Notes under the pieces: generated by a model
Seen by the model: only the letters and a program-made list of their open reading frames with translations
What the model was told of the DNA's origin: nothing
Databases searched by the model: none
In this document: positions 1 through 64,000 of the stretch, piece by piece
How the letters are laid out: each line of letters opens with the position of its first letter
How positions within the stretch are numbered: the first letter of the stretch is position 1
Source of the DNA: a virus
Direction: 5' to 3' (one strand)
Virus record (IMG/VR): IMGVR_UViG_3300022602_000038
Span: 1-64,000 of that record
DNA length: 64,000 bases
Made by a program: the position numbers and the translations under genes

Positions 1-343
1 AACCGGTAAACTCTAAATCAAACGTGTTACTACCACCATTAATATATAGACCTTGAGTGTTGCTGTCTCCGGTATTATATATTTTTAAGTTAGTATTTGA
101 TGCACTTGTAAAATTAAAATCAAGAGCGTTACCGTTACCGACTTGCTTAATGTCTATAAAAGCTGTATCACCGTTAAAAATAGAGTTCAAACCAGAGCTA
201 CCAATACGGTTAGCGCCACCAGCTTGTAATACGTTAACAATGGCTGAAGTTGAAATCTGTTGTACATATAAAGCGTTTTGCCCAAACGCGCGTGCTAATC
301 CGATTAGTAGGAATATAGCTATAATTTTAGTAAGGTGTTTCAT
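1..343 (-). CDS. Curlin-like amyloid subunit (partial, runs off left edge)
   Basis: Reading leftward from the ATG at 343, the frame stays open to base 1 (114 codons). It begins with a signal peptide (MKHLTKIIAIFLLIGLARAFGQ). The mature part has curlin-like repeats with spaced Gly, Asn and Gln, such as IVNVLQAGGANRIG, IDIKQVGNGNAL and GDSNTQGLYINGGSNTF, close to the CsgA/CsgB pattern S-x5-Q-x-G-x-G-N-x-A/Q. It lies 44 bp downstream of csgG on the same strand, as expected for the substrate of a CsgG pore. The C-terminus is outside the window, so repeat number and CsgA versus CsgB identity cannot be decided. Its presence in a phage genome is unusual. Confidence 0.75.
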   Translation of the reverse strand, partial: MKHLTKIIAIFLLIGLARAFGQNALYVQQISTSAIVNVLQAGGANRIGSSGLNSIFNGDTAFIDIKQVGNGNALDFNFTSASNTNLKIYNTGDSNTQGLYINGGSNTFDLEFTG

Positions 344-387
344 AGACTGTGGGTGTTACCTATATTTACTAATTTTGTATAAGATTA

Positions 388-1188
388 TTAGTTTTTACTA
401 TTGCTCTTAAAGTGCCACAAACCCTGCTTTTCGCCTTTGTAAATAAGCTGGATAACTGCTTCATCTACAGCGGCTCGCACTGCTACGTTACCGGATTCGT
501 TGTTCGCGAATCCAAACTCTCCTTCAGAATATTTTGTACCATTGGAGTACCAACTCATTAAGTTGCCGTTTACATTCACAGAAAATACAGTTTTGGTAGT
601 TGTAACACTCAATAATACTTCCGATGTGCTGACACTTACTAACCTTAAGGAAACAGTGACAACGTCTTTACTGTATTGCTGCTGTGCACCAATATTGAGT
701 ACATTAGCCCCGACACCGCCTGTAATTACATCTGAATCCCACCCAATAATACCCCCTTCTACTAATACCCCTGCAAACAACAAAGGAAGCATTCCTGGAG
801 ATTTAGTATTTTCAAACTCTTCACGGCTTTGTCGGTACATTTGACGCTCTTTTACTATGTCATCAAGCCCTGTACGCTCTAATACCTTAAAGTAACAACC
901 ATTACCCGCTAACTGTAAACTTTCTACCAGGTACGACTCGGCACCCTGTGTAACTGCAGAACTAAACAGAGCTAAGTTGTTTGATGTTTTACGTTGTCCG
1001 GTCTTGTCTTCAAGCTTGTAAACAGCTACAGTCATTTGAGGGGCGTCTAAAGCTGGTAAAATCTTTAATTGCTTTGATAAAGGACTTTCCTGTACAACGG
1101 GAGCATCTTGCATATCATAAGGATGACGGGCAAGCTTATAAGTCTGACATCCTGTTAATAGTAAACAAAGTAATAAAACGTATTTCAT
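388..1188 (-). CDS. csgG: CsgG-like curli secretion pore lipoprotein
   Basis: 266 residues, against 277 in E. coli CsgG. The N-terminus is a lipoprotein signal with lipobox LLTGC (Cys14). Family blocks visible are VYKLEDKTGQ, FKVLERTGLDDIVKER, VEGGIIGWDSDVITGGVGA, NIGAQQQY, VSLRLVSVSTSEVLLSV and KGEKQGLWHF. CsgG forms a nonameric outer-membrane channel that secretes curlin. The start ATG overlaps the csgF stop (TAATG at 1190-1186), so the two are probably translationally coupled. The gene is full length with intact family motifs and shows no sign of decay. Confidence 0.92.
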   Translation of the reverse strand: MKYVLLLCLLLTGCQTYKLARHPYDMQDAPVVQESPLSKQLKILPALDAPQMTVAVYKLEDKTGQRKTSNNLALFSSAVTQGAESYLVESLQLAGNGCYFKVLERTGLDDIVKERQMYRQSREEFENTKSPGMLPLLFAGVLVEGGIIGWDSDVITGGVGANVLNIGAQQQYSKDVVTVSLRLVSVSTSEVLLSVTTTKTVFSVNVNGNLMSWYSNGTKYSEGEFGFANNESGNVAVRAAVDEAVIQLIYKGEKQGLWHFKSNSKN

Positions 1189-1646
1189 TAACCACCCCCT
1201 GTACCTGCAGTTAATAATGTACCAACCGGTATTTGAATAGATGTTGTTGTGTTGGTAGCTGGGTCGTAAATCTGTAATGTAGCAATGCCTTTATTCTCCA
1301 CCCAATTAACAGTAGCACCAGAAGGTAGGTTAAACGTACCCTGTGTTGCAGTAGTAGAAAATAACTGCGAAGTTAAGTTAGCTGCTATTTGAGAATAAAC
1401 ACGTGCCTGTAAACCGCTAATGAATTGATTAATAGGAGTGTTTTGTGCAGCAGCTGCAGCTGTACTTGCTGCTGCTTCTTTTTGAGCAATAATAGTTTGC
1501 TGTCTATTGTAACCGGTGTTTTCTAAAGTTAACTCGTAGCCAGAAAATGACCCGTTAGTTTGGAAAGCTGATGACTTAAATGCGAAAGTCTGTTGTGTTG
1601 CGTTGGCAAGACTTGCCATAAATGCTAATAATAGCAGGTATTTCAT
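1188..1646 (-). CDS. csgF: CsgF-like curli assembly factor
   Basis: 152 residues with a Sec signal peptide (MKYLLLLAFMASLANA). The mature N-terminus (TQQTFAFKSSAFQ, then NGSF) matches the CsgF segment that inserts into the CsgG channel (TMTFQFRNPNFGG in E. coli). The C-terminal part, with NWVENKGIATLQIYDPATNTTTSIQIPVG, parallels the CsgF C-terminal beta domain ([21 protein letters not shown]). An Ala-rich helix near residues 58-68 is longer than in E. coli. csgF leads the csgF-csgG-curlin operon, and a CTAAATA late-type box lies 5 nt upstream of its ATG. Confidence 0.88.
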   Translation of the reverse strand: MKYLLLLAFMASLANATQQTFAFKSSAFQTNGSFSGYELTLENTGYNRQQTIIAQKEAAASTAAAAAQNTPINQFISGLQARVYSQIAANLTSQLFSTTATQGTFNLPSGATVNWVENKGIATLQIYDPATNTTTSIQIPVGTLLTAGTGGG

Positions 1647-1651
1647 ATCTA

Positions 1652-1665
1652 TATTTAGCTAAGTA
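1652..1665. promoter_or_regulatory. Back-to-back late-type promoter boxes between csgF and the rightward genes
   Basis: The 26-bp gap between divergent ATGs holds TAAATA on the minus strand (1657-1652, 5 nt before csgF) and TAAGTA on the plus strand (1660-1665, 7 nt before the 1673 gene). Both resemble the core of T4-like late promoters (NATAAATA). Assignment is by motif and recurrence in the window, not experiment. Confidence 0.5.
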
Positions 1666-1672
1666 ATACTAT

Positions 1673-1864
1673 ATGAACGAAGCATTTGTCAAAACCTTAC
1701 CCGTATACTTCCCTTCCAAAGACTTTATGACAGTTCTTAAGCCAGACAATAAAATCTTATTGACTGATATACCAGCAAGCAAATTACGCTCTAAACAGAA
1801 CCAAATGTACGTGTTAGCTGATACTTCTGAGGGCTCAGTGCTTGTACCAGTAGATAATGGCTAA
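1673..1864 (+). CDS. Hypothetical small protein
   Basis: 63 residues with no family I recognise. It is mixed polar/hydrophobic with no signal peptide or membrane segment. The TAAGTA box 7 nt upstream and the 8-bp overlap with the next start (1857) suggest a real gene, first in a rightward pair with the cyclic-nucleotide-binding protein. Confidence 0.6.
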   Translation: MNEAFVKTLPVYFPSKDFMTVLKPDNKILLTDIPASKLRSKQNQMYVLADTSEGSVLVPVDNG

Positions 1865-2498
1865 GAAACTAAAAGTTAAATTTGAAGAGATTCAAGCATC
1901 TGCTTTATTTGCTGGTGTACCGCCTAAAATTATAAAGAAGATTGCTACCTTTCCACGCGCTCAAGAACACCCGGCCGGTGATGTTATTATTAAAGAAGGT
2001 GATATTGGAGAATTCATGTTTGTAGTTCTATCCGGGCAGGTTGATGTCGTTAAACAAGCAGGAGATAAGGAAGTGTTTCTTGCAACCTTGCCACCGGGAG
2101 TGTTCGTTGGAGAAGGAGCTTTAGTGTCTGGTGCACCACGTAACGCTACTGTTAAAGCTAAAACACCTGTTAAGATTGCATACTTTGATAGGCAAGCTTA
2201 TAATAAAATGATAATGGCTGATCCAGCTATTAGTGCAACGCTAATGAAAGTACATAAAGAGCGCTGTAAAGATCAAATTAAAAAAGTTAATATAGCTAAA
2301 TCAAAAGCATTTTTAATATCAGGAGCAGTAGCTTTGATTCCAATGATACAATCTTTCTTAGTACCTCACTTAGGAGCATTATCTAGTCATATACCACCAG
2401 GTTTATTAGCAATGATTGGGCCTGCAGGTGCGGCGTTAGCCTTTAAATTTCAACAATCTGATATGGCTGGTTTAGCTGGTAAGTTTGATAAAATGTAA
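1857..2498 (+). CDS. Cyclic-nucleotide-binding domain protein with hydrophobic C-terminus
   Basis: 213 residues. Residues 15-125 form a CRP/PKA-type cNMP-binding domain: GDVIIKEGDIGEFMFVVLSGQVDVV strands followed by a phosphate-binding-cassette-like GEGALVSGAPRNAT (85-98) that keeps the Glu86 and Arg95 which normally contact the nucleotide. There is no helix-turn-helix, so it is not a CRP-type regulator. Residues 150-197 are instead hydrophobic (AFLISGAVALIPMIQSFLVP and a second segment), suggesting membrane association. In a phage this could sense host cAMP or c-di-AMP, or be a virion component that uses only the fold. The domain call is firm and the role unknown. Confidence 0.75.
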   Translation: MAKKLKVKFEEIQASALFAGVPPKIIKKIATFPRAQEHPAGDVIIKEGDIGEFMFVVLSGQVDVVKQAGDKEVFLATLPPGVFVGEGALVSGAPRNATVKAKTPVKIAYFDRQAYNKMIMADPAISATLMKVHKERCKDQIKKVNIAKSKAFLISGAVALIPMIQSFLVPHLGALSSHIPPGLLAMIGPAGAALAFKFQQSDMAGLAGKFDKM

Positions 2499-2538
2499 TC
2501 TTTTTGGATTTACTAAGTTGATGTTTCAAAACGTACAC

Positions 2539-2544
2539 TAAATA
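2539..2544 (+). promoter_or_regulatory. Late-type promoter core (TAAATA)
   Basis: ACTAAATA ends 7 nt before the ATG at 2552, the same geometry as the other late-type boxes in the window. Confidence 0.4.
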
Positions 2545-2551
2545 TTGATGT

Positions 2552-2833
2552 ATGAATGAAACTGTAATAAACTCAATTCAAAATAATAACACACCTATAG
2601 CAGATCCAGTAAAACGTAAACGCGCACCTTCCGTTAAGCGAGCTGAAACAAAAGCTCAAAAAGAATCCACGCGTGGGTTTCCGTTACCTTTAGTTCTAAC
2701 TTGTCCAATAACTAACAAAACAGTAAAGTACACTTCTTTAACTTATATTCGTAAACTTATTGCAAAATACGGCACTGTAGAGAACTTACGTAAAAATTAT
2801 GTTTCAGTAGAAGGCCGTAAACAAAAGCAATAA
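2552..2833 (+). CDS. Hypothetical basic protein, paralogue of the 39965 gene
   Basis: 93 residues, Lys/Arg-rich N-terminal half, then a conserved block FPLPLVLTCPITNKTVKYTS and a C-terminal YVSVEGRKQKQ. The gene at 39965-40237 shares GYTLPLVLTCTVTGKSVKYTS and YVSREGRRQSK, so these are diverged duplicates about 37 kb apart. The paired Thr/Cys and Lys residues and basic tails would suit a small nucleic-acid-binding protein, but I recognise no family. Confidence 0.7.
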   Translation: MNETVINSIQNNNTPIADPVKRKRAPSVKRAETKAQKESTRGFPLPLVLTCPITNKTVKYTSLTYIRKLIAKYGTVENLRKNYVSVEGRKQKQ

Positions 2834-2840
2834 AACACTT

Positions 2841-3887
2841 ATGAAAAACAGCTCTGACATTAAATCTATTCAGAATTTCTTACCAGAAGATATTCTGAAT
2901 AAAATTGATGATCAAATTATTAAAAATCGTTGGGGGTATGGGTGGAAATCAGATACTACTATTGCATTCGGACATTGGCATATAGAATATAATTTGTCTC
3001 CTGAAAGAAGTATTAATGAAAATGCATTAGGTATTGAAGAATACGTGCCCCCTATACTACTTGAAGCATGGAATTATATTAAAACAAACCATTTACCTGA
3101 TTATAGGTTAATCCGTTGCTATTGTAATGCGCACACTTTCGGAACAGAAGGTCACCCACATTATGATTCTAACAGAGATGGAGATAGAACAGTTGTAATT
3201 TACCTTAATAAAAAATGGGACTGCTCTATGGGTGGTGAAACAATGTTTTACGAAGATAATAGAGAAGAAGTTATACATGCAGAGCTTCCTAAAAGAAATA
3301 AAGCAGTTATATTTCCTGGTAATATATTACACACTGCTACTGGAGTAGCGAGATTATGTCCAGACTTACGAATGACATTAATGTTTAAAGCAGTAGCGCC
3401 TGAATATTTTGATAAAGATAGAGATACATTACAATTATTCTTACAAGCAAAAGGTACACATTTAATTAAACATAGTGCTACTACATTTTGCGGGCATTTA
3501 CTACGTACATATGACCTATTAAAGAAGTATGGTATGAATAAAGATGTTTGTTTAGCTGGCGGTTTGCACTCCATATTTGGAACAAATGCATTCAAGCAAG
3601 TAACTGTACCTTTAGAAGAAAAAAATAAATTAATAGATTTGTTTGGAGAAAAAGCTGTACACTTAGCAGAATTGTTTTCTAAAATTGACCGTCCAAGAAC
3701 ATTGGAGCGTATATTAGTAAATCCGGTTTCTTTCTTAACAGATCCGCAAGGTAATAAAATAGATGTAACTGAACAGGAAATACAAGATTTAATTGCTATA
3801 GAATGCGTGAATCTATATGATCAAAAAAGTTTAAACTATTGGACTCACTTAACTAAACGCGGTAAAGAAATATTTAAAAATAATTAA
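2841..3887 (+). CDS. 2OG-Fe(II) oxygenase fused to a DUF6817-like domain
   Basis: 348 residues. Residues 85-190 are a prolyl-4-hydroxylase-type double-stranded beta-helix: the iron ligands are H107-Y-D109 and H164 (NILHTATG), and Arg in LRMTLMFKAV is the likely 2OG-binding residue. GGETMFYED is also typical. Residues 195-340 resemble DUF6817 (CGHLLRTYDLLKKYG, AGGLHSIFGTNAF), an HD-like helical domain. Oxidative hydroxylation is the expected reaction and the substrate is unknown. The two-domain fusion is worth noting. It follows the 2552 gene by 7 nt. Confidence 0.8.
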   Translation: MKNSSDIKSIQNFLPEDILNKIDDQIIKNRWGYGWKSDTTIAFGHWHIEYNLSPERSINENALGIEEYVPPILLEAWNYIKTNHLPDYRLIRCYCNAHTFGTEGHPHYDSNRDGDRTVVIYLNKKWDCSMGGETMFYEDNREEVIHAELPKRNKAVIFPGNILHTATGVARLCPDLRMTLMFKAVAPEYFDKDRDTLQLFLQAKGTHLIKHSATTFCGHLLRTYDLLKKYGMNKDVCLAGGLHSIFGTNAFKQVTVPLEEKNKLIDLFGEKAVHLAELFSKIDRPRTLERILVNPVSFLTDPQGNKIDVTEQEIQDLIAIECVNLYDQKSLNYWTHLTKRGKEIFKNN

Positions 3888-3962
3888 TCCTTTGTTAAAA
3901 GAAAACAATAATTAGCTTAAAAAACAAGTTAAAAACTCCTAAGTAATTATACTTAACATATT

Positions 3963-4445
3963 ATGTCCTACATCTACAACAACGCCCTTTATAGTACCAC
4001 AGGTGGTAATGGTTTTTATTCGCTGTCTTCAGCCAATGGTGAAATTGTTACAACCAATAACAACACTTTCACTGCAGCATATAATGTTTGTGGTAATGGT
4101 TATAATCAAGCTGATTTTACAGTAAATGGTACTACAGTTAAGCCAACTTCTGCTTACACATTTACAGTAAACAAGTATAATAATGGTACATTAGTTACAC
4201 CAAACAGCTCAACAACTTATACGATTACAGTAAGCTCAACTAATGCTATTCCTATGGCATTACTTCTTAATCCAGCAAACGCTGTATTTAATAATTTACA
4301 GCATGCTACATTAGCTGTTGCGTATAGCATTCCAGCAAGTGCAAATGGACTAGGTACAACTTCAATTAGCGTTGATTTAAGTGCTGCTACAGTGGATTTC
4401 TCAGACCCAGAAAGACGTCGTTTACACAACCTTGGTTATCTATAA
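3963..4445 (+). CDS. Hypothetical Ser/Thr/Asn-rich beta protein, possible virion protein
   Basis: 160 residues rich in Ser, Thr, Asn and Gly with alternating beta-strand patterns and no signal peptide. An Ig-like segment (NGTTVKPTSAYTFTVNKYNNGT) is followed by DFSDPERRRLHNLGYL at the C-terminus. Composition resembles phage head or tail decoration proteins. A TAAGTA box (3940-3945) lies upstream and a strong terminator follows. No family identified. Confidence 0.6.
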   Translation: MSYIYNNALYSTTGGNGFYSLSSANGEIVTTNNNTFTAAYNVCGNGYNQADFTVNGTTVKPTSAYTFTVNKYNNGTLVTPNSSTTYTITVSSTNAIPMALLLNPANAVFNNLQHATLAVAYSIPASANGLGTTSISVDLSAATVDFSDPERRRLHNLGYL

Positions 4446-4465
4446 TAGATTAAACTGAATTATAT

Positions 4466-4495
4466 AAAAAGCCGTTGAAAAACGGCTTTTTTTAT
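4466..4495 (+). terminator. Rho-independent terminator
   Basis: AAAAGCCGTT-gaaa-AACGGCTTTTTTT: GC-containing stem with T-run, 20 bp after the stop at 4445. Confidence 0.85.
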
Positions 4496-4510
4496 CTTAT
4501 TATACTTTTT

Positions 4511-4915
4511 ATGAAACACTTCATCTCAATATTATTGTTAACGTTTTTTATAACAGGTTGTGTATCTACTAAAACATTAGTAGATGGAGTGCTTGGAAGA
4601 TATCCTCATTATGATGCCTTAGAGTATGATAGAGCAGTACAAGTAGAAATAATTGCAAAAGACTTAGAAGTACATTCTAATAGACTAGATGAGTTGATAA
4701 CTAATATAGAAGCGTTAAAGCTTTACGTAGCAGGTCGTCCTTATAATGAGCGTATCAGTAAACAGGTAGAATTATTAGACAAAGTAGTCAAAGAATTACA
4801 ACTTAGAGAGCAAAAAGGTATAACAATAAGTAAAGCTTACTATAAGATTAAGTGGGAGGATATAGTTAAGCTATCCGACAACATACGTAAGTCTATTGGT
4901 ATAGAAAAATTATAA
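4511..4915 (+). CDS. Small lipoprotein with coiled-coil region
   Basis: 134 residues from ATG 4511. A longer reading from 4475 would begin inside the preceding terminator and was rejected because MKHFISILLLTFFITGC is a clean lipoprotein signal with lipobox ITGC. The mature part is charged and mostly helical (EIIAKDLEVHSNRLDELITNIEALKLYV, KQVELLDKVVKELQLREQ, written in parts), so probably a periplasmic helical lipoprotein. An o-spanin role is possible but there is no i-spanin partner beside it. Confidence 0.7.
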   Translation: MKHFISILLLTFFITGCVSTKTLVDGVLGRYPHYDALEYDRAVQVEIIAKDLEVHSNRLDELITNIEALKLYVAGRPYNERISKQVELLDKVVKELQLREQKGITISKAYYKIKWEDIVKLSDNIRKSIGIEKL

Positions 4916-4918
4916 ATA
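4911..4918 (+). promoter_or_regulatory. Exact T4-type late promoter TATAAATA
   Basis: TATAAATA overlaps the lipoprotein stop codon and ends 5 nt before ATG 4924. T4 late promoters use this octamer, with transcription starting a few nt downstream. Confidence 0.6.
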
Positions 4919-4923
4919 ACTTT

Positions 4924-5184
4924 ATGGCTACAGCAACAACATTATTAAAACAACTATCTCCTTTTAGCGATAATAGTAACAGTACCATCGCTGAATGTGC
5001 AGGCAAAATTGCCTCTTATGCAAAGCAAGTACAATCTGGTGACTTAACGCTTGATGAATTTAAGGAGCTTTCTTCTGATTTAGACGCTCTTAAAGAATCA
5101 GCAACAGCTGCTGACGAAGTACAAAACGTACAAGCTATAAATGATATATTTAATGGCTTAGTTGCTATATTAAGTAAGGTATAA
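4924..5184 (+). CDS. Hypothetical helical protein
   Basis: 86 residues, acidic and predicted all-helical from its heptad-like Leu/Ala spacing, no Trp, one Cys. It follows the lipoprotein by 8 bp and is preceded by an exact TATAAATA. No family recognised; possibly a small virion protein given the late promoter. Confidence 0.65.
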   Translation: MATATTLLKQLSPFSDNSNSTIAECAGKIASYAKQVQSGDLTLDEFKELSSDLDALKESATAADEVQNVQAINDIFNGLVAILSKV

Positions 5185-5195
5185 TATAATTTTTT

Positions 5196-5504
5196 ATGAG
5201 CAAATTACCTAAAGTATTAGTAGAAAAGTACGAAACAGTAGTTACTGTTACAGAAAGCACTAGACAAGAGTTTATTGGTCTTCTTAAAGAGAATATCTTA
5301 ATTGTTACATTTCTTAAAAAGAATGGTGAACGTAGAGTAATGAGATGTACTTTAAGGGAAGATCTCTTACCTCCTAAACCTGTTGATTATGTTCCTAAGG
5401 AAAGAACTCCTAACCCTAATGTAGTTGCAGTTTGGGACTTGGATAAGAATGAATGGCGTTCATTTCAAGTAGACTCAGTTATTAAATACGAAGTTGAAAA
5501 ATAA
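5196..5504 (+). CDS. SH3 beta-barrel-like phage protein
   Basis: 102 residues. The pattern ILIVTFLKKNGERRVMRCTL, then LREDLLPP, and VVAVWDLDKNEWRSFQVDSV matches small phage proteins annotated as SH3 beta-barrel fold (DUF2693 type), common in T4-like phages. Function in those phages is unestablished. Starts 11 bp after the previous gene and is the last gene before a double-terminator region. Confidence 0.65.
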   Translation: MSKLPKVLVEKYETVVTVTESTRQEFIGLLKENILIVTFLKKNGERRVMRCTLREDLLPPKPVDYVPKERTPNPNVVAVWDLDKNEWRSFQVDSVIKYEVEK

Positions 5505-5563
5505 TATCTTCTGTTGCTGAAAAGTAACAAAGTGGTGGAGGTGAAGCAGTTTAAGACTGCTGA

Positions 5564-5593
5564 AAAGCTTTGGCGTAAGTCAAAGCTTTTTTT
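5564..5593 (+). terminator. Rho-independent terminator
   Basis: AAAGCTTTG-gcgtaagt-CAAAGCTTTTTTT. A small GCAGT-ttaag-ACTGC hairpin lies directly upstream (5547-5561). Confidence 0.8.
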
Positions 5594-5615
5594 ATGGTTG
5601 GATTTTACAGTAGCA

Positions 5616-5666
5616 AGCTAACTTCTTGATTGCAAAGACCTCATTTTCTTAGTGGAGCTTTTTTAT
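5616..5666 (+). terminator. Possible second terminator
   Basis: AAGCT-A-ACT pairs imperfectly with AGT-GG-AGCTT followed by T6. It would isolate the autotransporter gene from upstream transcription. The long loop makes this tentative. Confidence 0.35.
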
Positions 5667-5674
5667 AGTTACTA

Positions 5675-5682
5675 TATAAATA
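5675..5682 (+). promoter_or_regulatory. Exact T4-type late promoter TATAAATA
   Basis: TATAAATA ends 7 nt before the autotransporter ATG at 5690, downstream of two terminator-like hairpins, so the gene is probably an independent late transcript. Confidence 0.6.
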
Positions 5683-5689
5683 TAGTGGT

Positions 5690-8023
5690 ATGAATAAATT
5701 ATTAAAACTAATCGCATTAACTATATTGACGTTTGCAGTTAGTACTTCACTTGTAGCGAGTGGCAGCTCGCCAACAGTTGTTAGTACAACAAACGGTACA
5801 CCAATAGTAACCGTAACAACTACTCCAGTAGATGTAGTTGCAACTAACGCTTACGGTTTCTCTATTGATAATACATATGTTAATACAACTACCACGACAA
5901 TCCCTACTACAGTCACTTTATATAGTGATAATAGTTCAGTAACAACAAACGGCTCGCCAGTTGTCACTGTAAACCATGGTACAGTACCAGTACAGACTGT
6001 CACAACAGGTAATGTTACTACAACATCAACAGCACCTCGCACTGTTACATCAACAGCTAATGGTGCTACTATTGCTACAACATATCTTGATACAGTAACA
6101 ACAATTACACCGACAACCTGGACAACTGTTAACGGAGCAACAACATCTGTAACAGGCAACGCTGTCGTAACTACCACACCAGCAGTAACACCTTCTACAG
6201 TTGCTACTACGACTAATGCAGTAGCTGTAACTACATCAAACGGAACACCTATCGTAACATTAGCTAATTCATATGCCCCTGTTACTACTACAAGTGGTGG
6301 TTCAACTATTGTTACTACTAACTTAAACGTATTAACAACTACAACAGTTCCAGTTGCTACTACTACAGTGACGACGCCGATGACTGTTATTGCAGATAGT
6401 ACAGGTAATACTATTAGTACAGTATACGGTACACCAACATCTAATACAAATGTGTCATTTGCAATTTCAACAGCTAATAGCTCTTCTCTTTATACAGTAG
6501 CTACTACATCTAACCAAACATCTACAGTTACTAAAAACGGTACCGCGGTAGTTGGTGCTACTATTGCTTATTCAACTGCTAATAGCGTTGATGCAAGTAA
6601 TAATCCGGTTGTTAAGACTTATAAGTTAACAACTACAACAACTACTACTCCAGTAGATACAGCTACAACAGTTACACCTGTTACCGTTACTAAAGATGCT
6701 AATGGTAATCTTATTAGTACATATTACGGTGCACCAACAACTACGGATAATGTAGTTAACAATGCAGTTGTTACAACAGCTAATGCTTTATATAGCACAG
6801 CTACAACAACCCAGAACGTTGCTAATCAAACAGTATTTGGTAACCCAACAACCACATATGCAAGTGTAAATGGTACAGCTGCTTCTACTACTGCTTATTC
6901 GCAAGCTAAGGCAAAGTCAGCTGATGCTAAAGTGTTAAACATCGCTAAGACGACTACAGTTACTACTGTTACACCGGTAACAACAACAGCTACAACAGTT
7001 ACCCCTGTTACCAATGTAACTACTAATACAGCTGTTACTACTACAGTATATGCTGATGGCACTACACCAACATTAGTTACATATAGTGCTCCAGTAGTTA
7101 CGGAGAATACTTCAGTATCGACAGCTAAGATCGTTACTACTGGTAACTCTACAGCAGTAACAAGTTCAGTAGCTAATTACGGTACTCGTATCGATCAATA
7201 TTCATACCTACAGGCTGCAAGCCGTCGTTATAATATGCTTGTTGATTCTAACCCATTAGATCGCAACTACGGCGGTACTTGGAACGCTAATAAGAGTGAT
7301 GGTTGGAACTCTTATCTAACTTATACACGTACAAGCAGCAATACAGTTGATACATATAAGACTTCAAGCAACACATTCACTATTGGTGCTGAGTCGTTTG
7401 TAACTGCTGACGTATTATTCGGTATTAAGTACGATTTCGTTAATGCTAATATTAACGGTGATCAAGCTACTGGTACATTACAAAAACATCACTTAGGTCT
7501 ATATAACTTAACCACGTTCAACAATCTATTAGTATTAAAGTCTGATCTTGGTTTTGCTTATGACCGTTTTGCTAATACCCATACATTAGCTGCTTTAAAC
7601 TACGCTAATGCTGGTAAGGGTAATGGTAAAGACATTTGGTTAAATGAGCGTTTATATTCAAAGAGCTACTTTGGTTTTGCGCCTTTCATAGGTGGTCGTT
7701 TCGAAACAAGCTCACTAGATGCTATTGCTGAAACAGGCGATGCTTATACAGCTCAATCATTTGATGCTGCTAAAGTAACCCGCGCTGCAGCAGAAGGTGG
7801 CTTACGCTTTGATTATCAGTTCGGTGATGCTTTCAGAGTTATTGCTGAAGGTGGTTACCTAACACCTACTAAGTCAAAGGGTATTGATGGTATTACGTCA
7901 TACAAGCTTAACTTGCAAGCTACACCAACAAAGACCATCTCTGGTACTATTGGCGCCGGTCAGCAAAAACAAGCAACGTTAACTGATACTAACCTAACAG
8001 CTGACGTTACATTTAAGTTCTAA
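5690..8023 (+). CDS. Autotransporter-type outer-membrane protein with Thr/Val-rich passenger
   Basis: 777 residues. Residues 1-24 are a Sec signal peptide (MNKLLKLIALTILTFAVSTSLVA). Residues 25-490 are a low-complexity passenger dominated by VTT, TTTVTPVT and NGTPIV units, compatible with a beta-solenoid or extended stalk. Residues 495-777 look like an autotransporter beta-barrel: YLQAASRRYNMLVDSN, GGTWNANKSDGWNSYLTYTR, alternating aromatic strands, and a C-terminal strand ADVTFKF ending in Phe, the usual Bam recognition signal. The host Bam machinery would insert it. It has its own late promoter and terminator. Possible roles are superinfection exclusion, adhesion or masking of receptors. 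The fold call is strong and the role is inference. Confidence 0.8.
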   Translation: MNKLLKLIALTILTFAVSTSLVASGSSPTVVSTTNGTPIVTVTTTPVDVVATNAYGFSIDNTYVNTTTTTIPTTVTLYSDNSSVTTNGSPVVTVNHGTVPVQTVTTGNVTTTSTAPRTVTSTANGATIATTYLDTVTTITPTTWTTVNGATTSVTGNAVVTTTPAVTPSTVATTTNAVAVTTSNGTPIVTLANSYAPVTTTSGGSTIVTTNLNVLTTTTVPVATTTVTTPMTVIADSTGNTISTVYGTPTSNTNVSFAISTANSSSLYTVATTSNQTSTVTKNGTAVVGATIAYSTANSVDASNNPVVKTYKLTTTTTTTPVDTATTVTPVTVTKDANGNLISTYYGAPTTTDNVVNNAVVTTANALYSTATTTQNVANQTVFGNPTTTYASVNGTAASTTAYSQAKAKSADAKVLNIAKTTTVTTVTPVTTTATTVTPVTNVTTNTAVTTTVYADGTTPTLVTYSAPVVTENTSVSTAKIVTTGNSTAVTSSVANYGTRIDQYSYLQAASRRYNMLVDSNPLDRNYGGTWNANKSDGWNSYLTYTRTSSNTVDTYKTSSNTFTIGAESFVTADVLFGIKYDFVNANINGDQATGTLQKHHLGLYNLTTFNNLLVLKSDLGFAYDRFANTHTLAALNYANAGKGNGKDIWLNERLYSKSYFGFAPFIGGRFETSSLDAIAETGDAYTAQSFDAAKVTRAAAEGGLRFDYQFGDAFRVIAEGGYLTPTKSKGIDGITSYKLNLQATPTKTISGTIGAGQQKQATLTDTNLTADVTFKF

Positions 8024-8045
8024 TACAACAGTTTATAAAAGCTAC

Positions 8046-8074
8046 AAAGGCTCTAGAAATAGAGCCTTTTTTTA
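8046..8074 (+). terminator. Rho-independent terminator
   Basis: AAAGGCTCT-agaa-ATAGAGCCTTTTTTT just after the autotransporter gene. Confidence 0.88.
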
Positions 8075-8108
8075 TTGATTTTCTTAAAAAACACGTTAAT
8101 ATAATTAT

Positions 8109-8750
8109 ATGGAAGATGTATCATACACAGCAATACCGTTTAAAACACCAGGTTACATTTTAGGTGATTTAACAAATGAGCAATTAGCTCCTATTTGGGA
8201 TGAGGTCAACACTATACAAAATAGTATAGATATTCCTACAGTCGATAGTGAATTTGGAGGCAATGTAAATAAAGAAATCGGGTTAACCTTTAGTTTAAAA
8301 TATCAAGAACGTTTAATATTGCCTTATATTAAAAAATATTTACACGAGTATCCATTCTATAAATCAGATTTTGATATTAAAGATGATATAAGTAAAAAAA
8401 TCTCAATAAAAAGCGCAACCGTAAATTTTCAAGGCAAACATGACTTTCTTAATGCTAGAGCGTATCAAGGTATATTTCGTTATACAATTTGGTTAAGCAT
8501 ACTGGATTTTGTAGAACAAAAAAGAAAAAATATGTTTGGAGAAGATAATCCATACGATCCTAATAGTACTTTTGAACTTTCGTATGTAAATGTACTAGGT
8601 AATATAAGTAGTGTACCTATTCGTATCAATAAAACATTCGAAAATAAATTAATATTATATCCCTCTAAAATGAAGCATACCGTTTACCCTTATTATGTTA
8701 CTGATGGTTACAGAATTTCCGTTTCAGGTAATTTCATAATTAACCATTGA
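8109..8750 (+). CDS. Degenerate 2OG-Fe(II) oxygenase-like protein
   Basis: 213 residues. The C-terminal block LILYPSKMKHTVYPYYVTDG then YRISVSGNF matches the distal His and Arg strand pair of phage 2OG oxygenases (PF13759 type). The proximal HxD/HxH pair is not obvious: NFQGKHDFLNAR occupies the expected place and could supply only His and Asp in altered spacing. Either the enzyme uses a shifted motif or it is a non-catalytic relative. It begins a long rightward run of closely spaced genes. Confidence 0.55.
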   Translation: MEDVSYTAIPFKTPGYILGDLTNEQLAPIWDEVNTIQNSIDIPTVDSEFGGNVNKEIGLTFSLKYQERLILPYIKKYLHEYPFYKSDFDIKDDISKKISIKSATVNFQGKHDFLNARAYQGIFRYTIWLSILDFVEQKRKNMFGEDNPYDPNSTFELSYVNVLGNISSVPIRINKTFENKLILYPSKMKHTVYPYYVTDGYRISVSGNFIINH

Positions 8751-8787
8751 AATTAAATTAAATTAAAATTACAAGAATTTAAATACT

Positions 8788-9420
8788 ATGATTACATACA
8801 GTCCAGATTATCTTTACGCATTTGAAACAAATCATATCGATAATGCTCAGTTAATGAAGCGTTGTTTTAATATAGAAAGGAAACTCACACATACTCTACC
8901 TCCCGTAGAAAAGTCGTGGTTTGGTAACAAACCATCTGCATGGAATATGGAGTATAATCTCTTTACATTTCCGGTGCCTGAGCTTTATGAGTTATATGAA
9001 ACAATGCAAGAAAAGATATCTCCTTTGTTAGACTATAACAGATCTTACGCTCTTAAAAGCTGGATGAACATTTTTCGTAAAGGAGAAAATGTAAATCCAC
9101 ATCATCATTTTGAACCAGAGTTTGATGCTTGGCACGGCTTTTATTGTGTAAATGTGGGAAAAAACGCTTCCTATACTACTTATAAAATACCAGACGTTGA
9201 AAAAGAAATAGTAGTACCAAGTAAAAACGGGTTATTAGTTATTGGCCGTTCTAGAGACGACAGGCATTGGAGCTCCGTTTGGGAAGACGATACTCAACCT
9301 CGTATAACACTTGCTTTTGATATATGCCCAATCGATACATTAATACCTGAAGAAGAAAACGGTAGTTTTAGAAATTGTAAAATGAATTTTTTTTTACCTT
9401 TTAAGCACAGTAAAAGGTAA
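8788..9420 (+). CDS. 2OG-Fe(II) oxygenase-like protein
   Basis: 210 residues. SWMNIFRKGENVNPHHHFEP (His105-107) is the metal-binding strand seen in cyanophage-type 2OG oxygenases, with a distal His near RHWSS and Arg in QPRITLAFDI. No signal peptide. It follows the 8109 gene by 37 bp and is a diverged member of the same broad fold, so the two may act together. The substrate is unknown. Confidence 0.65.
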   Translation: MITYSPDYLYAFETNHIDNAQLMKRCFNIERKLTHTLPPVEKSWFGNKPSAWNMEYNLFTFPVPELYELYETMQEKISPLLDYNRSYALKSWMNIFRKGENVNPHHHFEPEFDAWHGFYCVNVGKNASYTTYKIPDVEKEIVVPSKNGLLVIGRSRDDRHWSSVWEDDTQPRITLAFDICPIDTLIPEEENGSFRNCKMNFFLPFKHSKR

Positions 9421-9448
9421 GCTCTGCTTAGATCAATGTATGTAAAAG

Positions 9449-9934
9449 ATGAGTCCCGAACTACAAGATAAACTTTACAGTAAATATCCAAAAATATTTG
9501 CTGATAAAGATAAAAGCATGCAAGAGAGTTGTATGTGTTGGGGCATCGAGACGCCTGATGATTGGTATGACATTATTGATACATTGTGTCACGCTTTAAC
9601 TTATACCTATACTACATATCTGGATATAGATAAAGAGGATGCAGAGCGCTTAGGTATAAAACCAGTTAGATATAGAGATGAAGATAGCTACATTTATAGC
9701 GTAGAGTGTCCGCAGGTAATAGCTGAACAAGTGAAAGAGAAGTACGGTACGTTACGCTTTTATTATCGTTTAGAGTATAATGCGGATACAAAATATTTGT
9801 TAGAAACTAAAAAATATCCGCATTTGATAAACTTAAATACGGCTTTTCATAATTATGTTGACGGAGTGATACATTACGCTGAAGTAGTAACAGAAAGAAA
9901 AAATGAACAAAAAACAGATAGTTATTACAACTGA
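9449..9934 (+). CDS. Hypothetical phage protein (VKEKYGTLRFYY family)
   Basis: 161 residues with ESCMCWGIETPDDWYDIIDTL near the N-terminus and EQVKEKYGTLRFYYRLEY in the middle. I recognise this combination from uncharacterised proteins of many phages. The Cys-x-Cys-Trp and the Trp-Tyr-Asp cluster are striking, but no catalytic motif is clear. The 3' end overlaps the next gene by 32 bp in another frame. Confidence 0.65.
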   Translation: MSPELQDKLYSKYPKIFADKDKSMQESCMCWGIETPDDWYDIIDTLCHALTYTYTTYLDIDKEDAERLGIKPVRYRDEDSYIYSVECPQVIAEQVKEKYGTLRFYYRLEYNADTKYLLETKKYPHLINLNTAFHNYVDGVIHYAEVVTERKNEQKTDSYYN

Positions 9935-10526
9935 AGAGTGGTTGAAGTTGCCTCGCTCTGAAAAGGTACCTTGTAAATGGTACTGGCCTACTGGCTGGTA
10001 TGAAGCACCTTTTGCTATGATGATGAACGACTGGGATAACTGGGAAAAGCATATTAAGAAAGAATATCCTGTTCAGTATTGGTTAAGAGAAAACTTTCAA
10101 TACACATTTAGACAATTATATCGTACTGTTAAAGGGTTAAAGCGTTACATTATTAACCCTCGCCGCAGAATGCGTAAAGCTGTATTCCCAGTACAGTATA
10201 TGGACCTGGTTGAACTTGTACCGCATTTTCACTTTCAAGCTATTATTGAGTTTGTAGAAGTAGAAAAGACATTTGAAGTAACAGACTGGTCTGAGGAAAG
10301 TATATCTGAAAAAGGAAAAAAACTTAAAGAGTTATACAACTATGTTAAGTACGAACGACCGTTTTTATTAGAAAAGCTTAGTATGGCTTATGAAAAGGTA
10401 GAAATAACTATTGAATATGATCCGAATCGTTATGATAGAGTAGATGTAATAAATAAAGAGATTAAGGATAGAGATACTGAACTATGTATATGGGTAATAC
10501 AAAATAGAGATATACTTTGGACATAA
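9903..10526 (+). CDS. Hypothetical protein
   Basis: 207 residues, rich in Trp, Tyr and charged residues. The N-terminal KWYWPTGWYEAPFAMMMNDW is followed by a basic middle (NPRRRMRKAVFP) and an acidic helical C-terminus. I cannot assign a family. It overlaps the preceding gene by 32 bp, longer than usual here. An internal start is possible, but the N-terminal residues look like coding sequence. Confidence 0.6.
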   Translation: MNKKQIVITTEEWLKLPRSEKVPCKWYWPTGWYEAPFAMMMNDWDNWEKHIKKEYPVQYWLRENFQYTFRQLYRTVKGLKRYIINPRRRMRKAVFPVQYMDLVELVPHFHFQAIIEFVEVEKTFEVTDWSEESISEKGKKLKELYNYVKYERPFLLEKLSMAYEKVEITIEYDPNRYDRVDVINKEIKDRDTELCIWVIQNRDILWT

Positions 10527-10565
10527 CTTACTTGAATTTTATTAAAAATATTACATAATAATAAT

Positions 10566-10694
10566 ATGCACTTACTTGGTATAGTTTTTATTGTAGTACT
10601 TGGATTACTAGCAATATTAGCTATTATATTCCTTACACTACTAGGTAATGATGCTATATTAAAAAAATTAAGAGACGAAGGGTTTTTTGATTAA
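10566..10694 (+). CDS. Single-span membrane microprotein
   Basis: 42 residues: MHLLGIVFIVVLGLLAILAI starts one long hydrophobic helix, followed by a short charged tail LKKLRDEGFFD. Fits between flanking genes with 39 and 12 bp gaps. TTGAAT upstream could belong to an early-type promoter. Role unknown. Confidence 0.55.
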   Translation: MHLLGIVFIVVLGLLAILAIIFLTLLGNDAILKKLRDEGFFD

Positions 10695-10706
10695 AATAAA
10701 TCCCAA

Positions 10707-11123
10707 ATGAAAAGCAAGAAAAAAAATAAGAATTTAACAAGTAATACTTCTACTGAAGATCTTAATACAGCTGTAATCATGTATGTTAAAGATATAGTTG
10801 ATTGTATAAAAGAACATGATTATACCTTAGACATTGATATAGATACTGTTGAAATGGCTAATGTAAAAGAAACTGAAATAGCAAATGGAGCTGTTATTAC
10901 TACTCAATTAGGGGCAGTAGCAGTGATGCCTGATTTTGTTAAACGAAACGCAAAAGCCTGTATAGTTAAATTAGGAGAAATAAGTCGTTTATATAAAGAA
11001 GGTTTTGATGAAGAGTTTATAGACACTAAAGGACAGATATATGGTAGCCTTATGTCTTTTAATGAAAAGAATGTAAAAGCGCTTGGTTATTATCTAACTC
11101 ATAAAATAGATTTCAATGAGTAA
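10707..11123 (+). CDS. Hypothetical protein
   Basis: 138 residues: a Lys/Asn-rich N-terminal tail, then an alpha/beta-looking body (TAVIMYVKDIVDCIKEHDYT, DIDIDTVEMANV). No motif recognised. Its end overlaps the start of the 11116 gene by 8 bp, indicating co-translation. Confidence 0.6.
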   Translation: MKSKKKNKNLTSNTSTEDLNTAVIMYVKDIVDCIKEHDYTLDIDIDTVEMANVKETEIANGAVITTQLGAVAVMPDFVKRNAKACIVKLGEISRLYKEGFDEEFIDTKGQIYGSLMSFNEKNVKALGYYLTHKIDFNE

Positions 11124-11628
11124 TAGAAGGACAACAAAACATTGGACTGCTACTTGTGCAGAATCGTACCCTGAAGAAGGGCCAGATGCACGCAAAGCTG
11201 AGCTTGCTGTATTAGATTACATTATCAAAAATAAAAGACTAGACGAACAAGTTAAAGACTTTGAAGCTGATAGAGATTATCAAATAAAAGGTTATGATTT
11301 ACAATATAAACATCATGTTATTGATGTAAAGAACAATCTTAAGAACGGTTTCTTTGCAGTAGAAGTGTTCAAATACAGTGAAGAACAAGACGAGTATTAT
11401 AACGGGTGGATAAGAGATCCTAATAAAGAAACTACTCTATACTGGCATTATGGTTTAAGTACTGGCAAAATGGCATTATACAATAGAAATAAAATGGTAG
11501 AGTATCTTAAAAGTCAAAATAAATATAAATGGGAAGACAGAAACAACTTAAAAGAATCTACAGACGGAGATTTATTAGCTTGGTTTTCTTTATCTTATTT
11601 ACCTAACTTTATTAAAACAACTTTATAA
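11116..11628 (+). CDS. Possible PD-(D/E)XK-type nuclease-fold protein
   Basis: 170 residues. The segment DYQIKGYDLQYKHHVIDVKN followed by NLKNGFFAVEVFKY has the Asp...hydrophobic-Asp-x-Lys arrangement typical of PD-(D/E)XK folds, and an early Glu in ARKAELAVLDYI could complete the site. A Trp/Tyr-rich C-terminus follows. This is pattern recognition only; other restriction-endonuclease-like or unrelated folds are possible. It overlaps neighbours by 8 bp and 1 bp. Confidence 0.45.
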   Translation: MSNRRTTKHWTATCAESYPEEGPDARKAELAVLDYIIKNKRLDEQVKDFEADRDYQIKGYDLQYKHHVIDVKNNLKNGFFAVEVFKYSEEQDEYYNGWIRDPNKETTLYWHYGLSTGKMALYNRNKMVEYLKSQNKYKWEDRNNLKESTDGDLLAWFSLSYLPNFIKTTL

Positions 11629-12404
11629 TGAGTACAGTAACAGTTAATTACGCTTTTGATCCTATATCTAACCCAGAATCAAGTACACTTCGTAAGGAAG
11701 TGTATGATATTGCTTTTTTGGAGCCTGTTAGTGCATATAAATACATACAAGAGAGGAGAGATGATATAGAATATATATTCTGCCCCGCTTTTGCAGATTA
11801 CTGTAAAAATGCTTATTTTATATTAGCTCCTTACAACATAAAAGTTGTACCTATTGTTGAAACTGGTCAAGTAGCTCTAGAAGGATTACTAGCAAAAAAT
11901 GCAAAGTTAATTAATTCTTTACTTTATAATAGAACAAAACCTAATGATTCTAATCCTTTCCTTGTTACATTAAATTCCCCGAGAATTGTATTTTGGGCAA
12001 ATGAGTCTGTATATGCAGAATCTATACCTGTATTTTTAGACTCCTCTCCTCATATAGCAAATACTAACCACATACCTGGCACTTTTGATATAGGCAAATG
12101 GGTACGCCCTGTAGATTTTTCTTTTGAAATAGTAGATCCTAGTAAACCTATAGTTATTAATAGAGGGGATCCTTTATTTTGTATAAGATTTAGAACTAAG
12201 GATAATTCTAAAGTAATCTTAAAAAGACAAAGATATGATGAACCTTTGTGTAACGCAATAAGCAATTGTGTTAATGTAAAAAAAATGTTACACAACAAAC
12301 CATTGTCTTTTTTATATGACTTAGCTGCACCATATTTTAAAATGACTAAATTCGGGGTAAAAGAAAAGAAGTGTCCTTTTAAGTGGCTACATAAAGATAA
12401 GTAA
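11628..12404 (+). CDS. Hypothetical protein, same family as the 42866 gene
   Basis: 258 residues. The segments IEYIFCPAFADYCKNAYFI and PVDFSFEIVDPSKPIVINRG then DPLFCIRF correspond to IIRCPGIRTVQNTGYIVPL and GRTFIKAGTPLLQIIPL in the 42866 protein, so both are one family, similar in layout to DUF6065 proteins I know from marine phages. Both copies sit near 2OG-oxygenase genes, hinting at a shared pathway. Biochemical role unknown. Start overlaps the preceding stop by 1 bp (TAATG). Confidence 0.6.
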   Translation: MSTVTVNYAFDPISNPESSTLRKEVYDIAFLEPVSAYKYIQERRDDIEYIFCPAFADYCKNAYFILAPYNIKVVPIVETGQVALEGLLAKNAKLINSLLYNRTKPNDSNPFLVTLNSPRIVFWANESVYAESIPVFLDSSPHIANTNHIPGTFDIGKWVRPVDFSFEIVDPSKPIVINRGDPLFCIRFRTKDNSKVILKRQRYDEPLCNAISNCVNVKKMLHNKPLSFLYDLAAPYFKMTKFGVKEKKCPFKWLHKDK

Positions 12405-12409
12405 AGTAA

Positions 12410-12763
12410 ATGTCCAATGTATTAGATTATGTAAAAACTCTTCGTAAAGCAGGAGAAAAAGTCACTAATACTAATCCTAATAGTGATACTAGCTTACTTA
12501 AATTAGAGCTAATAGAGTATTATAAAAATAATATAACTAAAGCACAAGAGTTAGTCAAAAGCATAGAAGAAAACAATACACCTATGCAATCTACTAATCA
12601 TTCTCTTCATTATAATGCTGCAGTTATAGCTATACGAGGATATTCTGTACCTACTTTAACTAAACATTCAAATACACCAGTTATTGTTGATACTCAAACA
12701 GAATTGGAAAAACTAAAAAGCCAAGGGTGGGTACCATTAATATCTACAAATACCAGTAAATAA
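12410..12763 (+). CDS. Hypothetical protein
   Basis: 117 residues, with a helical N-terminal half (SLLKLELIEYYKNNITKAQE) and a beta-like C-terminal half containing VPTLTKHSNTPVIVD and QGWVPLIST. No family recognised. Spaced 5 bp from both neighbours, so part of the same operon. Confidence 0.6.
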   Translation: MSNVLDYVKTLRKAGEKVTNTNPNSDTSLLKLELIEYYKNNITKAQELVKSIEENNTPMQSTNHSLHYNAAVIAIRGYSVPTLTKHSNTPVIVDTQTELEKLKSQGWVPLISTNTSK

Positions 12764-12767
12764 TAAT

Positions 12768-13286
12768 ATGGATTCATTTTACTCTCCCTATATTAATAAT
12801 AATACTTCTGGTCAAAGTAATAATGCATTTTTAGTACAAGATTCTTTATCTGCTTGCCTGCCAACTATATATATGCCAGTAAGTAGTATTAAAGTAGTAT
12901 ATGAATACAGTCAATGGGCGGGGTTAAGTGGTATTAACTTTTCCAAAGAAGACACAGTTGCATTACAAGGTTATATTAACGATATTAATAACAACACGTT
13001 TGATTGGTCATCAAATATAATTTATGTAAGTTTTAAATCCGATACAAATATGTATTGGGTGCGTTATAATTACGTTCAGTTTTATGCTGCAGTAAGTGCG
13101 GGACTTTCAGCTGTACCTGTAATAGTAGTTAATTCAATATATGACGATATTTATAATAGAGTTTTAGAGCCAGGAGCTGCCGAAACAATAACTTTATTTA
13201 ACAAAAATACTGCCTCCAATAATTTTAATATACAACATATTATACCCCCACCTTCTAATTCAACGAGAAGATACGTTAGTAATTAA
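12768..13286 (+). CDS. Hypothetical protein
   Basis: 172 residues, Asn/Ser/Tyr-rich and beta-leaning. It lacks a signal peptide, and its composition resembles phage structural proteins. No family identified. It ends 49 bp before the halogenase gene, a gap that contains the halogenase's TAAGTA box. Confidence 0.55.
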   Translation: MDSFYSPYINNNTSGQSNNAFLVQDSLSACLPTIYMPVSSIKVVYEYSQWAGLSGINFSKEDTVALQGYINDINNNTFDWSSNIIYVSFKSDTNMYWVRYNYVQFYAAVSAGLSAVPVIVVNSIYDDIYNRVLEPGAAETITLFNKNTASNNFNIQHIIPPPSNSTRRYVSN

Positions 13287-13320
13287 TGTTTACTACTAAT
13301 TGATATATTAAAGGGTAAAG

Positions 13321-13326
13321 TAAGTA
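13321..13326 (+). promoter_or_regulatory. Late-type promoter core (TAAGTA)
   Basis: AGTAAGTA ends 9 nt before the halogenase ATG at 13336. Confidence 0.4.
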
Positions 13327-13335
13327 GTACTTATA

Positions 13336-14805
13336 ATGAGTACTGATAACAGGAAAAAAATAGTTATTGTTGGTGGTGGAACTGCAGGTTATATTGCAGC
13401 TCTTGTTTTAAAGGTTAGATTTCCTGGTATTAATATTACTATAATTAAATCGGAGCAAATCGGTATAGTTGGAGTCGGGGAAGGTAGTACTGAGCATTGG
13501 AATGAATTTATGAAATTTATCAATGTAAGTAATATTGATATAATTAAACACTGTAATGCTACATATAAGGGCGGTATAATGTATAAAAATTGGACCGATA
13601 AGGATTATTTGCATTCAGTGCAAGAGCCTTATGCAGGTGTGTTAGACGGGTATTCGTGTTATTATTCTAAGTTAATATGTGACGAGGCCGACTCTATAGA
13701 ATTTTCTAAAAAATCTTGGTGGAGCAATCGCCATGATATTTCATGTCTAGAGCAACTAAACAAGCCAATAGCGTATCAGTACCATTTTGATACATACAAG
13801 CTTAATAATTTTTTAAATGAAATAGCAATAAAAAAAGACATAGAAATTATTGAAGATGAAATAAAAGATGTAATTTTAAATGAAAACGGAGAAATTAAAA
13901 AATTAATAGGTAATAAAAAAGAATATGTATATAACTTTTATGTTGACTGTACAGGCTTTAAGAGACTTCTTATAACTAAACTTGGTGCAAAATGGCGGAG
14001 CTTTAGTAAACATTTAAAAATGAAAGCTGCTATTACTTTCAATACTGAAAAGGATGAAAACTATAACTTGTGGACAGCAACAACGGCATTAGACTATGGA
14101 TGGATGTTTACTATACCCACTCAAGAGAAAAACGGTAACGGTTACGTATTTGATAAAGATTACATAAGTGCAGATGATGCAAAATTAGAAGTTGAAAAAT
14201 TACTAGGTAAAGAAATAAAAATCAATAAATCATTTACTTTTGATCCTGGCATGTTAGATAGGGTTTGGATAAAAAATTGCGTCGCAATTGGTCTAAGTTC
14301 TAGTTTTATTGAACCATTAGAAGCAACCAGTATAGGTACAAGTATACAACAATCATTTCTGTTAATGCACAGGTTAATTAACTATCAGCAAAATGTAATT
14401 GATTCTTATAATAATTCAGTTACATCTATAGTTGAACAAATCCAAGAGTATGTTGCATTACATTATGTAACTAAAAAAAATAATAGTATCTTTTGGAAAG
14501 ATATGCAAAATATAGAGTTACCAAACGGATTAAATGATAAATTAAAGTACTGGCAACATAAATTACCGATTAGAGAGGATTTTTCCAACGGATCCACTCT
14601 TAGAATGTTTAATGTTGCAAATTATATACTTGTTTTGCAAGGATTGGGATTATTTAATAAAGAGAGTATTATTAAAGAATACTATTCTTTACCTTTAAAA
14701 ACTAAAGAAAAAGTAGCTAAAGATTTAAATCTACTTAAAACAATTGAACAGAATTTAAATACAATTACTCATAAACAATTAATAGAAACAATTAAAAACA
14801 GCTAA
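13336..14805 (+). CDS. Tryptophan-halogenase-family flavoenzyme
   Basis: 489 residues (family about 500-540). FAD dinucleotide motif GGGTAG at 13-18 after strand IVIV; GVGEGSTEHW at 46-55 matches the family GVGE-x-T block; Lys78 in TYKGGIMYKNW lies where PrnA has catalytic Lys79; SSFIEPLEATSIG contains the conserved glutamate region. The family signature WxWxIP is here W256-M-F-T-I-P, with Phe for the second Trp. Halogenases chlorinate or brominate aromatic substrates with FADH2, O2 and halide. No flavin reductase is nearby, so host reductases would be needed. The altered motif leaves the substrate, and even halogenation, uncertain. Confidence 0.85.
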   Translation: MSTDNRKKIVIVGGGTAGYIAALVLKVRFPGINITIIKSEQIGIVGVGEGSTEHWNEFMKFINVSNIDIIKHCNATYKGGIMYKNWTDKDYLHSVQEPYAGVLDGYSCYYSKLICDEADSIEFSKKSWWSNRHDISCLEQLNKPIAYQYHFDTYKLNNFLNEIAIKKDIEIIEDEIKDVILNENGEIKKLIGNKKEYVYNFYVDCTGFKRLLITKLGAKWRSFSKHLKMKAAITFNTEKDENYNLWTATTALDYGWMFTIPTQEKNGNGYVFDKDYISADDAKLEVEKLLGKEIKINKSFTFDPGMLDRVWIKNCVAIGLSSSFIEPLEATSIGTSIQQSFLLMHRLINYQQNVIDSYNNSVTSIVEQIQEYVALHYVTKKNNSIFWKDMQNIELPNGLNDKLKYWQHKLPIREDFSNGSTLRMFNVANYILVLQGLGLFNKESIIKEYYSLPLKTKEKVAKDLNLLKTIEQNLNTITHKQLIETIKNS

Positions 14806-14812
14806 ATAAATA
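14805..14812 (+). promoter_or_regulatory. Late-type promoter AATAAATA
   Basis: NATAAATA variant ending 9 nt before ATG 14822, overlapping the halogenase stop region. Confidence 0.45.
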
Positions 14813-14821
14813 ATATCAATT

Positions 14822-15028
14822 ATGAACTTAGTTGCAAAATCTCCAAGTAGAAAAGAAACAATCAGCTGGGCAGATGCTTCTATCTCACAAAGATATTTAA
14901 CTGAGGCGCCAGCATTAAACGACTTAGTTGGTACCCCAACTGCTTTAGCAGCCGCATGGCAAGAAGTGCTTAATAAGGATGGTGGTACTTACTGCACTAA
15001 CGATTGGGTAGTTGTAGTAGAAAGCTAA
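14822..15028 (+). CDS. Hypothetical small protein
   Basis: 68 residues, no membrane segment. An Ala-rich helix (TPTALAAAWQEVLNKDGG) sits between a polar N-terminus and NDWVVVVES. Not recognised. Late-type box upstream. It precedes a hydroxylase gene that seems to have its own promoter. Confidence 0.55.
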   Translation: MNLVAKSPSRKETISWADASISQRYLTEAPALNDLVGTPTALAAAWQEVLNKDGGTYCTNDWVVVVES

Positions 15029-15037
15029 AGAAATAGC

Positions 15038-15069
15038 TTGACTAAAGTTAAAGTGCCTTTATATATAAT
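15038..15069 (+). promoter_or_regulatory. Possible sigma70-like promoter
   Basis: TTGACT (15038-15043) with TATATA/TATAAT (15062-15069) at roughly 18-20 nt spacing. The -10 lies only a few nt before ATG 15072, so the mRNA would be leaderless or the box assignment is off. Confidence 0.35.
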
Positions 15070-15071
15070 AT

Positions 15072-15659
15072 ATGTGGTACTTAAATACAGAAGAAAACTA
15101 TCAAGAAGCATGGTGGCAGGTGTTTAATGTAAATGAATGTAAAGAAATTATAAAACTCGGTACCAAAATAGGTTTACAACCGGCTAAAGTTGAAGTTATT
15201 AAGTCTGTACCTAGTAAAGTTGATGAGAATATAAGGAACAGTCTTATTACTTGGCTTAAACCTAACGAATTACCAGAGTATAAATGGATTTTTGAAAAAT
15301 GTGGGGAAGCTGTTGAAAAAGCAAACAAAACAGTTTTTCAATATGATCTAGATTATATAGAATTATTTCAATTCACTACATATACACCAGAGCATCCATA
15401 TTATGGTAAACATATTGATGTTATGCAAAAAACTAGAAGTAAGCCAAGAAAATTAAGCTTTACAATACAGTTATCAGATACTAATGACTATACTGGTGGA
15501 GACTTATTAGTTTACAGTCAAGCCAATCCTAAACCTTCTAATAGAACACAAGGTGTAATGAACTTGTTCCCTTCTCATGCATTACATGAAGTAACGCCTG
15601 TTACTTCTGGTACTCGTTATTCGTTAGTTGGTTGGGTTTGTGGACCTAAACTTAAGTAA
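15072..15659 (+). CDS. PKHD-type 2OG-Fe(II) hydroxylase
   Basis: 195 residues. Iron ligands H114-I-D116 and H172 (ALHEV) and 2OG-binding R182 (GTRYSLVGW) are all present in the order and spacing of PiuC/PKHD hydroxylases; LSFTIQLSDTNDYTGGDLLV is the family core. It appears catalytically intact, and such phage enzymes are thought to hydroxylate proteins or small molecules. It is one of seven 2OG-type loci in the window. Confidence 0.85.
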   Translation: MWYLNTEENYQEAWWQVFNVNECKEIIKLGTKIGLQPAKVEVIKSVPSKVDENIRNSLITWLKPNELPEYKWIFEKCGEAVEKANKTVFQYDLDYIELFQFTTYTPEHPYYGKHIDVMQKTRSKPRKLSFTIQLSDTNDYTGGDLLVYSQANPKPSNRTQGVMNLFPSHALHEVTPVTSGTRYSLVGWVCGPKLK

Positions 15660-15702
15660 AATAGTAGTTGCCTTTAACTCTAAAAGTTAACATTATTACT
15701 GT

Positions 15703-15894
15703 ATGAAATCCATTAATCATACACCTGAATTAGTTTATCAACTTAACCGTTTAAGTAATATTGCTAAAGAAGTTGCTTATGCTAAGGATGAAACCGAAGC
15801 AGAGTATCTTACAATAAACTATCTACGTCCGTTACTTGTTGAGACTGAAGCTTTTTTAAATAATATTAAGAGCTCTAGAAACTTCCAGCTATAA
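15703..15894 (+). CDS. Hypothetical small helical protein
   Basis: 63 residues, helical throughout (LNRLSNIAKEVAYAKDETEA). Upstream AGTTGCC...TTAACATTATT resembles the early-type promoters. A 9-bp inverted repeat CCAGCTATA/TATAGCTGG (15884-15906) spans the stop codon and might terminate or protect the mRNA. It lacks a T-run. Confidence 0.5.
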   Translation: MKSINHTPELVYQLNRLSNIAKEVAYAKDETEAEYLTINYLRPLLVETEAFLNNIKSSRNFQL

Positions 15895-15943
15895 AATTAT
15901 AGCTGGATTTAACTTTATAACTACTTTATTTACATCTATTTGT

Positions 15944-15951
15944 TATAAATA
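15944..15951 (+). promoter_or_regulatory. Exact T4-type late promoter TATAAATA
   Basis: TATAAATA ends 8 nt before ATG 15960 of the VWA/MoxR pair. Confidence 0.55.
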
Positions 15952-15959
15952 TATAACAC

Positions 15960-17807
15960 ATGGACATTAAAGCGTTACAAGGTATTTACACAAGCATGTT
16001 TACAGTTGAACGTGCTGCACCTAATGTAGTGCCTTTATATCTTACTGAAGCTTCCCCAGCTGCTCCTATTGCTTCTACATACATTTACACTGATAAACAA
16101 GTAGAAGAAATGATTAACAGTGTAAAGAGCGGTAAAGTAACAGTTTTAGATTTAGCTAAAAAAGTATCAAAAGATTGTGAAGATAACGACGCTTTAAAAA
16201 TAATACAGGGTATGTTTAACATTATACCCGTACAACCTGAATTAGTTAATTTTATTAATGATAAAATTGGAATTGATGTTGAAGCAAGTGTTATTGGTGG
16301 TAAGCACAGATTATTAGCTGTAGCACCTGAACTTGCTAGGTTGTTAAACAGATTGACTGTTAAGATAGTAAGCTTTCTTGATCCTGATGTAAAGACAATG
16401 GCTGTAGATGATTACGGTAACATTTATATCAGTCCAATATTCTCTCTTGATTTAACTGAAGAGGAATTTTATGGAGTGTTTGCTCACGAAGCGTTTCATA
16501 TAATTAATAAAACGTTTTTAAGAAAAGAATGGAGAGATCATACTCTATGGAACCTTGCTACTGATGCTGTAATGAATTGGTATTTGGCAGCAGATGGGTT
16601 TAAGTTACCTAAAGGTGGTATTATTCCTAATGTAGCCACAGGCGAATATACTTTCCCGTCTCCTATTAATGAAAAAATTAAAGTGTTAGATAGTAAAAAA
16701 GATATATTAAGTTGTGAAGATGTGTATGAACAGTTAGAAAAAATGAAAGAAAAAATAGGTGGTAACCCCCCCCCAGGTGGTGATGGCCCTCCAGGTGGTG
16801 ATGGTCCTCCAGGTGGTGACGGCCCCACTGTTCCAGGTAAAGGTGACGGCAAGCCAGGTAAAGGTGACGGTAAGGGTAATGGCGGTGAAGGCAATATTGA
16901 AGTTCATCCAGACGGTAAAGTTACTGTTGATGGTAAACCTGTTAAAGGTAAATTAACACCTGAAATAATTGATAAAATACTTGAGCAACTGGACAATAAA
17001 ACAGATAAACACTTAACCAAGGAACAAGCTAAGAGAGTTAATAAGGATGTAATAGAAGAATTTGACCCTGAGGAACAAAAAAGAAGAGAAAAAGAGATCG
17101 AAAATGATCTTAAACAAGGCGATATTGAAACTAGAGCATCCCGTACCTTTGGTAAAAGTGGCGGTAAAGTATTAGCTACAAGAAAAATGATCCAAAGAGC
17201 TATACCGCCTGATCCAATTAACTGGAGAGCTCTTATTAAAAGCTATTTGCAACAAGCAAACAGTAAATCATATACATGGGCTAAGCCTTCCCGTCGTGGC
17301 ATGGCAGCTGGTGTACCGTTGCCAGGTCGTGGAGCAACTGCACCTAACAAATTAGACGCAGTATTTGCAATAGACACTTCTGGTTCAATTGGTTCTGATC
17401 AACTTTCAGTATTTGTTCATTATGTTGAAAAAATTGCTAAACAAGCAGAACACTTAAATGTCTATGTTATATTGTGGCATCATAATGCTTATTATTGTAG
17501 TGCACCTCTTGCAACTAAAGGCACTCTTCATACCTTACTACAAAAAATAACAAAAAAAACACAACCAGGTGGTAATGATATAGGGGATATTAATAATTTA
17601 ATTATAGCAAAAAATATTAAACCAACTGTATGTATATATGTTACTGACGGACAAGAAGGAGAGGATACAGCAATAAAGTTAAGGCTTGCAAAATATAAGA
17701 AACTCTTCATTATAGTGAATAAATTCTTAGATTCAAATATGATAGAATACATTGAAAGAGTTCTTGGTTCACATGGAAGAGCTGTTTTTACACCTAAATT
17801 AGACTAA
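15960..17807 (+). CDS. VWA-like metallopeptidase (DUF2201 type)
   Basis: 615 residues. The N-terminal domain has an HExxH zinc motif, H176-E-A-F-H180 in GVFAHEAFHIINK, as in DUF2201. Residues 268-315 are a Gly/Pro-rich linker with GGDGPP repeats. Residues 465-615 are a VWA domain with MIDAS D472-T-S-G-S476. Proteins of this type pair with MoxR AAA+ ATPases, the next gene 15 bp downstream, to remodel or mature target complexes. In phages the pair is recurrent but uncharacterised. Confidence 0.82.
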   Translation: MDIKALQGIYTSMFTVERAAPNVVPLYLTEASPAAPIASTYIYTDKQVEEMINSVKSGKVTVLDLAKKVSKDCEDNDALKIIQGMFNIIPVQPELVNFINDKIGIDVEASVIGGKHRLLAVAPELARLLNRLTVKIVSFLDPDVKTMAVDDYGNIYISPIFSLDLTEEEFYGVFAHEAFHIINKTFLRKEWRDHTLWNLATDAVMNWYLAADGFKLPKGGIIPNVATGEYTFPSPINEKIKVLDSKKDILSCEDVYEQLEKMKEKIGGNPPPGGDGPPGGDGPPGGDGPTVPGKGDGKPGKGDGKGNGGEGNIEVHPDGKVTVDGKPVKGKLTPEIIDKILEQLDNKTDKHLTKEQAKRVNKDVIEEFDPEEQKRREKEIENDLKQGDIETRASRTFGKSGGKVLATRKMIQRAIPPDPINWRALIKSYLQQANSKSYTWAKPSRRGMAAGVPLPGRGATAPNKLDAVFAIDTSGSIGSDQLSVFVHYVEKIAKQAEHLNVYVILWHHNAYYCSAPLATKGTLHTLLQKITKKTQPGGNDIGDINNLIIAKNIKPTVCIYVTDGQEGEDTAIKLRLAKYKKLFIIVNKFLDSNMIEYIERVLGSHGRAVFTPKLD

Positions 17808-17822
17808 ATATTGTATAATTAA

Positions 17823-19310
17823 ATGAGTACTAGTAAAATCGATACCACTTCAGGCTCTCAAATGCCTGACATTTATAAGCGTTTCGGTGGTTCTGCATCA
17901 AAAGCAGAGCCTTTGTCCCGTGCTGCTAACGATGTTAATTTACCAGTATGGTCAATGAAGAACATAATGTACCTATTAAACGGTGCATACAATGATAAAT
18001 CTCGTTCCTTTTTAGTACTCGGTGCAGCTGGTATCGGTAAGAGCGCTGTAATGAAACAATTTGCACAAACTGCTGCTAAAAAAGAAGGTAGAGTATATGT
18101 TAAATTTAACAACTTAGCCGGTTTACAGCGATCTGAAGCTATAAAAGACCCTAGTCAGTATTATGTATTTTTAGACTTACGTGCTGGTGAACTTAACCCA
18201 GAACAAGTACAAGGTATACCAGATGTAGATTACGGTAAACAACATGGTTATTTAAGGTTTTTACCGCCTGATTGGGTTAAGCTTGTATCTAATCCAAAAT
18301 TCAGCGGTATGTTATTTTTAGATGAACTTAATAGAAGTGATAAGAATATTCTTAATTCATTATTACAATTAAGTTTGGATAGAGAAATTAGTGGTCACAC
18401 ACTAAGCAAAAACGCTATGGTGTGTGCAGCAGCTAATTGGGGTGCAGAGTTTGAAGGCAACGTACAAGAGCTTGATACAGCACATATGCGTCGTTTTAAA
18501 GCAGGTGTATTAGTATTAAAACCTGAGGAATGGGCAGAATATGCTATGGAAATAGGCATTAGCAAATATATAATTGATTTTGCTATGTCTAACCCAAGCG
18601 ATAATATGTTTGGTAAGGGTAAACAAATAAATAAAGATATACCTATTAATCCTGCTTCGTTGGAGTTTGCTAGTAATTCTTTAAAAGAAGTTGAACGTCA
18701 ATATCACGATCATTGGACATCTAACACTCCTTTACCAGCAGGAGCAACAGGGGACATTTATCAAGATTTATCTGTAGCTTTAAGTGGGGACTTAGGTGAA
18801 GAGTGGGTTAATAAGTTTGTAGAGTGGTTAAGAATAGTGCATAAGTTTAACTGGAATGATATTGTTGGTAAAGCTAAAGAGGGCGCATTTAAAACCAAAT
18901 CAAAAGAGTTTGGAGCTTCTGAAAAGTTTGCTCTTACATCTTATATAACTGATCAAACCTATTCACGTTGGCTTCAAGCGCGGGAAAGTAAAAACCCAGC
19001 TGAAAAGCAAAAAGCCATAGACATGCTAAACATACAATTAGCTACAATACTTACAGGTGTAGATAAAGAACAGGCTTCTATGATTGCTAAAGTTATAAAG
19101 CATCAAATGTTAAAAGATACACCTAAAGAAATGAATGAGTTAGATGCAAATTTACTAGCAGCAGAACGTTGGACTGAATTTATTGTACCTATATTAAAAT
19201 CAGTTAAAGAAGAATACCCTAATGACTTTCAAGCGTTTCAAAAAGTATTTGCATCAATGAAATCAGCTAATGCAAATGCATTAGGAAGAGAAAAAGAAGA
19301 TAAAAATTAA
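17823..19310 (+). CDS. MoxR-family AAA+ ATPase
   Basis: 495 residues. Walker A GAAGIGKSA (67-75), Walker B FLDELNRSD (around 163-172), and NSLLQLSLDREISGHTLSKN and AANWG as the following sensor-1 region, typical for MoxR. The C-terminal 200 residues are helical. Works with the VWA metallopeptidase encoded immediately upstream, likely as an ATP-driven chaperone acting on a virion or host complex. Confidence 0.85.
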   Translation: MSTSKIDTTSGSQMPDIYKRFGGSASKAEPLSRAANDVNLPVWSMKNIMYLLNGAYNDKSRSFLVLGAAGIGKSAVMKQFAQTAAKKEGRVYVKFNNLAGLQRSEAIKDPSQYYVFLDLRAGELNPEQVQGIPDVDYGKQHGYLRFLPPDWVKLVSNPKFSGMLFLDELNRSDKNILNSLLQLSLDREISGHTLSKNAMVCAAANWGAEFEGNVQELDTAHMRRFKAGVLVLKPEEWAEYAMEIGISKYIIDFAMSNPSDNMFGKGKQINKDIPINPASLEFASNSLKEVERQYHDHWTSNTPLPAGATGDIYQDLSVALSGDLGEEWVNKFVEWLRIVHKFNWNDIVGKAKEGAFKTKSKEFGASEKFALTSYITDQTYSRWLQARESKNPAEKQKAIDMLNIQLATILTGVDKEQASMIAKVIKHQMLKDTPKEMNELDANLLAAERWTEFIVPILKSVKEEYPNDFQAFQKVFASMKSANANALGREKEDKN

Positions 19311-19317
19311 ATATAAT

Positions 19318-19755
19318 ATGAAAAAACCTACTCCTAAAAAAATTTACGAAGACATTATATTGGGTGGTAAGACTCCAGAACCTGAGCATTTAAAACTGCT
19401 TAAAGGTACACGTTGGGAGCACAAGCTTAACGGAACTACTCCAGAAAAAGCTGATATATATCGTAGCTTTAAAGCACATTTTGAATCAGAAACTCCTTCA
19501 ATTAGTTTTCAAGACCGTTCAGAACTAGCTGATTCAATTGTAGACAAAGTAGAAGATAAGTTTGGTTTACATTTTAGTGATTTAAAAGCTAATCCTGTTA
19601 ATCATAATAAGTTCGATGAAATTAAAAGCTTTGTTGAAAATCACGTAAAACATAGTAAAGCAGCTGATAGCGATAAGCACTCTATTTTGAAGGCAGTTAA
19701 TAAAGCAGACGATATTTACGAGTTAATGATCAAGCTTAATTCTTTAACTTCATAA
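19318..19755 (+). CDS. Hypothetical protein downstream of MoxR
   Basis: 145 residues, charged and helical (PTPKKIYEDIILGGKTPEPE at the N-terminus). Starts 7 bp after the MoxR gene, so it is in the same transcript and may be a substrate or adaptor of the ATPase. No family recognised. Confidence 0.6.
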   Translation: MKKPTPKKIYEDIILGGKTPEPEHLKLLKGTRWEHKLNGTTPEKADIYRSFKAHFESETPSISFQDRSELADSIVDKVEDKFGLHFSDLKANPVNHNKFDEIKSFVENHVKHSKAADSDKHSILKAVNKADDIYELMIKLNSLTS

Positions 19756-19789
19756 GTTGATTTATTAAGATTATATATTAATATAAGGT

Positions 19790-20101
19790 GTGTTAATAGG
19801 TCAAGATAAATACGTCAAATTTAATATTGAAAATAAAAAGCGTGAAAAGCTTTTTGATCAAATGATCCCGTATCAAGTGTTTGCTTTGTTGCCAATAAAA
19901 CTTGAGAACGAACAATGGGCATGGTTACAAAATGTGTGGAGATTTACACATTTTAAATCTGCTGTTGACAAGGATGTTACATATGTGTATACCTTAACTG
20001 AAAAAGCAGCATGGGATTTAACAAGAAATTATCACCCTATAAACACTAGTAGTCAGTATGATGACACTATTGCACAAGCTGCACGTAAACGTTTAAGATA
20101 A
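19790..20101 (+). CDS. Hypothetical protein
   Basis: 103 residues from a GTG start. Trp/Phe-rich with an alpha/beta look (FALLPIKLENEQWAWLQNVW) and a basic C-terminus AARKRLR. I see no recognised family. The GTG is chosen because no upstream in-frame ATG exists before a stop. Confidence 0.5.
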   Translation: MLIGQDKYVKFNIENKKREKLFDQMIPYQVFALLPIKLENEQWAWLQNVWRFTHFKSAVDKDVTYVYTLTEKAAWDLTRNYHPINTSSQYDDTIAQAARKRLR

Positions 20102-20115
20102 CCATACAATAAAAG

Positions 20116-20121
20116 TAAGTA
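20116..20121 (+). promoter_or_regulatory. Late-type promoter core (TAAGTA) for the tag-protein operon
   Basis: AGTAAGTA ends 8 nt before GTG 20130 and would drive 20130-27539, whose genes overlap at their start/stop codons. Confidence 0.45.
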
Positions 20122-20129
20122 TATATAGA

Positions 20130-20675
20130 GTGCTTACCTTTAAACAATTTACAGAAAATTGGACTAGTAAAACCCAAAAAATGAACGGGAAAAACTTATC
20201 CATATTTAATACTGCAAAGATTAATCCTGAAGCAATGTATTATAGGTTTTATTACGTAGACGAAACTCAAAAGTGGGTACCTAAGGCACACGGTTGGGAT
20301 ATTTATTCGGTTACAATTAAGGGGTCAGAAATTATAACGAGTGTTTTAAATTTTAATAAAGCCATTCTTAGCGGTATCACACCTTACTTCCTTTATGTAG
20401 AAAATTTAAGTATGTCAGAAATCGTATTTGTTAAAATAGCAAATGTACGGGGAATTATAAAAGGTTATATTTTTGTAGAAGCAGAAAAACTAGACAATAT
20501 ACCTAATATGGACACTTTTAAAGAACTTAGACTTAAATTACCTGAAGGATGTCCAGCAAAAGATATAGAACAAAACCTATATAAACACTTTATTCCTTTT
20601 GTACATAATAAAGTAAAGATAAAAGAAGTATATAGAAAGGGATCAGAAGAAGCTGGTATAGACATTGATATATGA
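20130..20675 (+). CDS. Tag-bearing protein A: CTS-like N-terminus, GSEEAGIDIDI C-terminus
   Basis: 181 residues from GTG. The first residues MLTFKQFTENW resemble the T4 capsid-targeting peptide MKTYQEFI-x-E. The C-terminus is VYRKGSEEAGIDIDI, the shortest single-module carrier of the motif repeated in the next genes. The body (KINPEAMYYRFYYVDETQKW, later LPEGCPAKDIEQNLYKHF) resembles the second module of the 20672 protein (INPKKTYYLFQQHK), so it is a stand-alone module. The stop overlaps the next ATG (ATGA at 20672). Likely a packaged internal virion protein, by inference. Confidence 0.7.
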   Translation: MLTFKQFTENWTSKTQKMNGKNLSIFNTAKINPEAMYYRFYYVDETQKWVPKAHGWDIYSVTIKGSEIITSVLNFNKAILSGITPYFLYVENLSMSEIVFVKIANVRGIIKGYIFVEAEKLDNIPNMDTFKELRLKLPEGCPAKDIEQNLYKHFIPFVHNKVKIKEVYRKGSEEAGIDIDI

Positions 20676-23600
20676 GAAACCAATATAAAACTCTATTTGA
20701 AGTTTACTCTGAAAATGTACATAGTGTGGCGCCTAGTAGTATTTTAGATAAAGTAGACGTGGACGTGGCACATATAAAAGCTAGAAAAGTTACCGATCCA
20801 TGGTCATCAGAGTTTATAAAGTACAAAGATTATTATAAAGAATATTTAATTAACAAAGCTAAAAAAGAAGGCTTCTTTGATAACCAAAGTAGAATTGATG
20901 TAGATAGTATGTGGAAAGAGTATAGTGAATTAACAGAAGAAAGAATGAGAGAGGAGCTTATTGATAATTTAGGAGATGAAGCTGTAGACTATGTAATAGA
21001 ACAAGATGAGTTAGATGAAGAAGTAGATGAAAATTTTTATCAAGACTTTAAAAGAAACTATTTACCTAAAATAAAAGCTGAATACGAAAAGAAGTATAAT
21101 GATATAATGGGGAAGCCAAGTAAAGAGCTTGGTATAGATATTGATATAGAAGAAAGCAAAGAGAAACCATCTGCAAGTAAAATAATGGCTGATGCACCGC
21201 CTCCATTAAAGATAATAAAAAATGTCAGTATAAACCCTAAAAAAACATATTATTTATTTCAACAACACAAGGATACAGACAAGGATAGCTATAGGTGGTA
21301 TTTTGTAACGTGGCAGTATGGTACGGATATAAATAGTGCTTTAGAACAATTGGAAAGAAAGAGAGATTTTTTATATAAAAGCGACACACTAAATGTGGTA
21401 CCGTTAGTAGAAGATTGTAATGATGTGTTTCTTTTTGTTTATTCTAATTCTAAAAAAGCGGATTCTATTAACTCCCCATCTTTATATATAAGTAAAGAGG
21501 TAATTAATAAAGTTTATGCAGTCCCTAACGACCCAAGAACACTCGATTCAAATTTAGTAAAGTGTATTGCAGAAATAAACAAAACAACTAACGATAAAAC
21601 AGGCATGGTAGCTCTTCAAGGGTTTAAGAGAAAAGTAGAGAAAGCATTACAAACTGAATTAAAAACAAAAAGTATACTTAAAAAGGGTTCTGAAGAAGCT
21701 GGTATAGAAATTGATATAGAAGAAGCTTACCAACATGTAAAGTCTGAATCGAGAGACCCATCCGATTCACCCGCTTTAGTTAAAGGATTACGCAGCAAGG
21801 TAGTAAGCCTGTGTGATAGTATATTAGGTATAAAAGATGCTAGAGTGGTTAATGATATTATAAGATACTTGGAAGAAGTGGTAGGTCCTAGTTTAAGTTA
21901 TGATGGCTATGCAGACGGGGTAATGCAGAAGTACGTAAGCAGATATATAAATAAAAATCTTAATTCGGGTAGGAAAGTTGATCAACATTTGTTAGATAAT
22001 ATGAATCTTGTGTATGGTTACTGGTCACCAAAAATTAAAAAAGCTATCGCTGATAGCTTTAAGCAAATGTATAAAGAATATAATGCATGGAAAAAAACAC
22101 AAGAAGTACTTAAAAAAGGGTCTGAAGAAGCTGGCATGGAGATTGATATAGAAGAAAGTAATAATGATTTTGATTACGAGTGGGAAACTTTAATAACAAG
22201 TTATCCAGATTCTAATATTTTTATTGAATGGCTATATAAGCATTTAATAGAAGAAGGCAGTATAGATGTAGATAATGATTTAGAGTGTGATATTAAACCT
22301 GGTTTTGAATCTATTCAAATATGGTATAATAGTAGAATAGAAAATGCTTCTTATGACGGTAATAATATTGAAGAAAATATAAAAAGTGAAATAAAGAAGC
22401 TTTATAATAGCCCGGAATACAAAAACTATAAAAAGATTTATAAAAAAAGACAAGACGTGCTTAAAAAAGGCTCTAAAGAAGCTGGTATAGACATTGATAT
22501 AGAAGAGGCTACTTCATGGGATGAATGGGAAATTAATTTTGATATTTTTAAACTTACAGATAAAATTAAAGACTGGAAATGTGTAAATGATTTTTATAAA
22601 TGGCTATATTTAAAGGTAGTTAATAATCCAGATTTTGATCAAGGGCATTGGGACATGTATCCAGAGGAACTTGATAATATAACTAAAAAACTTAATCACT
22701 ACTACCAACATGTATACTCTGAGAATATGTTTAATGTAGCGCCCTTACATATAAAGGATTATATTTATCAAAAGAGTGTTCAATTAGGTGGAACAACACA
22801 TGACGTTTATGTAAAAGTAAAAAATAAATTTCCAGAAGTTGCTAAAGATGCAGAAAAAGTTACAATAGCCCTTATTAAAAGATTTTACAATGAATTTAGA
22901 AAAACTAAAGAATATAAAAATTGTGTAAAAACCCAAGCAGTATACAAAAAAGGGTCTGAAGAAGCTGGTATAGACATTGATATAGAAGAAAACAATGAAC
23001 CTTATTCTGATTTAAATTCATCGTATCATATTTTTCCGTATTTTAAAGTTGTACATAATTGGAAAAATAAAGACGAGTTTACAGAATGGTTGTATAAAGA
23101 AATAGATATAGAGCCAGGTATTAATATAGACTCTAAAGCTGAAAATTGGACACACGCTCAAATGGTGGCTTGTTATATTGATGAACACTGCTACCTAACT
23201 CGTGATGATTACTATGAGGATACTACTGATGAGGATGAAGTTGATAGTTTAGCTTATGAAGATACTTTAAAATTGTTAAAGAAGTATTATAAAAAATTTA
23301 AAATATGGAAAAAAACACAAGACGTGCTTAAAAAAGGTTCTAAAGAAGCTGGCATGGAGATTGACATAGAAGAATCTAATAATAATAATATTCTATTAAA
23401 ACGTAGCAATAATGAACATGATTATGGGGATATATATAGTTTAGTTAAGCACTGGGAAGATGGAGATTTGTTTATAAAGTGGTTATCTGAACGAGTAGAT
23501 AACTGGCCAAGTCACAACAAAGATAATCCATTACAAGAATGGTGGGATAATACAGTTGATGAGTTTTCGAGACTAGATCCTAATCGTTATAACAGTAAAA

Positions 23601-23755
23601 AACGTACAGTTGAAGATAATATAGAATTAGCATTAACCTCTATAGAGTTCTCTTATGATGAGTTTGTTAATACTGATCATTATTTAAAGACAAAAGCTAC
23701 ACGAGATGTACTAAATAAAGGGTCAAAAGAAGCTGGAATAGAAATAGATATATGA
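20672..23755 (+). CDS. Tag-bearing polyprotein B, about seven modules
   Basis: 1027 residues. N-terminus MRNQYKTLFEVYSEN (LxE at 8-10). Junction motifs near residues 150-165, 336-352, 479-495, 594-612, 756-773, 883-900 and at the C-terminus; consensus KTQxVLKKGS(E/K)EAG(I/M)(D/E)IDI, followed by EE internally and by the stop at the end. Later modules are versions of one helical domain: a KxWxxxDxFxxWL start, a variable acidic middle and an ALxxxxxxYxxFxxxxxY end. Module 3 begins EEAYQHV, like the N-termini of separate proteins in the region. (I/L)xE-type junctions suggest processing by the prohead protease. No known enzyme motif seen. Confidence 0.75.
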   Translation: MRNQYKTLFEVYSENVHSVAPSSILDKVDVDVAHIKARKVTDPWSSEFIKYKDYYKEYLINKAKKEGFFDNQSRIDVDSMWKEYSELTEERMREELIDNLGDEAVDYVIEQDELDEEVDENFYQDFKRNYLPKIKAEYEKKYNDIMGKPSKELGIDIDIEESKEKPSASKIMADAPPPLKIIKNVSINPKKTYYLFQQHKDTDKDSYRWYFVTWQYGTDINSALEQLERKRDFLYKSDTLNVVPLVEDCNDVFLFVYSNSKKADSINSPSLYISKEVINKVYAVPNDPRTLDSNLVKCIAEINKTTNDKTGMVALQGFKRKVEKALQTELKTKSILKKGSEEAGIEIDIEEAYQHVKSESRDPSDSPALVKGLRSKVVSLCDSILGIKDARVVNDIIRYLEEVVGPSLSYDGYADGVMQKYVSRYINKNLNSGRKVDQHLLDNMNLVYGYWSPKIKKAIADSFKQMYKEYNAWKKTQEVLKKGSEEAGMEIDIEESNNDFDYEWETLITSYPDSNIFIEWLYKHLIEEGSIDVDNDLECDIKPGFESIQIWYNSRIENASYDGNNIEENIKSEIKKLYNSPEYKNYKKIYKKRQDVLKKGSKEAGIDIDIEEATSWDEWEINFDIFKLTDKIKDWKCVNDFYKWLYLKVVNNPDFDQGHWDMYPEELDNITKKLNHYYQHVYSENMFNVAPLHIKDYIYQKSVQLGGTTHDVYVKVKNKFPEVAKDAEKVTIALIKRFYNEFRKTKEYKNCVKTQAVYKKGSEEAGIDIDIEENNEPYSDLNSSYHIFPYFKVVHNWKNKDEFTEWLYKEIDIEPGINIDSKAENWTHAQMVACYIDEHCYLTRDDYYEDTTDEDEVDSLAYEDTLKLLKKYYKKFKIWKKTQDVLKKGSKEAGMEIDIEESNNNNILLKRSNNEHDYGDIYSLVKHWEDGDLFIKWLSERVDNWPSHNKDNPLQEWWDNTVDEFSRLDPNRYNSKKRTVEDNIELALTSIEFSYDEFVNTDHYLKTKATRDVLNKGSKEAGIEIDI

Positions 23756-26700
23756 AAAAATTAGATAAAAATATAGCTAAAAAATACAGTCAAATGTACG
23801 ATGAAGATACCTTTTCAAAAGTACCAGCAATACCTTATGATAAGAATTTAAAGTGTATTGAACTTATACGTACCTTTTGTAGAGGGGAGTATACTGTAGA
23901 TTTATCTGAAAAAACGTTGGGAGAACTAGTAGATGAGTTTTACGAATCATATGAACCAGGTGGAGAATTTGCAGAGTATGGGAACCCTTTTAATGAATTT
24001 AGCGAAGACTTTCCTACTAAAACAGAGTTTATTCAACATATTACAAATGGTCATGTAGTAAAAGGTATAAGAACAGAAGAGCAAGAGTTTTTAATGGCTA
24101 GAAAGGATCAAGAGCTACAAATGTATGAAGAGCTTGAACGACTAGAATCAGAAGAAGAATTGGAACCCGATCCTGAGTTTGAAATTATAAAGAATAAAAG
24201 AATAATTAGTATTAAAACAGCTCCTATCTTTAAAAAAGGATCAGAAGAAGCTGGTATGGAGATTGATATTGAAGAGGGGGTTAAGGAAGACTATAAAAAG
24301 TTCGATATTGAAATACCAAGTATAGGGGAGATAATTGATATTGATATGAAAGAGTTTGAGAAAATTTTTAAAAACACTCATAAAGACGAAATCGATTTTG
24401 CCCAGGTAGGTTGTGAAATAGTTAAAGATATAGATGTAAAAAATGAAATGTTGTATGTAATGCTAGGTAAACACGTATTTAATGAAGATACTTTGAGTTT
24501 TCTGAAAGACGAACAAATAACCTATACTCATAAACCTAAAATAAACACAGTATTTTATAGTCGGTCGCATAAAGGACCTATATTTGCTAGCCATTATTTT
24601 GATACAGGATTTAAAGGCGGTGGTATTGAATATTGGACATTAGTGCCTGATAAATCTCATTCACATTTGCCTTTAGTTACAGCTGTGCCTTTTAGTATTG
24701 GGGTAGATAATTGGGCTGAATATAAAAATTGGTTAGAAACTCAAAAAATATTTAAAAAAGGATCAGAAGAAGCTGGTATAGAGATTGATATAGAAGAAAG
24801 TAAAAAAACTAAAGACTTGTACAACACAACTGAAGTAATTAATAAAATAAAACAACGGTTTGGAACTTGTACTTATGCCTTCTGTAAATGGCTATACGAA
24901 GAAGATTTTGCTGATTTCGATTCAGATCTATCTCTTGAAGAAAATATACGAAGTATCTGGGAAAATATGGTTGAAAACGGTATAGATGGCGGTATGAGTA
25001 AAAGTGATTCTATAGAACAAGCTCAAAACTATCTTGATAGTAACATTGAAATGTTTGAAAATAGTAAAGCGTATAAAAATTGTTTAGAAATTCAAGCAGT
25101 ATACAAAAAAGGTTCTAAAGAAGCTGGTATGGAAATTGATATAGAAGAGAACGCTAAAGGCAAATCTAGTAAAAAACAAAGCTCTTTTTATTTAGATAAA
25201 AAAAGCGTGTTTGACCCGCTTCATCCGGAAGATCCAAGTAATTTATATAATATAATAAAACAAGAACTTGGTGATTTTACTGATACATTTTACAAATGGC
25301 TAAGTACAAATACAGTACGAACACATCTTGGGACATTTTTTTTTAATCCATATGAACATTTAGTATTTAATTTGAAGGATTTATGGGATGATCTTTTCAG
25401 TAAGGACTATATTGCTATTTGTGAAGACGGTATAGATAAAAAGGAAGCAGAAAAAATGTGCTTAAAAACAGCACTAAAAGACCTTGAGTCTATTTTTAAA
25501 CAATTTAGAAAAAGTAAAGAATATGAAATTTGTTTAAAAAAAATAATATCCAAGAAAACCGAACCAATATATAAAAAAGGTTCTGAAGAAGCTGGTATAG
25601 ACATTGATATAGAAGAAAATGCTAAAGGCAAATCTAGTAAAAAACAGAGCTTATCTGCTTTAGATAAAAAAAGTGTATTTGCTCCGAACGATCCGAAAGA
25701 TCCAAGTAATTTATATAATATAATAAAACAAGAACTTGGTGATTGTGCTTATACATTCTACAAATGGTTAGGCGCAAGTGCAATTCAAACTTATAGCGGT
25801 GTAACTGCTTGGTCTCCAGAAGAAACTTTTGAACAGAATTTGGAGGATTTATGGGATGATCTTTTTATAAGTGGTTATCTTTACACAGTTAAAGATGGTA
25901 CAGATGAAAAAACAGCAGAAAAAATATGTTTACAATCAGCATTAAAAGAACTTAGGTCTTGGTTTAGAGAGTTTAGAAAAAGTAAAGAATATAAAAATTA
26001 TGTAAAAACCCAAGCAGTATACAAAAAAGGGTCTAAAGAAGCTGGTATGGAAATTGATATAGAAGAAAATGCTAAAAGCAAATCTAGTAAAAAACAAATC
26101 TTAGCCGATTTAGAAAAAAAATTTAAGTTTATTGACCCGTATAATCCGGAAGACCCAATTAATTTATATAGTATATTACAACAAGAATTTGGTGCTTGTG
26201 CTGATTCATTTTTCAAAGGAATTGGTTGGCATTATTTAGACTCTTTTGAAGAGAATTTGGAGTACTTATGGTATGTAGCTTTTGTAGAGGACTACAATGA
26301 GGCACTTGAAAAAGGTATGGATGAAGAGGAAGCAAAAAAGAAGTGCTTTAAATTAGCACTGTATTTTCTTGAGATAGATTATTTTAAGAAATTTAGAGAA
26401 AGTAAAGAATATGAAATTTGTTTAAAAACCCAAGCAGTATTAAAGAAAGGCTCTAAAGAAGCTGGTATGGAGATTGATATAGAAGAAAATGCTGAAGGCA
26501 AAACTAGTAAAAAACAAATCTTAACCGATTTAGAAAAAAAATTTAAACTTGTTGACCCGATTTGGCCGGAAGATCCAATTAATTTATATAATATATTACG
26601 ACAAGAATTTGGTGCTTGTGCTGATTCATTTTTCAAAGGGATTAAAAAAATCAAAAACTATTGGGGGTATAGAGAACCCTCTGAAGATTTTGAAGAGAAT

Positions 26701-27318
26701 TTGTATTTTTTATGGAATATAGTTTTTATAGAAGACTATACTAAGGCCCTTATAAAAACAGAGCACTTAGGTACAAATGAAAAAGAAAAAGAGGAAATAC
26801 AAAAGAAATGCTTTAAATCAGCACTAAGAAATCTTGAGATAAACTATTTTAGTGAATTTAGAAAAAGTGAAATATATAAAAATTGTGTAAAAACCCAAGC
26901 AGTATACAAAAAAGGGTCTGAAGAAGCTGGTATGGAGATTGATATAGAAGAAAATGCTAAAGACTTCATGCCTGTAGGTGCTGGTGATACGTTTTATTTT
27001 ACTAAAAAATATATAGGTATTGAAAATAAAAACGAGATATTTGACTTTATAAAGTTTTTAGATACTTACATTAAACCTAAACAGCGTAAAACAGACGCTA
27101 ATACAGTTGATAGTATGTATGAGCAAATGACTTGGGATGCAGCTGAAAAGCTACCAAGCACTACTTCAAAAGGATATTATAGAGTACAAGATGAAGAACT
27201 AGCATTATGTCGTAAAAAAATTATACAACAGCTTTGGGAAAAGTATGAACTATGGCAAAAAGCGCAAGAAGTGCTTAAAAAAGGTTCCAAAGAAGCCGGG
27301 GTAGACATTGACATATAA
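23752..27318 (+). CDS. Tag-bearing polyprotein C, about eight modules
   Basis: 1188 residues. The N-terminus MKKLDKNIAKKYSQMYDED lacks the usual MRxQYK form. Junction motifs near residues 159-175, 333-349, 449-466, 606-622, 756-772, 896-913, 1049-1067 and the C-terminus (GSKEAGVDIDI). Modules 4-7, bounded by the third to seventh junctions, are tandem duplicates opening IDIEENAK(G/S)KSSKKQ and sharing PEDPxNLYNIxxQE(L/F)G. Module 2 (EDYKKFDIEIPSIGEI) is paralogous to the last module of the 30347 protein. ATGA overlap with B; TAATG overlap with the next gene. Likely expressed as one late operon. Confidence 0.75.
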   Translation: MKKLDKNIAKKYSQMYDEDTFSKVPAIPYDKNLKCIELIRTFCRGEYTVDLSEKTLGELVDEFYESYEPGGEFAEYGNPFNEFSEDFPTKTEFIQHITNGHVVKGIRTEEQEFLMARKDQELQMYEELERLESEEELEPDPEFEIIKNKRIISIKTAPIFKKGSEEAGMEIDIEEGVKEDYKKFDIEIPSIGEIIDIDMKEFEKIFKNTHKDEIDFAQVGCEIVKDIDVKNEMLYVMLGKHVFNEDTLSFLKDEQITYTHKPKINTVFYSRSHKGPIFASHYFDTGFKGGGIEYWTLVPDKSHSHLPLVTAVPFSIGVDNWAEYKNWLETQKIFKKGSEEAGIEIDIEESKKTKDLYNTTEVINKIKQRFGTCTYAFCKWLYEEDFADFDSDLSLEENIRSIWENMVENGIDGGMSKSDSIEQAQNYLDSNIEMFENSKAYKNCLEIQAVYKKGSKEAGMEIDIEENAKGKSSKKQSSFYLDKKSVFDPLHPEDPSNLYNIIKQELGDFTDTFYKWLSTNTVRTHLGTFFFNPYEHLVFNLKDLWDDLFSKDYIAICEDGIDKKEAEKMCLKTALKDLESIFKQFRKSKEYEICLKKIISKKTEPIYKKGSEEAGIDIDIEENAKGKSSKKQSLSALDKKSVFAPNDPKDPSNLYNIIKQELGDCAYTFYKWLGASAIQTYSGVTAWSPEETFEQNLEDLWDDLFISGYLYTVKDGTDEKTAEKICLQSALKELRSWFREFRKSKEYKNYVKTQAVYKKGSKEAGMEIDIEENAKSKSSKKQILADLEKKFKFIDPYNPEDPINLYSILQQEFGACADSFFKGIGWHYLDSFEENLEYLWYVAFVEDYNEALEKGMDEEEAKKKCFKLALYFLEIDYFKKFRESKEYEICLKTQAVLKKGSKEAGMEIDIEENAEGKTSKKQILTDLEKKFKLVDPIWPEDPINLYNILRQEFGACADSFFKGIKKIKNYWGYREPSEDFEENLYFLWNIVFIEDYTKALIKTEHLGTNEKEKEEIQKKCFKSALRNLEINYFSEFRKSEIYKNCVKTQAVYKKGSEEAGMEIDIEENAKDFMPVGAGDTFYFTKKYIGIENKNEIFDFIKFLDTYIKPKQRKTDANTVDSMYEQMTWDAAEKLPSTTSKGYYRVQDEELALCRKKIIQQLWEKYELWQKAQEVLKKGSKEAGVDIDI

Positions 27319-27539
27319 TGTATTCATTCAACGAAGATAAAACGTATAAGGTTACTAGTATAGGATTTAATAAGATAGATGAAATAGCTATTAAAGCTAT
27401 GGTTAAGGGTATGGTTGATACTGGAGAGTATAATAGAACCTATATGCAAGAGGTTGTTATTGCCAATTACCCTAATGTTACTAGAGACAGAGCAGCTATT
27501 CTAGTATTAGAAGGTATGTATTTAGCTAGTAAAAACTAG
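27318..27539 (+). CDS. Hypothetical small protein at the end of the polyprotein operon
   Basis: 73 residues. Start overlaps the stop of polyprotein C (TAATG). Helical, with TYMQEVVIANYPNVTRDRAA and LVLEGMYLASKN at the end. No tag and no CTS-like start, so it may not be packaged. Family unknown. Confidence 0.6.
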   Translation: MYSFNEDKTYKVTSIGFNKIDEIAIKAMVKGMVDTGEYNRTYMQEVVIANYPNVTRDRAAILVLEGMYLASKN

Positions 27540-27551
27540 TACTAGATTACA

Positions 27552-27557
27552 TAAGTA
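27552..27557 (+). promoter_or_regulatory. Late-type promoter core (CATAAGTA)
   Basis: TAAGTA ends 7 nt before ATG 27565. Confidence 0.42.
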
Positions 27558-27564
27558 ATACAAT

Positions 27565-28911
27565 ATGAAGAATGATCAAGCTTTAAGGTTACTTGCTGAA
27601 CAGTATCAACAAGTACAGGTCAATGAAATTTTAATAGAAGGTTTCAACAGAGACCTTGAAGCTTTTGAAGCATATCTTATTAAAGAAGGCCTTTGGGACA
27701 CCATTAAACAGAAAGGTGCTGCTTTAGCATCTGGTGCAAAGAGCGCTTTAGTGCAGCCTTTAATTAAAGCTATCATGAATAAGATCGCTCAAAGCGATCC
27801 AGAAGGTTTTAAAAAGATTCAAGCAGCAGCTGCTTCTGGTGAAAGTGGTATACAACAATTATTAAATAGCCCTGAGGTTAAGCAACAACAGCAACAAATC
27901 AGTCAAGACGTTGCTGCTACAACTGAAAGTATTGATGATGGTTTATATAGCGAAGTGTTTGAAGAGGCAATCGGTTATTTAATTGAAGCTAGAGTACTAA
28001 GCAATGACCCTCGTAATGTTCGCCGTAGAGAGTTAGCTGCACAAAAGAGAGCTGCTTCTCAGCAACCAGCTTCAAATAAAGCTGCTCCAGGTAAACAACC
28101 TCCAGTGCTTAAGCCAAGTGCAAAACCAGCAGCTCCAGCAACTCCATCAGCTAAACCCACTACACCTACTACTGCTCAACCTCCAGCAGCACAAGGTGGT
28201 TTTATTCAAAAAGCTTATGCATGGATGAAACAACATCCTAAACTAACAGCCGCGGGTGGTTTGGCTTTAATGGCCGCACTTGGTGTCGCTACATTAGGTG
28301 CTGGTGGTATTGTTCCTTTAATTGCTTCAGTAGCACATGGTGCTGCAGCAGGTGCTGCAGGTGCTGGTGTTGTTGGTGGTGCTTTAAAGGGTGGTGCTAA
28401 TGTAGTAGGTCAAATGTCTAAAGGCGGTAAGGTAGACTGGAAACAGGCTGGTAAAGCTGCTTTACAAGGAGCTAAAGCTGGTGCTAAAGCTGGTGCTGTT
28501 GCCGGTGGTGTAGGTGCTGCATTAGGTGGACTTATTGCTGGTGGTGTTAAGATCGCACATGGATTGCAATCAGTTTTACAAGGCGGTAGTGGTACAGTAT
28601 CATTAAACGATTTACATCAAGCAACTCAATCTGCTCAACAAGTTGGTACACATAAGAGTGCTTTAAGTCAGGAAGTTGATCAGATTAATGCAGATTGTGA
28701 CGCTAAAGCAAATGCAATGCAATCATTAGGTCTTAAAAGCGCTACAATTTATGGCGATGGTAATGGAGCATTCCACATACAAGGTAATGACGGTATGGTT
28801 CACAACTTTAATGCCCAAGGTGTTGAAATTGGTAAATCCGCCGCTAGTGCAGCTCAGTCAGCTGCTACTTCAGCACCTAATGCTGCTGGAAAATTAGATA
28901 CAGGATTTTAA
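27565..28911 (+). CDS. Probable internal virion protein with glycine-zipper membrane segment
   Basis: 448 residues. N-terminus MKNDQALRLLAEQYQQV places LAE then Q-Y like the other CTS-like starts. Residues 30-110 are helical (EGLWDTIKQKGAALASGAKS). Residues 155-210 are an Ala/Pro/Lys-rich linker. Residues 220-330 contain Gly/Ala-rich hydrophobic stretches (GGLALMAALGVATLGAGG, AAGAAGAGVVGGALKGG) like membrane-inserting ejection proteins. No KKGSEEAG tag. By composition it could form or line a pore during DNA and protein delivery, or be a scaffold; neither is proven. Confidence 0.6.
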   Translation: MKNDQALRLLAEQYQQVQVNEILIEGFNRDLEAFEAYLIKEGLWDTIKQKGAALASGAKSALVQPLIKAIMNKIAQSDPEGFKKIQAAAASGESGIQQLLNSPEVKQQQQQISQDVAATTESIDDGLYSEVFEEAIGYLIEARVLSNDPRNVRRRELAAQKRAASQQPASNKAAPGKQPPVLKPSAKPAAPATPSAKPTTPTTAQPPAAQGGFIQKAYAWMKQHPKLTAAGGLALMAALGVATLGAGGIVPLIASVAHGAAAGAAGAGVVGGALKGGANVVGQMSKGGKVDWKQAGKAALQGAKAGAKAGAVAGGVGAALGGLIAGGVKIAHGLQSVLQGGSGTVSLNDLHQATQSAQQVGTHKSALSQEVDQINADCDAKANAMQSLGLKSATIYGDGNGAFHIQGNDGMVHNFNAQGVEIGKSAASAAQSAATSAPNAAGKLDTGF

Positions 28912-28922
28912 ATAAAAGTTAA

Positions 28923-29054
28923 ATGACACAAACAGTTATTGTATTTGGAGTAGTGATTGGGGCAGTTGTTTATAGTATCCGTAAAGCGTTTGTAAATAAA
29001 TCCAAATGCTGTACTTGTGGTAAATGTAAATGTAAAGACAAGTTAAAGAAATAA
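28923..29054 (+). CDS. Cys-rich single-span membrane microprotein
   Basis: 43 residues: hydrophobic helix (TVIVFGVVIGAVVYSI), then KSKCCTCGKCKCKDKLKK with five Cys in seven positions apart by one or two residues. The layout resembles FeoB-associated Cys-rich membrane proteins, so metal binding is plausible. It starts 11 bp after the preceding gene's stop. Confidence 0.55.
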   Translation: MTQTVIVFGVVIGAVVYSIRKAFVNKSKCCTCGKCKCKDKLKK

Positions 29055-29055
29055 C

Positions 29056-29083
29056 TTGAACTTTTATTCTTGTGTACCATAAT
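29056..29083 (+). promoter_or_regulatory. Early-type sigma70-like promoter
   Basis: TTGAAC-16 nt-CATAAT. The -10 context TACCATAATATGGTGTATG almost repeats that of the 35101 gene (TACCATAATACGGTGTTATG), supporting a shared promoter type. Confidence 0.55.
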
Positions 29084-29090
29084 ATGGTGT

Positions 29091-29393
29091 ATGAGAGCTT
29101 ATTCAGCCATCCCAGGTCTAATCACCCACAAAGTTTGGTTACATGATCCAATTGCTCCATCTGTTTATTTAAAAGAAAACGGATATAAGGAATGGTGGTT
29201 AAACAATTTATTGCACCGAGAAGATGGTCCAGCAATTGAGCATATTAACGGGGATAGGGAATACTATCTAAATGGTACACGACATAGAACTGATGGTCCA
29301 GCTATTATTTTTAAAAATAAGACCTATTTTGAGTACTGGGTTGACGGAAAACAGTTAACTGAACAAGAATTTAAACACAATTATCCTGTATAA
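29091..29393 (+). CDS. Phage HREDGPA-repeat protein
   Basis: 100 residues from ATG 29091. The longer reading from 29070 would start inside the promoter. It contains two units of the phage repeat L/R-HR-x-DGPA: LLHREDGPAIEHINGD and TRHRTDGPAI, each followed by an aromatic YYLNG/YWVDG strand. These MORN-like beta repeats are common in phages and lack a known function. Confidence 0.65.
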   Translation: MRAYSAIPGLITHKVWLHDPIAPSVYLKENGYKEWWLNNLLHREDGPAIEHINGDREYYLNGTRHRTDGPAIIFKNKTYFEYWVDGKQLTEQEFKHNYPV

Positions 29394-29474
29394 AATCCCA
29401 ATTACACTTTATTATATCCGTTAATATGTATCTATACGTACTAACGCTCACTGTGGAATACTAGAAATACTAAT

Positions 29475-29663
29475 ATGAGACAAAGAATACTACAAGTAAC
29501 CAAAGAAGCTTTCAATAACATCTATGGTAATGCTTATCTAAAAGGCAAGTACGGAGATGAATGGGTTGAGGTAATGTTAAAAGACCTTGCAAGAGAGGGC
29601 ACGGTTGTTAAGTTCTTAGATGTTGAGAAAAAAGAAACTAAAAGAGAAGTAAATAAGCTATAA
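29475..29663 (+). CDS. Hypothetical small protein, paralogue of the 38034 gene
   Basis: 62 residues. The block GKYGDEWVEVMLKDLAREGT then VVKFLD aligns with EKYEDNWMDVVIEELLKDNI then KIEFID of the 38034 gene, so both are one small phage family. Function unknown. Confidence 0.55.
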   Translation: MRQRILQVTKEAFNNIYGNAYLKGKYGDEWVEVMLKDLAREGTVVKFLDVEKKETKREVNKL

Positions 29664-29664
29664 C

Positions 29665-29862
29665 ATGAAAAAGAAATCCATTATTAAACAAACAGCTTCT
29701 TGGCTTGTGATGGTTCAAAAGAATTCAAGAACGCAAAGCCATTATGTTGAGTTGCCAACCTCTCTTGTAAACGAATTAGGTTGGACAAATGATGATGCTC
29801 TTATTTGGACTCCACAAGAGGGTGGTTCGTTTAAGGTATCCAAGGTAGAAAGAAAAAAGTGA
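29665..29862 (+). CDS. AbrB/MazE-like swapped-hairpin DNA-binding protein (tentative)
   Basis: 65 residues, Lys-rich N-terminus. YVELPTSLVNELGWTNDD followed by ALIWTPQEGGSFKVSKV follows the AbrB pattern (Pro-x-hydrophobic helix, Gly-Trp/Leu, acidic turn, strand). Could be a transcriptional regulator. Starts 2 bp after the previous stop. Confidence 0.5.
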   Translation: MKKKSIIKQTASWLVMVQKNSRTQSHYVELPTSLVNELGWTNDDALIWTPQEGGSFKVSKVERKK

Positions 29863-30161
29863 AAGACTATCTTCGTTATTTAATTGATGAGGGATTTGCG
29901 GATATTAGGTACTGGTTTGATGAAAATGATAAAATAGAAGGACGTATATCCACTATTAAAGAGTATGAGCCATTATACCTTGAATCAGATGAAGAGGATT
30001 ATAAAGGAACTTTACTTTTGTGGCGGGATTATGGTAAATGCTATACCTATAAAACTACAAGAGAATTTTTTGTTAACTATGGTAAGAGGTGTTTAAATGA
30101 AAGTCAAGCTCTCTTACAATCAAATAAATGGATAAGAGAAATAAAAGAAGCATACCGTTAA
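29859..30161 (+). CDS. Hypothetical protein
   Basis: 100 residues starting at a GTG that overlaps the previous stop (GTGA). It is acidic and aromatic (DEGFADIRYWFDENDKIEGR). No family recognised. Likely co-translated with the AbrB-like protein. Confidence 0.5.
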   Translation: MKDYLRYLIDEGFADIRYWFDENDKIEGRISTIKEYEPLYLESDEEDYKGTLLLWRDYGKCYTYKTTREFFVNYGKRCLNESQALLQSNKWIREIKEAYR

Positions 30162-30170
30162 ACCTATACT

Positions 30171-30302
30171 ATGAAGATAATAAAGCACTTAACATATCAG
30201 GAACCATTACCTTCAACTACTTCAGGCAAGATATGGTATTATGCTAAATGGTTATTGTTAGGAGTTATTATAGGTTTCCTCTTTGGGTGTATCTTTTTAT
30301 AA
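30171..30302 (+). CDS. Single-span membrane microprotein
   Basis: 43 residues: polar N-terminus (MKIIKHLTYQEPLPSTTSGK), then one hydrophobic helix WLLLGVIIGFLFGCIFL. ATG 9 bp after the previous stop. A frame reading from 30248 through this gene into the next protein was rejected in favour of this ORF plus GTG 30347. Confidence 0.5.
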   Translation: MKIIKHLTYQEPLPSTTSGKIWYYAKWLLLGVIIGFLFGCIFL

Positions 30303-30335
30303 GCTATATAGATTGGATTCAACTAGTACTTCAGA

Positions 30336-30341
30336 TAAGTA
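30336..30341 (+). promoter_or_regulatory. Late-type promoter core (GATAAGTA)
   Basis: TAAGTA ends 5 nt before GTG 30347, which supports that start for polyprotein D. Confidence 0.45.
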
Positions 30342-30346
30342 ATAAG

Positions 30347-31816
30347 GTGCGCAACCAATACAAACTTTTAGCAGAAAAATACATTCAGATTAAAGAATGG
30401 GTAAACAAAGAAGATGAATACTTAGCAAATATTGATTTTGATAAATCACCTGAAAGCATTCAAAATAAAATTATTGATTTAGTGATAGAGCCTGAAACGA
30501 TTGAGAGTTTTAAAGTTGAGGATTACTGGGTAGATGATCATTTGCTATGTTACGGGGTTATCATAAACGATTTAAAGCTTAGTTTTTGGTGGCAAGACGA
30601 CCCTGAAGATACAGATGAAGCGGATGATCAACCACCTAAAAATTCAATGTATGTTGTGTTAGATAAAATGTGTAATAATGGTAATCTTCAATTAAAAGAC
30701 CACCCTAAATTACAAAAAGAGGTAGCAAATTTATTAAAAGTACATTTTATTAGAGATGATTCTCTTATAAAGAGCCGCTTTGAAAAAAAGAAAATCGATC
30801 CAATATATAAAAAAGGTTCTGAAGAAGCTGGTATAGAGATTGATATAGAAGAAGCTTACCAGCAGGTAATATCTGAAGAGAGGAATCCAGATGATCCACC
30901 TGCTTTAGTTAATTTTTACAACGGGGAATTAGTAGAATTATTAGGTAAAATACTAGGTATAAAAGATGCTAGAGAAGTTAATAATATTATAAAATTTTTG
31001 GAAGAGGTGGTAGGGCCTAGTCTAGGTTATCAGGACTATGCAGGCGCTGCAATGCAAAGGTACGTAAACGAATATATAGATAAAAATCTTAACGGTAAAG
31101 ATTTTTTGGATCCGCGTATATACGATTATATAAATATTAATTATAATTGGTCGTCAAAACCGCCAAAAATTAAAAAAGCTATCGCTGATAGCTTTAAGCA
31201 AATGTACAAAGAATATACTGTGTGGAAAAAAACACAAGAAGTACTTAAAAAGGGTTCTGAAGAAGCTGGTATAGAGATTGATATAGAAGAAGGTGTTGAA
31301 GAAGACTATAAAAAATTCGATATTGAAATACCAAGGGTAGGAGATATTGCTCAAGTTAATCCGGAAGAGTGGGATAAAATTTATAAAAACACTTTTAAAA
31401 ACAAAACTCATTATACGAAATTTGGGACATTAGTAGTTACAGATATAGATGTAAAAAATGAAATGTTATATGTAGTACTAGGTAAATATAAAAAACAGGA
31501 ATCTACTTTAAATTTTTTAAAAGACGAACAAATAACCTATGATCATAAACCTAAAATAAATACTATATTTTATAGCCGATTTTATAAAGTACCTATACTT
31601 GTTAATAGTTACTATAGTGTAACACAATTAGATGGTGGTGAAGCTATTGAATATTGGTTATTATGTCCCGATAAATCTCAACCGCACTTACCTTTAGCTA
31701 CCACTGTACCTTTTAGTGTCGGGGTAGATAATTGGTCTAAATATAAAAATTGGTTAAAAACTCAAAAAATACTTAAAAAGGGTTCTGAAGAAGCTGGTAT
31801 AGAGATTGACATATAA
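30347..31816 (+). CDS. Tag-bearing polyprotein D, three modules
   Basis: 489 residues from GTG 30347. This start gives MRNQYKLLAEKYIQI, the family N-terminus, and has a TAAGTA box; the upstream ATG 30248 would read through the previous small gene. Tags near residues 153-169, 300-315 and the C-terminus (KKGSEEAGIEIDI). Module 2 (EEAYQQVISEERNPDDPPALV, in two parts) is paralogous to module 3 of B, and module 3 (EDYKKFDIEIPRVGDI) to module 2 of C, so whole modules move between genes at the tag. A 30-plus-bp stretch around 31170-31205 is near-identical to 22040-22080 in B, which suggests recent recombination. Confidence 0.75.
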   Translation: MRNQYKLLAEKYIQIKEWVNKEDEYLANIDFDKSPESIQNKIIDLVIEPETIESFKVEDYWVDDHLLCYGVIINDLKLSFWWQDDPEDTDEADDQPPKNSMYVVLDKMCNNGNLQLKDHPKLQKEVANLLKVHFIRDDSLIKSRFEKKKIDPIYKKGSEEAGIEIDIEEAYQQVISEERNPDDPPALVNFYNGELVELLGKILGIKDAREVNNIIKFLEEVVGPSLGYQDYAGAAMQRYVNEYIDKNLNGKDFLDPRIYDYININYNWSSKPPKIKKAIADSFKQMYKEYTVWKKTQEVLKKGSEEAGIEIDIEEGVEEDYKKFDIEIPRVGDIAQVNPEEWDKIYKNTFKNKTHYTKFGTLVVTDIDVKNEMLYVVLGKYKKQESTLNFLKDEQITYDHKPKINTIFYSRFYKVPILVNSYYSVTQLDGGEAIEYWLLCPDKSQPHLPLATTVPFSVGVDNWSKYKNWLKTQKILKKGSEEAGIEIDI

Positions 31817-31823
31817 AAAATTT

Positions 31824-31994
31824 ATGAATTCATTAAGTGACTGGAAGAAAATGCCTCAAGAGCATTATACTGAATATAAAGGTCGCAGAATGAAAGTCAA
31901 AGAAGTAGTTGCCTTCTTAGAAGGAGAGCTTAAAAGAGTAGATGAACTATTAAAGCGCTCTGAAAAAGATAAACAAACAACTAACATAAAATGA
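31824..31994 (+). CDS. Hypothetical small protein
   Basis: 56 residues from ATG 31824, charged and helical (KVKEVVAFLEGELKRVDELL). A TTG at 31806, overlapping the end of D, would add TYKKF and give a CTS-like MTYKKFMNSL start; I cannot choose with certainty. It overlaps the next start (ATGA). Confidence 0.5.
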   Translation: MNSLSDWKKMPQEHYTEYKGRRMKVKEVVAFLEGELKRVDELLKRSEKDKQTTNIK

Positions 31995-32218
31995 ACAGAC
32001 AAGAACAACAAACCATTGATATGAAATGGATGTTAAAGTTTTACGGTTATAAGACCGAAGACAATCTAAAGTTTACAAAGGTAGTGGGTAAGAATATAGC
32101 CCGATCGGTTACCTTTCTAGAAGACTTTAAAGTAGCTATTAAGTACTTAAACAAAGAGACCAAGTTTACGTTCTCTGAAACTATGTTAATTGAGGACGGG
32201 TTTAATTGGATAGCATAA
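31991..32218 (+). CDS. Hypothetical small protein
   Basis: 75 residues, ATGA overlap with the preceding stop. Basic N-terminal half (DMKWMLKFYGYKTEDNLKFT), aromatic C-terminus DGFNWIA. Family unknown; part of a run of three small genes between polyprotein D and the 32470 gene. Confidence 0.5.
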   Translation: MNRQEQQTIDMKWMLKFYGYKTEDNLKFTKVVGKNIARSVTFLEDFKVAIKYLNKETKFTFSETMLIEDGFNWIA

Positions 32219-32227
32219 AAAAATAAC

Positions 32228-32416
32228 ATGACATTATTAGAAGCGTTTAAGCATGTGCAGTACTTTGCAGATAATTACTATCAAGGTAGTGTAACCAAAG
32301 CTGTTGCAGCCCTAGAAGCCTCTCACGAACATATAACAGATGATAGTAAAGAGGCACTAACTCTGTTTAAAGAGTGGCAACAAAGAATGAATAACTGGTT
32401 AGAGTATGTAAAATGA
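32228..32416 (+). CDS. Hypothetical small protein
   Basis: 62 residues, helical (LLEAFKHVQYFADNYYQGSV; LFKEWQQRMNNWLEYVK). Starts 9 bp after the previous gene. No recognised motif. Confidence 0.5.
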   Translation: MTLLEAFKHVQYFADNYYQGSVTKAVAALEASHEHITDDSKEALTLFKEWQQRMNNWLEYVK

Positions 32417-32454
32417 GACTTAAAGAATAGCTTGATAACACCTTAAGAATAGTA

Positions 32455-32460
32455 TAAGTA
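32455..32460 (+). promoter_or_regulatory. Late-type promoter core (TATAAGTA)
   Basis: TAAGTA ends 9 nt before ATG 32470. An early-type TTGATA (near 32433) also lies upstream, so the gene may have dual control. Confidence 0.45.
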
Positions 32461-32469
32461 TTAATATAT

Positions 32470-32823
32470 ATGCGCGACCAATATAAAGTTTTACTAGAAA
32501 GATATCAGGAAATGCCTTCTAATGAACCAGAAGAGGAACCAGAAATGGATATGGACGAAGAAGAAGGTAACCATGAACTAATAGTTAGATATGAATTTGT
32601 TATGGAAACAGATGATAAGGTGCTTAGTAAGCTTGATAGAATAGCTGCTCAAGTAGGAATAACAGAAGGGTATGATGGTGCTGAAATATATGGAGCTTTT
32701 AATCCACCTATGCGTCAGGTGTATTATGTCAGTAAAGATGTCAGGCAATTAGAGAAATTAGCTGATCTTATTGTTTCACAAATACCTGATATAGAGTTTG
32801 AAACTTACATACAAGAAGCGTAA
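32470..32823 (+). CDS. CTS-like protein, acidic N-terminal region
   Basis: 117 residues. N-terminus MRDQYKVLLERYQEM with LLE at the conserved LxE site. A Glu/Asp-rich stretch (EPEEEPEMDMDEEEG) precedes an alpha/beta domain (LIVRYEFVMETDDKVLSKLD; YVSKDVRQLEKLADLIVSQI). No C-terminal tag. The paired start with the tag proteins makes it a candidate packaged protein. No known family. Confidence 0.6.
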   Translation: MRDQYKVLLERYQEMPSNEPEEEPEMDMDEEEGNHELIVRYEFVMETDDKVLSKLDRIAAQVGITEGYDGAEIYGAFNPPMRQVYYVSKDVRQLEKLADLIVSQIPDIEFETYIQEA

Positions 32824-32829
32824 TAAAGT

Positions 32830-33189
32830 ATGCGCAACCGGTACAAAGTACTAGAAGAGGCATATGATAAAGTAAAAGAGAACAATTGGTGGGAGGAGCT
32901 TAAGAAAAAGAACCCTATTTTATATGCCAAGCACAGAGAGAAGTACAAGGCCAAGATGCGCGAGTACAACAAAAAGAGGTTAGATGCAATTAAACCAGAC
33001 AGAAAACCTAAACCAGAAAAGCCATCTGGTTTAGTGCACCCAACAGTGCCAAGAGCAATACAAAGTGCGCAATGGTGGAGGGATTTAAAAGCACAAAACC
33101 CAGAAGAATACGCTAGAAGAAACGCCATAAAGACTCAAAGAGCTAGAGAAAGAAGAGCACAGCTAAAGAACACCAATAAGGCAAGCTAA
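32830..33189 (+). CDS. CTS-like, strongly basic duplicated-motif protein
   Basis: 119 residues. N-terminus MRNRYKVLEEAYDKVKE (LEE then AY). The remainder is Lys/Arg-rich and contains the unit WWxxLKxxNPxxYAx(R/K) twice (WWEELKKKNPILYAKHREK and WWRDLKAQNPEEYARRNAI). The pattern suits a small HMG-like DNA-binding protein; if packaged, it could bind the genome in the head, as T4 basic internal proteins do. Starts 6 bp after the previous gene. Confidence 0.6.
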   Translation: MRNRYKVLEEAYDKVKENNWWEELKKKNPILYAKHREKYKAKMREYNKKRLDAIKPDRKPKPEKPSGLVHPTVPRAIQSAQWWRDLKAQNPEEYARRNAIKTQRARERRAQLKNTNKAS

Positions 33190-33293
33190 AAAAAGGTAAA
33201 AAAAAGGTAATATTTTGTTGCCTTTATACCTTAAAGTATGCATAATGTACGTATAATAAAAGAAACAATTACGTTTCATTATTATAATGTTCT

Positions 33294-33554
33294 ATGAAAG
33301 TTAAAAATCATCTATTATCAAAGAAATCTCTACCTATTGATACAACCATACCAGTACGTTATGCCACTCAACTTAAAAACAAGAAAGGTGAATGGTACTT
33401 TCCAGGTGGTACATTAACGCACGATTCAATGAGAAGTGCTAACAAGATACTAAAGGTTTATAGCCTTGGACCTAAATCGTTTAAGGATGCCGTTGGTAAG
33501 ACTGTTAGATTTATTAGATTTGACCCGGTTATTGTTAAAGAAGTAGAGCTATAA
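33294..33554 (+). CDS. Hypothetical small basic protein
   Basis: 86 residues, basic, beta-leaning (TIPVRYATQLKNKKGEWYFP, TVRFIRFDPVIVKEVEL). The 104-bp gap upstream holds a GTTGCC...TAAAGTATGCATAAT early-type promoter. A strong terminator follows. No family recognised. Confidence 0.55.
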   Translation: MKVKNHLLSKKSLPIDTTIPVRYATQLKNKKGEWYFPGGTLTHDSMRSANKILKVYSLGPKSFKDAVGKTVRFIRFDPVIVKEVEL

Positions 33555-33560
33555 CATATT

Positions 33561-33596
33561 AAAAGGATATATCTTAATTGGTATATCCTTTTTTTA
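33561..33596 (+). terminator. Rho-independent terminator
   Basis: AAAGGATATA-tcttaattgg-TATATCCTTTTTTT after the 33294 gene. Confidence 0.8.
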
Positions 33597-33610
33597 TTGT
33601 ATTATAATGA

Positions 33611-33616
33611 TAAGTA
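33611..33616 (+). promoter_or_regulatory. Late-type promoter core (GATAAGTA)
   Basis: TAAGTA ends 7 nt before ATG 33624, directly downstream of a terminator. Confidence 0.45.
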
Positions 33617-33623
33617 ATGGTAC

Positions 33624-34103
33624 ATGAGGAGTCAATATAAAGTTTTAGCAGAAGCTTATAATAGGGTACTTGAAACAAGTAAGCCTATTACAAAAGAAGA
33701 CACCTCTAATGAGTGGTACAATGATGCAAGAAAGCAGATAGATAGTTCCGACGGAGCCTACGGGTTTTCTTTCTTTAAAACAATAAAGGATTGGCCACAT
33801 CCAGATGAATTTATAAAGTTTTTATGTAAACACATATACGGTGTTAGTGTAGATTATTTTGAAATAGTTACGTATGGTATTGATAAATTCATTACTACGA
33901 TGTTTGGACATGAGGTAGACAGTATTGCAGGGGATATAAGAGATAAGAACCCGCATTTAAGTCATAAAGAGATAAATGATATTTCAGATAAATTAGCGGT
34001 AAAAAAACTAAAAGAATATTATAACCAATTTAAAACTTACCAAAAGGCTCAAGCAGTACTTAAAAAAGGTTCCGAAGAATCCGGAGTAGACATAGACATA
34101 TAA
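33624..34103 (+). CDS. Tag-bearing single-module protein E
   Basis: 159 residues. N-terminus MRSQYKVLAEAYNRVLE (LAE then AY); C-terminus KAQAVLKKGSEESGVDIDI. The body FFKTIKDWPHPDEFIKFLCK ... LKEYYNQFKTYQ is one copy of the helical module that is repeated in polyproteins B and C. It therefore shows the minimal unit: targeting-like peptide, one module, C-terminal tag. Four bp separate it from the next CTS-like gene. Confidence 0.72.
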   Translation: MRSQYKVLAEAYNRVLETSKPITKEDTSNEWYNDARKQIDSSDGAYGFSFFKTIKDWPHPDEFIKFLCKHIYGVSVDYFEIVTYGIDKFITTMFGHEVDSIAGDIRDKNPHLSHKEINDISDKLAVKKLKEYYNQFKTYQKAQAVLKKGSEESGVDIDI

Positions 34104-34107
34104 TAAC

Positions 34108-34560
34108 ATGAGAGACAACACTACCAAACTACTAGAAGAGGCATATAAAAAGGTTCAAGAAAGAGATGGACGTTTAGAGACATGGGTAAAAGGAGATCAA
34201 AATGAACGTAATGAATATAAAAACTACGTTCAAACCAAGTTTAATGGGGATTATAGAAAGGGTGCACAAGCGTGGGCTCAAATGAAGAACAGACCCACGG
34301 ATGATGTCTTTAATGATAAAGCACGTTTAGATGCATTTATGAAAGCAGACTTCGACTTCAACACATTTGATGAACAGGATTGGAACAATTATTGGCTCCT
34401 AGCACAGCACTGCGATAAAAATAGGGAATTTCAAAAGAAAGCACTAGACATTATCGAACAGTATCTTGGCACCGAACACAGTCATTATAAGTACCTTTAC
34501 GATAGATTATCCTTAGCACTGACCGGTAAACAGAAGTACGGCACACAGAATGCAAAATAA
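34108..34560 (+). CDS. CTS-like protein with DUF6624-like domain
   Basis: 150 residues. N-terminus MRDNTTKLLEEAYKKVQE (LEE then AY). The C-terminal block WLLAQHCDKNREFQKKALDI, YKYLYDRL and QKYGTQ matches DUF6624 (WLLVQHAD...FQ...YLTDRV...YGTQ), a family of unknown function. No KKGSEEAG tag. It faces the convergent ART gene, 16 bp away. Confidence 0.62.
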   Translation: MRDNTTKLLEEAYKKVQERDGRLETWVKGDQNERNEYKNYVQTKFNGDYRKGAQAWAQMKNRPTDDVFNDKARLDAFMKADFDFNTFDEQDWNNYWLLAQHCDKNREFQKKALDIIEQYLGTEHSHYKYLYDRLSLALTGKQKYGTQNAK

Positions 34561-34576
34561 GGACTATATAAGGGGA

Positions 34577-35044
34577 TTATCTTAGTTCACCTTCGTCAGC
34601 ATTATGATCCTTGATCCACTGTAACAGATCATTGCCCTTTAGTACATTATCAATAGTTATAGTTTCTGTGCTTGTGTAGTTGCCCGGTTCAATGCTACCC
34701 ATATTTTGATTAGAGATATGTTTATTAAACTTACCAGCATTTGTATGTATCACTAATAAAGCACCGTGTTTGGATATATCTGCACTAGAAGGGATATAGT
34801 TACCTTTGTTTAATTTTCTTTGTATCTGACTAGACAGTGCACAGTATACCGCTCTTGCCCCTTTTGAATCACTAGCAAACACCGCCGGTATGGCCTCTTT
34901 CTTATAAAGCTCTTGAGTAAACTTTCCTACAGTCGGAGTTAACCCCTGTGCAAGTATTGACGGAACATTATCAATTAGGGTACCGTGATACAGTCTAAGA
35001 CTATCATCAGTTGTATTTTCATAAAAGAAATCTCTAAACGTCAT
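34577..35044 (-). CDS. ADP-ribosyltransferase-like protein with CTS-like N-terminus
   Basis: 155 residues from ATG 35044. A longer reading to 35089 would begin upstream of the promoter box. The start MTFRDFFYEN resembles the T4 capsid-targeting peptide. LRLYHGTLIDNVPSILAQGL (Y19-H20-G-T) is the ART NAD-binding core, followed by AVFASD (56-59) and a possible catalytic E127 in TSTETITI. T4 Alt is a packaged ART that modifies host RNA polymerase at infection; this may be a functional analogue with a different ART subtype. It is the only minus-strand gene between 20 and 45 kb and has its own exact TATAAATA. Fold likely, target unknown. Confidence 0.68.
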   Translation of the reverse strand: MTFRDFFYENTTDDSLRLYHGTLIDNVPSILAQGLTPTVGKFTQELYKKEAIPAVFASDSKGARAVYCALSSQIQRKLNKGNYIPSSADISKHGALLVIHTNAGKFNKHISNQNMGSIEPGNYTSTETITIDNVLKGNDLLQWIKDHNADEGELR

Positions 35045-35049
35045 TATAG

Positions 35050-35057
35050 TATTTATA
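35050..35057 (-). promoter_or_regulatory. Exact T4-type late promoter TATAAATA (for ART gene)
   Basis: TATAAATA on the minus strand ends 5 nt before the ATG at 35044. Confidence 0.6.
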
Positions 35058-35064
35058 AAAAAGC

Positions 35065-35092
35065 TTGATATAATGCAATAAGTTACCATAAT
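35065..35092 (+). promoter_or_regulatory. Early-type sigma70-like promoter
   Basis: TTGATA-16 nt-CATAAT, 8 nt before ATG 35101; same downstream context as 29056-29083. Confidence 0.55.
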
Positions 35093-35100
35093 ACGGTGTT

Positions 35101-35250
35101 ATGAGTAACTTTAACTGTGAACAATATGTACTAGATAACTACGGTGAAGAAATAGTAGATATGTTCGTAGAGGAGTATGGTATATATGCTACAACATATC
35201 TATATAGCTTAACACAGGATGAAGTAGATGATGTATTAGCTAAGTACTAA
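35101..35250 (+). CDS. Small acidic protein
   Basis: 49 residues, acidic and aromatic (CEQYVLDNYGEEIVDMFVEE; SLTQDEVDDVLAKY). Well placed behind an early-type promoter. TAAGTA (35241-35246) for the next gene overlaps its last codons. No family. Confidence 0.55.
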   Translation: MSNFNCEQYVLDNYGEEIVDMFVEEYGIYATTYLYSLTQDEVDDVLAKY

Positions 35251-35251
35251 T

Positions 35252-36472
35252 ATGAGAGATAGGACTACCATACTACTAGAAGAGGCATATGAAAAGGTTA
35301 AAGAAGCGGCTATACTACCGGATGAATCTAAAGTTGATAAAGTAATGGATATATTGAACAAAGCACAACAGTTAAGACAGCAAGGATATAGTGTAAAAAA
35401 AACAGAACAAAATGCAATAAAAGAGTTGGCACTTCTTAATATAACCATTAAGGATTTGGAAGCGCCTATAGGCGCCGGGATTGTATACAATCCCATCAAT
35501 TTTTATGATACAGGAAGAATAGTAATTAGTAGAGATTTATTTAAAAGGTACATAGACTTGCCCTTTAGTAAAAGTAAGGTCGAGTGTAAACATAGAGAGA
35601 AAGTAATGAGACGATTAATCGGTCACGAATATATTCATCAATTGCAACTTATACGTAAATTAAAAAGGATCCATTCATTAAATAAGCCTGCAGGCATCTA
35701 TGATAATGAAGAAAGGATCAATTCATTAAAAAAGCTTGCAGGCATCTATAATAATGAAGTACGGTATCATAGCCGCCATTTTGATAATAAAGACCCTAAG
35801 TTTTATTATAACAATTATAACGAAATAATGACCTATGCCTATGAAATGGCAAAGAAGATATACGATAAGTTGAATATAGATAAGTACAAAGCAAGGAACT
35901 TTACCAAGGATCAAATTTACAAAGTAGTACAAAGGTTTATGCAAGTAGATAGATTTGCTACAAACAAAATGAGTAAAGAAATTGTTCAGCACCTCACCCC
36001 AGATAATGTAAAACGGTACTACAAGTACATTTACGATTATGTAGGACAGTTGTATGATGGTATATTAAAAGAACCAAACAATAAGGTAAGGGATTCATTA
36101 AACGAAAAGGGTGTTATAGTTAGTGGAAGATTTTATGGTCAAACGATACAAGACTATGTAGAGAGGTTTTTACCTAAGCATTTTAAAGAAAAAAATAAAG
36201 TCAACAAAGAAGAATTATTAGACTTTGTAAAGTATATTCAAGATAATATCTATAAACATATACCAGTTACTCGTACTAAATTCTCCAGTAAAAATGTATT
36301 ACCTTTATTGTATCTAGCAAATAAGATTATACTAAGTAATCCTAATTTAACTTCAAATGCAGTATATAAACAAGTATTAGAGTTCCTTTATAAAGAGTAC
36401 ACCTACCATAAGAAGACACAAGCAGTACTTAAGAAGGGCTCTAAAGAAGCAGGCATTGATATAGATATATAA
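35252..36472 (+). CDS. Tag-bearing HExxH metalloprotease-like protein F
   Basis: 406 residues. N-terminus MRDRTTILLEEAYEKVKE (LEE then AY); C-terminus KKTQAVLKKGSKEAGIDIDI. Residues 120-135 contain RRLIGHEYIHQLQLI, an HExxH zinc motif (H125-E126-H129). A later NEIMTYAYEMA could give the third ligand (Glu), as in gluzincins, but this is inferred. It carries both the CTS-like N-terminus and the C-terminal tag, so if the region encodes injected proteins this would be an injected protease. A perfect-length 48-bp tandem duplication lies within it. TAAGTA box 5 nt before the ATG. Confidence 0.7.
   Translation: MRDRTTILLEEAYEKVKEAAILPDESKVDKVMDILNKAQQLRQQGYSVKKTEQNAIKELALLNITIKDLEAPIGAGIVYNPINFYDTGRIVISRDLFKRYIDLPFSKSKVECKHREKVMRRLIGHEYIHQLQLIRKLKRIHSLNKPAGIYDNEERINSLKKLAGIYNNEVRYHSRHFDNKDPKFYYNNYNEIMTYAYEMAKKIYDKLNIDKYKARNFTKDQIYKVVQRFMQVDRFATNKMSKEIVQHLTPDNVKRYYKYIYDYVGQLYDGILKEPNNKVRDSLNEKGVIVSGRFYGQTIQDYVERFLPKHFKEKNKVNKEELLDFVKYIQDNIYKHIPVTRTKFSSKNVLPLLYLANKIILSNPNLTSNAVYKQVLEFLYKEYTYHKKTQAVLKKGSKEAGIDIDI
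35664..35759 (+). repeat. 48-bp in-frame tandem duplication
   Basis: Units 35664-35711 and 35712-35759 are near identical (AAAGGATC-A/C-ATTCATTAA...GGCATCTAT-A/G-ATAATGAAG) and encode 16-residue repeats with SLNKPAGIYDNEE and SLKKLAGIYNNEV. Recent, just after the HExxH motif. Confidence 0.85.
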
Positions 36473-36500
36473 GTACGTAGTTATTACATCTACTTTAAAA

Positions 36501-36566
36501 TCTATATCCGTTTTGAGAAATTCGAATTTCTAAATCCAGAAGTGCATACAAATTTGGCTCCCTATA
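36501..36566. repeat. Dispersed palindromic repeat, copy 1
   Basis: TATATCCG...AGAAATTCGAATTTCT (perfect 16-bp palindrome at 36516-36531), then AAATCCAGAAGTG and CAAATTTGG. Same order of blocks as the copies at 40953 and 41036. Confidence 0.75.
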
Positions 36567-36656
36567 TAGAGAACACTTATAGCCTATAGAGCACTAACTG
36601 GACTGTGCCCCGGACTATATCAGACGAAGTAGATATCACTAAGCACCTATAAAAGT

Positions 36657-36718
36657 AAATCCAGTAACGGAAATTTGAATTTTGTAAAACAGAAGTGCAA
36701 CTAATTACGGAAGCACTA
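36657..36718. repeat. Dispersed palindromic repeat, copy 2 (degenerate)
   Basis: AAATCCAGTAACGGAAATTTGAATTT...ACAGAAGTG...AGCACTA: same blocks, palindrome decayed. Confidence 0.5.
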
Positions 36719-36875
36719 TTGGAAATGAAATAGAGAGAAATGGAATACAGGAGAAAAATGTGTGGAGATGAGTGGAGTGTATTAAACTAAGTCTCTCCGC
36801 CAATTTTTTTCAAGCTTTTTTTTGCAAAATTTTGTAATATGGCTTTTTTTATTGCACATTCTAAGGTATGTTTAT

Positions 36876-37244
36876 ATGAATAACACGTGGAGGTATAGTG
36901 TCCCGACTAGGAGTGATTTGCCAATATATGTTTCTTTTGGTGATGTCAACGATTATGATATACGGTTATTTGACAAGGAGGTACCTGCAGGTAAGGTGTT
37001 ATGGGTGCATGCAGATATACCTAAGTTACCGGTCAATAAGGAGCAAACGGTAATAGACTCTAGGTTTCAGGAGCTAGCTAACAGTGATAGTACAACAGAG
37101 TGGTTTGATAACGACTGGTTTGCTGCAGGGTTCCACTATGCTGTAGAGGTGATACATAATGAGGTACAGAAGGTTAGTACTAAGAAATCCACCAAAACAT
37201 CTCCTTTTATTGATCCGGCAATATATTTCAAAAAAGATATATAG
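36876..37244 (+). CDS. Hypothetical protein
   Basis: 122 residues from ATG 36876 (an upstream extension to 36822 is a T-rich hydrophobic read-through of intergenic DNA). Body: YVSFGDVNDYDIRLFDKEVP, WFDNDWFAAGFHYAVEVI and a Lys/Ser-rich C-terminal end. No family recognised. First gene of the sparse region. Confidence 0.55.
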   Translation: MNNTWRYSVPTRSDLPIYVSFGDVNDYDIRLFDKEVPAGKVLWVHADIPKLPVNKEQTVIDSRFQELANSDSTTEWFDNDWFAAGFHYAVEVIHNEVQKVSTKKSTKTSPFIDPAIYFKKDI

Positions 37245-37490
37245 CAATTTAATAAGGTGAGTCTATAAAAGAATCCCTTAATCAACTGTATTACATCCCT
37301 TTTATCCCTATTAGAAATAATAATTGGAGTATTCGTATATAAACTTTCTTTATATTGGATTTTTTTGGAGTATAACTTATAAGTTGCTCTAATAGCACCT
37401 GTATAAAATTAATGATGTTAATAGAGAGTGTAAATTTCAATAAATTATTAGATTTATTTGGATTAAAAAAAAGAGTTGCCTGTTATTAAA

Positions 37491-37560
37491 AAATAGCCTA
37501 AAATGAAGTACTGGGGTGAAAGCGCCGTAATCTGCAGTACCCCAATGGCTAGGCGCTTCT
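37491..37560 (+). ncRNA. Candidate structured RNA with pseudoknot
   Basis: A GC-rich island inside very AT-rich intergenic DNA. TAGCC pairs with GGCTA, TGGGGT with ACCCCA inside it, and AGCGCC in the loop with GGCGCT downstream, giving a nested two-helix stem plus pseudoknot. I could not match it to a riboswitch or ribozyme class. An alternative is the 31-codon frame at 37503-37598. Confidence 0.4.
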
Positions 37561-37598
37561 TGGAGGAGGTTCCTTATACGCCAATAATGAGGATTTAA
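37503..37598 (+). CDS. Possible 31-residue microprotein overlapping the structured island
   Basis: ATG-to-TAA frame with MKYWGESAVICSTPMARR at the start. Codons such as AGC GCC and CGC are unlike neighbours, and no promoter-linked start is seen; it may be accidental to the RNA structure. Confidence 0.2.
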   Translation: MKYWGESAVICSTPMARRFLEEVPYTPIMRI

Positions 37599-37658
37599 TT
37601 AAAAAGGTCAACTAAAAAAGGGATTATTTAATAAAAAAAAGAGTTGTAATATTACAAA

Positions 37659-37735
37659 AAATCTAGATTATTAATTTTGTATTAGTTATAAAACACTTAT
37701 AATTAAACATTAACAAAATAAACCAAAATAATAAT
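37659..37735 (+). repeat. 77-bp duplicated leader, copy 1
   Basis: AAATCTAGATTATTAATTTT... up to the ATG at 37736. Nearly identical to 38294-38370, which ends at another ATG. Likely a duplicated promoter plus 5' leader; TTAGTTATAAAACACTTATAATTAAAC contains the candidate -10 elements. Confidence 0.8.
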
Positions 37736-37972
37736 ATGAGTAATAATAAAAGAGAAGTTAAATTAATAAATTGTAACTTATTAGATGTTAAAAATAACAA
37801 ACTAATTAAAATGGAGGGGTATGTTAAAATTGTAAATTATGATAATAAAGAGTATTTTGAGGTAAATTTAAGAGATGGGGATTTTAATAATGAGAAGTAT
37901 ATTTTAATAGGAAGTAATGAGAAGTTTAAGATTTTTGGTAAAGATGATGATGGAGGATATTTTGTAATTTAA
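37736..37972 (+). CDS. Hypothetical small protein
   Basis: 78 residues, Asn/Lys/Asp-rich, beta pattern (KLINCNLLDVKNNKLIKMEG; GYVKIVNYDNKEYFEVNL). Even more AT-biased codons than its surroundings. Preceded by duplicated leader copy 1. No family. Confidence 0.55.
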   Translation: MSNNKREVKLINCNLLDVKNNKLIKMEGYVKIVNYDNKEYFEVNLRDGDFNNEKYILIGSNEKFKIFGKDDDGGYFVI

Positions 37973-38033
37973 ATAAATTAAGTAATTTGAATTTTAGTGT
38001 TGATTTAATAATAAAATAATATAGATTAATAAT

Positions 38034-38189
38034 ATGAAAAATAATTATAAAATAATTAAATTAAGTGTTGAAGAATTTATAGAAAAATATTATAATAAGT
38101 ATTTAGAAGAAAAATATGAAGATAATTGGATGGATGTAGTTATAGAAGAATTATTAAAAGATAATATTAAAATAGAATTTATAGATTAA
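38034..38189 (+). CDS. Small acidic protein, paralogue of the 29475 gene
   Basis: 51 residues. EKYEDNWMDVVIEELLKDNI matches the 29475 protein block GKYGDEWVEVMLKDLAREGT. Extremely AT-rich coding. The 3' flank GTAGTTTGAATTTTAGTGTTGATTTAA repeats that at 37981-38007, so this gene sits in locally duplicated DNA. Confidence 0.5.
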   Translation: MKNNYKIIKLSVEEFIEKYYNKYLEEKYEDNWMDVVIEELLKDNIKIEFID

Positions 38190-38293
38190 TAGAAATTAAG
38201 TAGTTTGAATTTTAGTGTTGATTTAAATAATAAAATAAAAAAATAATTAAAAAAAGTTTGTAATAATGCAAAAAAGAGTTGCATTAATAAGAG

Positions 38294-38370
38294 AAATCTA
38301 GATTATTAATTTTGTATTAGTTATAAAACACTTATAATTAAACATTAACAAAATAAACCAAAATAATAAC
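38294..38370 (+). repeat. 77-bp duplicated leader, copy 2
   Basis: Matches 37659-37735 with very few changes, and again ends directly at a start codon (38371). Confidence 0.8.
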
Positions 38371-38631
38371 ATGTCAGTCGAAATACAAAATAAAGTTAGT
38401 CTACCTATTAAAATCGAGAAAGGCATTAAAATGCCTTTCTCTTCTAAAGTAGCCACTCCTACTAAAAAATATAATAACTATAAAAAAATATTTAATAAAA
38501 TGCAAACAGGCGATTCTTTTATAGTAGAGCAAACAAAATTATCTGGCATTTCACAAGCATCTAAAAAATTAAACTTTAACTACATTAGTAGATCTATTAA
38601 CGATCAAGTAGTAAGAGTTTGGAAGGTATAA
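38371..38631 (+). CDS. Small phage protein (DUF7303-like)
   Basis: 86 residues. FNKMQTGDSFIVEQTKLSGI, ASKKLNFNYISRSI and VVRVWKV follow the layout of a common uncharacterised phage family (GxSF ... AKKLG-xFxxR ... VRVWR). Preceded by duplicated leader copy 2 and followed by a strong terminator. Confidence 0.6.
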   Translation: MSVEIQNKVSLPIKIEKGIKMPFSSKVATPTKKYNNYKKIFNKMQTGDSFIVEQTKLSGISQASKKLNFNYISRSINDQVVRVWKV

Positions 38632-38658
38632 CTAATACAACAATACACAACAAAACTA

Positions 38659-38693
38659 GCTTGCCCTTTTAATTAAGGGCAAGCATTTTTTAT
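38659..38693 (+). terminator. Rho-independent terminator
   Basis: GCTTGCCCTT-ttaatt-AAGGGCAAGCATTTTTT. Confidence 0.88.
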
Positions 38694-38699
38694 TTAAAA

Positions 38700-38810
38700 A
38701 TGAAAGCTTTCTTAATTATCTCTACCCTAATCTTATTCGTTATTTTCTGGTTCTTATTAGATATGAACTCTTTATTAGAAGAGTTAGAAGAAGAGGATTT
38801 TTACGAATAA
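38700..38810 (+). CDS. Single-span membrane microprotein
   Basis: 36 residues: hydrophobic helix FLIISTLILFVIFWFLL, then an acidic tail LLEELEEEDFYE. Resembles the 10566 and 30171 microproteins in design. Starts just past the terminator. Confidence 0.45.
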   Translation: MKAFLIISTLILFVIFWFLLDMNSLLEELEEEDFYE

Positions 38811-38865
38811 TATAGTTGCAAGGTTTAATAAAAACAGATATATTATAAGAGTAAACTAAAATAAC

Positions 38866-39012
38866 ATGAACAACAAAAATATATTAAATAAAATCAGTAA
38901 AGTAGACGAACTCTTACAAGAATTAAAGGAGTTATATGATGCAGGTAAAATGACAGTAGAGGAAGAAGCTAGTTATGAAAACTTTCTCTATAATTTAAAC
39001 GACACAATTTAA
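38866..39012 (+). CDS. Small acidic helical protein
   Basis: 48 residues (ISKVDELLQELKELYDAGKM at its centre). Helical hairpin expected. ATAGTTGCAAGG...TATTATAAG upstream could be an early-type promoter. Confidence 0.45.
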   Translation: MNNKNILNKISKVDELLQELKELYDAGKMTVEEEASYENFLYNLNDTI

Positions 39013-39052
39013 AGCTATTAAAATAGTGTTGATTTAATAATATTATATAATA

Positions 39053-39090
39053 GAGGAGATATATATTAGGTTATATATCTCCTATTTTTT
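39053..39090 (+). terminator. Rho-independent terminator
   Basis: AGGAGATATATA-ttaggt-TATATATCTCCTATTTTTT, 12-bp stem. Confidence 0.8.
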
Positions 39091-39235
39091 ATATGCTTCC
39101 AATTATACCTGCCCACACCTCCCCATTATTATAATAAAACTTTCTCATTAAAAGGCAACTTAAAAAGGATTTTATTTTCTTAAAAAAGGATAATATTTTG
39201 TTGACCTTACTAATAATTTAATCCACATTGTTTGT

Positions 39236-39841
39236 ATGAAACGATACCAACAACCAATTGCAGTAGATGGGTGTATGGCTAGTGATTACAATCATCTTAC
39301 ACTCAATATAAAAGGTTTAAAGAAAGAAGAACAACCACCTTTAAACCAGTCAAGCTATTTAGTTTACAATGCAACTGGTGCATATGTAGGGTGGATAGAT
39401 GATAAATCTGTAAAGAAGTACCTTTACAGCTACTTACCTTATCATTATAGCAATTTAACCAAGAGTACAGTAAAGGGATCTAACATTAAACTAGTATGTA
39501 GTAAGTCTACAGGTAAGATAGTATTATTGTTTAAGTCAACTTATATAAATGAAGAGAGTGTATTAGAATTGAATGATAAGGTGGAACTAGCCAATTACTT
39601 TCTTAAACACGAACTCAATAACATTACATTTGACAAGGTTTATGATGGACGTCAGTATCAGATATACTGGACTGATAAGCACAATCTAGCACCACATCTT
39701 ATAAAGGTATTAGATGATAAGTTAGATAAAGTAATGAAAGAGTTCAAGCAAGAAGTTGAACGTTCAATAACAAACATAATCAAAGAAAGAGAAGTAATAA
39801 GGCTTGCCGAACAGGAAACAGGCATTACTATTGACATATGA
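39236..39841 (+). CDS. Hypothetical protein with degenerate IDI tail
   Basis: 201 residues. No CTS-like start. The C-terminus IRLAEQETGITIDI resembles the tag ending (EEAGIDIDI) but lacks KKGS. It has an early-type promoter (TTGACC...TAATTT, around 39192-39218) instead of a TAARTA box, so relation to the tag proteins is uncertain. The body contains SYLVYNATGAYVGWIDDKSV. The stop overlaps the next start (ATGA). Confidence 0.5.
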   Translation: MKRYQQPIAVDGCMASDYNHLTLNIKGLKKEEQPPLNQSSYLVYNATGAYVGWIDDKSVKKYLYSYLPYHYSNLTKSTVKGSNIKLVCSKSTGKIVLLFKSTYINEESVLELNDKVELANYFLKHELNNITFDKVYDGRQYQIYWTDKHNLAPHLIKVLDDKLDKVMKEFKQEVERSITNIIKEREVIRLAEQETGITIDI

Positions 39842-40017
39842 CATTAGATCAACAACTACAGGCCTTTGTAGAACAGACAAATAAGGACATAGAATATTTT
39901 CAGGAAATAATTAGAAATAATAGTTGCAATTCGGATGAATCCATCCATAATAGATTTGTTAACCATGACAACCACAACAAATACAACAATGAATACTACA
40001 GCTACACAAACAGCTGA
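39838..40017 (+). CDS. Possible small Asn-rich protein
   Basis: 59 residues, ATGA-coupled to the previous gene. Its first 40 residues (TLDQQLQAFVEQTNKDIEYF) look real; the last 18, overlapping the 39965 gene, are low-complexity. Could be real or end-extended by chance. Confidence 0.35.
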   Translation: MTLDQQLQAFVEQTNKDIEYFQEIIRNNSCNSDESIHNRFVNHDNHNKYNNEYYSYTNS

Positions 40018-40237
40018 AGCTAAGTTAAAACGTGCGACCACAATCGCTACTAACCAAGCAGTTAAGTCTTCTGCAAGAGGTTACACTCTTCCATTAGTTT
40101 TAACATGTACGGTAACAGGAAAGAGTGTTAAGTACACATCAGCAGCATATATTGAAAAATGTATCGACCGTGCTGGTTCACTCGAGAAGTTAATCGCTAC
40201 TTACGTATCGCGTGAGGGCCGTCGTCAATCAAAGTAA
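39965..40237 (+). CDS. Hypothetical basic protein, paralogue of the 2552 gene
   Basis: 90 residues from ATG 39965; ATG 39989 is an alternative, and the longer 39935 start adds an unrelated hydrophobic piece. A Thr-rich N-terminal tail is followed by GYTLPLVLTCTVTGKSVKYT and YVSREGRRQSK, matching the 2552 gene. Both copies keep the Cys and the basic tail. A hairpin follows. Confidence 0.65.
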   Translation: MTTTTNTTMNTTATQTAEAKLKRATTIATNQAVKSSARGYTLPLVLTCTVTGKSVKYTSAAYIEKCIDRAGSLEKLIATYVSREGRRQSK

Positions 40238-40306
40238 TACAACAATCAACCTATAATACAATAATATAAACTAACTGAGTCCTTAGACTAATACGGATTA
40301 TAAAAA

Positions 40307-40345
40307 AAATAGGGTACCTGTTAATGTGTAGCAGGTACCCTATTT
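40307..40345. terminator. Perfect 14-bp hairpin, probable terminator
   Basis: AAATAGGGTACCTG-ttaatgtgtag-CAGGTACCCTATTT. A-run before and short T-run after could terminate in either direction. Confidence 0.6.
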
Positions 40346-40369
40346 AATTATACCACCAAAGCAGCTAAC

Positions 40370-40570
40370 ATGATAGACCCATACAACACATTAACGGATG
40401 ATATATCACTCTGCTTTAGACAAGTAGCATTAGATTTTAGATTATTAGACATTATTGACAGTTTAGATCAGAAAGACAAAGACCATGTTTTTAATTGGCG
40501 ATACCGTTCAAATCAAAACAAACTCCGTAGTAGGAGAGATAACAGACATCGATTACTCCAAAAAGGGTGA
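40370..40570 (+). CDS. Possible small protein overlapping the 40485 gene
   Basis: 66 residues. The first 38 (MIDPYNTLTDDISLCFRQVA onward) look coding; the last 28 are Arg/Asn-rich and overlap another frame that is more protein-like. True end or start may differ. Confidence 0.35.
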   Translation: MIDPYNTLTDDISLCFRQVALDFRLLDIIDSLDQKDKDHVFNWRYRSNQNKLRSRRDNRHRLLQKG

Positions 40571-40658
40571 CCCAGTGTACCTAGTACATTCACAAGGCAA
40601 ACAATATTTAACAGAAGACAAAGACTTAACTTTTATACCAGATGAATACAAAGAATAA
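40485..40658 (+). CDS. Small SH3/KOW-like protein
   Basis: 57 residues. FLIGDTVQIKTNSVVGEITD then PVYLVHSQGKQYLTEDKDL follows the Gly-Asp-x-Val beta-barrel layout of small phage SH3-like proteins. Overlaps the 40370 frame by 86 bp and the 40642 gene by 17 bp. Confidence 0.55.
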   Translation: MFLIGDTVQIKTNSVVGEITDIDYSKKGDPVYLVHSQGKQYLTEDKDLTFIPDEYKE

Positions 40659-40842
40659 GAACAACAATAACATTAGCTTCTTTTTAGGCACTACCATACT
40701 ACTAACTGCTGTTGGGTGTGGTGTAATAATAGGCATAAAATATCTTGCACTAAAGACCTTTTTATCTATATTAATTACATCATCAATGATAGCTCTATTA
40801 AGTACATTCATTACTGATGATGCTGATAGAGATGACATATAA
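40642..40842 (+). CDS. Two-span membrane protein
   Basis: 66 residues, Asn/Lys-rich N-terminus, two hydrophobic helices (SFFLGTTILLTAVGCGVIIG and ALKTFLSILITSSMIALLST), acidic tail. A holin-like size and layout is possible but nothing else supports lysis function. Confidence 0.5.
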   Translation: MNTKNKNNNNISFFLGTTILLTAVGCGVIIGIKYLALKTFLSILITSSMIALLSTFITDDADRDDI

Positions 40843-40848
40843 CATTTT

Positions 40849-40874
40849 ACCTAACCTATTGGAGTGGGTTAGGT
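40849..40874 (+). terminator. Hairpin after the membrane-protein gene
   Basis: ACCTAACC-tattggagtg-GGTTAGGT, no T-run. Confidence 0.4.
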
Positions 40875-40887
40875 GGTAAGAACATAA

Positions 40888-40933
40888 GATGGCTCACTAG
40901 ATGGTTTGTTATTATCCATCTAGTGGGCTCATC
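40888..40933. ncRNA. Imperfect long hairpin of unknown role
   Basis: GATGGCTCACTAGATGG pairs with CCATCTAGTGGGCTCATC around an 11-nt loop. It sits in a 309-bp gene-free stretch (40843-41151) with two repeat copies. Confidence 0.4.
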
Positions 40934-40952
40934 TATTTAATATGACCTACAT

Positions 40953-41018
40953 ATATAGATCCGGTATTGGAAATTCGAATTTCTAAATCCAGAAGTGGTA
41001 CCAAATTTGGATGCACTA
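40953..41018. repeat. Dispersed palindromic repeat, copy 3
   Basis: ATATAGATCCGGTATTGG, then AAATTCGAATTTCTAAATCC, AGAAGTGGTACCAAATTTGG and ATGCACTA. Followed 83 bp on by copy 4. Confidence 0.85.
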
Positions 41019-41035
41019 CCCAATTTGACTTATGT

Positions 41036-41101
41036 ATATAGATCCGGTATTAGAAATTCAAATATTAAAATCCAGAAGTGGTACCAAATTCAAATACACT
41101 A
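41036..41101. repeat. Dispersed palindromic repeat, copy 4
   Basis: ATATAGATCCGGTATTAG, AAATTCAAATATTAAAATCC, AGAAGTGGTACCAAATTC and ATACACTA; the palindrome centre is mutated relative to copy 3. Confidence 0.85.
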
Positions 41102-41151
41102 TCTGAAACAAATAGCTTGATTAGAGTAATAAACAATATACAAACATATAA

Positions 41152-41382
41152 ATGAAACAACAACCCCTTAACATTAATAGAAAGATACTACTCAATAGCA
41201 TTATACAATTGGCTGAAATAGCTAGCGTATATGAACAAGAGGACATCAGTCAAGTACTCTTTGCTACTGCTGGTACCATTCATGCTAATAGCACCCCACA
41301 ACTAGCCCAACACATCATGCCCTTTGTTAAGAAAGAACTTGATAGAGTAACCTTCCTACAACGCACCACCGATAACAACTAA
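41152..41382 (+). CDS. Hypothetical small helical protein
   Basis: 76 residues (ILLNSIIQLAEIASVYEQED; LAQHIMPFVKKELDRVTFLQ). An early-type TTGATT promoter lies about 40 nt upstream. Stop overlaps next start (TAATG). Confidence 0.55.
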   Translation: MKQQPLNINRKILLNSIIQLAEIASVYEQEDISQVLFATAGTIHANSTPQLAQHIMPFVKKELDRVTFLQRTTDNN

Positions 41383-41558
41383 TGCTCTATACACTACACT
41401 GGACCAGACCTAATGGCCAGATCATTACCGGCACCATTACCTTTAATGAAGAGGATACATTCTTTGGTATCAAACTCTATAACAATAATAGATGGCTTGC
41501 TACAGCACACCACTCGCTATATGAAGGAGGCTTTTATAGAGTAACACTCCAATCATAA
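41382..41558 (+). CDS. Small hypothetical protein
   Basis: 58 residues, beta-rich (LHWTRPNGQIITGTITFNEE; GGFYRVTLQS). Coupled to the preceding gene through TAATG. Followed within 3 bp by a strong composite hairpin. Confidence 0.5.
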   Translation: MLYTLHWTRPNGQIITGTITFNEEDTFFGIKLYNNNRWLATAHHSLYEGGFYRVTLQS

Positions 41559-41560
41559 CC

Positions 41561-41613
41561 AAGTCCCGTTTCTGACTATGGTTTGTTTCCAAACCAGGTT
41601 TTCAAACGGACTT
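41561..41613. ncRNA. Composite hairpin, candidate structured RNA
   Basis: Outer stem AAGTCCCGTTT/AAACGGACTT (one bulged C) encloses GGTTTG-tttc-CAAACC. No T-run follows, so not a standard terminator. Confidence 0.45.
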
Positions 41614-41874
41614 AAGCGCACAAATTAACTTTATATACACAATAGAAAAAAATCAATAAAAAACTGCATGCCAACTTTTTAGCACATCCCCGTAGGCAAA
41701 TTCCCATAGTACGCTTTTCTTCAGTAATCCCGTTTTTTGCGTAACACAAATTTTTTTTCGCGCGAATTTTTTTTTGGCTAAATTACATATATGGGGGTTT
41801 TGGGTAATCCCGTATATACAGTGCGCAGGTATAATAATACATAAAGAGGTAGTTGTTATGGGTGCATGATTACA
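41614..41874. other. Intergenic, nothing recognised
   Basis: About 260 bp with homopolymer T and A runs and two short AATCCCGT direct repeats (41728 and 41807 areas). No convincing ORF on either strand. Confidence 0.5.
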
Positions 41875-41880
41875 TAAGTA
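41875..41880 (+). promoter_or_regulatory. Late-type promoter core (CATAAGTA)
   Basis: TAAGTA ends 10 nt before ATG 41891. Confidence 0.42.
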
Positions 41881-41890
41881 TTGGGTACTC

Positions 41891-42268
41891 ATGCAAGCAC
41901 GTTCTATAAAAATATTACAAGAAGCATACGAACAAGTTAACCGGAGTAGAATGCACAGTATCACTAAGCCGGTGATGAACGAGAGAGGCGGCGAACAAGA
42001 AGACGATGATGATATCAACTCGGCAGCTGACGGGGCAACGCTACACATAGCTAAAGCCGGCATATGGTCTGTAGTGAACGGGTTCTTAAGGGGTAATTTA
42101 ACGTTTATTGGTAAGGGTGGTAAAGTTTACACTTTATCTATGGTAGACAAGCTATTGCAATCGGCTACTAATAAGGAGGAATTAAGGCACGTATTTGACT
42201 TATTAGATATGGAGAGGTATATGAGTGGTAAAGCACCGGAACGATTTGACCCATCTAACAACGAATAA
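41891..42268 (+). CDS. CTS-like protein
   Basis: 125 residues. N-terminus MQARSIKILQEAYEQVNRS, with LQE then AY matching the family of CTS-like starts. An acidic linker (ERGGEQEDDDD) precedes a helical domain (WSVVNGFLRGNLTFIGKGGK; VDKLLQSATNKEELRHVFDL). No C-terminal tag. TAAGTA upstream and terminator downstream make it a monocistronic late gene; a candidate packaged protein. Confidence 0.6.
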   Translation: MQARSIKILQEAYEQVNRSRMHSITKPVMNERGGEQEDDDDINSAADGATLHIAKAGIWSVVNGFLRGNLTFIGKGGKVYTLSMVDKLLQSATNKEELRHVFDLLDMERYMSGKAPERFDPSNNE

Positions 42269-42287
42269 CTATAAATTTATATAAGAT

Positions 42288-42321
42288 ATCCCAAACTGAG
42301 AAAAGGTTTGGGATTTTTTTT
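42288..42321 (+). terminator. Rho-independent terminator
   Basis: ATCCCAAAC-tgagaaaag-GTTTGGGATTTTTTTT. Confidence 0.88.
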
Positions 42322-42387
42322 GCGCGTAATTTTTTAGTTGCTTTTCCCTATATAGGGGTTATTATTATATCCGTATTAATAACAATT

Positions 42388-42756
42388 ATGCATATGTACA
42401 AATCTGAATTTTTCAAGCAACTATACACGGCTTCTCTGCAGACGCTTGCCGGGAAGATGGACACCACACACTCTACAGACAAGTTTACTGTAGCTACTGA
42501 GGCATGGAGGTTGGCACAGATTGCAGAGTTTGTGTATAGTAGGGAGGTGGATAAAACTGATATACAGAAAGATAGGGAACTAAGCGAGAGTATAGCTCAA
42601 TTGAACCGTAGTATGTCTAGTAATAAGCCTGACAGTTATGCTAGTAATAATGAGGCTGTTAAGGAGACGACGGAGAGTAATAAGGTTAACCTATCCGGTT
42701 ATAAGAAGACCATGAATACTATTAACCCGTACCCTTCTAATTACTACGAACTTTAA
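42388..42756 (+). CDS. Hypothetical protein
   Basis: 122 residues. The N-terminal MHMYKSEFFKQLYTASLQ and following helix (ATEAWRLAQIAEFVYSREVD) give way to a Ser/Asn-rich tail. No LxE site at the conserved position, so I do not count it among CTS-like proteins. Unknown family. Confidence 0.5.
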   Translation: MHMYKSEFFKQLYTASLQTLAGKMDTTHSTDKFTVATEAWRLAQIAEFVYSREVDKTDIQKDRELSESIAQLNRSMSSNKPDSYASNNEAVKETTESNKVNLSGYKKTMNTINPYPSNYYEL

Positions 42757-42802
42757 CTGGTTTAAAACGGGATATAACGTAGTTATCTAATAAGTTAATA
42801 TT

Positions 42803-42848
42803 AAGCGTAGCTGGGGGGTGCCTGCGGCGGGAGGATCAAGCTACGCTT
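42803..42848 (+). ncRNA. GC-rich hairpin upstream of the 42866 gene
   Basis: Perfect stem AAGCGTAGCT/AGCTACGCTT around a 26-nt G-rich loop (GGGGGGTGCCTGCGGCGGGA is its first part), ending 17 nt before ATG 42866. No T-run. Possibly a translational regulator or RNA element. Confidence 0.45.
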
Positions 42849-42865
42849 GATAAAAGTAACTCTAT

Positions 42866-43672
42866 ATGAATCTATTTAATTTGTTTAAGAAGAAAAGTAA
42901 TAAGGTGAGGTTTATTAACCCAATACCGGGGTTGGCGGCTGCGCATCCTATTATTGAAGCCCAGGACCTAAAACGGGAGTGGATGGAGCGCAATGCCAAG
43001 GACATGGCCTTGCAAAAAGAAATGCTCAAAACATGCCCCATGGATAAGATAAAGGGACTGGTCATGTCCACGGGCTTTATTATACGGTGCCCGGGCATTC
43101 GTACTGTTCAAAATACCGGCTACATCGTGCCCCTACCCTATGATGTGGTGATTGAAACGTACGGGGACGGGGAGAAGTTCAATACCGTGTTCTTTGTACC
43201 GGACAATGCTGCTTATAAAACCTCTATTGATTATCACCCCAAAGAACAGTACCACAATTATATCCCTGTACCGGACAATACTCTTAAAACGTTGATTAAA
43301 ATAGGTACCGGGTGGAACATTGTACCAGATGAAAACTATGTGTGGATGTTTTGCCCGGTGTTACATTCTGGGGAAACACGCTTTACGGTGGCTACCGGCA
43401 TAGTGGATCCTTATCTTGACCCACAAATCAATGCTCAGCTATTCTGGCACGTACTCAAGGGCAGAACCTTTATTAAAGCCGGTACCCCACTACTTCAAAT
43501 AATTCCTTTACCGCGTAACTTTGTACAACCAGAGTTTGAATGCGGTATGGGCAATATAACTGACTTTAATAAATTATTAGGTAACTTTAATGCTAATAAA
43601 GTATCCTCTAATAGAGATTATCGTAAATTAAATGAATCCGGTCAACGTCTTTGGAACGATCCTACTACTTAA
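42866..43672 (+). CDS. Hypothetical protein, same family as the 11628 gene
   Basis: 268 residues. Shares the CPxxxxxxNTGYIVPLPYDV and KGRTFIKAGTPLLQIIPL blocks with the 11628 protein (DUF6065-like layout). The 5' half is much more GC-rich in codon third positions than neighbours, reverting near base 43500, as if joined from different sources. Stop and next ATG are adjacent (TAAATG), so it is co-translated with the 2OG oxygenase. Confidence 0.6.
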   Translation: MNLFNLFKKKSNKVRFINPIPGLAAAHPIIEAQDLKREWMERNAKDMALQKEMLKTCPMDKIKGLVMSTGFIIRCPGIRTVQNTGYIVPLPYDVVIETYGDGEKFNTVFFVPDNAAYKTSIDYHPKEQYHNYIPVPDNTLKTLIKIGTGWNIVPDENYVWMFCPVLHSGETRFTVATGIVDPYLDPQINAQLFWHVLKGRTFIKAGTPLLQIIPLPRNFVQPEFECGMGNITDFNKLLGNFNANKVSSNRDYRKLNESGQRLWNDPTT

Positions 43673-44329
43673 ATGAAAATACCAGTCTTTGATACCTTTA
43701 TAGATGTGTTCGAGTTTACTAGAGTTGATGATTACCCTGGTAAAGAGTTTTTTGATTCAAAAGTAGAAGAGCTATTTAACTTACCACAAGTAGTTAACGC
43801 AAAAACTCCTATCACTGAACGCAACGGAAATGCTCTATCTACTATTCATTTATGCAGTGGTAAATTTAGAAAACATATACTGTATTTTTTACAACTAACA
43901 GATCATGTTTTAGGGGTATGGATAATAGAGCAATTAAGAATTGCAGGAATAGATTATAATCTTAGTAGAACCCGAGATGTTACTGCGTATAAGTTTCATC
44001 GGGCATGGGCCAATAGAATGTTTAAAGGTTGTGATGGACAGGCCCACAGACATAAATTACCAGGCGAGGAGAAGCCTGATTTAGTAGCCATTTATTATCA
44101 TCAAGTACCGGATAATAGTGCAGAGTTAATCTTTATTAATGAAAAAGATATGTCTATAGGTGTTGGTAAACATTACTTAGAATATCCAGAAGAACAACGG
44201 TTCCACTTTAAACCAAAAGCCGGAATGCTTGTAGTACATGATCCGCATATAATGCATGCCATTTCTACCCACCAAAGCGATTTACCCCGGACGTGTATTA
44301 TATTTGAACCGGCTTATAAACAGATTTAA
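43673..44329 (+). CDS. 2OG-Fe(II) oxygenase-like protein
   Basis: 218 residues. H125-R-H127 in GQAHRHKLPG, distal H195 (HIMHAIS) and R206 (LPRTCIIFEP) fit the cyanophage-type 2OG oxygenase layout with HxH in place of HxD. LVAIYYHQVPDNSAELIFI forms the core strands. Coupled to the 42866 gene; substrate unknown. Confidence 0.7.
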   Translation: MKIPVFDTFIDVFEFTRVDDYPGKEFFDSKVEELFNLPQVVNAKTPITERNGNALSTIHLCSGKFRKHILYFLQLTDHVLGVWIIEQLRIAGIDYNLSRTRDVTAYKFHRAWANRMFKGCDGQAHRHKLPGEEKPDLVAIYYHQVPDNSAELIFINEKDMSIGVGKHYLEYPEEQRFHFKPKAGMLVVHDPHIMHAISTHQSDLPRTCIIFEPAYKQI

Positions 44330-44362
44330 ACGAATCTTAATCTTTATTATTCTATCCGGTGG

Positions 44363-44370
44363 TATAAATA
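44363..44370 (+). promoter_or_regulatory. Exact T4-type late promoter TATAAATA
   Basis: GGTATAAATA ends 9 nt before ATG 44380. Confidence 0.58.
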
Positions 44371-44379
44371 TTTTCTTTC

Positions 44380-45441
44380 ATGGGCGCGCAGCATATACTT
44401 TTTATTTTAAAACGTAGAGAAGATTATAATCCAATGGGTTATAACCCTAAAGGTTTGAGTACCGGACTCTACAATTCAGCTTCTTTTATGGTTAATATGC
44501 TTAATAAAAATGGCATTAAAGCTTCTATGGAAGTAGCCATTGATAATAATTGTATTGATCGGTTAGTTACCTTACACAAACCTACTCACGTTATAATAGA
44601 AGCCTTGTGGGTGGTGCCGCAAAAGTTTGCTGAACTTATTCCTCTACACCCTACTGTAAAGTGGATAGTGCGTTTACATTCTGAAATGCCTTTTATGGCA
44701 GGTGAAGGTATAGCTATGAATTGGTTAGGAGATTACCTTTCCTACTCTAATGTTTCGTTAGGTGTGAATGCACCTCGTATGCATAATGAAGTACAAACAT
44801 ATGCTAAAATAAAGTATAAGTGGACTAAAAAACAAGTAAATGAACGAGTAATTTATTTACCTAACTATTACCCACAAGAGTATTGGGCACCTCGTGGTAT
44901 TATAAAAAAATTACAAGTAGTAGATGTAGGTTGTTTTGGTGCTATTAGACCTTTAAAAAACCATTTAGTACAAGCTTTCGGTGCATTAAAGTTTGCTGAA
45001 AAAATAGGCAAACAGTTACGTTTTCATGTTAATATAGGTCGTACTGAAATGAAAGGTGAACCAGTAATTAATAATATTAAAGGACTGTTTATGCAATTAG
45101 CTGATTCCGGTCACCAGCTTATATGTCATGAGTGGTCAGAAAGAGAACAGTTCTTAGAACTTTGTAGGTCTATGGACATTGGTATGCAATGTAACTTTAG
45201 CGAAACATTTAATATAGTAGGAGCTGATTTAATTAGCCAAGGTGTACCATTAGTTGCTACAAAAGAAGTGCCTTGGTCTAGTTGTATCTTTAATGCAGAT
45301 CCTACAGAGAGTGATGATATATGTAAAGCATTACTAGCATCTTATTATTTTCCTGGTTTAAATGTACGAATTAATCAACGGAATTTGACTAAGTATACTA
45401 ATCAGACTGCTAAGGTCTGGTTCAAACAATTTAAATCATGA
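44380..45441 (+). CDS. GT-B glycosyltransferase (GT4-like)
   Basis: 353 residues. N-terminal Rossmann-like half (THVIIEALWVVPQKFAELIP; TVKWIVRLHSEMPF), linker with YLPNYYP, then C-terminal half VVDVGCFGAIRPLKNHLVQA, ICHEWSEREQFLELC and NFSETFNIVGADLISQGVPL. The last resembles the GT4 E-x7-E nucleotide-sugar site, with Asp at the second acid position. It could glycosylate DNA, a virion protein or cell surface; none is indicated by context. Preceded by an exact TATAAATA. Confidence 0.78.
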   Translation: MGAQHILFILKRREDYNPMGYNPKGLSTGLYNSASFMVNMLNKNGIKASMEVAIDNNCIDRLVTLHKPTHVIIEALWVVPQKFAELIPLHPTVKWIVRLHSEMPFMAGEGIAMNWLGDYLSYSNVSLGVNAPRMHNEVQTYAKIKYKWTKKQVNERVIYLPNYYPQEYWAPRGIIKKLQVVDVGCFGAIRPLKNHLVQAFGALKFAEKIGKQLRFHVNIGRTEMKGEPVINNIKGLFMQLADSGHQLICHEWSEREQFLELCRSMDIGMQCNFSETFNIVGADLISQGVPLVATKEVPWSSCIFNADPTESDDICKALLASYYFPGLNVRINQRNLTKYTNQTAKVWFKQFKS

Positions 45442-45656
45442 AGGCTAATAAACACAAGACCACTAAACACACTGTACATGTATTTACATGGGTAAACGGC
45501 GCGCTAGAACGAGTTACTCACAGACACAACTCGTACAAAGAATCTACAGACTTTGTTAAGCGTTGGCCTTGCCATGTTGCTAAAATATATGACGAAGAAG
45601 GTAACATGGTGTATGAATACAATAAAGAGCCGTTACCACAAGGTGTTTACGCCTAA
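45438..45656 (+). CDS. Hypothetical small basic protein
   Basis: 72 residues, Lys/His-rich, beta pattern (TVHVFTWVNGALERVTHRHN; HVAKIYDEEGNMVYEYN). ATGA overlap with the glycosyltransferase. Last plus-strand gene before a bidirectional terminator. Confidence 0.55.
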   Translation: MKANKHKTTKHTVHVFTWVNGALERVTHRHNSYKESTDFVKRWPCHVAKIYDEEGNMVYEYNKEPLPQGVYA

Positions 45657-45657
45657 T

Positions 45658-45690
45658 AAAAAAGCCGTAGATTTATTCTACGGCTTTTAT
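45658..45690. terminator. Bidirectional terminator
   Basis: AAAAAGCCGTAG-atttatt-CTACGGCTTTTATTTTTT, between convergent genes. Confidence 0.85.
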
Positions 45691-45693
45691 TTT

Positions 45694-45822
45694 TTATTTA
45701 ATCTTTCGTGTTCGTATCTTTCCAGCATCTGAACGTCGTGCACGGGACTTTTGTCCCATCATACGTCCATATCTAGACATCATCTTATTCGGTGCAATAC
45801 TGTTTTTAGTTTTATATGCCAT
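45694..45822 (-). CDS. Tiny basic protein 1 (MAYK-RSDxGK family)
   Basis: 42 residues starting MAYKTKNSIAPNKMMSRYGR and ending RRSDAGKIRTRKIK. Paralogous to the 47085 protein (MAYKPKNSI; RSDKGKKR). Strongly basic and too short for a known fold; nucleic-acid or capsid binding plausible. Confidence 0.55.
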   Translation of the reverse strand: MAYKTKNSIAPNKMMSRYGRMMGQKSRARRSDAGKIRTRKIK

Positions 45823-45861
45823 AATTAAATGTTATTAATTGTTAATATTGAGTTTATTGAC

Positions 45862-46443
45862 TTAAAGTCTATCTTTATATTTGTATATATATTTGGTTGG
45901 TAGTAAAGATATATTAAGTAGTACTCTTAAATTGTTTTCAAAAGGAAGTTTACCACTATGCTTAATATCATTATTAAAGTAAACAAGGGTACCTTTTTTA
46001 GGTGATACTGCTTTATATATCTCATTCTTTTCATTAAAGAAAACTGTATCCCCATCACTATCGTTTACATAGTATATAACTGATATTGCTTCTTTAAAAG
46101 GAGTATCTATATGTGGACCGTTAAACCAATCCTTTTCATAGTCTTGTTGAGGGTAAGTAATATTTGCTTTAAATCTTATTATATACATATCTTCATTTAA
46201 TAACGAAGATAATTTTGTAATAATATGCTCAACATGTTCCCATTTAGTAGATATTTTTTTGTTGTAATTTACAAACCCGTGTACAAATTGACTAGTATCT
46301 TTAACCTGATCTGTATGAAATGAAATTTTTTCTGTTGTAAAATTACTGTAGTAATAAGGCACTTTTCTAGAAAAAATTAAGAGGTTTTCTAAAAAATCTT
46401 GTTGTTCTTTTTCTAAAAAGTTTTCTATTACAGTTATTTCCAT
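45862..46443 (-). CDS. 2OG-Fe(II) oxygenase, P4H type (copy 1)
   Basis: 193 residues. H111-I-D113, H162 (IKHSGKLPF) and R173 (LRVLLNISL) give a complete metal and 2OG site; SVIYYVNDSDGDTVFFNEKN is the P4H core. Paralogue of the adjacent 46462 gene, from tandem duplication. Apparently active; protein or small-molecule target unknown. Confidence 0.82.
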   Translation of the reverse strand: MEITVIENFLEKEQQDFLENLLIFSRKVPYYYSNFTTEKISFHTDQVKDTSQFVHGFVNYNKKISTKWEHVEHIITKLSSLLNEDMYIIRFKANITYPQQDYEKDWFNGPHIDTPFKEAISVIYYVNDSDGDTVFFNEKNEIYKAVSPKKGTLVYFNNDIKHSGKLPFENNLRVLLNISLLPTKYIYKYKDRL

Positions 46444-46461
46444 AATAAACTTACTTTTTTA

Positions 46462-47073
46462 TTAGTATACATTTTTTTCATCAGCTTCTCTTGCTTTAAG
46501 AACTAGATCTATATTTTTATTCCGAGTAATATTAAAATTTATTATTGAACGCATTTTAGTTTCAAAAGGTGGTTGTCCTGTATGAACAATATTGCTATTA
46601 AAATAGCAAATAGATCCTTTTTTAGGGGTTACTGCTTTACATACTTCATCTTTTTCATTAAAGAAAACCGTATCCCCGTCACTATCGTTTACATAATATA
46701 TACAAGCTAATACTTCTTTATAAGGAGAGTCTACATGAGGGTTATGAAAACTGTCTTTATTGTAATTTCGATGCGGATAATTAAAATTCATTTTACATCT
46801 AACTATAAACATTTGTTCATTAAACAATTCACATAATTTATTATAAATAGGTTTCACATCAATCCAAAACGGAGAAACCGCTTTATTGAAGCTCACAAAT
46901 TGATGAACAAATTGTGGAGTATCAATAACTTTATCATTTATAAATTCAGGTCTAGGCGTAGTACCTGGTTGGTAATACACGGGTAAACTTCTAGAATGCA
47001 ATAAAAGTTTTTCAATATGATCTTGCTGTTCTTTTTTAATAAAATCTTCTATTACTACTATTTCGTTTTCCAT
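46462..47073 (-). CDS. 2OG-Fe(II) oxygenase, P4H type (copy 2)
   Basis: 203 residues. H113-V-D115, H164 (NIVHTGQPPF) and R175 (MRSIINF) conserved. The VNDSDGDTVFFNEKDE block is shared with the neighbour. TAAGTA (minus, 47084-47079) lies 5 nt before the ATG, so both oxygenases are probably late genes. Both copies keep all ligands, implying retained activity and perhaps different substrates. Confidence 0.82.
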   Translation of the reverse strand: MENEIVVIEDFIKKEQQDHIEKLLLHSRSLPVYYQPGTTPRPEFINDKVIDTPQFVHQFVSFNKAVSPFWIDVKPIYNKLCELFNEQMFIVRCKMNFNYPHRNYNKDSFHNPHVDSPYKEVLACIYYVNDSDGDTVFFNEKDEVCKAVTPKKGSICYFNSNIVHTGQPPFETKMRSIINFNITRNKNIDLVLKAREADEKNVY

Positions 47074-47084
47074 TATAATACTTA

Positions 47085-47201
47085 CTAGCGTTTCTTACCC
47101 TTATCTGATCTTTGTTTTCTGTATTTTGGCAATCCTAGCTTACGCATTGACTTCGCCATTGTACCAGAAATGAGAATACTATTTTTAGGTTTATATGCCA
47201 T
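47085..47201 (-). CDS. Tiny basic protein 2 (MAYK-RSDxGK family)
   Basis: 38 residues, MAYKPKNSILISGTMAKSMR to RSDKGKKR. Paralogue of the 45694 protein, with the same MAYK start and RSD-x-GK tail. Confidence 0.55.
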   Translation of the reverse strand: MAYKPKNSILISGTMAKSMRKLGLPKYRKQRSDKGKKR

Positions 47202-47202
47202 G

Positions 47203-47340
47203 TTACTTTCTTTTTCTACCTTTATCAGAACGAGTGGCCCGTATTGTTTTAGCAACACCTCCACGAGAGCGGTATTCTGCAGCTTTTGATTTACTAATGT
47301 GACCGTTTGGGATGATCACTCCCCATTTATTAGTTGCCAT
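47203..47340 (-). CDS. Tiny basic protein 3 (RSDKG tail)
   Basis: 45 residues, MATNKWGVIIPNGHISKSKA to ATRSDKGRKRK. N-terminus differs but the RSDKG-basic tail matches the two others. One base separates it from the 47085 gene. Confidence 0.55.
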   Translation of the reverse strand: MATNKWGVIIPNGHISKSKAAEYRSRGGVAKTIRATRSDKGRKRK

Positions 47341-47343
47341 AAA

Positions 47344-47595
47344 TTAACCCTCAAAATCAATTTGATTAAAGTCGTTTTCAGAATCAGCAACTTTCTTTTC
47401 AAACTTTGCAAACTCAAAACCGTTTGCACATTTCTTTGCTGCATCAAACATTTCACCAGGATTGCTAAATCTACCTTTTGCAATCACTTCATTAACACGA
47501 GAGTATAAACTTGCGTCTTTAAATCTAAGGATCTTACCATTTGGAAAGCTAAGGGCATAACTACCTTTGCTTTTAGTTTTAATAATTTTAGCCAT
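47344..47595 (-). CDS. Hypothetical protein
   Basis: 83 residues: basic N-terminus, ALSFPNGKILRFKDASLYSR strand/helix, AAKKCANGFEFAKFEKKVAD, acidic C-terminus. First gene of the leftward block, divergent from terminase. Family unknown. Confidence 0.55.
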   Translation of the reverse strand: MAKIIKTKSKGSYALSFPNGKILRFKDASLYSRVNEVIAKGRFSNPGEMFDAAKKCANGFEFAKFEKKVADSENDFNQIDFEG

Positions 47596-47640
47596 ATTTT
47601 ATGATATATTATTATAGTATATATTTTTAGGAAATCAACG

Positions 47641-47646
47641 TAAGTA
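47641..47646 (+). promoter_or_regulatory. Late-type promoter core (TAAGTA) for terminase
   Basis: CGTAAGTA ends 9 nt before ATG 47656. Confidence 0.42.
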
Positions 47647-47655
47647 TTGGAATAA

Positions 47656-49419
47656 ATGGCAAAAGCTAAAGACCAGACGTTTTACTTAGGCAATAAAAAC
47701 TTACCTGTACCCGAAACAGAGTTTAAATGGACTCCAGAGATGGTAGAGGACCTAGAACGAGCACGCAAGTCCATTTTACATTTTGCTAGGTTTTTCTATA
47801 TTGTTAATCTCGACGAAGGTAAACAACCAATCAAGCTTTACAATTATCAGAAACGTATACTTAAAGCGTTGGTAGAGAATAGGTTCAATGTAGTACTAGC
47901 TTCTAGACAGATTGGTAAAACAACCATATTAACCATATTTGCATTATGGATGATATGCTTTATGGATGATTATAGAGTACTACTAATTGCTAATAAAGAA
48001 GGTACTGCTATTAACATCTTTAAACGTATTAGATTGGCGTATGAAATGTTACCAAATTTTTTAAAACCTGGTGTTGTTAATTATGCTAAAACAGGGTTGG
48101 AATTAGCCAACGGTAGTTCAATTGGTATTAGTACTACAACGTCTGATGCTGCCAGAGGTGAGTCCATTAACTGTCTATTAATTGACGAAGCTGCGTTTAT
48201 TCCTGCTGAGTTTATGAATGACTTTTGGGAATCAGTATTTCCTGTAATTTCGTCTTCTAAGAAATCTAAAATCTTTATGTTATCTACACCTAACGGGGTA
48301 GGTAATTTGTTTTATAACATATATACAGAAGCTGTAAAAGGAGAGAGTGGGTGGCATCAAGAACGTGTAGATTGGTGGGAGGTTCCTGGTAGAGATGAAA
48401 AATGGAAAGAAATGACGATGAAAGCTCTTGGTTCTGCTGAAGCATTTAATCAAGAGTACGGCAACGAATTTAGAGCAGCAGGTGAAAACGCTTTTGATAA
48501 AGAACAGTTTGATGAAATGGAAGCTAATGCTATAGAACCTATTTTAATGGATGATGACGGTACATATCGTATTTTTAAAGACAGACAAGCATTTCATTTC
48601 TATACAATAGGCGTTGATATTGGAGAGGGTATTGGTAGGTCTAACTCTGTTATACAAGTAGTGGATATTACGGATTTAACTAACATAGAACAAGTTGCTG
48701 TATATGCTAATAATAAACTAGACCCTCATAATTTCGCAACAAAACTAGTAGATATAGCTAGAGAGTGGGGGTCTCCTCCTTTATTAGTCGAACGCAATAA
48801 TTGCGGTGCACAAGTAATAGACGCTTTAGTGCATACTCACCATTATGAAAGTATTATAAAGTACACTCCAAGTATGGGTACATTTACTGATAAAATAGAT
48901 AAAGAAAACCGTTTAGGTGTATTCTCCCACACTAACAGTAAATTCAATTCAATGGCTAATTTTAGGTACTGGATGAATGTGTTACGTTGTTTAAAAATAT
49001 ACGATAAACCTACATTACAGGAATTTAAAACCTATATAAGACAAGCAAACGGGGTATGGAAAAAACAATCTGATAGGTATTTAGATGATAGAGTAGAAGC
49101 TTTAATTTGGGCATTATTTGCTTTAGATAGTAAAGTAGTAGAACAATTTTATGAAGTTACTGAAAAAGACGGTACAGGGAAGCCTTTAAAAGTTAAACCA
49201 TATAATTTTGATCCGTATGAGGCTAATGCTCCTAAACTTGATACAGTATATAATAAACTTTCAAACGGTAAAATAAAAGACGAACAAAATATTCGTAACC
49301 CTGCTTTTTTTGCTTCTAAAGGAGAAGACAATAGCGATTTAGAAGACCTAAAAGCACAGGGCTGGAAAGTACCTAACTATGATAGTGCATCAGGTAGGTT
49401 TGGTGGTTTTATAATGTAA
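47656..49419 (+). CDS. terL: Terminase large subunit (T4 gp17-like)
   Basis: 587 residues, close to T4 gp17 (610). ATPase domain: Walker A SRQIGKTT (83-90), Walker B CLLIDEAAF (173-181, D177-E178) and motif III-like MLSTPNGVGNLFY. C-terminal RNase H-like nuclease domain begins around TIGVDIGEGIGR (about 320), with LLVERNNCG and DDRVEALIWALFALD later acids. It packages DNA into the prohead. The small subunit is not adjacent. Confidence 0.93.
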   Translation: MAKAKDQTFYLGNKNLPVPETEFKWTPEMVEDLERARKSILHFARFFYIVNLDEGKQPIKLYNYQKRILKALVENRFNVVLASRQIGKTTILTIFALWMICFMDDYRVLLIANKEGTAINIFKRIRLAYEMLPNFLKPGVVNYAKTGLELANGSSIGISTTTSDAARGESINCLLIDEAAFIPAEFMNDFWESVFPVISSSKKSKIFMLSTPNGVGNLFYNIYTEAVKGESGWHQERVDWWEVPGRDEKWKEMTMKALGSAEAFNQEYGNEFRAAGENAFDKEQFDEMEANAIEPILMDDDGTYRIFKDRQAFHFYTIGVDIGEGIGRSNSVIQVVDITDLTNIEQVAVYANNKLDPHNFATKLVDIAREWGSPPLLVERNNCGAQVIDALVHTHHYESIIKYTPSMGTFTDKIDKENRLGVFSHTNSKFNSMANFRYWMNVLRCLKIYDKPTLQEFKTYIRQANGVWKKQSDRYLDDRVEALIWALFALDSKVVEQFYEVTEKDGTGKPLKVKPYNFDPYEANAPKLDTVYNKLSNGKIKDEQNIRNPAFFASKGEDNSDLEDLKAQGWKVPNYDSASGRFGGFIM

Positions 49420-49423
49420 CAAT

Positions 49424-49451
49424 AAAAAAGCCCGTTGTTTCCAACGGGCTT
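49424..49451. terminator. Terminator between convergent genes
   Basis: AAAAAAGCCCGTTG-tttc-CAACGGGCTTG; A-run on one side serves the minus-strand gene. Confidence 0.75.
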
Positions 49452-49473
49452 GCAATTGTACTATGTCTAAATC

Positions 49474-50535
49474 TTATCCGAAAAGATCTTCACCGACTTT
49501 TGGCTCTTTGGTAGCACCAGCAGTGAACTTCTTAGTGTTCTGAAGTTTGTTCTTATTACCATGAAGTGCAGATTCATCACCTTCTACTTCTTTTGGTTCT
49601 GGCTCGTTGCGTAACTTACCATCTACTGCTTTACCAGCACCAGTGGTCTTTGCTGCACCTTTTGAACCAACAACAACTGGCTTACTAACTGCATCTGGGT
49701 TACCTTTCTTTAAGGAACCATTAGCTTTAGTAAGAACGTGACCTTCGTCTTCAGCATCTACGTCTTCAGCGATTGTGTCTTCTTCCTCTTCTTCAGTGGA
49801 ACCAGCAATCTCTTGATCTTCGTCGCCGAGATCTCCGTGAGCTGTATCAACTTCTTTATCCTTCTTGAGGAATGCTAAAAGTTTTTCGCAAGCTTCAATA
49901 GCTTCTTCATGCGTGAAGTTTTCTTCTTCACCACCGACTTGATCTTCTGCACCATCAGCTGCTGCATCTGTAGCATCCATTGGTTCATGTTGATCAGTTG
50001 GAAGGGTTGCATCATCTGCTTCATCTTCCATGTTTTCATTGAATGGAGCGCGCTGAATAGCGGCTTCGTAATAGATATCGAATTTTGATTTTGACATAGT
50101 AAACTTTGGTTTGTAATTATATTTATTGTTCTCGTGTACAGAATTCCCTACTTTTTCTTCAGAAGTTGTAAGTTTTGCATTATCCATTTCTTTTTCGTTG
50201 GTTTCAGCATTATCTTCATGTTCTTCTTCTTTCTTCATTGTTGCTTTATCTGAACCAGGATCTTGTAACTTATCAACCTTTTTAAAGTTATTTCCTTTAA
50301 GACCCTCAGGTCCACTCTTTGGACGTAATGGGGATACATCTTTTCCATCTACTTTTTTAGTGCCAGGACCACCACCCATTGCACTACCTGGTTTAACTAA
50401 TTCCTCATTTAAGTAATGGGTAGTATCAGTTAAGAGAACCTCATTTTGATTGTTTTCTACAACCACATTTGAGCGTTCTTCATTGGCAATATCACTGTAT
50501 ATATTACCTAGGTCGGAAAAGTTTTTAATCTTCAT
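49474..50535 (-). CDS. Acidic low-complexity protein, possible prohead core or scaffold
   Basis: 353 residues from ATG 50535 (a TTG two codons upstream is possible). Long Glu/Asp/Lys-rich, disordered stretches (EEEHEDNAETNEKEMDNAKL; EIAGSTEEEEEDTIAEDVDA) and Gly/Lys tails. An internal Met begins MSKSKFDIYYEAAIQRAPF, which itself looks CTS-like, so the gene may be a fusion or have an internal start. Acidic, highly charged proteins next to head genes are often scaffold or core components in T4-like phages. No homologue recalled with confidence. A TAAATA box is 9 nt upstream (50550-50545). Confidence 0.55.
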   Translation of the reverse strand: MKIKNFSDLGNIYSDIANEERSNVVVENNQNEVLLTDTTHYLNEELVKPGSAMGGGPGTKKVDGKDVSPLRPKSGPEGLKGNNFKKVDKLQDPGSDKATMKKEEEHEDNAETNEKEMDNAKLTTSEEKVGNSVHENNKYNYKPKFTMSKSKFDIYYEAAIQRAPFNENMEDEADDATLPTDQHEPMDATDAAADGAEDQVGGEEENFTHEEAIEACEKLLAFLKKDKEVDTAHGDLGDEDQEIAGSTEEEEEDTIAEDVDAEDEGHVLTKANGSLKKGNPDAVSKPVVVGSKGAAKTTGAGKAVDGKLRNEPEPKEVEGDESALHGNKNKLQNTKKFTAGATKEPKVGEDLFG

Positions 50536-50581
50536 TATCAATATTATTTAGTATATCTATCTTTATTTCTACATATTATAG

Positions 50582-50587
50582 TAAATA
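50582..50587 (+). promoter_or_regulatory. Late-type promoter core (TAAATA)
   Basis: AGTAAATA ends 5 nt before GTG 50593. Confidence 0.42.
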
Positions 50588-50592
50588 TTTCC

Positions 50593-51630
50593 GTGGCTTC
50601 GCCTTATATATCACAATATTGTATAGATACTGGTACTTATGTAGCTCCTGGAACAGTAGGACCAACAGTGAGTGGCGGGTATGAATGTACTGTAGGACCA
50701 ATAAGAGTTTTAGATGTAGCAGACAACGCTTCTCAAATAGCTTTATTTAATAGTTGGTGGAAAGAACAAATTAATATGTTCGGACAGCAAATTAACTATT
50801 ATATTAATGGTTATAACTTATCCGCCCATGATTATTTTTACGGTGAACAGCCTTTAGTACAATATGCTCCACCTATCCCGATGGTAATGGCTATTACTGT
50901 TAGTAATGACAATGCTATATTAAGTAGGTTTGGTTTAGAAGGGCAAGCAGATTTAACAGCATTAATAGCTATAAACACTTTTACATCAACAGTTACTGCA
51001 GTAAGTGGTGCACTTTCAGCAGCCAATTACGAACCGAAATCCGGAGATCTTATTGAGTTATCTGAATACGGATCTACTAGACCGAATGGTAGAAGCGGTC
51101 AGATATATGAAATAACGGAACGTTTGGATCAAAGCGGTAGTGAAGAAGCAAATCAATTGTTAGGGCATTATATATGGACTATAAAAGCTAAACGCTTTGA
51201 TTACAATTACGAAATTAATGCACCTCGTGAAAAGCTTATGGATCAAGTATATGATAATAAGTTTGACGGTACAGTTAATAACTTACCTAAAGTACTTGAA
51301 ACAAAAGTATATACTCAATTTGTTGATAAAGACTCTGAACAGGTATTTGATTACAGAGATAACACGGATGCAAATACAAGTGTATACGGAGATTACGATG
51401 ATCAAAACTCTCTTGTACGTCTTATTGGTGTAACAAATTCGTCTGGTGCTAATACAGGTGCATTAGCTGCTTCCGGTTCATATGTAGTAGCAAACAGTCC
51501 AAGCAACTATATTTCTTCTTCTAACCAAGCTATAAGCATTGCAAATGCAAATCAAACCCAATTAACACTTCTTACTGCTTTACTATCGAGTAATCCTGCT
51601 CTAAGTGCTCTACAAGTGCTATCTATTTAA
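50593..51630 (+). CDS. Neck protein, T4 gp14-like
   Basis: 345 residues from GTG. The order of blocks fits T4-type gp14: EQINMFGQQINYYINGYN, then an acidic/hydrophobic sheet region, YEPKSGDLIELSEYG, GQIYEITERLDQ and GHYIWTIKAKRFDYNYE. gp14 forms the head-tail neck with gp13. The C-terminal 90 residues (Ser/Asn-rich) are longer than usual. Located between terminase and the fibre genes. Confidence 0.65.
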   Translation: MASPYISQYCIDTGTYVAPGTVGPTVSGGYECTVGPIRVLDVADNASQIALFNSWWKEQINMFGQQINYYINGYNLSAHDYFYGEQPLVQYAPPIPMVMAITVSNDNAILSRFGLEGQADLTALIAINTFTSTVTAVSGALSAANYEPKSGDLIELSEYGSTRPNGRSGQIYEITERLDQSGSEEANQLLGHYIWTIKAKRFDYNYEINAPREKLMDQVYDNKFDGTVNNLPKVLETKVYTQFVDKDSEQVFDYRDNTDANTSVYGDYDDQNSLVRLIGVTNSSGANTGALAASGSYVVANSPSNYISSSNQAISIANANQTQLTLLTALLSSNPALSALQVLSI

Positions 51631-51642
51631 TAACCTCTTCTA

Positions 51643-51648
51643 TAAGTA
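51643..51648 (+). promoter_or_regulatory. Late-type promoter core (TATAAGTA)
   Basis: TAAGTA ends 10 nt before ATG 51659 of the first fibre gene. Confidence 0.42.
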
Positions 51649-51658
51649 TTTAAATTAA

Positions 51659-53677
51659 ATGTCCTCAGATACGCCTAACTATATTTATCCGCACGAGTTA
51701 CCGTCAGCAACTCCGCTACCTTATGATTTAATATATTTAGAACAGCCTAATTCAGACGGCACTTATTCTTCTTATAGTACTTCCCTTTCTGCACTTTCAG
51801 CGGCCGGGTTTGTTGGACCGCAAGGTGTTTCTGGTTATTCCGGTTATTCTGGTTTAGGTCTATCTGGTTATTCTGGTTTTAGTGGTTTTAGTGGTTCCGG
51901 GGTTTCTGGTTATAGTGGTTATAGCGGGCAACCCGGTGCAGGAGCTGCTTCTGGTTATTCCGGTATAAGCGGTTATTCTGGTATTTCTGGTTACTCAAGT
52001 TACTCTGGTTACTCTGGTATTTCAGGCTTTAGCGGTATTAGTGGTTATAGTGGTATAAGCGGTTATTCAGGTATTTCAGGCTTTAGTGGTATTAGTGGTT
52101 ACTCCGGTTATAGTGGTATTTCTGGCTACAGTGGTTATTCAGGCTATAGCGGTATAAGTGGTTACGTTGGTATTTCAGGTTATAGCGGTATTAGTGGCTA
52201 CTCTGGTTATTCTGGCCAGTCAGGTTTTAGTGGTATAAGTGGTTGGTCTGGTTATTCTGGCTGGTCGGGCATTTCTGGTTATTCTGGTACTTCTGGCTAT
52301 AGTGGTTGGAGTGGGTACTCAGGTATTAGCGGTTATTCAGGCTTCTCTGGCTACAGCGGCTACAGCGGTATTTCTGGCTACTCAGGTTATTCTGGTCAAT
52401 CAGGTTTTAGTGGTATTAGTGGTTACAGTGGTACGAGTGGTTATAGTGGTACGAGTGGTTATAGCGGCACAAGCGGGTTTAGCGGTTGGTCCGGTATTTC
52501 AGGTTTCTCTGGAGTAGAACCTACATTTTCAAGTAATATAGTTGTTAATATTTCTGCAGGTTATTTCGGTCAATACTCTAACGGTATGACAATACCGGCA
52601 GCTGGCTTAACACCATCTCAAGTCATATTACTTGCTTGTCAACAACAAATACCTCCAACAGCTAGCATATCTTCTTCTACAACTATAGCATTTAATCAAA
52701 CTTCAATTAGTAACGTAATAAACTTTGGTTATACACTTAATAGTTTAGGAGCTACAGCTTTATCTGGTACATTATATTATAGAAGAAATAGTTCTGGTTC
52801 ATATGCAGTATTATTAAGCGGTACACCAGCAATATCTGCAACAAGTATGTCTTATACTCATACTTTAACAGATACGAATTATAATACTCAAAATTTTCAA
52901 TATCAATATACATTTGTAGATTCTAACAATCAATCTGCTACACCGGTTACAAAAACAATAACCCCTACATCTTATGTCAACCCTACTGTATCGTTGTCGG
53001 TAGTAGCAGCAAGCGGAACAACTTCTCCAGAAACAAACGCTTCAAGAGAATTAGGTAATATAGCTTCTACTATTACCGGTACTATAACTAATAACAATAA
53101 TAGCACATATGTACCATTAAGTGCATATGTACTACAATATAATGTTAATGGTGGTAGTTATACAAACTTAACTTCTGCAATATCAATAGGTCCTGGTACA
53201 TCATCAATGACCTCGTTTACACATAACGCTCCAACGTTAAGTGCTTCTACATCTATTGCATACCGTTTAGCAGTATACGACTCATATCAAAATTACATTT
53301 CAAGTAGTGTCGCGACTGGTACAAACACAGTAAACTTCTACACCTTAGTATGGTATGGACCTACTTCAGTGTTACCGGTCAATACAGCTAATATTAGAGC
53401 TTTACCTAGCAAATCATTTATAAGTGGTTTAGCTAATCCGTTTAACTTAGTAACAGGCACCACATACGACACGTTTACAGTTGCGTTCCCAAGCCCGCAT
53501 ACAATTACTCAAGTAATTGATACTGGTAACTTAAATGCTAATATTACTTCTAGTTATGTATTATCGGCTTGGAGCGTTAACAGTTATAACTTAGTACCTG
53601 TCACGTACAATGTATATACATTGTCTAACGCTACTCCATATTCACCATCGACTACACATCAAATTACGTGGTCTTAA
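51659..53677 (+). CDS. GYSG-repeat fibre protein 1
   Basis: 672 residues. N-terminal 55 residues (anchor-like, YIYPHELPSATPLPYDLIYL), then Gly-X-Ser triplets to about residue 286 (GYSGISGYSGYSG, with W, F, T or Q at X), then a beta-rich C-terminus of Ig-like or fibre domains (SNVINFGYTLNSLGATALSG; TYVPLSAYVLQYNVNGGSY). Triplet regularity implies a collagen-like trimeric shaft, though it lacks proline. Likely a tail fibre or head fibre; receptor binding would lie C-terminal. Confidence 0.72.
   Translation: MSSDTPNYIYPHELPSATPLPYDLIYLEQPNSDGTYSSYSTSLSALSAAGFVGPQGVSGYSGYSGLGLSGYSGFSGFSGSGVSGYSGYSGQPGAGAASGYSGISGYSGISGYSSYSGYSGISGFSGISGYSGISGYSGISGFSGISGYSGYSGISGYSGYSGYSGISGYVGISGYSGISGYSGYSGQSGFSGISGWSGYSGWSGISGYSGTSGYSGWSGYSGISGYSGFSGYSGYSGISGYSGYSGQSGFSGISGYSGTSGYSGTSGYSGTSGFSGWSGISGFSGVEPTFSSNIVVNISAGYFGQYSNGMTIPAAGLTPSQVILLACQQQIPPTASISSSTTIAFNQTSISNVINFGYTLNSLGATALSGTLYYRRNSSGSYAVLLSGTPAISATSMSYTHTLTDTNYNTQNFQYQYTFVDSNNQSATPVTKTITPTSYVNPTVSLSVVAASGTTSPETNASRELGNIASTITGTITNNNNSTYVPLSAYVLQYNVNGGSYTNLTSAISIGPGTSSMTSFTHNAPTLSASTSIAYRLAVYDSYQNYISSSVATGTNTVNFYTLVWYGPTSVLPVNTANIRALPSKSFISGLANPFNLVTGTTYDTFTVAFPSPHTITQVIDTGNLNANITSSYVLSAWSVNSYNLVPVTYNVYTLSNATPYSPSTTHQITWS
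51824..52515 (+). repeat. Gly-X-Ser triplet repeat tract 1
   Basis: 9-bp codon triplets GGT-TAT/TAC-TCN/AGY reiterated. Serine is written with both codon boxes and glycine mainly as GGT/GGC, so the protein repeat is conserved while DNA varies. Confidence 0.9.
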
Positions 53678-53683
53678 TAAATA
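53676..53683 (+). promoter_or_regulatory. Late-type promoter AATAAATA
   Basis: Ends 8 nt before ATG 53692. Confidence 0.45.
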
Positions 53684-53691
53684 TTTAAAAA

Positions 53692-55617
53692 ATGTCTTTA
53701 ACAACAGGCCTACAACTTCCATACGGTATACAACCAGTTGACCCACTACCGGTTGATACGTGGTCAGGTCCTTATACAGGCGCAACTGTTACAGCAGCAC
53801 TTTCAGCTGCAAATGCAACTATACCGTCTGGTGTAAGGTTCCAGTCCATGCAAGTACGGCTTATTGTAGCTGGTACACCTTATATATATTGGTACTATGC
53901 AGGTATAGCAGATACTAACTTAGTTTTATTTCCTGGTGTTAATGTACCTAATTTAACTAACGGTTCTTATACTTTTCAATTAAGTGCTACTGCTCTTTCT
54001 GGTGGTGCAATAATATGGCCTGATGGTACTGTACAATATACAGCTGCAACAGGTATATCTGGTTACTCAGGCTATTCAGGTACAAGTGGCTACTCTGGTA
54101 TAAGTGGTTATAGCGGTGTATCTGGTTACTCTGGTATAAGTGGTTATTCTAGCTACTCTGGTTATTCTGGTATCTCAGGATTTTCTGGCATAAGTGGTTA
54201 TAGCGGTTACTCTGGTATAAGCGGCTATAGTGGTTATTCAGGCATTTCAGGCTATTCTGGTACATCAGGTTATTCCGGTTATTCCGGTATATCAGGTTAT
54301 AGTGGGTTATCTGGTTTTAGTGGTATTTCAGGTTACAGCGGTATAAGTGGTTATTCTGGTTATTCCGGCTATAGCGGTATTTCCGGCTACTCAGGTTATT
54401 CTGGTCAGTCAGGTTTTAGTGGTATCTCTGGCTACTCAGGTATAAGTGGCTACTCTGGTTGGTCTGGTATTTCAGGTTATTCAGGCGTATCAGGTTATTC
54501 TGGTATATCTGGTTACAGTGGTTATTCTGGTATTTCCGGTTACTCAGGCATTTCTGGTTATAGTGGTTATTCAGGCATTTCTGGTTATTCAGGCATTTCC
54601 GGGTATAGCGGTATAAGTGGTTACTCCGGTTATAGCGGTATATCTGGCTATAGTGGTTACTCTGGTATATCTGGCTATAGCGGTATTTCAGGTTATTCAG
54701 GTATAAGTGGTTATTCAGGCTATAGTGGTATAAGCGGTTACTCTGGTATCTCTGGTTACAGTGGCTATAGCGGTGTATCAGGTTACTCTGGTATCTCTGG
54801 TTACAGTGGTTACTCAGGCATTAGTGGTTACAGCGGCATCTCTGGTTATAGTGGTATATCTGGTTACAGTGGTTACTCTGGTATTTCAGGTTACTCAGGT
54901 ATATCAGGCTTTAGCGGTATAAGCGGTTACTCTGGTATCTCTGGTTACAGTGGTACATCTATTAATATTTCTAGCCAGGTAATTACATATAGTAATTCAT
55001 TTAGCGCTGGACAAGTAGTACGTTTAGATAATACCGCTGGTAACTGGTATCTTGCAAAAGCAGATAACGCAACAGATGCTGAGTCTACTGGCGTGGTTCA
55101 ATCAGCTACATCTTCAAATTTCTTAATTGTATATGACGGTTTAATTACAGGTTTAACTGGCTTAACGCCAGGAGAATGTTATTATTTAAGTGATGTAACA
55201 GCTGGTGCTACTGTAACATATTCTCCAAGCGCGTACGGCACTGTTTCAAAACCGATTATGCGCGCTATTACTTCTACTACCGCATTAGTAGTTAATGAGC
55301 GTGGTATACAAAACTCTGCAGTTACTTCTTATAGAGTCCCAACAACATCAGTTTCTTTATCAGCATATACTGTACAAGCAAGTGACTATTATGTTGGAGT
55401 AAATTACAACGGATTAGCTTTAATTCAATTACCAGTAGGTATAACCGGTACAACTTATATTATTAAAGACGAGTCTGGTTTGTTAAATGGTACAACAAAT
55501 GCAATTACTGTATCTGCAACAACGCCAAATAGAATAGATGCTTTAACTCAGGCAAACTTAGTTGGACCACATGCATGTCTAACTCTTATATTTAACAATC
55601 AATGGAACTTAACATAA
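53692..55617 (+). CDS. GYSG-repeat fibre protein 2
   Basis: 641 residues. N-terminal domain 1-120 (VQYTAATGISG leads into the shaft), Gly-X-Ser shaft 121-422, C-terminal 425-641. The first part of that domain (SNSFSAGQVVRLDNTAGNWY, LITGLTGLTPGECYYLSD) is paralogous to a domain in the 56828 protein. The final part (YRVPTTSVSLSAYTVQASDY; TGTTYIIKDESGLLNGTT) resembles phage fibre/capsule-binding beta domains. No catalytic motif seen. Confidence 0.72.
   Translation: MSLTTGLQLPYGIQPVDPLPVDTWSGPYTGATVTAALSAANATIPSGVRFQSMQVRLIVAGTPYIYWYYAGIADTNLVLFPGVNVPNLTNGSYTFQLSATALSGGAIIWPDGTVQYTAATGISGYSGYSGTSGYSGISGYSGVSGYSGISGYSSYSGYSGISGFSGISGYSGYSGISGYSGYSGISGYSGTSGYSGYSGISGYSGLSGFSGISGYSGISGYSGYSGYSGISGYSGYSGQSGFSGISGYSGISGYSGWSGISGYSGVSGYSGISGYSGYSGISGYSGISGYSGYSGISGYSGISGYSGISGYSGYSGISGYSGYSGISGYSGISGYSGISGYSGYSGISGYSGISGYSGYSGVSGYSGISGYSGYSGISGYSGISGYSGISGYSGYSGISGYSGISGFSGISGYSGISGYSGTSINISSQVITYSNSFSAGQVVRLDNTAGNWYLAKADNATDAESTGVVQSATSSNFLIVYDGLITGLTGLTPGECYYLSDVTAGATVTYSPSAYGTVSKPIMRAITSTTALVVNERGIQNSAVTSYRVPTTSVSLSAYTVQASDYYVGVNYNGLALIQLPVGITGTTYIIKDESGLLNGTTNAITVSATTPNRIDALTQANLVGPHACLTLIFNNQWNLT
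54052..54957 (+). repeat. Gly-X-Ser triplet repeat tract 2
   Basis: About 300 residues of GYSGISGYSG units, mostly alternating Tyr and Ile at X. Confidence 0.9.
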
Positions 55618-55618
55618 A

Positions 55619-56818
55619 ATGAGTTATAACTATTTTCAAGAAACATTAGTACCTTCAACAAGTGCCTGGTCTATAGGTACAGTTAGCAGACCATTTAAAG
55701 ATATTTGGTTAGGTTACGGTTCTCTTAATTTAGCTAATGTTAATACAGGAGCATCTGGTATTGCGTTAGATAATACTAATAACATTCTTACATTAGCACA
55801 GGGCAGTGCAGGGTTTCAAATAATAGACCCGTACAGTAATACAATATTTCAAACTACAAGCGCAGGTCAGACTACATTATATACTTCCCAAGCTTCAGCT
55901 GGTACGTTAGGCGCTTTTGCAGTTGTTGGTAGCGGTAACCGTACTACACAAGTAGTAACTAACCCCGGTGTAATGTTTCATGTCACTGGTAACGATAATT
56001 TAAATAATCGTATAATATATGATGCTTTCGGTTCAAGTGGTAGTGTTAATGTATTCCCTCAACTTATTGGACGTAGTGCTAGAGGTTCAGCAACAACCCC
56101 TACAAATGTATTATCTGGAGATGTTCTTTTTAGAATAACAGCAAACGGGTATAATGCTTTAAGCGGCTTTACAAACCCATCTGGTGGTACTAGTAGCCCG
56201 TCAACTATAGAATGCGTAGCTACAGAGCCGTTTAGTGGTTCTTCTGTTGGTACAGAATGGCACATTTATAATGCTACAAAAGGAGATACATCAAATACAA
56301 AAACTCTTGATTTAATCATTAATGATAAAGGTGTAACAGTACCTGTAGCAAGCGCTGGCATTACATTTGGAGACGGATCATTTCAAAATACAGCATTTAA
56401 TGCAGTTTCCGGAACGTGGGTACCGCAATTATCTGCAGCAACAAACGGCACTGGGTTTAAGTATAATATGTCTAGTACTACAGGTAATTATTATAAAACC
56501 GGACGTAGTGTATTTGCAACATTTTCTATAGTTGTTTCATCTACAGACACCGCAAGCGGACAGGTATATTTGACTAATTTACCTTTTCCGGTAGTTAATG
56601 GTAGTGGTGTTTGGGGAACATTAAGCGTGTACCGGTACGGAAATATGTCTACATCTGTATCTCAAATAGAAGGTGGTAATGAAGGTAACGCACAAGACTT
56701 CACTTTATATTATCAAGATACTGGTCCTGGTGCAGGTGGCGTTAACGGTCTTACAGTAGCACAATTTACAAGTACATCCTTCTTATATGGATCTATGACT
56801 TACATCAGTCAAACCTAA
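55619..56818 (+). CDS. Fibre-associated protein without Gly-X-Ser shaft
   Basis: 399 residues. VPSTSAWSIGTVSRPFKDIW and QIIDPYSNTIFQTTSAGQTT are typical of phage fibre N-terminal/shaft segments, and ITFGDGSFQNTAFNAVSGTW then KYNMSSTTGNYYKTG matches the common C-terminal fibre knob layout. One bp gap after the 53692 gene. Possibly the distal fibre tip or a hinge. Confidence 0.65.
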   Translation: MSYNYFQETLVPSTSAWSIGTVSRPFKDIWLGYGSLNLANVNTGASGIALDNTNNILTLAQGSAGFQIIDPYSNTIFQTTSAGQTTLYTSQASAGTLGAFAVVGSGNRTTQVVTNPGVMFHVTGNDNLNNRIIYDAFGSSGSVNVFPQLIGRSARGSATTPTNVLSGDVLFRITANGYNALSGFTNPSGGTSSPSTIECVATEPFSGSSVGTEWHIYNATKGDTSNTKTLDLIINDKGVTVPVASAGITFGDGSFQNTAFNAVSGTWVPQLSAATNGTGFKYNMSSTTGNYYKTGRSVFATFSIVVSSTDTASGQVYLTNLPFPVVNGSGVWGTLSVYRYGNMSTSVSQIEGGNEGNAQDFTLYYQDTGPGAGGVNGLTVAQFTSTSFLYGSMTYISQT

Positions 56819-56821
56819 GTA
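56816..56821 (+). promoter_or_regulatory. Late-type promoter core (TAAGTA)
   Basis: CCTAAGTA overlaps the 55619 gene stop and ends 6 nt before ATG 56828. Confidence 0.4.
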
Positions 56822-56827
56822 TAATCA

Positions 56828-59800
56828 ATGAGTAACACTTTCGTATATCAAGCAGTTCAAGGACCAATAGGATTTTCTGGTACATCCGGATATTCTGGTT
56901 TCTCAGGTTTTTCTGGTTACTCAGGTATACCTGCAGTTGGTATAACATATTATTATACTAATAGTGCAGCAGATATAGCAGGCTATGATTACATGGCTAG
57001 TCAACCGGACTACGATCCGGAGGTATATTTTACAGCCACTGCACCAGCTAATTCAAGTATAAATCTATTACAGCAAATAACGCGTGTTTTAGATCCAGAT
57101 CAAACTACTATACCAGCAGGTACTTGGCAGTTTAATACGTATTATGTAACAGCAAGTGGTTCGAACCTATACATTGTTTATTACCTTTACGCTTATCATA
57201 CTGATACTACCTCTACATTATTATTTTCAGCTACAGGTGCAACATTAACCAATACAGTTTACCCACCTGCCCAACAAACAACGCGGTATACTATTAGTGC
57301 GCCTATTAACATTAATATTAATGATAGGTTTAAATTAATAGCAGCAGTATATAACCCTTCATTAACAACAAACTATTCTGTTTCAGCTTATTACGAAGGC
57401 ACTCAGCATTATAGTAATATTGCTACTGGTATATACGAAGGTGCTGTTGGTGCTTCTGGTATATCTGGTTACAGTGGTTATAGTGGAACAAGTGGTTACT
57501 CTGGTATAAGCGGTTATTCTGGTATATCAGGTTATAGTGGATACTCTGGTATATCAGGTTACTCCGGGTACAGCGGTATTTCTGGTTACAGTGGTTACAG
57601 TGGTATCTCAGGGTTTTCCGGTATAAGCGGTTATAGTAGTTATAGTGGTTACTCCGGTATAAGCGGTTATTCTGGTTATAGTGGTATTAGTGGGTACTCA
57701 GGCTATAGCGGTATTAGTGGCTACTCAGGTTATTCTGGTATCTCTGGTTATTCTGGCTATTCAGGTATAAGTGGTTATTCAGGCTATAGTGGTATTAGCG
57801 GCTACTCAGGCATTTCTGGTTATAGTGGTTATAGTGGTATTTCTGGCTATAGTGGGTATTCTGGTATAAGTGGCTATAGTGGTATAAGTGGTTATAGCGG
57901 TATTTCAGGTTACTCTAGCTATAGTGGTTATAGTGGTATTAGCGGTTATTCAGGTTATAGCGGCATTTCAGGCTACAGCGGTTATAGCGGTCAATCAGGC
58001 TTTAGTGGTATAAGTGGTTATTCCGGTATTTCAGGCTACAGCGGTTGGTCAGGTATTTCAGGTTACTCTGGTGCATCTGGTTATTCTGGTACGTCTGGTT
58101 ATTCTGGAGTTTCAGGTTATTCAGGCTATAGCGGTATAAGCGGTTTTAGTGGCTACTCTGGTTACTCTGGTCAATCAGGTTTTAGTGGAACCTCAGGCTA
58201 TTCTGGTTATTCCGGACAATCAGGTTTCAGTGGTTACTCAGGTATTTCCGGTTACTCTAGCTTCAGCGGTTATAGTGGTATATCAGGCTATAGTGGTATT
58301 AGTGGTTATAGTGGCTACTCTGGTATTTCAGGTTACAGCGGTATAAGCGGGTATAGTGGCTACTCAGGCTACTCAGGTATCTCCGGTTACAGTGGTATAA
58401 GTGGTTATTCTGGTTACTCCGGTATTTCTGGCTACTCAAGTTACTCCGGCTACTCTGGTATTTCAGGCTATAGCGGCATTAGTGGTTACTCTGGTATTTC
58501 TGGTTATAGCGGTTACAGTGGTTACAGTGGTATGTCTGGTTATAGCGGTTATTCAGGTATAAGTGGTTTTAGCGGTATATCAGGCTTTAGTGGTATCTCT
58601 GGTTACAGTGGTTACTCAGGCATTTCTGGTTACTCAGGCATATCTGGTTACTCTGGTTATAGCGGTACTTCCGGTTATTCTGGCCAATCAGGTTACTCGG
58701 GCTATAGTGGTTGGTCTGGGTTATCAGGCTACTCTGGTACATCTGGTTATAGCGGTTGGTCAGGTATTTCAGGTTACTCTGGTATAAGCGGTTATAGCGG
58801 TATTTCAGGCTACTCAGGTATATCAGGTTATAGCGGTTACTCTGGTCAATCTGGCTTTAGTGGTCAATCAGGATATTCAGGTTATAGTGGTTGGTCCGGT
58901 ATAAGTGGTTATTCTGGTACATCTGGCTATAGCGGTTTTAGTGGTATAAGTGGTTACTCTGGTATTTCCGGTTACTCCGGTATTAGCGGTTACTCAAGCT
59001 ATTCCGGTTATAGTGGTATATCAGGTTATTCTGGTTACTCAGGTATATCTGGTTACTCCGGTGTTAGTGGTTATTCTGGTTATAGTGGCTCTGGAGTTTC
59101 TGGTTATAGTGGTTGGTCGGGGTATTCCGGTACTGCTGCGCCATTACAACAAACTGTTACAGGTTATTCAAATTCCTTTACAGCTGGTCAAGTAATATAC
59201 AGAACTACAGGCGGTGCTTATGCTTTAGCTAAAGCAAATAATCCAGCTACTACAGATGCAATTGGTGTTGTGCAATACGCTGATTCAAATAACTTTACAT
59301 ATATCATTAACGGTTATATAACCGGTTTAACTGGTATAACAGACGGGGCTGAATATTACCTTTCAGATTCAACCGCCGGTTTAATGACCACTACAGTACC
59401 AACTGCAAGTGGTTCTCTTATTAAACCAATACTAATAGGTGTAGGTACAACAGCTGGTATTGTTGTAGAGTACCCACCAGTTATTATTAGCGGTATTAGT
59501 AATGGCACTAGCGGTTATTACGCAAAGTGGGTCGGTACAAACACAATCAATAACGGTTTAATTACCGATAACGGTTCAACTGTAACAATTTTAGGTAATT
59601 TATCAGCTACTGGTACAATATACGGAGTAGCAAGTGGTGGTTCTAATGCAGCTGCACCAGTGCCTTACTTAAGAGGCCGTCAAACAGCACTACAGGGTAT
59701 GTCATTAAGTGCTACAGTTGCATTTAATACTGCTGATGCAAATCTCGGTCAAGGTTATATTTCTCTTAATACTTCAACAGGTGTTATAACACTATCTGCT

Positions 59801-60856
59801 GGTTATACATATAGTTTAAGAGCAGAAGTACCCGCTGTATCAGCAAACCCAAGCGGTGGTAGTGTTTCGTTTGGTTGGGTTAATACAACTACAGGTACAC
59901 AAATTGGTAGTGTAAGTCCTTTATATGGAACTACAAGTAACGCTGCATATCTAGCTTTTGGCGGGGTAGCACAAGCTGTTATTACACCAGTAACAACTAC
60001 TAACGTAGCTTTACAATTATTATCTACTTCTATAAGCACTATTGGTATTAATGGTAATACAGATTTTAGTACTAATACAAACCCTTGGTTTGAAGTAGAA
60101 GTAGTAGGACTTGGCGGTGTTAGTGGGTATTCTGGTATCTCTGGTTATTCCGGCTACTCCGGTTATTCAGGTACGCCTGTTAAAACAGGTCTTTACTGGA
60201 GTAGTTTAGCAAACGGTAACCCTACTACTACGGGTGGTTCTCTCAGTTCTACTGGTGGGAATACAGTCTACAATAGTAGTAACTATGGTGTACAATTAAC
60301 GCCAGCTACAAGCAGTTATGCTGGTTTCGTTGTATGGAATGCTTCTAGTATAAACTATACAACAGATTTTACAGTACAGGCAAATCTTGCAAGTTTTGGT
60401 GGTTCAGGTGCAGACGGTCCATACCTTTTAATTGGTAGTGCATTAAGTGCTATACCAGGAGGTAACCCTACAGGCTCAACATTTACTGGTTTAAGTGCAA
60501 TCGCAACACATGTACATTTTTATAGTGGTGCAGAACAATTTGAATTATGCTGGAATGGTAACACTAACACGTTAAGTATTCCGTTTAACCCAGCGGGTCA
60601 AAATAGTAGTTCTGGTGGTGTAACAGTATATAATTCATCTGTAACAGCAGTTAGTGCAGCTACGTTCTATACATTAAAGTTAGAATTCAGAACAGTAGGT
60701 AGTAGCCGCTATATGGACTTCTATTTAAATAACAACTTACAAGGTAGTTATAATATAACTGGTTTTAATTTTGGTGGTACATATTGCGCTGTTGGTGCTT
60801 GGACGGGTGGATCTAATTCAATTAACTTTTGTAGAAGTTTCCGTATAGACCAGTAA
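56828..60856 (+). CDS. GYSG-repeat fibre protein 3 (longest)
   Basis: 1342 residues. Short GYSG stretch (16-36), beta domain 40-205 (related to the C-terminal part of the 62355 gene), long Gly-X-Ser shaft 210-767, domain 775-880 paralogous to that in the 53692 protein, another beta domain to 1090, short GYSG hinge, and a C-terminal 1110-1342 lectin-like jelly-roll (FVVWNASSINYTTDFTVQAN; MDFYLNNNLQGSYNITGFNF). Likely the main receptor-binding fibre. The shaft alone would be about 185 triplets. Confidence 0.75.
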   Translation: MSNTFVYQAVQGPIGFSGTSGYSGFSGFSGYSGIPAVGITYYYTNSAADIAGYDYMASQPDYDPEVYFTATAPANSSINLLQQITRVLDPDQTTIPAGTWQFNTYYVTASGSNLYIVYYLYAYHTDTTSTLLFSATGATLTNTVYPPAQQTTRYTISAPINININDRFKLIAAVYNPSLTTNYSVSAYYEGTQHYSNIATGIYEGAVGASGISGYSGYSGTSGYSGISGYSGISGYSGYSGISGYSGYSGISGYSGYSGISGFSGISGYSSYSGYSGISGYSGYSGISGYSGYSGISGYSGYSGISGYSGYSGISGYSGYSGISGYSGISGYSGYSGISGYSGYSGISGYSGISGYSGISGYSSYSGYSGISGYSGYSGISGYSGYSGQSGFSGISGYSGISGYSGWSGISGYSGASGYSGTSGYSGVSGYSGYSGISGFSGYSGYSGQSGFSGTSGYSGYSGQSGFSGYSGISGYSSFSGYSGISGYSGISGYSGYSGISGYSGISGYSGYSGYSGISGYSGISGYSGYSGISGYSSYSGYSGISGYSGISGYSGISGYSGYSGYSGMSGYSGYSGISGFSGISGFSGISGYSGYSGISGYSGISGYSGYSGTSGYSGQSGYSGYSGWSGLSGYSGTSGYSGWSGISGYSGISGYSGISGYSGISGYSGYSGQSGFSGQSGYSGYSGWSGISGYSGTSGYSGFSGISGYSGISGYSGISGYSSYSGYSGISGYSGYSGISGYSGVSGYSGYSGSGVSGYSGWSGYSGTAAPLQQTVTGYSNSFTAGQVIYRTTGGAYALAKANNPATTDAIGVVQYADSNNFTYIINGYITGLTGITDGAEYYLSDSTAGLMTTTVPTASGSLIKPILIGVGTTAGIVVEYPPVIISGISNGTSGYYAKWVGTNTINNGLITDNGSTVTILGNLSATGTIYGVASGGSNAAAPVPYLRGRQTALQGMSLSATVAFNTADANLGQGYISLNTSTGVITLSAGYTYSLRAEVPAVSANPSGGSVSFGWVNTTTGTQIGSVSPLYGTTSNAAYLAFGGVAQAVITPVTTTNVALQLLSTSISTIGINGNTDFSTNTNPWFEVEVVGLGGVSGYSGISGYSGYSGYSGTPVKTGLYWSSLANGNPTTTGGSLSSTGGNTVYNSSNYGVQLTPATSSYAGFVVWNASSINYTTDFTVQANLASFGGSGADGPYLLIGSALSAIPGGNPTGSTFTGLSAIATHVHFYSGAEQFELCWNGNTNTLSIPFNPAGQNSSSGGVTVYNSSVTAVSAATFYTLKLEFRTVGSSRYMDFYLNNNLQGSYNITGFNFGGTYCAVGAWTGGSNSINFCRSFRIDQ
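57457..59130 (+). repeat. Gly-X-Ser triplet repeat tract 3
   Basis: Longest tract, with occasional W, Q, F, T, V, A or M at X and periodic GYSSYSG variants. Confidence 0.9.
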
Positions 60857-60865
60857 AAATAATGT

Positions 60866-61558
60866 ATGTTACTACAAAATATTAGTTTAAATAATGTTGT
60901 GTTATATGAAACAACTAATATAACAGATACTATATTTGGGTCGTTAACTGCAACTAGTTCTATTTCAGCGTATAATGCAGCGTCAGTTAATAGTTGGGTT
61001 CAAGTTACAGGTGGAGAATATGCTAAAGTGCAAACTTTAATAGGCACTGTTACATATGGTATGTCTAATACTCAGTTTCTTGGTGCTCAAACTGGTAATT
61101 CATTTAATGCTACATTCTCTGTAGCTATGTCTTCTAATCCTAGTACTGCATTACCAACTGGAACTTATTTAATAGGTTTCGCTACTAGAAGTGGTGTAAC
61201 AAGTACAGCAGTAGTAGCATTCCCGTTAGTAGGACCATCTTATTTATCTGGTACATATACTAGCGTTGGTAGTGCAAGCTACACTACTCCTGGAACGATT
61301 TCTAATACTTATTTTGTAAGAAAAGCACCAACATCTTCTTTATCTGCTCCAAGTTATATTGCTTATGGCAATTACCCTACAAGTGCAAGTTATGCTTATT
61401 TAGCAACTGGTGCAACAACTTGGCCAAACATGGGTGGTTACGCTACTACAAGCTTTAATACAGATCATACTGCTGCATCTGCAATTGCACCTTTTACAAC
61501 CTACAATTCAAACTTACCGTTCTATCAAATGCTCGGTACAACTACAAAGACTTGGTGA
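60866..61558 (+). CDS. Hypothetical virion-like beta protein
   Basis: 230 residues, Ser/Thr/Ala-rich, beta-leaning, no repeats. C-terminal segment (PSYIAYGNYPTSASYAYLAT; PFYQMLGTTTKTW). It sits within the fibre cluster 9 bp after the long fibre and is likely a structural or fibre-associated protein. Confidence 0.6.
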   Translation: MLLQNISLNNVVLYETTNITDTIFGSLTATSSISAYNAASVNSWVQVTGGEYAKVQTLIGTVTYGMSNTQFLGAQTGNSFNATFSVAMSSNPSTALPTGTYLIGFATRSGVTSTAVVAFPLVGPSYLSGTYTSVGSASYTTPGTISNTYFVRKAPTSSLSAPSYIAYGNYPTSASYAYLATGATTWPNMGGYATTSFNTDHTAASAIAPFTTYNSNLPFYQMLGTTTKTW

Positions 61559-61574
61559 TAAAATCAATTTTTAC

Positions 61575-61582
61575 TATAAATA
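61575..61582 (+). promoter_or_regulatory. Exact T4-type late promoter TATAAATA
   Basis: Ends 7 nt before ATG 61590. Confidence 0.58.
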
Positions 61583-61589
61583 ATACGTA

Positions 61590-61937
61590 ATGGCCACTCC
61601 TTTTGCATATACATATAATTCAGTAGGTTTCTCTGGTTATTCCGGTTATAGTGGTTATTCTGGTATTTCCGGTTATATTGGTATATCCGGTTATTCTGGA
61701 ACAAGTGGATATAGCGGCATATCAGGGTATTCAGGTATAAGTGGTTATTCCGGTTTAGGTATATCCGGTTATTCCGGTTATAGTGGTATTTCTGGAGCTG
61801 CTGCAGCATCTGGTTATAGCGGATATTCTGGTAGTGCAGGTTCACCTGGAACACCTGGTTCACCTGGAACATCTGGTTATTCTGGTTTTAGTGGTGATTC
61901 ATCTATAGCACTCGTGTATTCAATAGCATTAGGATAA
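61590..61937 (+). CDS. Short GYSG/collagen-like protein
   Basis: 115 residues. Nearly all Gly-X-Ser triplets (GYSGYSGYSGISGYIGISG), then a classic proline-bearing collagen stretch GSPGTPGSPGTSG near residues 84-97, and a short tail. With no globular head, it may be a shaft-only subunit or pilot for trimerisation. Confidence 0.65.
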   Translation: MATPFAYTYNSVGFSGYSGYSGYSGISGYIGISGYSGTSGYSGISGYSGISGYSGLGISGYSGYSGISGAAAASGYSGYSGSAGSPGTPGSPGTSGYSGFSGDSSIALVYSIALG

Positions 61938-61977
61938 AATAATATAAACAAATACCTCATTATACTATTACAATATC

Positions 61978-61985
61978 GATAAATA
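61978..61985 (+). promoter_or_regulatory. Late-type promoter GATAAATA
   Basis: Ends 10 nt before ATG 61996. Confidence 0.48.
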
Positions 61986-61995
61986 ATTAAACAGA

Positions 61996-62337
61996 ATGAC
62001 TTCTAATTTTACAGTACAAACATCAAGAAGTATAGGAACAACTTTAACCGCAATTGGTAGTTATACAGTACCTAGTTCAGCGACAGGTGGAGCAACAGTT
62101 ATAGGTTTATCAATTGCAAATACTACTATTGCTCCTGTTAATGCAAATGTTTCTATAAACGATGGAACAAACGATACATATATAATGAAGAACGTAGACC
62201 TACCAAACGGTTCAACATTAGTTGTAATTGGTGGTGAGCAAAAAGTAGTATTATTATCTGGTTATTCAATAAAAGTACAAAGTAGTAACGCTTCAAGTAT
62301 AGACGCAATAATGTCTGTACTGGAACTTGCTAATTAA
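61996..62337 (+). CDS. Small beta virion-like protein
   Basis: 113 residues: TVPSSATGGATVIGLSIANT, PVNANVSINDGTNDTYIMKN and LLSGYSIKVQSSNASSIDAI resemble small phage decoration or fibre-cap beta sandwiches. Late-type promoter upstream. No specific family. Confidence 0.6.
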   Translation: MTSNFTVQTSRSIGTTLTAIGSYTVPSSATGGATVIGLSIANTTIAPVNANVSINDGTNDTYIMKNVDLPNGSTLVVIGGEQKVVLLSGYSIKVQSSNASSIDAIMSVLELAN

Positions 62338-62354
62338 AATTTTAACAAAACATC

Positions 62355-64000
62355 ATGGGATATCTAGGCTTAAATCCAAATGCAATTTCAGGTTACTCAG
62401 GCGCTTCTGGTTACTCCAGCTTTTCTGGGTACTCAGGCTATTCTGGTTATTCCAGTTTTTCTGGGTTTAGCGGTATCTCAGGTTTTAGCGGTATAAGCGG
62501 TTTCAGCGGTTCAGGTATATCAGGTTATTCAGGTACAAGTGGTTTCAGCGGCACTAGTGGTTATAGCGGTTATAGCGGCATTTCTGGTTATTCAGGTATT
62601 TCTGGTTATTCTAGTTTTTCTGGTTTTAGTGGTATATCAGGCTTTAGCGGTTACTCAGGTATTTCTGGGTACAGTGGTATAAGTGGTTACTCAGGCTATA
62701 GCGGTATAAGCGGGTATTCAGGTATTTCTGGTTGGTCCGGTATTTCTGGTTATAGTGGTATTTCTGGTTATAGTGGTTTTAGCGGTATATCAGGTTACTC
62801 TGGTTATTCCGGTTTTTCTGGTATAAGCGGTTACTCCGGCCAATCAGGCTTTAGTGGTATTTCAGGTTGGTCTGGTTATTCAGGTATAAGCGGTTACTCA
62901 GGCATTTCTGGATATAGTGGTACATCTGGTTACAGTGGTTGGTCCGGTATTTCTGGCTACTCCGGTATAAGTGGTTATTCTAGCTATTCCGGTTATAGTG
63001 GTATAAGTGGTTATAGTGGTATTAGTGGTTTTAGTGGCTTTAGCGGTATATCTGGTTACTCCGGTATTTCAGGTTATAGTGGTATATCAGGTTACAGTGG
63101 TTATTCTGGCATTTCAGGTTATAGTGGTATATCAGGCTATTCAGGTTATAGTGGTTTATCTGGTTATAGCGGTTACTCTGGTCAATCTGGTTTTAGTGGT
63201 ATATCAGGTTACAGTGGTATTTCCGGTTATTCTGGTATTTCTGGTTACTCAAGTTATTCAGGATACTCCGGTATATCTGGTTATAGTGGTTATTCTGGTA
63301 TAAGCGGCTATTCAGGCTACTCTGGTATTTCAGGTTATAGTGGTATTTCTGGTTATAGCGGTTACTCTGGTCAATCAGGCTTTAGTGGTATTTCTGGTTA
63401 TAGCGGCTACTCTGGTTGGTCTGGTATTTCAGGTTACTCTGGTATTTCAGGTTACTCAGGTATAAGTGGTTACTCAGGCATCTCTGGTTATAGTAGCTAT
63501 TCTGGTATTTCAGGTTACTCTGGTATTTCTGGTTACAGTGGTATAAGCGGTTACTCTGGTATTACAGGTGCATCAATTTATGGTAGAACGTACTATCTAC
63601 AAGAGGTAAATAGTGATCAAAACCCAGCTATATATGAAGTAATGTCATTATTTCCTGGTGGCGGTGGTACAACTATCAATGATGATAATATAATAATTAC
63701 CTCGAGTACAGGCTTAACTGCGTTTGGTTGGTATTTAACACCTATTAATGAACCTAGTGTGGTTGAAATACCAGCTGGTTTATGGGAATTTGATTTTTAT
63801 CGTTATGTAACAGGTGGTACAGCTAATTTCGTAGCTAGTGTATATACGTATTCAATGGCTACAAGCGCAACAAGCGCATTTGTATTAAGTGCTGATTCAG
63901 GCCCTGTTTCTGACACAACCTCAACGTATCAAAAGCTAGGCTATGTTACAAGTACAATTACAAGATTAGCTCAAACAGATCGTATTTTATTACAAATTTC
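62355..64000 (+). CDS. GYSG-repeat fibre protein 4 (partial, runs off right edge)
   Basis: Frame open from ATG 62355 to the window end (548 complete codons). Starts MGYLGLNPNAISGYSG, shaft 12-402, then a beta domain from about 405 (GRTYYLQEVNSDQNPAIYEV; NEPSVVEIPAGLWEFDFYRY) related to the N-terminal domain of the 56828 protein (TTIPAGTWQFNTYYVT). C-terminus is outside the window. Confidence 0.75.
   Translation, partial: MGYLGLNPNAISGYSGASGYSSFSGYSGYSGYSSFSGFSGISGFSGISGFSGSGISGYSGTSGFSGTSGYSGYSGISGYSGISGYSSFSGFSGISGFSGYSGISGYSGISGYSGYSGISGYSGISGWSGISGYSGISGYSGFSGISGYSGYSGFSGISGYSGQSGFSGISGWSGYSGISGYSGISGYSGTSGYSGWSGISGYSGISGYSSYSGYSGISGYSGISGFSGFSGISGYSGISGYSGISGYSGYSGISGYSGISGYSGYSGLSGYSGYSGQSGFSGISGYSGISGYSGISGYSSYSGYSGISGYSGYSGISGYSGYSGISGYSGISGYSGYSGQSGFSGISGYSGYSGWSGISGYSGISGYSGISGYSGISGYSSYSGISGYSGISGYSGISGYSGITGASIYGRTYYLQEVNSDQNPAIYEVMSLFPGGGGTTINDDNIIITSSTGLTAFGWYLTPINEPSVVEIPAGLWEFDFYRYVTGGTANFVASVYTYSMATSATSAFVLSADSGPVSDTTSTYQKLGYVTSTITRLAQTDRILLQI
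62388..63560 (+). repeat. Gly-X-Ser triplet repeat tract 4
   Basis: About 390 residues of GYSGISG units with GYSSFSG and GFSG variants near the start. Confidence 0.9.

Follow-up and report, generated by a model that had tools for sequence, protein, structure and literature searches.

A predicted type Va autotransporter with a Thr/Val repeat stalk, encoded near curli genes in a T4-like phage

The window analysed here is a stretch of 64,000 nucleotides (positions 1 to 64,000 of IMG/VR virus record IMGVR_UViG_3300022602_000038), and the feature under study is an open reading frame (ORF) on its plus strand. The source record (G000; 140,720 b) is that of a T4-like freshwater phage, with genes for a T4-like DNA polymerase, a gp32-like protein, baseplate and terminase, and ARAGORN found three tRNAs in it. 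The following features were located at and around the ORF; G001, G002 and G006 are related phages.

388 to 1188, minus strand: CsgG-type curli pore protein (PF03783, 6e-46)
1188 to 1646, minus strand: CsgF (PF10614, 5e-9)
1857 to 2498, plus strand: cyclic-nucleotide-binding domain protein (PF00027, 6e-21), kept beside csgF in G001 and G002
4511 to 4915, plus strand: lipoprotein-like ORF, with a similar ORF near the G006 autotransporter by eye
4924 to 5184, plus strand: 86-aa ORF with its own TATAAATA, again with a similar ORF near the G006 autotransporter by eye
5562 to 5591, plus strand: terminator-like hairpin closing the preceding transcript (13-pair stem, 4-nt loop, T tail)
5675 to 5682, plus strand: T4-late-type promoter TATAAATA, 7 nt before the ATG (word search)
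5690 to 8023, plus strand: autotransporter ORF, 777 aa (sequence and translation)
5690 to 5761, plus strand: putative Sec-type signal peptide, about aa 1-24 (by eye; helix at aa 2-19 in the model)
5762 to 7174, plus strand: passenger or stalk made of Thr/Val repeats of about 100 aa, aa 25-495 (composition; self-alignment against shuffles)
7196 to 7240, plus strand: predicted pore helix, aa 503-517 (residues 10-24 of the AlphaFold2 C-terminal model)
7307 to 8020, plus strand: predicted 12-stranded outer-membrane barrel, aa 540-777, final Phe (Pfam, model, structure comparison)
8046 to 8069, plus strand: hairpin resembling an intrinsic terminator, with a T run after it (hairpin search)

Elsewhere in the window, many ORFs between 20130 and 36472 terminate in, or are split internally by, a motif like VLKKGSEEAGIDIDI, and several start with MRxxYKxLxE; these repeated modules with a shared tag are perhaps packaging or cleavage signals. 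Several ORFs at 51659-61937, and at L009:2-1936, are made of GYSGISGYSG collagen-like repeats and are probably tail fibres.

The ORF starts with MNKLLKLIALTILTFAVSTSLVAS and ends in FKF. Its N-terminus looks by eye like a textbook Sec signal, and the helix there comes from the whole-ORF AlphaFold2 model. The passenger (32.1% T, 15.1% V) contains internal repeats beyond what composition gives: aligned with itself by Smith-Waterman it scored 472 (offset near 101), and 100 shuffles scored 303 +/- 18 (maximum 351). It matched no Pfam family. In the whole-ORF model, pLDDT was below 50 across most of aa 1-500, so the passenger structure is not confident and a beta-solenoid form of the stalk is not established.

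The C-terminus matched the autotransporter family PF03797 with 37.7 bits when trimmed and with 36.5 bits in a six-frame search (cut-off 26), the match being unreported by hmmscan of the whole ORF or of a slightly longer 284-aa trim. AlphaFold2 without templates placed one helix through the pore and 12 strands at the C-terminus (284 aa from aa 494, 20 relatives in the alignment, pLDDT 68, pTM 0.69, with the last strands falling below 50). When this model was compared with solved structures by VIA-align, the best 18 matches were all type Va autotransporter translocators, with Z scores of 27.9 for NalP (rmsd 2.6 over 260 residues, 13% identity), 27.5 for AaaA and 27.1 for EstA, against 16.2 for the first other fold or barrel. 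Foldseek of the whole-ORF model gave the same best matches, and 11 of the 12 with E <= 0.001 were autotransporters. Searches for the window protein in NCBIfam and, by sequence, in the PDB gave no match, and PHROGs gave none for its barrel. A single-chain C-terminal 12-strand barrel, a pore helix, an N-terminal passenger and a final aromatic residue are the features of type Va. The trimeric type Vc was rejected on the 12 strands in a single chain and the absence of PF03895 from the Pfam scans, and type Ve (intimin/invasin), with its N-terminal barrel, was rejected on the C-terminal position of the barrel. An earlier note, made from the letters alone, had proposed a phage-encoded autotransporter with a signal peptide, a Thr/Val passenger and a barrel ending in Phe, and had suggested barrel prediction as a check; sequence, Pfam and the structural model, which gives a barrel, together with the T4-like record, agree with it. 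On the models, ORF 5690-8023 codes for a genuine type Va autotransporter carried by a phage, with late display at the cell surface predicted.

The same note had given the gene its own late promoter and terminator, and both were recovered at 5675-5682 and 8046-8069. The word TATAAATA is the T4 late promoter word; with T4 geometry, the transcript of the autotransporter gene would presumably start about 2 nt before the ATG. It stands just before the start of 8 of the 142 ATG genes of the record (e.g. 4911, 5675, 15944, 44363 and 61575), the highest count among 56 letter permutations (median 1), of which those overlapping it, TAAATATA and ATAAATAT, score 7 each. Genome-wide it occurs 26 times, below the 39.7 expected from base composition, and it is therefore notable solely for its position at gene starts. 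It also precedes the autotransporter relatives in L004, L005 and G006, and is absent from the 70 b upstream of all 17 cyanophage autotransporter starts listed. Shine-Dalgarno-like words were found before just 5 of the 142 starts (first ATG taken, rough regular expression), and late mRNAs of the window phage may be almost leaderless. Two further genes with this word were observed. In L012 (15110-15649, minus strand; 139119-139445 of the source record), it ends 1 nt before the ATG of a PF07486 cell-wall hydrolase gene. In L010 (12333-13076, minus strand; 96333-97076 of the source record), it precedes a 247-aa ORF with a signal-like N-terminus and no Pfam or PHROG family, which is 92% identical in two related phages whose terminases are 76% identical, and which is possibly a second phage outer-membrane protein.

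Relatives of the protein formed a family of 88 ORFs on 87 contigs (after dropping 15 repeat fetches), found in this analysis only in uncultured phages, almost all cyanophage-like. The IMG/VR search confirmed 183 of 206 stretches, and as just 80 of the 183 were retained, the 88 ORFs are a sample. Among 50,697 curated phage records only two matched, the metagenome-assembled cyanophages DSL-LC03 and DSL-LC02. The final residue was Phe in all 87 ORFs closed at the 3' end, and the stalk was more similar to its relatives' stalks than all 100 shuffles in four of five comparisons, L056 being the exception. Genes for psbA, psbD or HLIP were present in 19 of the 87 contigs, counted on the fetched part, most of the others being short. 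L006 was rejected as a relative, being a terminase-linked ORF with one short motif in common. Two genome scans (A3, 26 stretches; A1, 114 stretches) gave no relative; since such scans depend on short patterns, hosts may carry the gene. One 4.9-kb contig (L031) holds two different autotransporter copies on opposite strands (3-1439, plus; 3759-4868, minus), which is either an assembly chimera or a true duplication.

The surroundings of the family were tabulated for the 57 ORFs whose upstream sequence reaches 750 b or more, leaving out L004, L005 and copies on the minus strand. In the 1.6 kb upstream, 51 of the 57 have a relative of phage lysozyme (gap to the autotransporter 57-740 b, median 142 b) and 48 a C39-like peptidase; both adjoin in 45 loci, at least one in 54, and neither in three (L056, L057, L087). 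On one upstream pair, Pfam gave PF00959 for the lysozyme and PF13529 for the C39 peptidase. This placement would suit a lysis factor that weakens or tethers the outer membrane as a spanin-like last step. Such a role is possible yet improbable, since the three loci named carry no such gene, the sole cell-wall hydrolase found in the window phage (PF07486, 139119-139445 of the source record) is not adjacent to the autotransporter, and variable heads (described below) would be left unexplained. The PF07486 hydrolase is also present in Melnitz and is absent from G001 and G002.

Comparison with G002 and G001 pointed to movement of the gene itself. The autotransporter of the window phage is 97.9% and 96.7% identical to theirs in amino acids, with differences at 52 of 481 and 51 of 476 4-fold sites (0.11), against 0.45 and 0.54 for terminase and 0.45 and 0.57 for csgG in the same phages, and the 300 b upstream of the gene are only 55-64% identical, i.e. 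unrelated. Together, the low divergence and the unrelated upstream DNA indicate that the gene was exchanged almost gene-precisely, and on the sequences the window-clade gene appears to have passed between phages. This bears on whether the gene is a host gene acquired by chance and carried as inert cargo. Its sparseness in the curated records would suit such a gene, but the 183 confirmed IMG/VR stretches, the conserved neighbourhood, the few amino-acid changes, the exchange between phages and the phage late promoter argue against it, and we regard it as very unlikely. Compared with G006, the window protein is 91% identical over aa 268-495, the later half of the stalk, and 43% over the barrel, which implies either recombination between the parts or very unequal rates of evolution.

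The N-terminal parts of the family showed a further kind of exchange. The 71 full-length proteins fell into six N-terminal classes, including a headless one, with one protein unplaced, and at least five unrelated heads sit on one barrel family. In the window clade (three proteins), which is headless, the repeats begin straight after the signal. Barrels 81-95% identical can bear first-200-aa stretches just 22-35% identical (barrel 87% and first 200 aa 22% for L013 and L025; 95% and 35% for L094 and L112). On a barrel tree made by a quick method, counting well-supported branches alone, four head classes underwent at least 5, 3, 2 and 2 changes. Heads have thus been swapped repeatedly on one barrel family. 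In type Va proteins the N-terminus is the far tip, so it is the variable part that faces the surroundings. None of the heads tested belonged to a confident known family, and a PDB sequence search of three heads gave nothing meaningful; one head had a sub-threshold match to Pfam CBM_4_9 (E 0.007, 17.2 bits against a cut-off of 25.9) and one a weak PHROG tail match (E 0.0044).

The tail match, and the fact that phage tail proteins also swap heads, would suit a virion component, that is, a tail or head adhesin merely resembling an autotransporter. This is very unlikely in view of the signal-like N-terminus, the complete translocator fold, the conserved final Phe and the absence of structural genes among the immediate neighbours in the window. 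A shield or exclusion device, in which a coat of stalk on late cells and debris would keep other phages, or the progeny of this one, from adsorbing, is a more serious alternative. The late promoter, the end-of-infection position after lysozyme and a headless Thr-rich stalk better kept than the barrel in G006 are consistent with it, but the swapped distal heads of the cyanophage proteins suit recognition rather than a passive coat, and no receptor is known. We consider a shield possible, though on balance unlikely. The roles put forward in the earlier note, exclusion and lysis timing, are candidates at most.

The gene lies 4.0 kb from the end of csgF to its ATG, and a link with these curli genes had been suggested from that proximity. 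In G001 and G002, csgGF and the cyclic-nucleotide-binding gene are arranged as in the window and the autotransporter is also present. In L004 and L005, csgGF and the cyclic-nucleotide-binding gene are kept near the autotransporter while the genes between differ, and a move of the autotransporter to unrelated places in these two was rejected on that retention. A repetitive Ala/Val/Pro protein of 354-355 aa (MANTIxSLAARLTAVE...; L004/L005; L131:1835-2899) stands directly before the autotransporter in G001, G002 and G006 and is absent before that of the window. Further support for the link came from L056, a contig whose genes (exonuclease phrog_255, phage oxygenase families) mark it as phage and where a curli operon holds the autotransporter. 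In one line, csgF and csgG are followed there by an ORF with curlin repeats (E 0.002, below cut-off), FecR and an ORF of 448 aa; after the autotransporter come a phosphoesterase, a glycosyltransferase (GT) and a CHASE2 ORF. With the neighbourhood conserved in three related phages and one operon in L056, the suggested association was upheld. In the window phage itself csgF and csgG were found, and its record stops short of the position at which curlin-like, FecR and cyclase genes lie in G002 and G006. The barrel was searched for in eight csgG-bearing records, which are partly related and so not independent, and was present in G000, G001, G002, G005 and G006 and absent from G007 (a 28.8-kb fragment), Melnitz and HTVC008M. 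Since the curli phages Melnitz and HTVC008M do without the gene, the autotransporter is not required for the curli module. Phage curli modules also accompany cyclic-nucleotide genes, with the cyclic-nucleotide-binding protein beside csgF in the window and CHASE2 plus adenylate/guanylate cyclase after FecR elsewhere (L132:2723-4777; L007; L008); a phage second-messenger circuit tied to the curli pore would be worth a look.

The reading that we prefer, with a probability of about 0.6, is that of a late-displayed, adhesin-like autotransporter forming a surface-remodelling set with the curli pore. A lytic T4-like phage would encode a classical type Va protein transcribed late from its own TATAAATA promoter; Sec would export it, BAM would insert the barrel in the outer membrane of the infected cell, and the 12-strand barrel would hold the long Thr/Val repeat stalk outside. 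From the predicted architecture we infer these steps, late transcription, export, insertion and display on the dying cell alike. Together with the curli pore about 4 kb away, the protein would make up a set whose likeliest job is to alter the adhesion of the dying cell and of its membrane debris, the stalk, with interchangeable heads in the cyanophage relatives, holding the cell as it bursts, or its progeny, close to new hosts. We slightly favour adhesion or capture over a shield because the tips recombine, curli genes accompany the autotransporter and lysis genes lie beside it in relatives. Because the relatives with swappable tips adjoin lysis genes in many freshwater cyanophages, these viruses seem to refit the surface of the infected cell shortly before it bursts. 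A broader and more doubtful proposal is that lytic freshwater phages share a recombining pool of type Va adhesins with swappable tips, deployed with curli-type pore and amyloid-like proteins minutes before lysis and gluing the bursting cell to the next hosts. If true, the shared adhesin pool and curli would be an extracellular capture organelle built by the virus.

Several known systems resemble the one described here. The csgF-csgG pair is common to the window phage and the curli modules of pelagimyophages (PMC7029224) and Melnitz (PMC9004378), and related phages have a related curli operon with FecR and cyclase. The pelagimyophage authors proposed "sibling capture" for phage curli genes, and the authors on Melnitz, who observed no clumping, put forward a role in lysis; the word autotransporter occurs in neither main text. 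The autotransporter would be a partner for these hitherto unexplained phage curli genes. In two further papers (PMC3909814, PMC11500664) autotransporters are mentioned just in passing, and searches of the open-access literature, which most subscription journals lie outside, gave no paper on a type Va autotransporter of lytic phages. N4-like viruses and cyanophages have YadA-anchor (trimeric) autotransporter proteins (PMC10654107, PMC9146016). These are, as here, phage genes with an autotransporter-type domain, but they are of type Vc (PF03895) and discussed as structural in cyanophages, whereas ours is a single-chain type Va protein. In the BFVD, three proteins of uncultured Caudovirales phages are already named "Autotransporter beta-domain containing protein". 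The DSL-LC03 and DSL-LC02 proteins share the barrel family (25-28% identity), the T-rich stalk and the final F with ours, and differ in their N-terminal heads and their position after lysozyme; the word autotransporter is absent from the DSL-LC paper text (PMC10611076). The closest likeness is to type Va autotransporters with 12-strand translocators (NalP, EstA, AaaA, EspP, AIDA-I), whose export signal (ours by eye), passenger, pore helix, barrel and final Phe are all matched. Compared with the NalP-type systems, the window protein is encoded by a lytic phage, has a Thr/Val passenger without a Pfam family and stands behind a late phage promoter. Surface proteins made by phages are familiar chiefly from prophages dressing the living lysogen, and the Eib proteins are prophage proteins. 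Here a lytic phage and a large family of relatives invest in a full secretion-and-display protein, predicted to be made shortly before the burst, whose tips are exchanged as they are in receptor-binding proteins. Being concrete and cloneable, it offers a way of asking whether the adhesion of dying cells and debris is engineered by phages.

Follow-up and report, generated by a model that had tools for sequence, protein, structure and literature searches.

The 64,000-nt window, the whole stretch of DNA analysed here, belongs to a 140.7-kb record that is probably a fragment and in which portal and capsid genes were not recognised (the portal search was run without a positive control). The terminase is 36% identical to phages of the Sinorhizobium phage phiM12 type and the record contains tail tube and baseplate hub matches; judged by these three matches, the phage is a member of the T4 superfamily. 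A terminase fragment identical to this one occurs in the sample behind L022. The window yielded no tRNA and no Rfam family. Its central feature is a set of + strand genes that end in a common C-terminal tag, GS(E/K)E(A/S)G(I/M/V)(D/E)IDI (representative peptide, KKGSEEAGIDIDI), three of which encode chains of tagged modules (predicted cut sites are marked ↓ throughout). Single-module protein A (20130..20675, GTG start) begins MLTFKQFTE↓N and ends KGSEEAGIDIDI-stop, and its stop codon overlaps the start of polyprotein B (ATGA). Polyprotein B (20672..23755) has a targeting-like N-terminal peptide, MRNQYKTLFE↓VY, and seven modules: module 1 (20672..21154), which ends GIDIDIEE↓ and has the variant tag GKPSKEL; module 2 (21155..21724); module 3 (21725..22156), which starts with a targeting-peptide remnant, ↓AYQHV, and is 64% identical to module 2 of polyprotein D; modules 4 (22157..22507) and 5 (22508..22990), both of an alpha-helical family; module 6 (22991..23374), which over 349 nt shares 90% DNA identity with a module of another phage (L008/L009); and module 7 (23375..23755), with the terminal tag KGSKEAGIEIDI-stop. 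Polyprotein C (23752..27318) has eight modules and a targeting peptide degenerate at P1, MKKLDKNIAK↓KY, in which Glu10 is changed to Lys. Its module 1 (23752..24276) is followed by module 2 (24277..24798), an internal module homologous to D module 3 (64% identity), which is terminal, by modules 3-7 of the alpha-helical family (24799..26952, starting at 24799, 25150, 25618, 26068 and 26488), of which modules 4-7 are tandem copies of each other, and by module 8 (26953..27318), which ends KGSKEAGVDIDI-stop. Polyprotein D (30347..31816, MRNQYKLLAE↓KY) consists of three modules starting at 30347, 30854 and 31292 and carries a terminal tag; its GTG start sits within a longer ATG frame (30248) and was favoured because the targeting-like N-terminus begins there.

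In polyproteins B, C and D no Pfam domain exceeded its curated cut-off, and PHROG gave no convincing domain either. A match of C to phrog_1457 (lysis inhibition accessory) was rejected, as it summed weak repeats of which no stretch passes alone. The PDB sequence search gave no credible match. A structure model of the alpha module has four helices and a tail end predicted to be disordered, and thus probably exposed; a fold search with this model returned no match, and the beta-module model was of no use (mean pLDDT 34).

Two further tagged proteins are encoded singly: the single-module protein E (33624..34103, MRSQYKVLAE↓AY), which ends KGSEESGVDIDI-stop, and protein F (35252..36472, MRDRTTILLEE↓AYEKV), which has a C-terminal helical module and ends KGSKEAGIDIDI-stop. 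Several genes have a targeting-like N-terminus and no tag, namely a 448-aa protein (27565..28911, MKNDQALRLLAE↓QY) and single genes at 32470..32823 (MRDQYKVLLE↓RY), 32830..33189 (MRNRYKVLEE↓AY), 34108..34560 (MRDNTTKLLEE↓AYKKV) and 41891..42268 (MQARSIKILQE↓AYEQV), all on the + strand. On the - strand, 34577..35089 encodes an ADP-ribosyltransferase-like protein (weak PARP match, E=0.005, below the curated cut-off) with an internal Met start, MTFRDFFYE↓N, and is a possible analogue of Alt. The targeting-like N-termini follow a 10-residue consensus, MRxQYKxLxE, with Leu at 8 and Glu at 10; 10-mers ending LxE occur at 20672, 30347, 32470 and 33624, and variants elsewhere. As in T4-type cargo, position 8 is hydrophobic and position 10 is Glu, with the exception of 23752 (Lys at 10). 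In T4 IPIII, targeting depends mainly on residues 4 and 7, and processing on residues 8 and 10 (PMC9026906).

A late-promoter-like box, TAAGTAT, lies at 20116..20122 on the + strand (TAAGTA 14 nt upstream of 20130), and similar boxes begin 11-16 nt before 27565, 30347, 32470, 33624, 35252, 41891 and the terminase gene at 47656. The TAAGTA box is common to most of these genes and to the terminase and tail genes. Its form TAA(A/G)TA precedes 10 of 12 targeting-peptide genes (9/11 when gene 5196, which was spotted through the promoter scan itself, is excluded) and 13/23 virion genes vs 3/26 replication-side genes. This distribution points to late expression alongside the virion genes, as is expected of T4-type cargo.

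The C-terminal tag

A six-frame scan of the window found 20 exact copies of the tag, all on the + strand and all within six genes, and a 21st, variant copy, GKPSKELGIDIDIEE, is present at the first junction of B. Fifteen copies are internal (six in B, seven in C and two in D) and six are C-terminal. The original prediction held that six proteins end in the tag and a stop, that A, E and F carry it once, and that EE always follows it at internal boundaries. All six proteins were found where predicted with the stop codon immediately after IDI (6/6), the single copies were recovered in coordinates and number, and EE, then A, S, N or G, follows all 15 internal copies. Chance is ruled out by 21 copies of an 11-13-mer. 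The tag family scores 45-50 bits, while the next best among 48,264 15-mers from the record's ORFs scores 8.3 bits; this 15-mer is likewise C-terminal, in a 201-aa protein (39236..39841, +) that ends EREVIRLAEQETGITIDI-stop. With its diverged terminal tag, REVIRLAEQETGITIDI-stop, this protein is likely a seventh tagged protein that the prediction had overlooked. The segment in common exceeds the motif and consists of a last helix, xxWKKTQ(E/A)VLKKG, and the tail behind it.

In viral and genome contigs, the exact tag pattern occurred nowhere beyond the window's own record. The relaxed pattern KKGSEE matched four contigs, which proved unrelated once their ORFs were read. When proteins E, B, C and F were compared by tblastn with 50,697 phage records, no match appeared, and the two-module alignments A1 and A2 had no relatives.

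Among the six terminal copies, synonymous sites are saturated (pS 0.718 vs 0.712 expected at random) and pN is 0.086. The tag is therefore, on the evidence of its codons, under protein-level selection and no linker relic, which bears out the earlier argument that a motif kept at the terminus must be more than a linker. Since several targeting-peptide genes lack it, the tag is no general packaging signal.

Predicted cut sites and related phages

The published cut motif of the T4 head protease gp21 is L/I-X-E (PMC9026906). The junctions EE↓AYQHV and EE↓AYQQV match LLEE↓AYKKV, LLEE↓AYEKV and VLEE↓AYDKV of single genes, so that the internal EE is read as closing the predicted cut site of the module that follows, and it is homologous to the end of the cut site in targeting peptides. 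The proposal that the internal EE fits an IxE cut gains from this homology and from related phages, where LIE, LLE, LTE and LKE stand at that place: across three phages the junctions retain (L/I)xE (IEE, LIE, LLE, LTE, LKE) and the rest of the linker varies. The relative G002 (terminase 80%) has the sites KKGEDESGLKMTSLIE↓T, KKGEEETGLKMTGLLE↓Q and KKGSEQSGLNISALTE↓Q plus a terminus without a cut site; its tail sequence differs, yet the pattern KKG(S/E)(E/D)(E/Q)(S/T)GL is kept. The homology between B module 6 and L008/L009 starts at the cut site (LKE↓NSEP vs IEE↓NNEP) and stops near KKG. Among all loci fetched, repeated KKG...(L/I)xE was confined to these polyproteins. The neighbouring MoxR-type ATPase, used as a synteny anchor, had no relatives in IMG/VR contigs.

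Within modules, (L/I)xE is weakly depleted (29 observed where 38.2 are expected, P 0.05; 170 vs 161 in control proteins), and sites with a small following residue still occur there (LPEG, IEEG, IEEN, LEEN and IWEN). The search for a gp21-type protease that the original prediction had suggested found no S77 (gp21) or S78 protease in the 140.7-kb record and no S77 protease in the relatives' records; because portal and capsid are also unrecognised, this absence is uninformative rather than negative.

Probable head-packaged polyproteins and rival readings

We consider it probable that the genes of this region specify internal (ejection-type) proteins which a T4-superfamily phage packs into its head, and that these are partly made as protease-cut polyproteins. 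The repeats, the cut-site consensus, the EE homology, the exchange edge at the cut site, the selection on the tail and the shared box are read directly from the sequence, and from them we infer actual cleavage, packaging and ejection. A capsid-targeting peptide of ~10 residues (MRxQYKxLxE) at the gene start would carry each chain into the prohead core, where a T4-type prohead protease would cut after (L/I)xE and take off the targeting peptide. In three genes the protease would also cut every I-E-E↓(A/S/N/G) junction, converting three chains into 18 mature modules, each about 13-22 kDa in size. Overall, about twenty small proteins would probably be packed into the head, most of them as parts of three long chains. 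The C-terminal helix and GSxEAGxxIDI tail would remain on each mature module after loss of the targeting peptide, and we tentatively suggest that they serve as a signal in docking or retention, recognised by a head component or by some partner inside the infected cell. Deletions between neighbouring tagged genes, joining the IDI stop of the first to the LLEE of the second, are the probable origin of the polyproteins. A polyprotein delivery system is plausible, if somewhat less likely than not, in which one targeting peptide brings up to eight different cargoes into the prohead, the protease frees them, a second, C-terminal sorting tag governs their retention or ejection, and cassettes bounded by the cut site and the tag are swapped between phages. 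Several points count against the packaged-polyprotein reading: mature internal modules would end IDIEE rather than IDI, the targeting peptide of polyprotein C has Lys where P1 is expected, the depletion of (L/I)xE within modules is weak and leaves some sites before small residues, and the tag is missing from several targeting-peptide genes.

Four alternatives were weighed. First, the chains may be cut as proposed and the tag may recruit or position the head protease as an exosite, not acting on the mature cargo. The tag stands directly before an (L/I)xE site wherever a module follows, both in the window and in G002, but it is also kept in six single or last modules with no cut site behind, and we regard this role as unlikely. 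Second, and quite unlikely in our view, the chains could stay unprocessed as virion or cytoplasmic multidomain proteins in the manner of phage polyvalent proteins, with 2-15 domains on record (PMC5512222), IDIEE being a flexible hinge left by gene fusion. The predicted disorder of the tail would suit a hinge; against it, (L/I)xE is kept at junctions across three phages while other linker residues change, the EE of the junctions corresponds to the cut site in targeting peptides, and the tag persists despite saturated synonymous sites even without a domain behind it. Third, we doubt that protein F or another packaged metalloprotease, acting in the head or after injection, does the cutting in place of a gp21-type serine protease. 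Protein F combines a targeting peptide, the tag and the HEYIH string at residue 125 that led the original prediction to call it an HExxH protease, zincin-like metallopeptidases have been proposed as processors of phage polyvalent proteins (PMC5512222), and a serine head protease was not found. However, the same (L/I)xE occurs on ordinary tag-less targeting peptides and fits the gp21 motif, a missing protease is no evidence in a record without recognisable head genes, and the zincin call has the HExxH string and no fold or family match behind it. Last, it is highly improbable that the tail is a DNA repeat without protein function, through which homologous recombination spreads modules and whose copies gene conversion keeps similar: duplication and exchange of modules have taken place and the codons of internal copies are alike far beyond chance (pS 0.291 vs 0.728 at random), but terminal copies join randomised synonymous codons to a nearly invariant peptide, which largely refutes the idea for them and rejects gene conversion as the only cause of their identity, and the KKG pattern outlasts tail divergence in G002. 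A recombination role of the internal copies can coexist with packaged, protease-cut polyproteins.

Relation to known systems

Making polyproteins that a protease of the virus then cuts is characteristic of RNA viruses and retroviruses. We found no description of DNA-phage cargo made in this way in the literature searched. The original prediction knew of no description of such a system, and within that literature this holds for the chain format and the tag; it left unnamed the known core, T4 internal proteins and capsid-targeting sequences. If the packaged-polyprotein reading is true, many different small proteins would be loaded via one targeting signal and in equal amounts, a second, C-terminal signal on packaged proteins would become testable, and the locus would offer natural cassettes of cut site and tag for multi-protein loading of T4-type heads.

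Polyvalent proteins resemble the chains in being multidomain, thought to be injected, and sometimes equipped with zincin-like metallopeptidases and ADP-ribosyltransferases (PMC5512222). Their domains are mostly recognisable enzymes (PMC5512222), whereas B, C and D lack several known effector or enzyme domains per chain and consist of small folds without a known match, dominated by one helical family, and a common tag and cut site close each module. The ejection (inner body) proteins of SPN3US and phiKZ are likewise packaged and matured by head proteases, of the gp245 type, and some are cut repeatedly (PMC10052503). Their motif is A-X-E and the extra cuts fall in long, mostly removed propeptides, not between retained modules (PMC10052503); all junctions here are (L/I)-x-E. 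Compared with T4, where cargo is one protein per gene, one chain here carries up to eight, set apart by a predicted cut site at every junction, and the selected C-terminal tag has no described counterpart in T4 internal proteins; the C-terminal propeptide of T4 Alt is removed, whereas the tag here shows no cut site ahead of the stop. The cluster shares with T4 IPI-III and Alt, which gp21 cuts, an N-terminal targeting peptide of ~10 residues in which position 8 is L/I and position 10 is E, the L/I-X-E cut motif at its predicted sites, and small, sequence-divergent proteins (PMC9026906), and an ADP-ribosyltransferase-like gene with a similar N-terminus lies among its genes.

Tagged modules and peptide-level selection on the tag

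The original prediction placed a C-terminal motif, GS(E/K)E(A/S)G(I/M/V)(D/E)IDI, on six proteins of the window (genes starting at 20130, 20672, 23752, 30347, 33624 and 35252), and both the proteins and the motif were found at these coordinates. The window carries 20 exact copies of this motif, referred to here as the tag, and one variant, GKPSKELGIDIDIEE. As predicted, the stop codon comes directly after the six terminal copies and EE is confined to the 15 internal copies, each of which continues with EE plus one of A, S, N or G. A profile built on the final 15 residues set the family (45-50 bits) apart from all else in the 140.7-kb record; the top-scoring 15-mer outside the family, VIRLAEQETGITIDI at 8.3 bits, is the C-terminus of the protein encoded at 39236-39841 and is probably a diverged seventh terminal copy. 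Splitting behind EE yields repeated modules of 117-190 aa, seven in polyprotein B (20672), eight in C (23752) and three in D (30347). A single fast-evolving helical family takes in most modules, the remainder look unrelated upstream of the shared end, and the last helix and tail are common to all 21. Two module types are each present in two proteins, at 64% identity, and the type represented by the second module of C and the third of D is internal in one protein and terminal in the other. The AlphaFold model of a helical module, built with 12 sequences, has four helices with a confident core and disordered final residues; a fold search with this model returned no match.

Terminal tag copies differ at synonymous sites as much as randomly drawn synonymous codons do (pS 0.718 and 0.712, respectively) and little at nonsynonymous sites (pN 0.086), which indicates that the terminal tag is old and kept by selection on the peptide. 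The internal copies have a pS of 0.291, far under the random level, indicating that they are recent or homogenised; their pN is 0.045. For the 12 codons preceding the tag, pN is 0.42-0.47. The tag probably has a job of its own.

Proposed cut sites and the probable origin of the chains

In the mechanism that we propose, the polyproteins would be cleaved at cut sites, and the proteins would be packaged and then ejected. In T4, capsid-targeting sequences are 10-19 residues long, processing of IPIII is determined by positions 8 and 10, and gp21 cleaves after L/I-X-E (PMC9026906). Start peptides like MRxQYKxLxE|xY (vertical bar, proposed cut position) were found in genes 20672, 30347, 32470, 32830 and 33624 of the window, with variant forms in 27565, 34108, 35252 and 41891; beyond the window, record genes 100804 and 139110(-) also start with such peptides. 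At two junctions the IDI is followed by EE|AYQHV and EE|AYQQV, which match the single-gene starts LLEE|AYKKV and LLEE|AYEKV. Because of this match, the internal EE is best taken as the last part of the cut site belonging to the following module, which would also account for its absence from the C-termini. The polyproteins look like fused adjacent tagged genes, and two pairs of genes retain an overlap, ...GATATATGA. Within modules, (L/I)xE is somewhat rarer than expected (29 observed versus 38.2 expected, P 0.05), with no depletion in other long proteins, and comparing other offsets gives P 0.053; this weakly supports cutting at (L/I)xE.

A gp21-type protease was looked for in the record and its relatives and none was found; portal and capsid genes were unrecognised there too, the portal search having run without a positive control. 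Since these genes were also unrecognised, the record and a 140-kb relative are probably fragments. The component parts are of a kind already known, the capsid-targeting cargo of T4. In the literature searched we found no description of the polyprotein format or of the C-terminal tag. A tblastn search against isolate phages found no relative, and isolate phages may have strongly diverged analogues.

Two side observations concern targeting-like N-termini. The protein at record 139110-139649 (-), and at L007 17111-17650 (-), has the targeting-like N-terminus ..FNMILNE|A and matches a piece of phrog_938, a phage 'endolysin' family of 2185 positions. The ADP-ribosyltransferase-like protein at window 34577-35089 (-) (LYHGT..., weak PARP match), if started at an internal Met, has the N-terminus MTFRDFFYE|N and is a possible packaged Alt-like enzyme.

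Cassette exchange among related phages

A terminase search of IMG/VR gave 25 relatives. In one of them, G002, a polyprotein continues past the contig end, with the junctions KKGEDESGLKMTSLIE|T, KKGEEETGLKMTGLLE|Q and KKGSEQSGLNISALTE|Q; its terminus is KGSEVDLNLKGFNA. Module B6, the sixth of polyprotein B, is also present in another phage (L008/L009) with 90% identity across 349 nt, and no further stretch of similar DNA was reported between that phage and the record. The shared segment begins at the cut site (IEE|NNEP in the window, LKE|NSEP in the other phage) and stops near KKG. L009 belongs to a different phage from that of the window, since its QueE-like protein is 65% identical over 52 aa to the counterpart encoded at the record's end. 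Among all fetched loci, at least two KKG...(L/I)xE units per frame occurred in these polyproteins only.

A duplicate of the last polyprotein module of G002 forms a small gene of its own (L035 504-779 (-) and 772-1047 (-)), whose start coincides with the cut-site position in the polyprotein. An HR(E/L/T)DGPA(I) repeat protein of the window (29070-29393) is also present as a polyprotein module in G002 (L035 504-779 (-)). Elsewhere, a 777-aa protein with a signal-like N-terminus (window 5690-8023) shares 97.9% identity with its counterpart in a relative, although the terminases of the two phages share only ~77%, which suggests recent exchange.

A common promoter box and neighbouring genes

TAAGTA lies upstream of the start in 26 of 158 genes, a strong enrichment over the 4.5 expected from background frequency. 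The broader TAA(A/G)TA box precedes 10 of 12 targeting-peptide genes, or 9 of 11 when 5196, which was noticed through the promoter scan itself, is left out, as well as 13 of 23 virion genes and 3 of 26 replication-side genes. The late promoter of T4 is TATAAATA, which this box resembles, and TAAGTA(T/A) is apparently a variant of it. This form occurs throughout the record, for example at window 20116, 47641 and 51643, mostly 11-25 nt before starts. Immediately upstream of the cluster (window 15960-19310), a MoxR-type AAA ATPase adjoins a VWA/DUF2201 metallopeptidase-like protein; similar ATPases are found in rV5-like, N4-like and jumbo phages.
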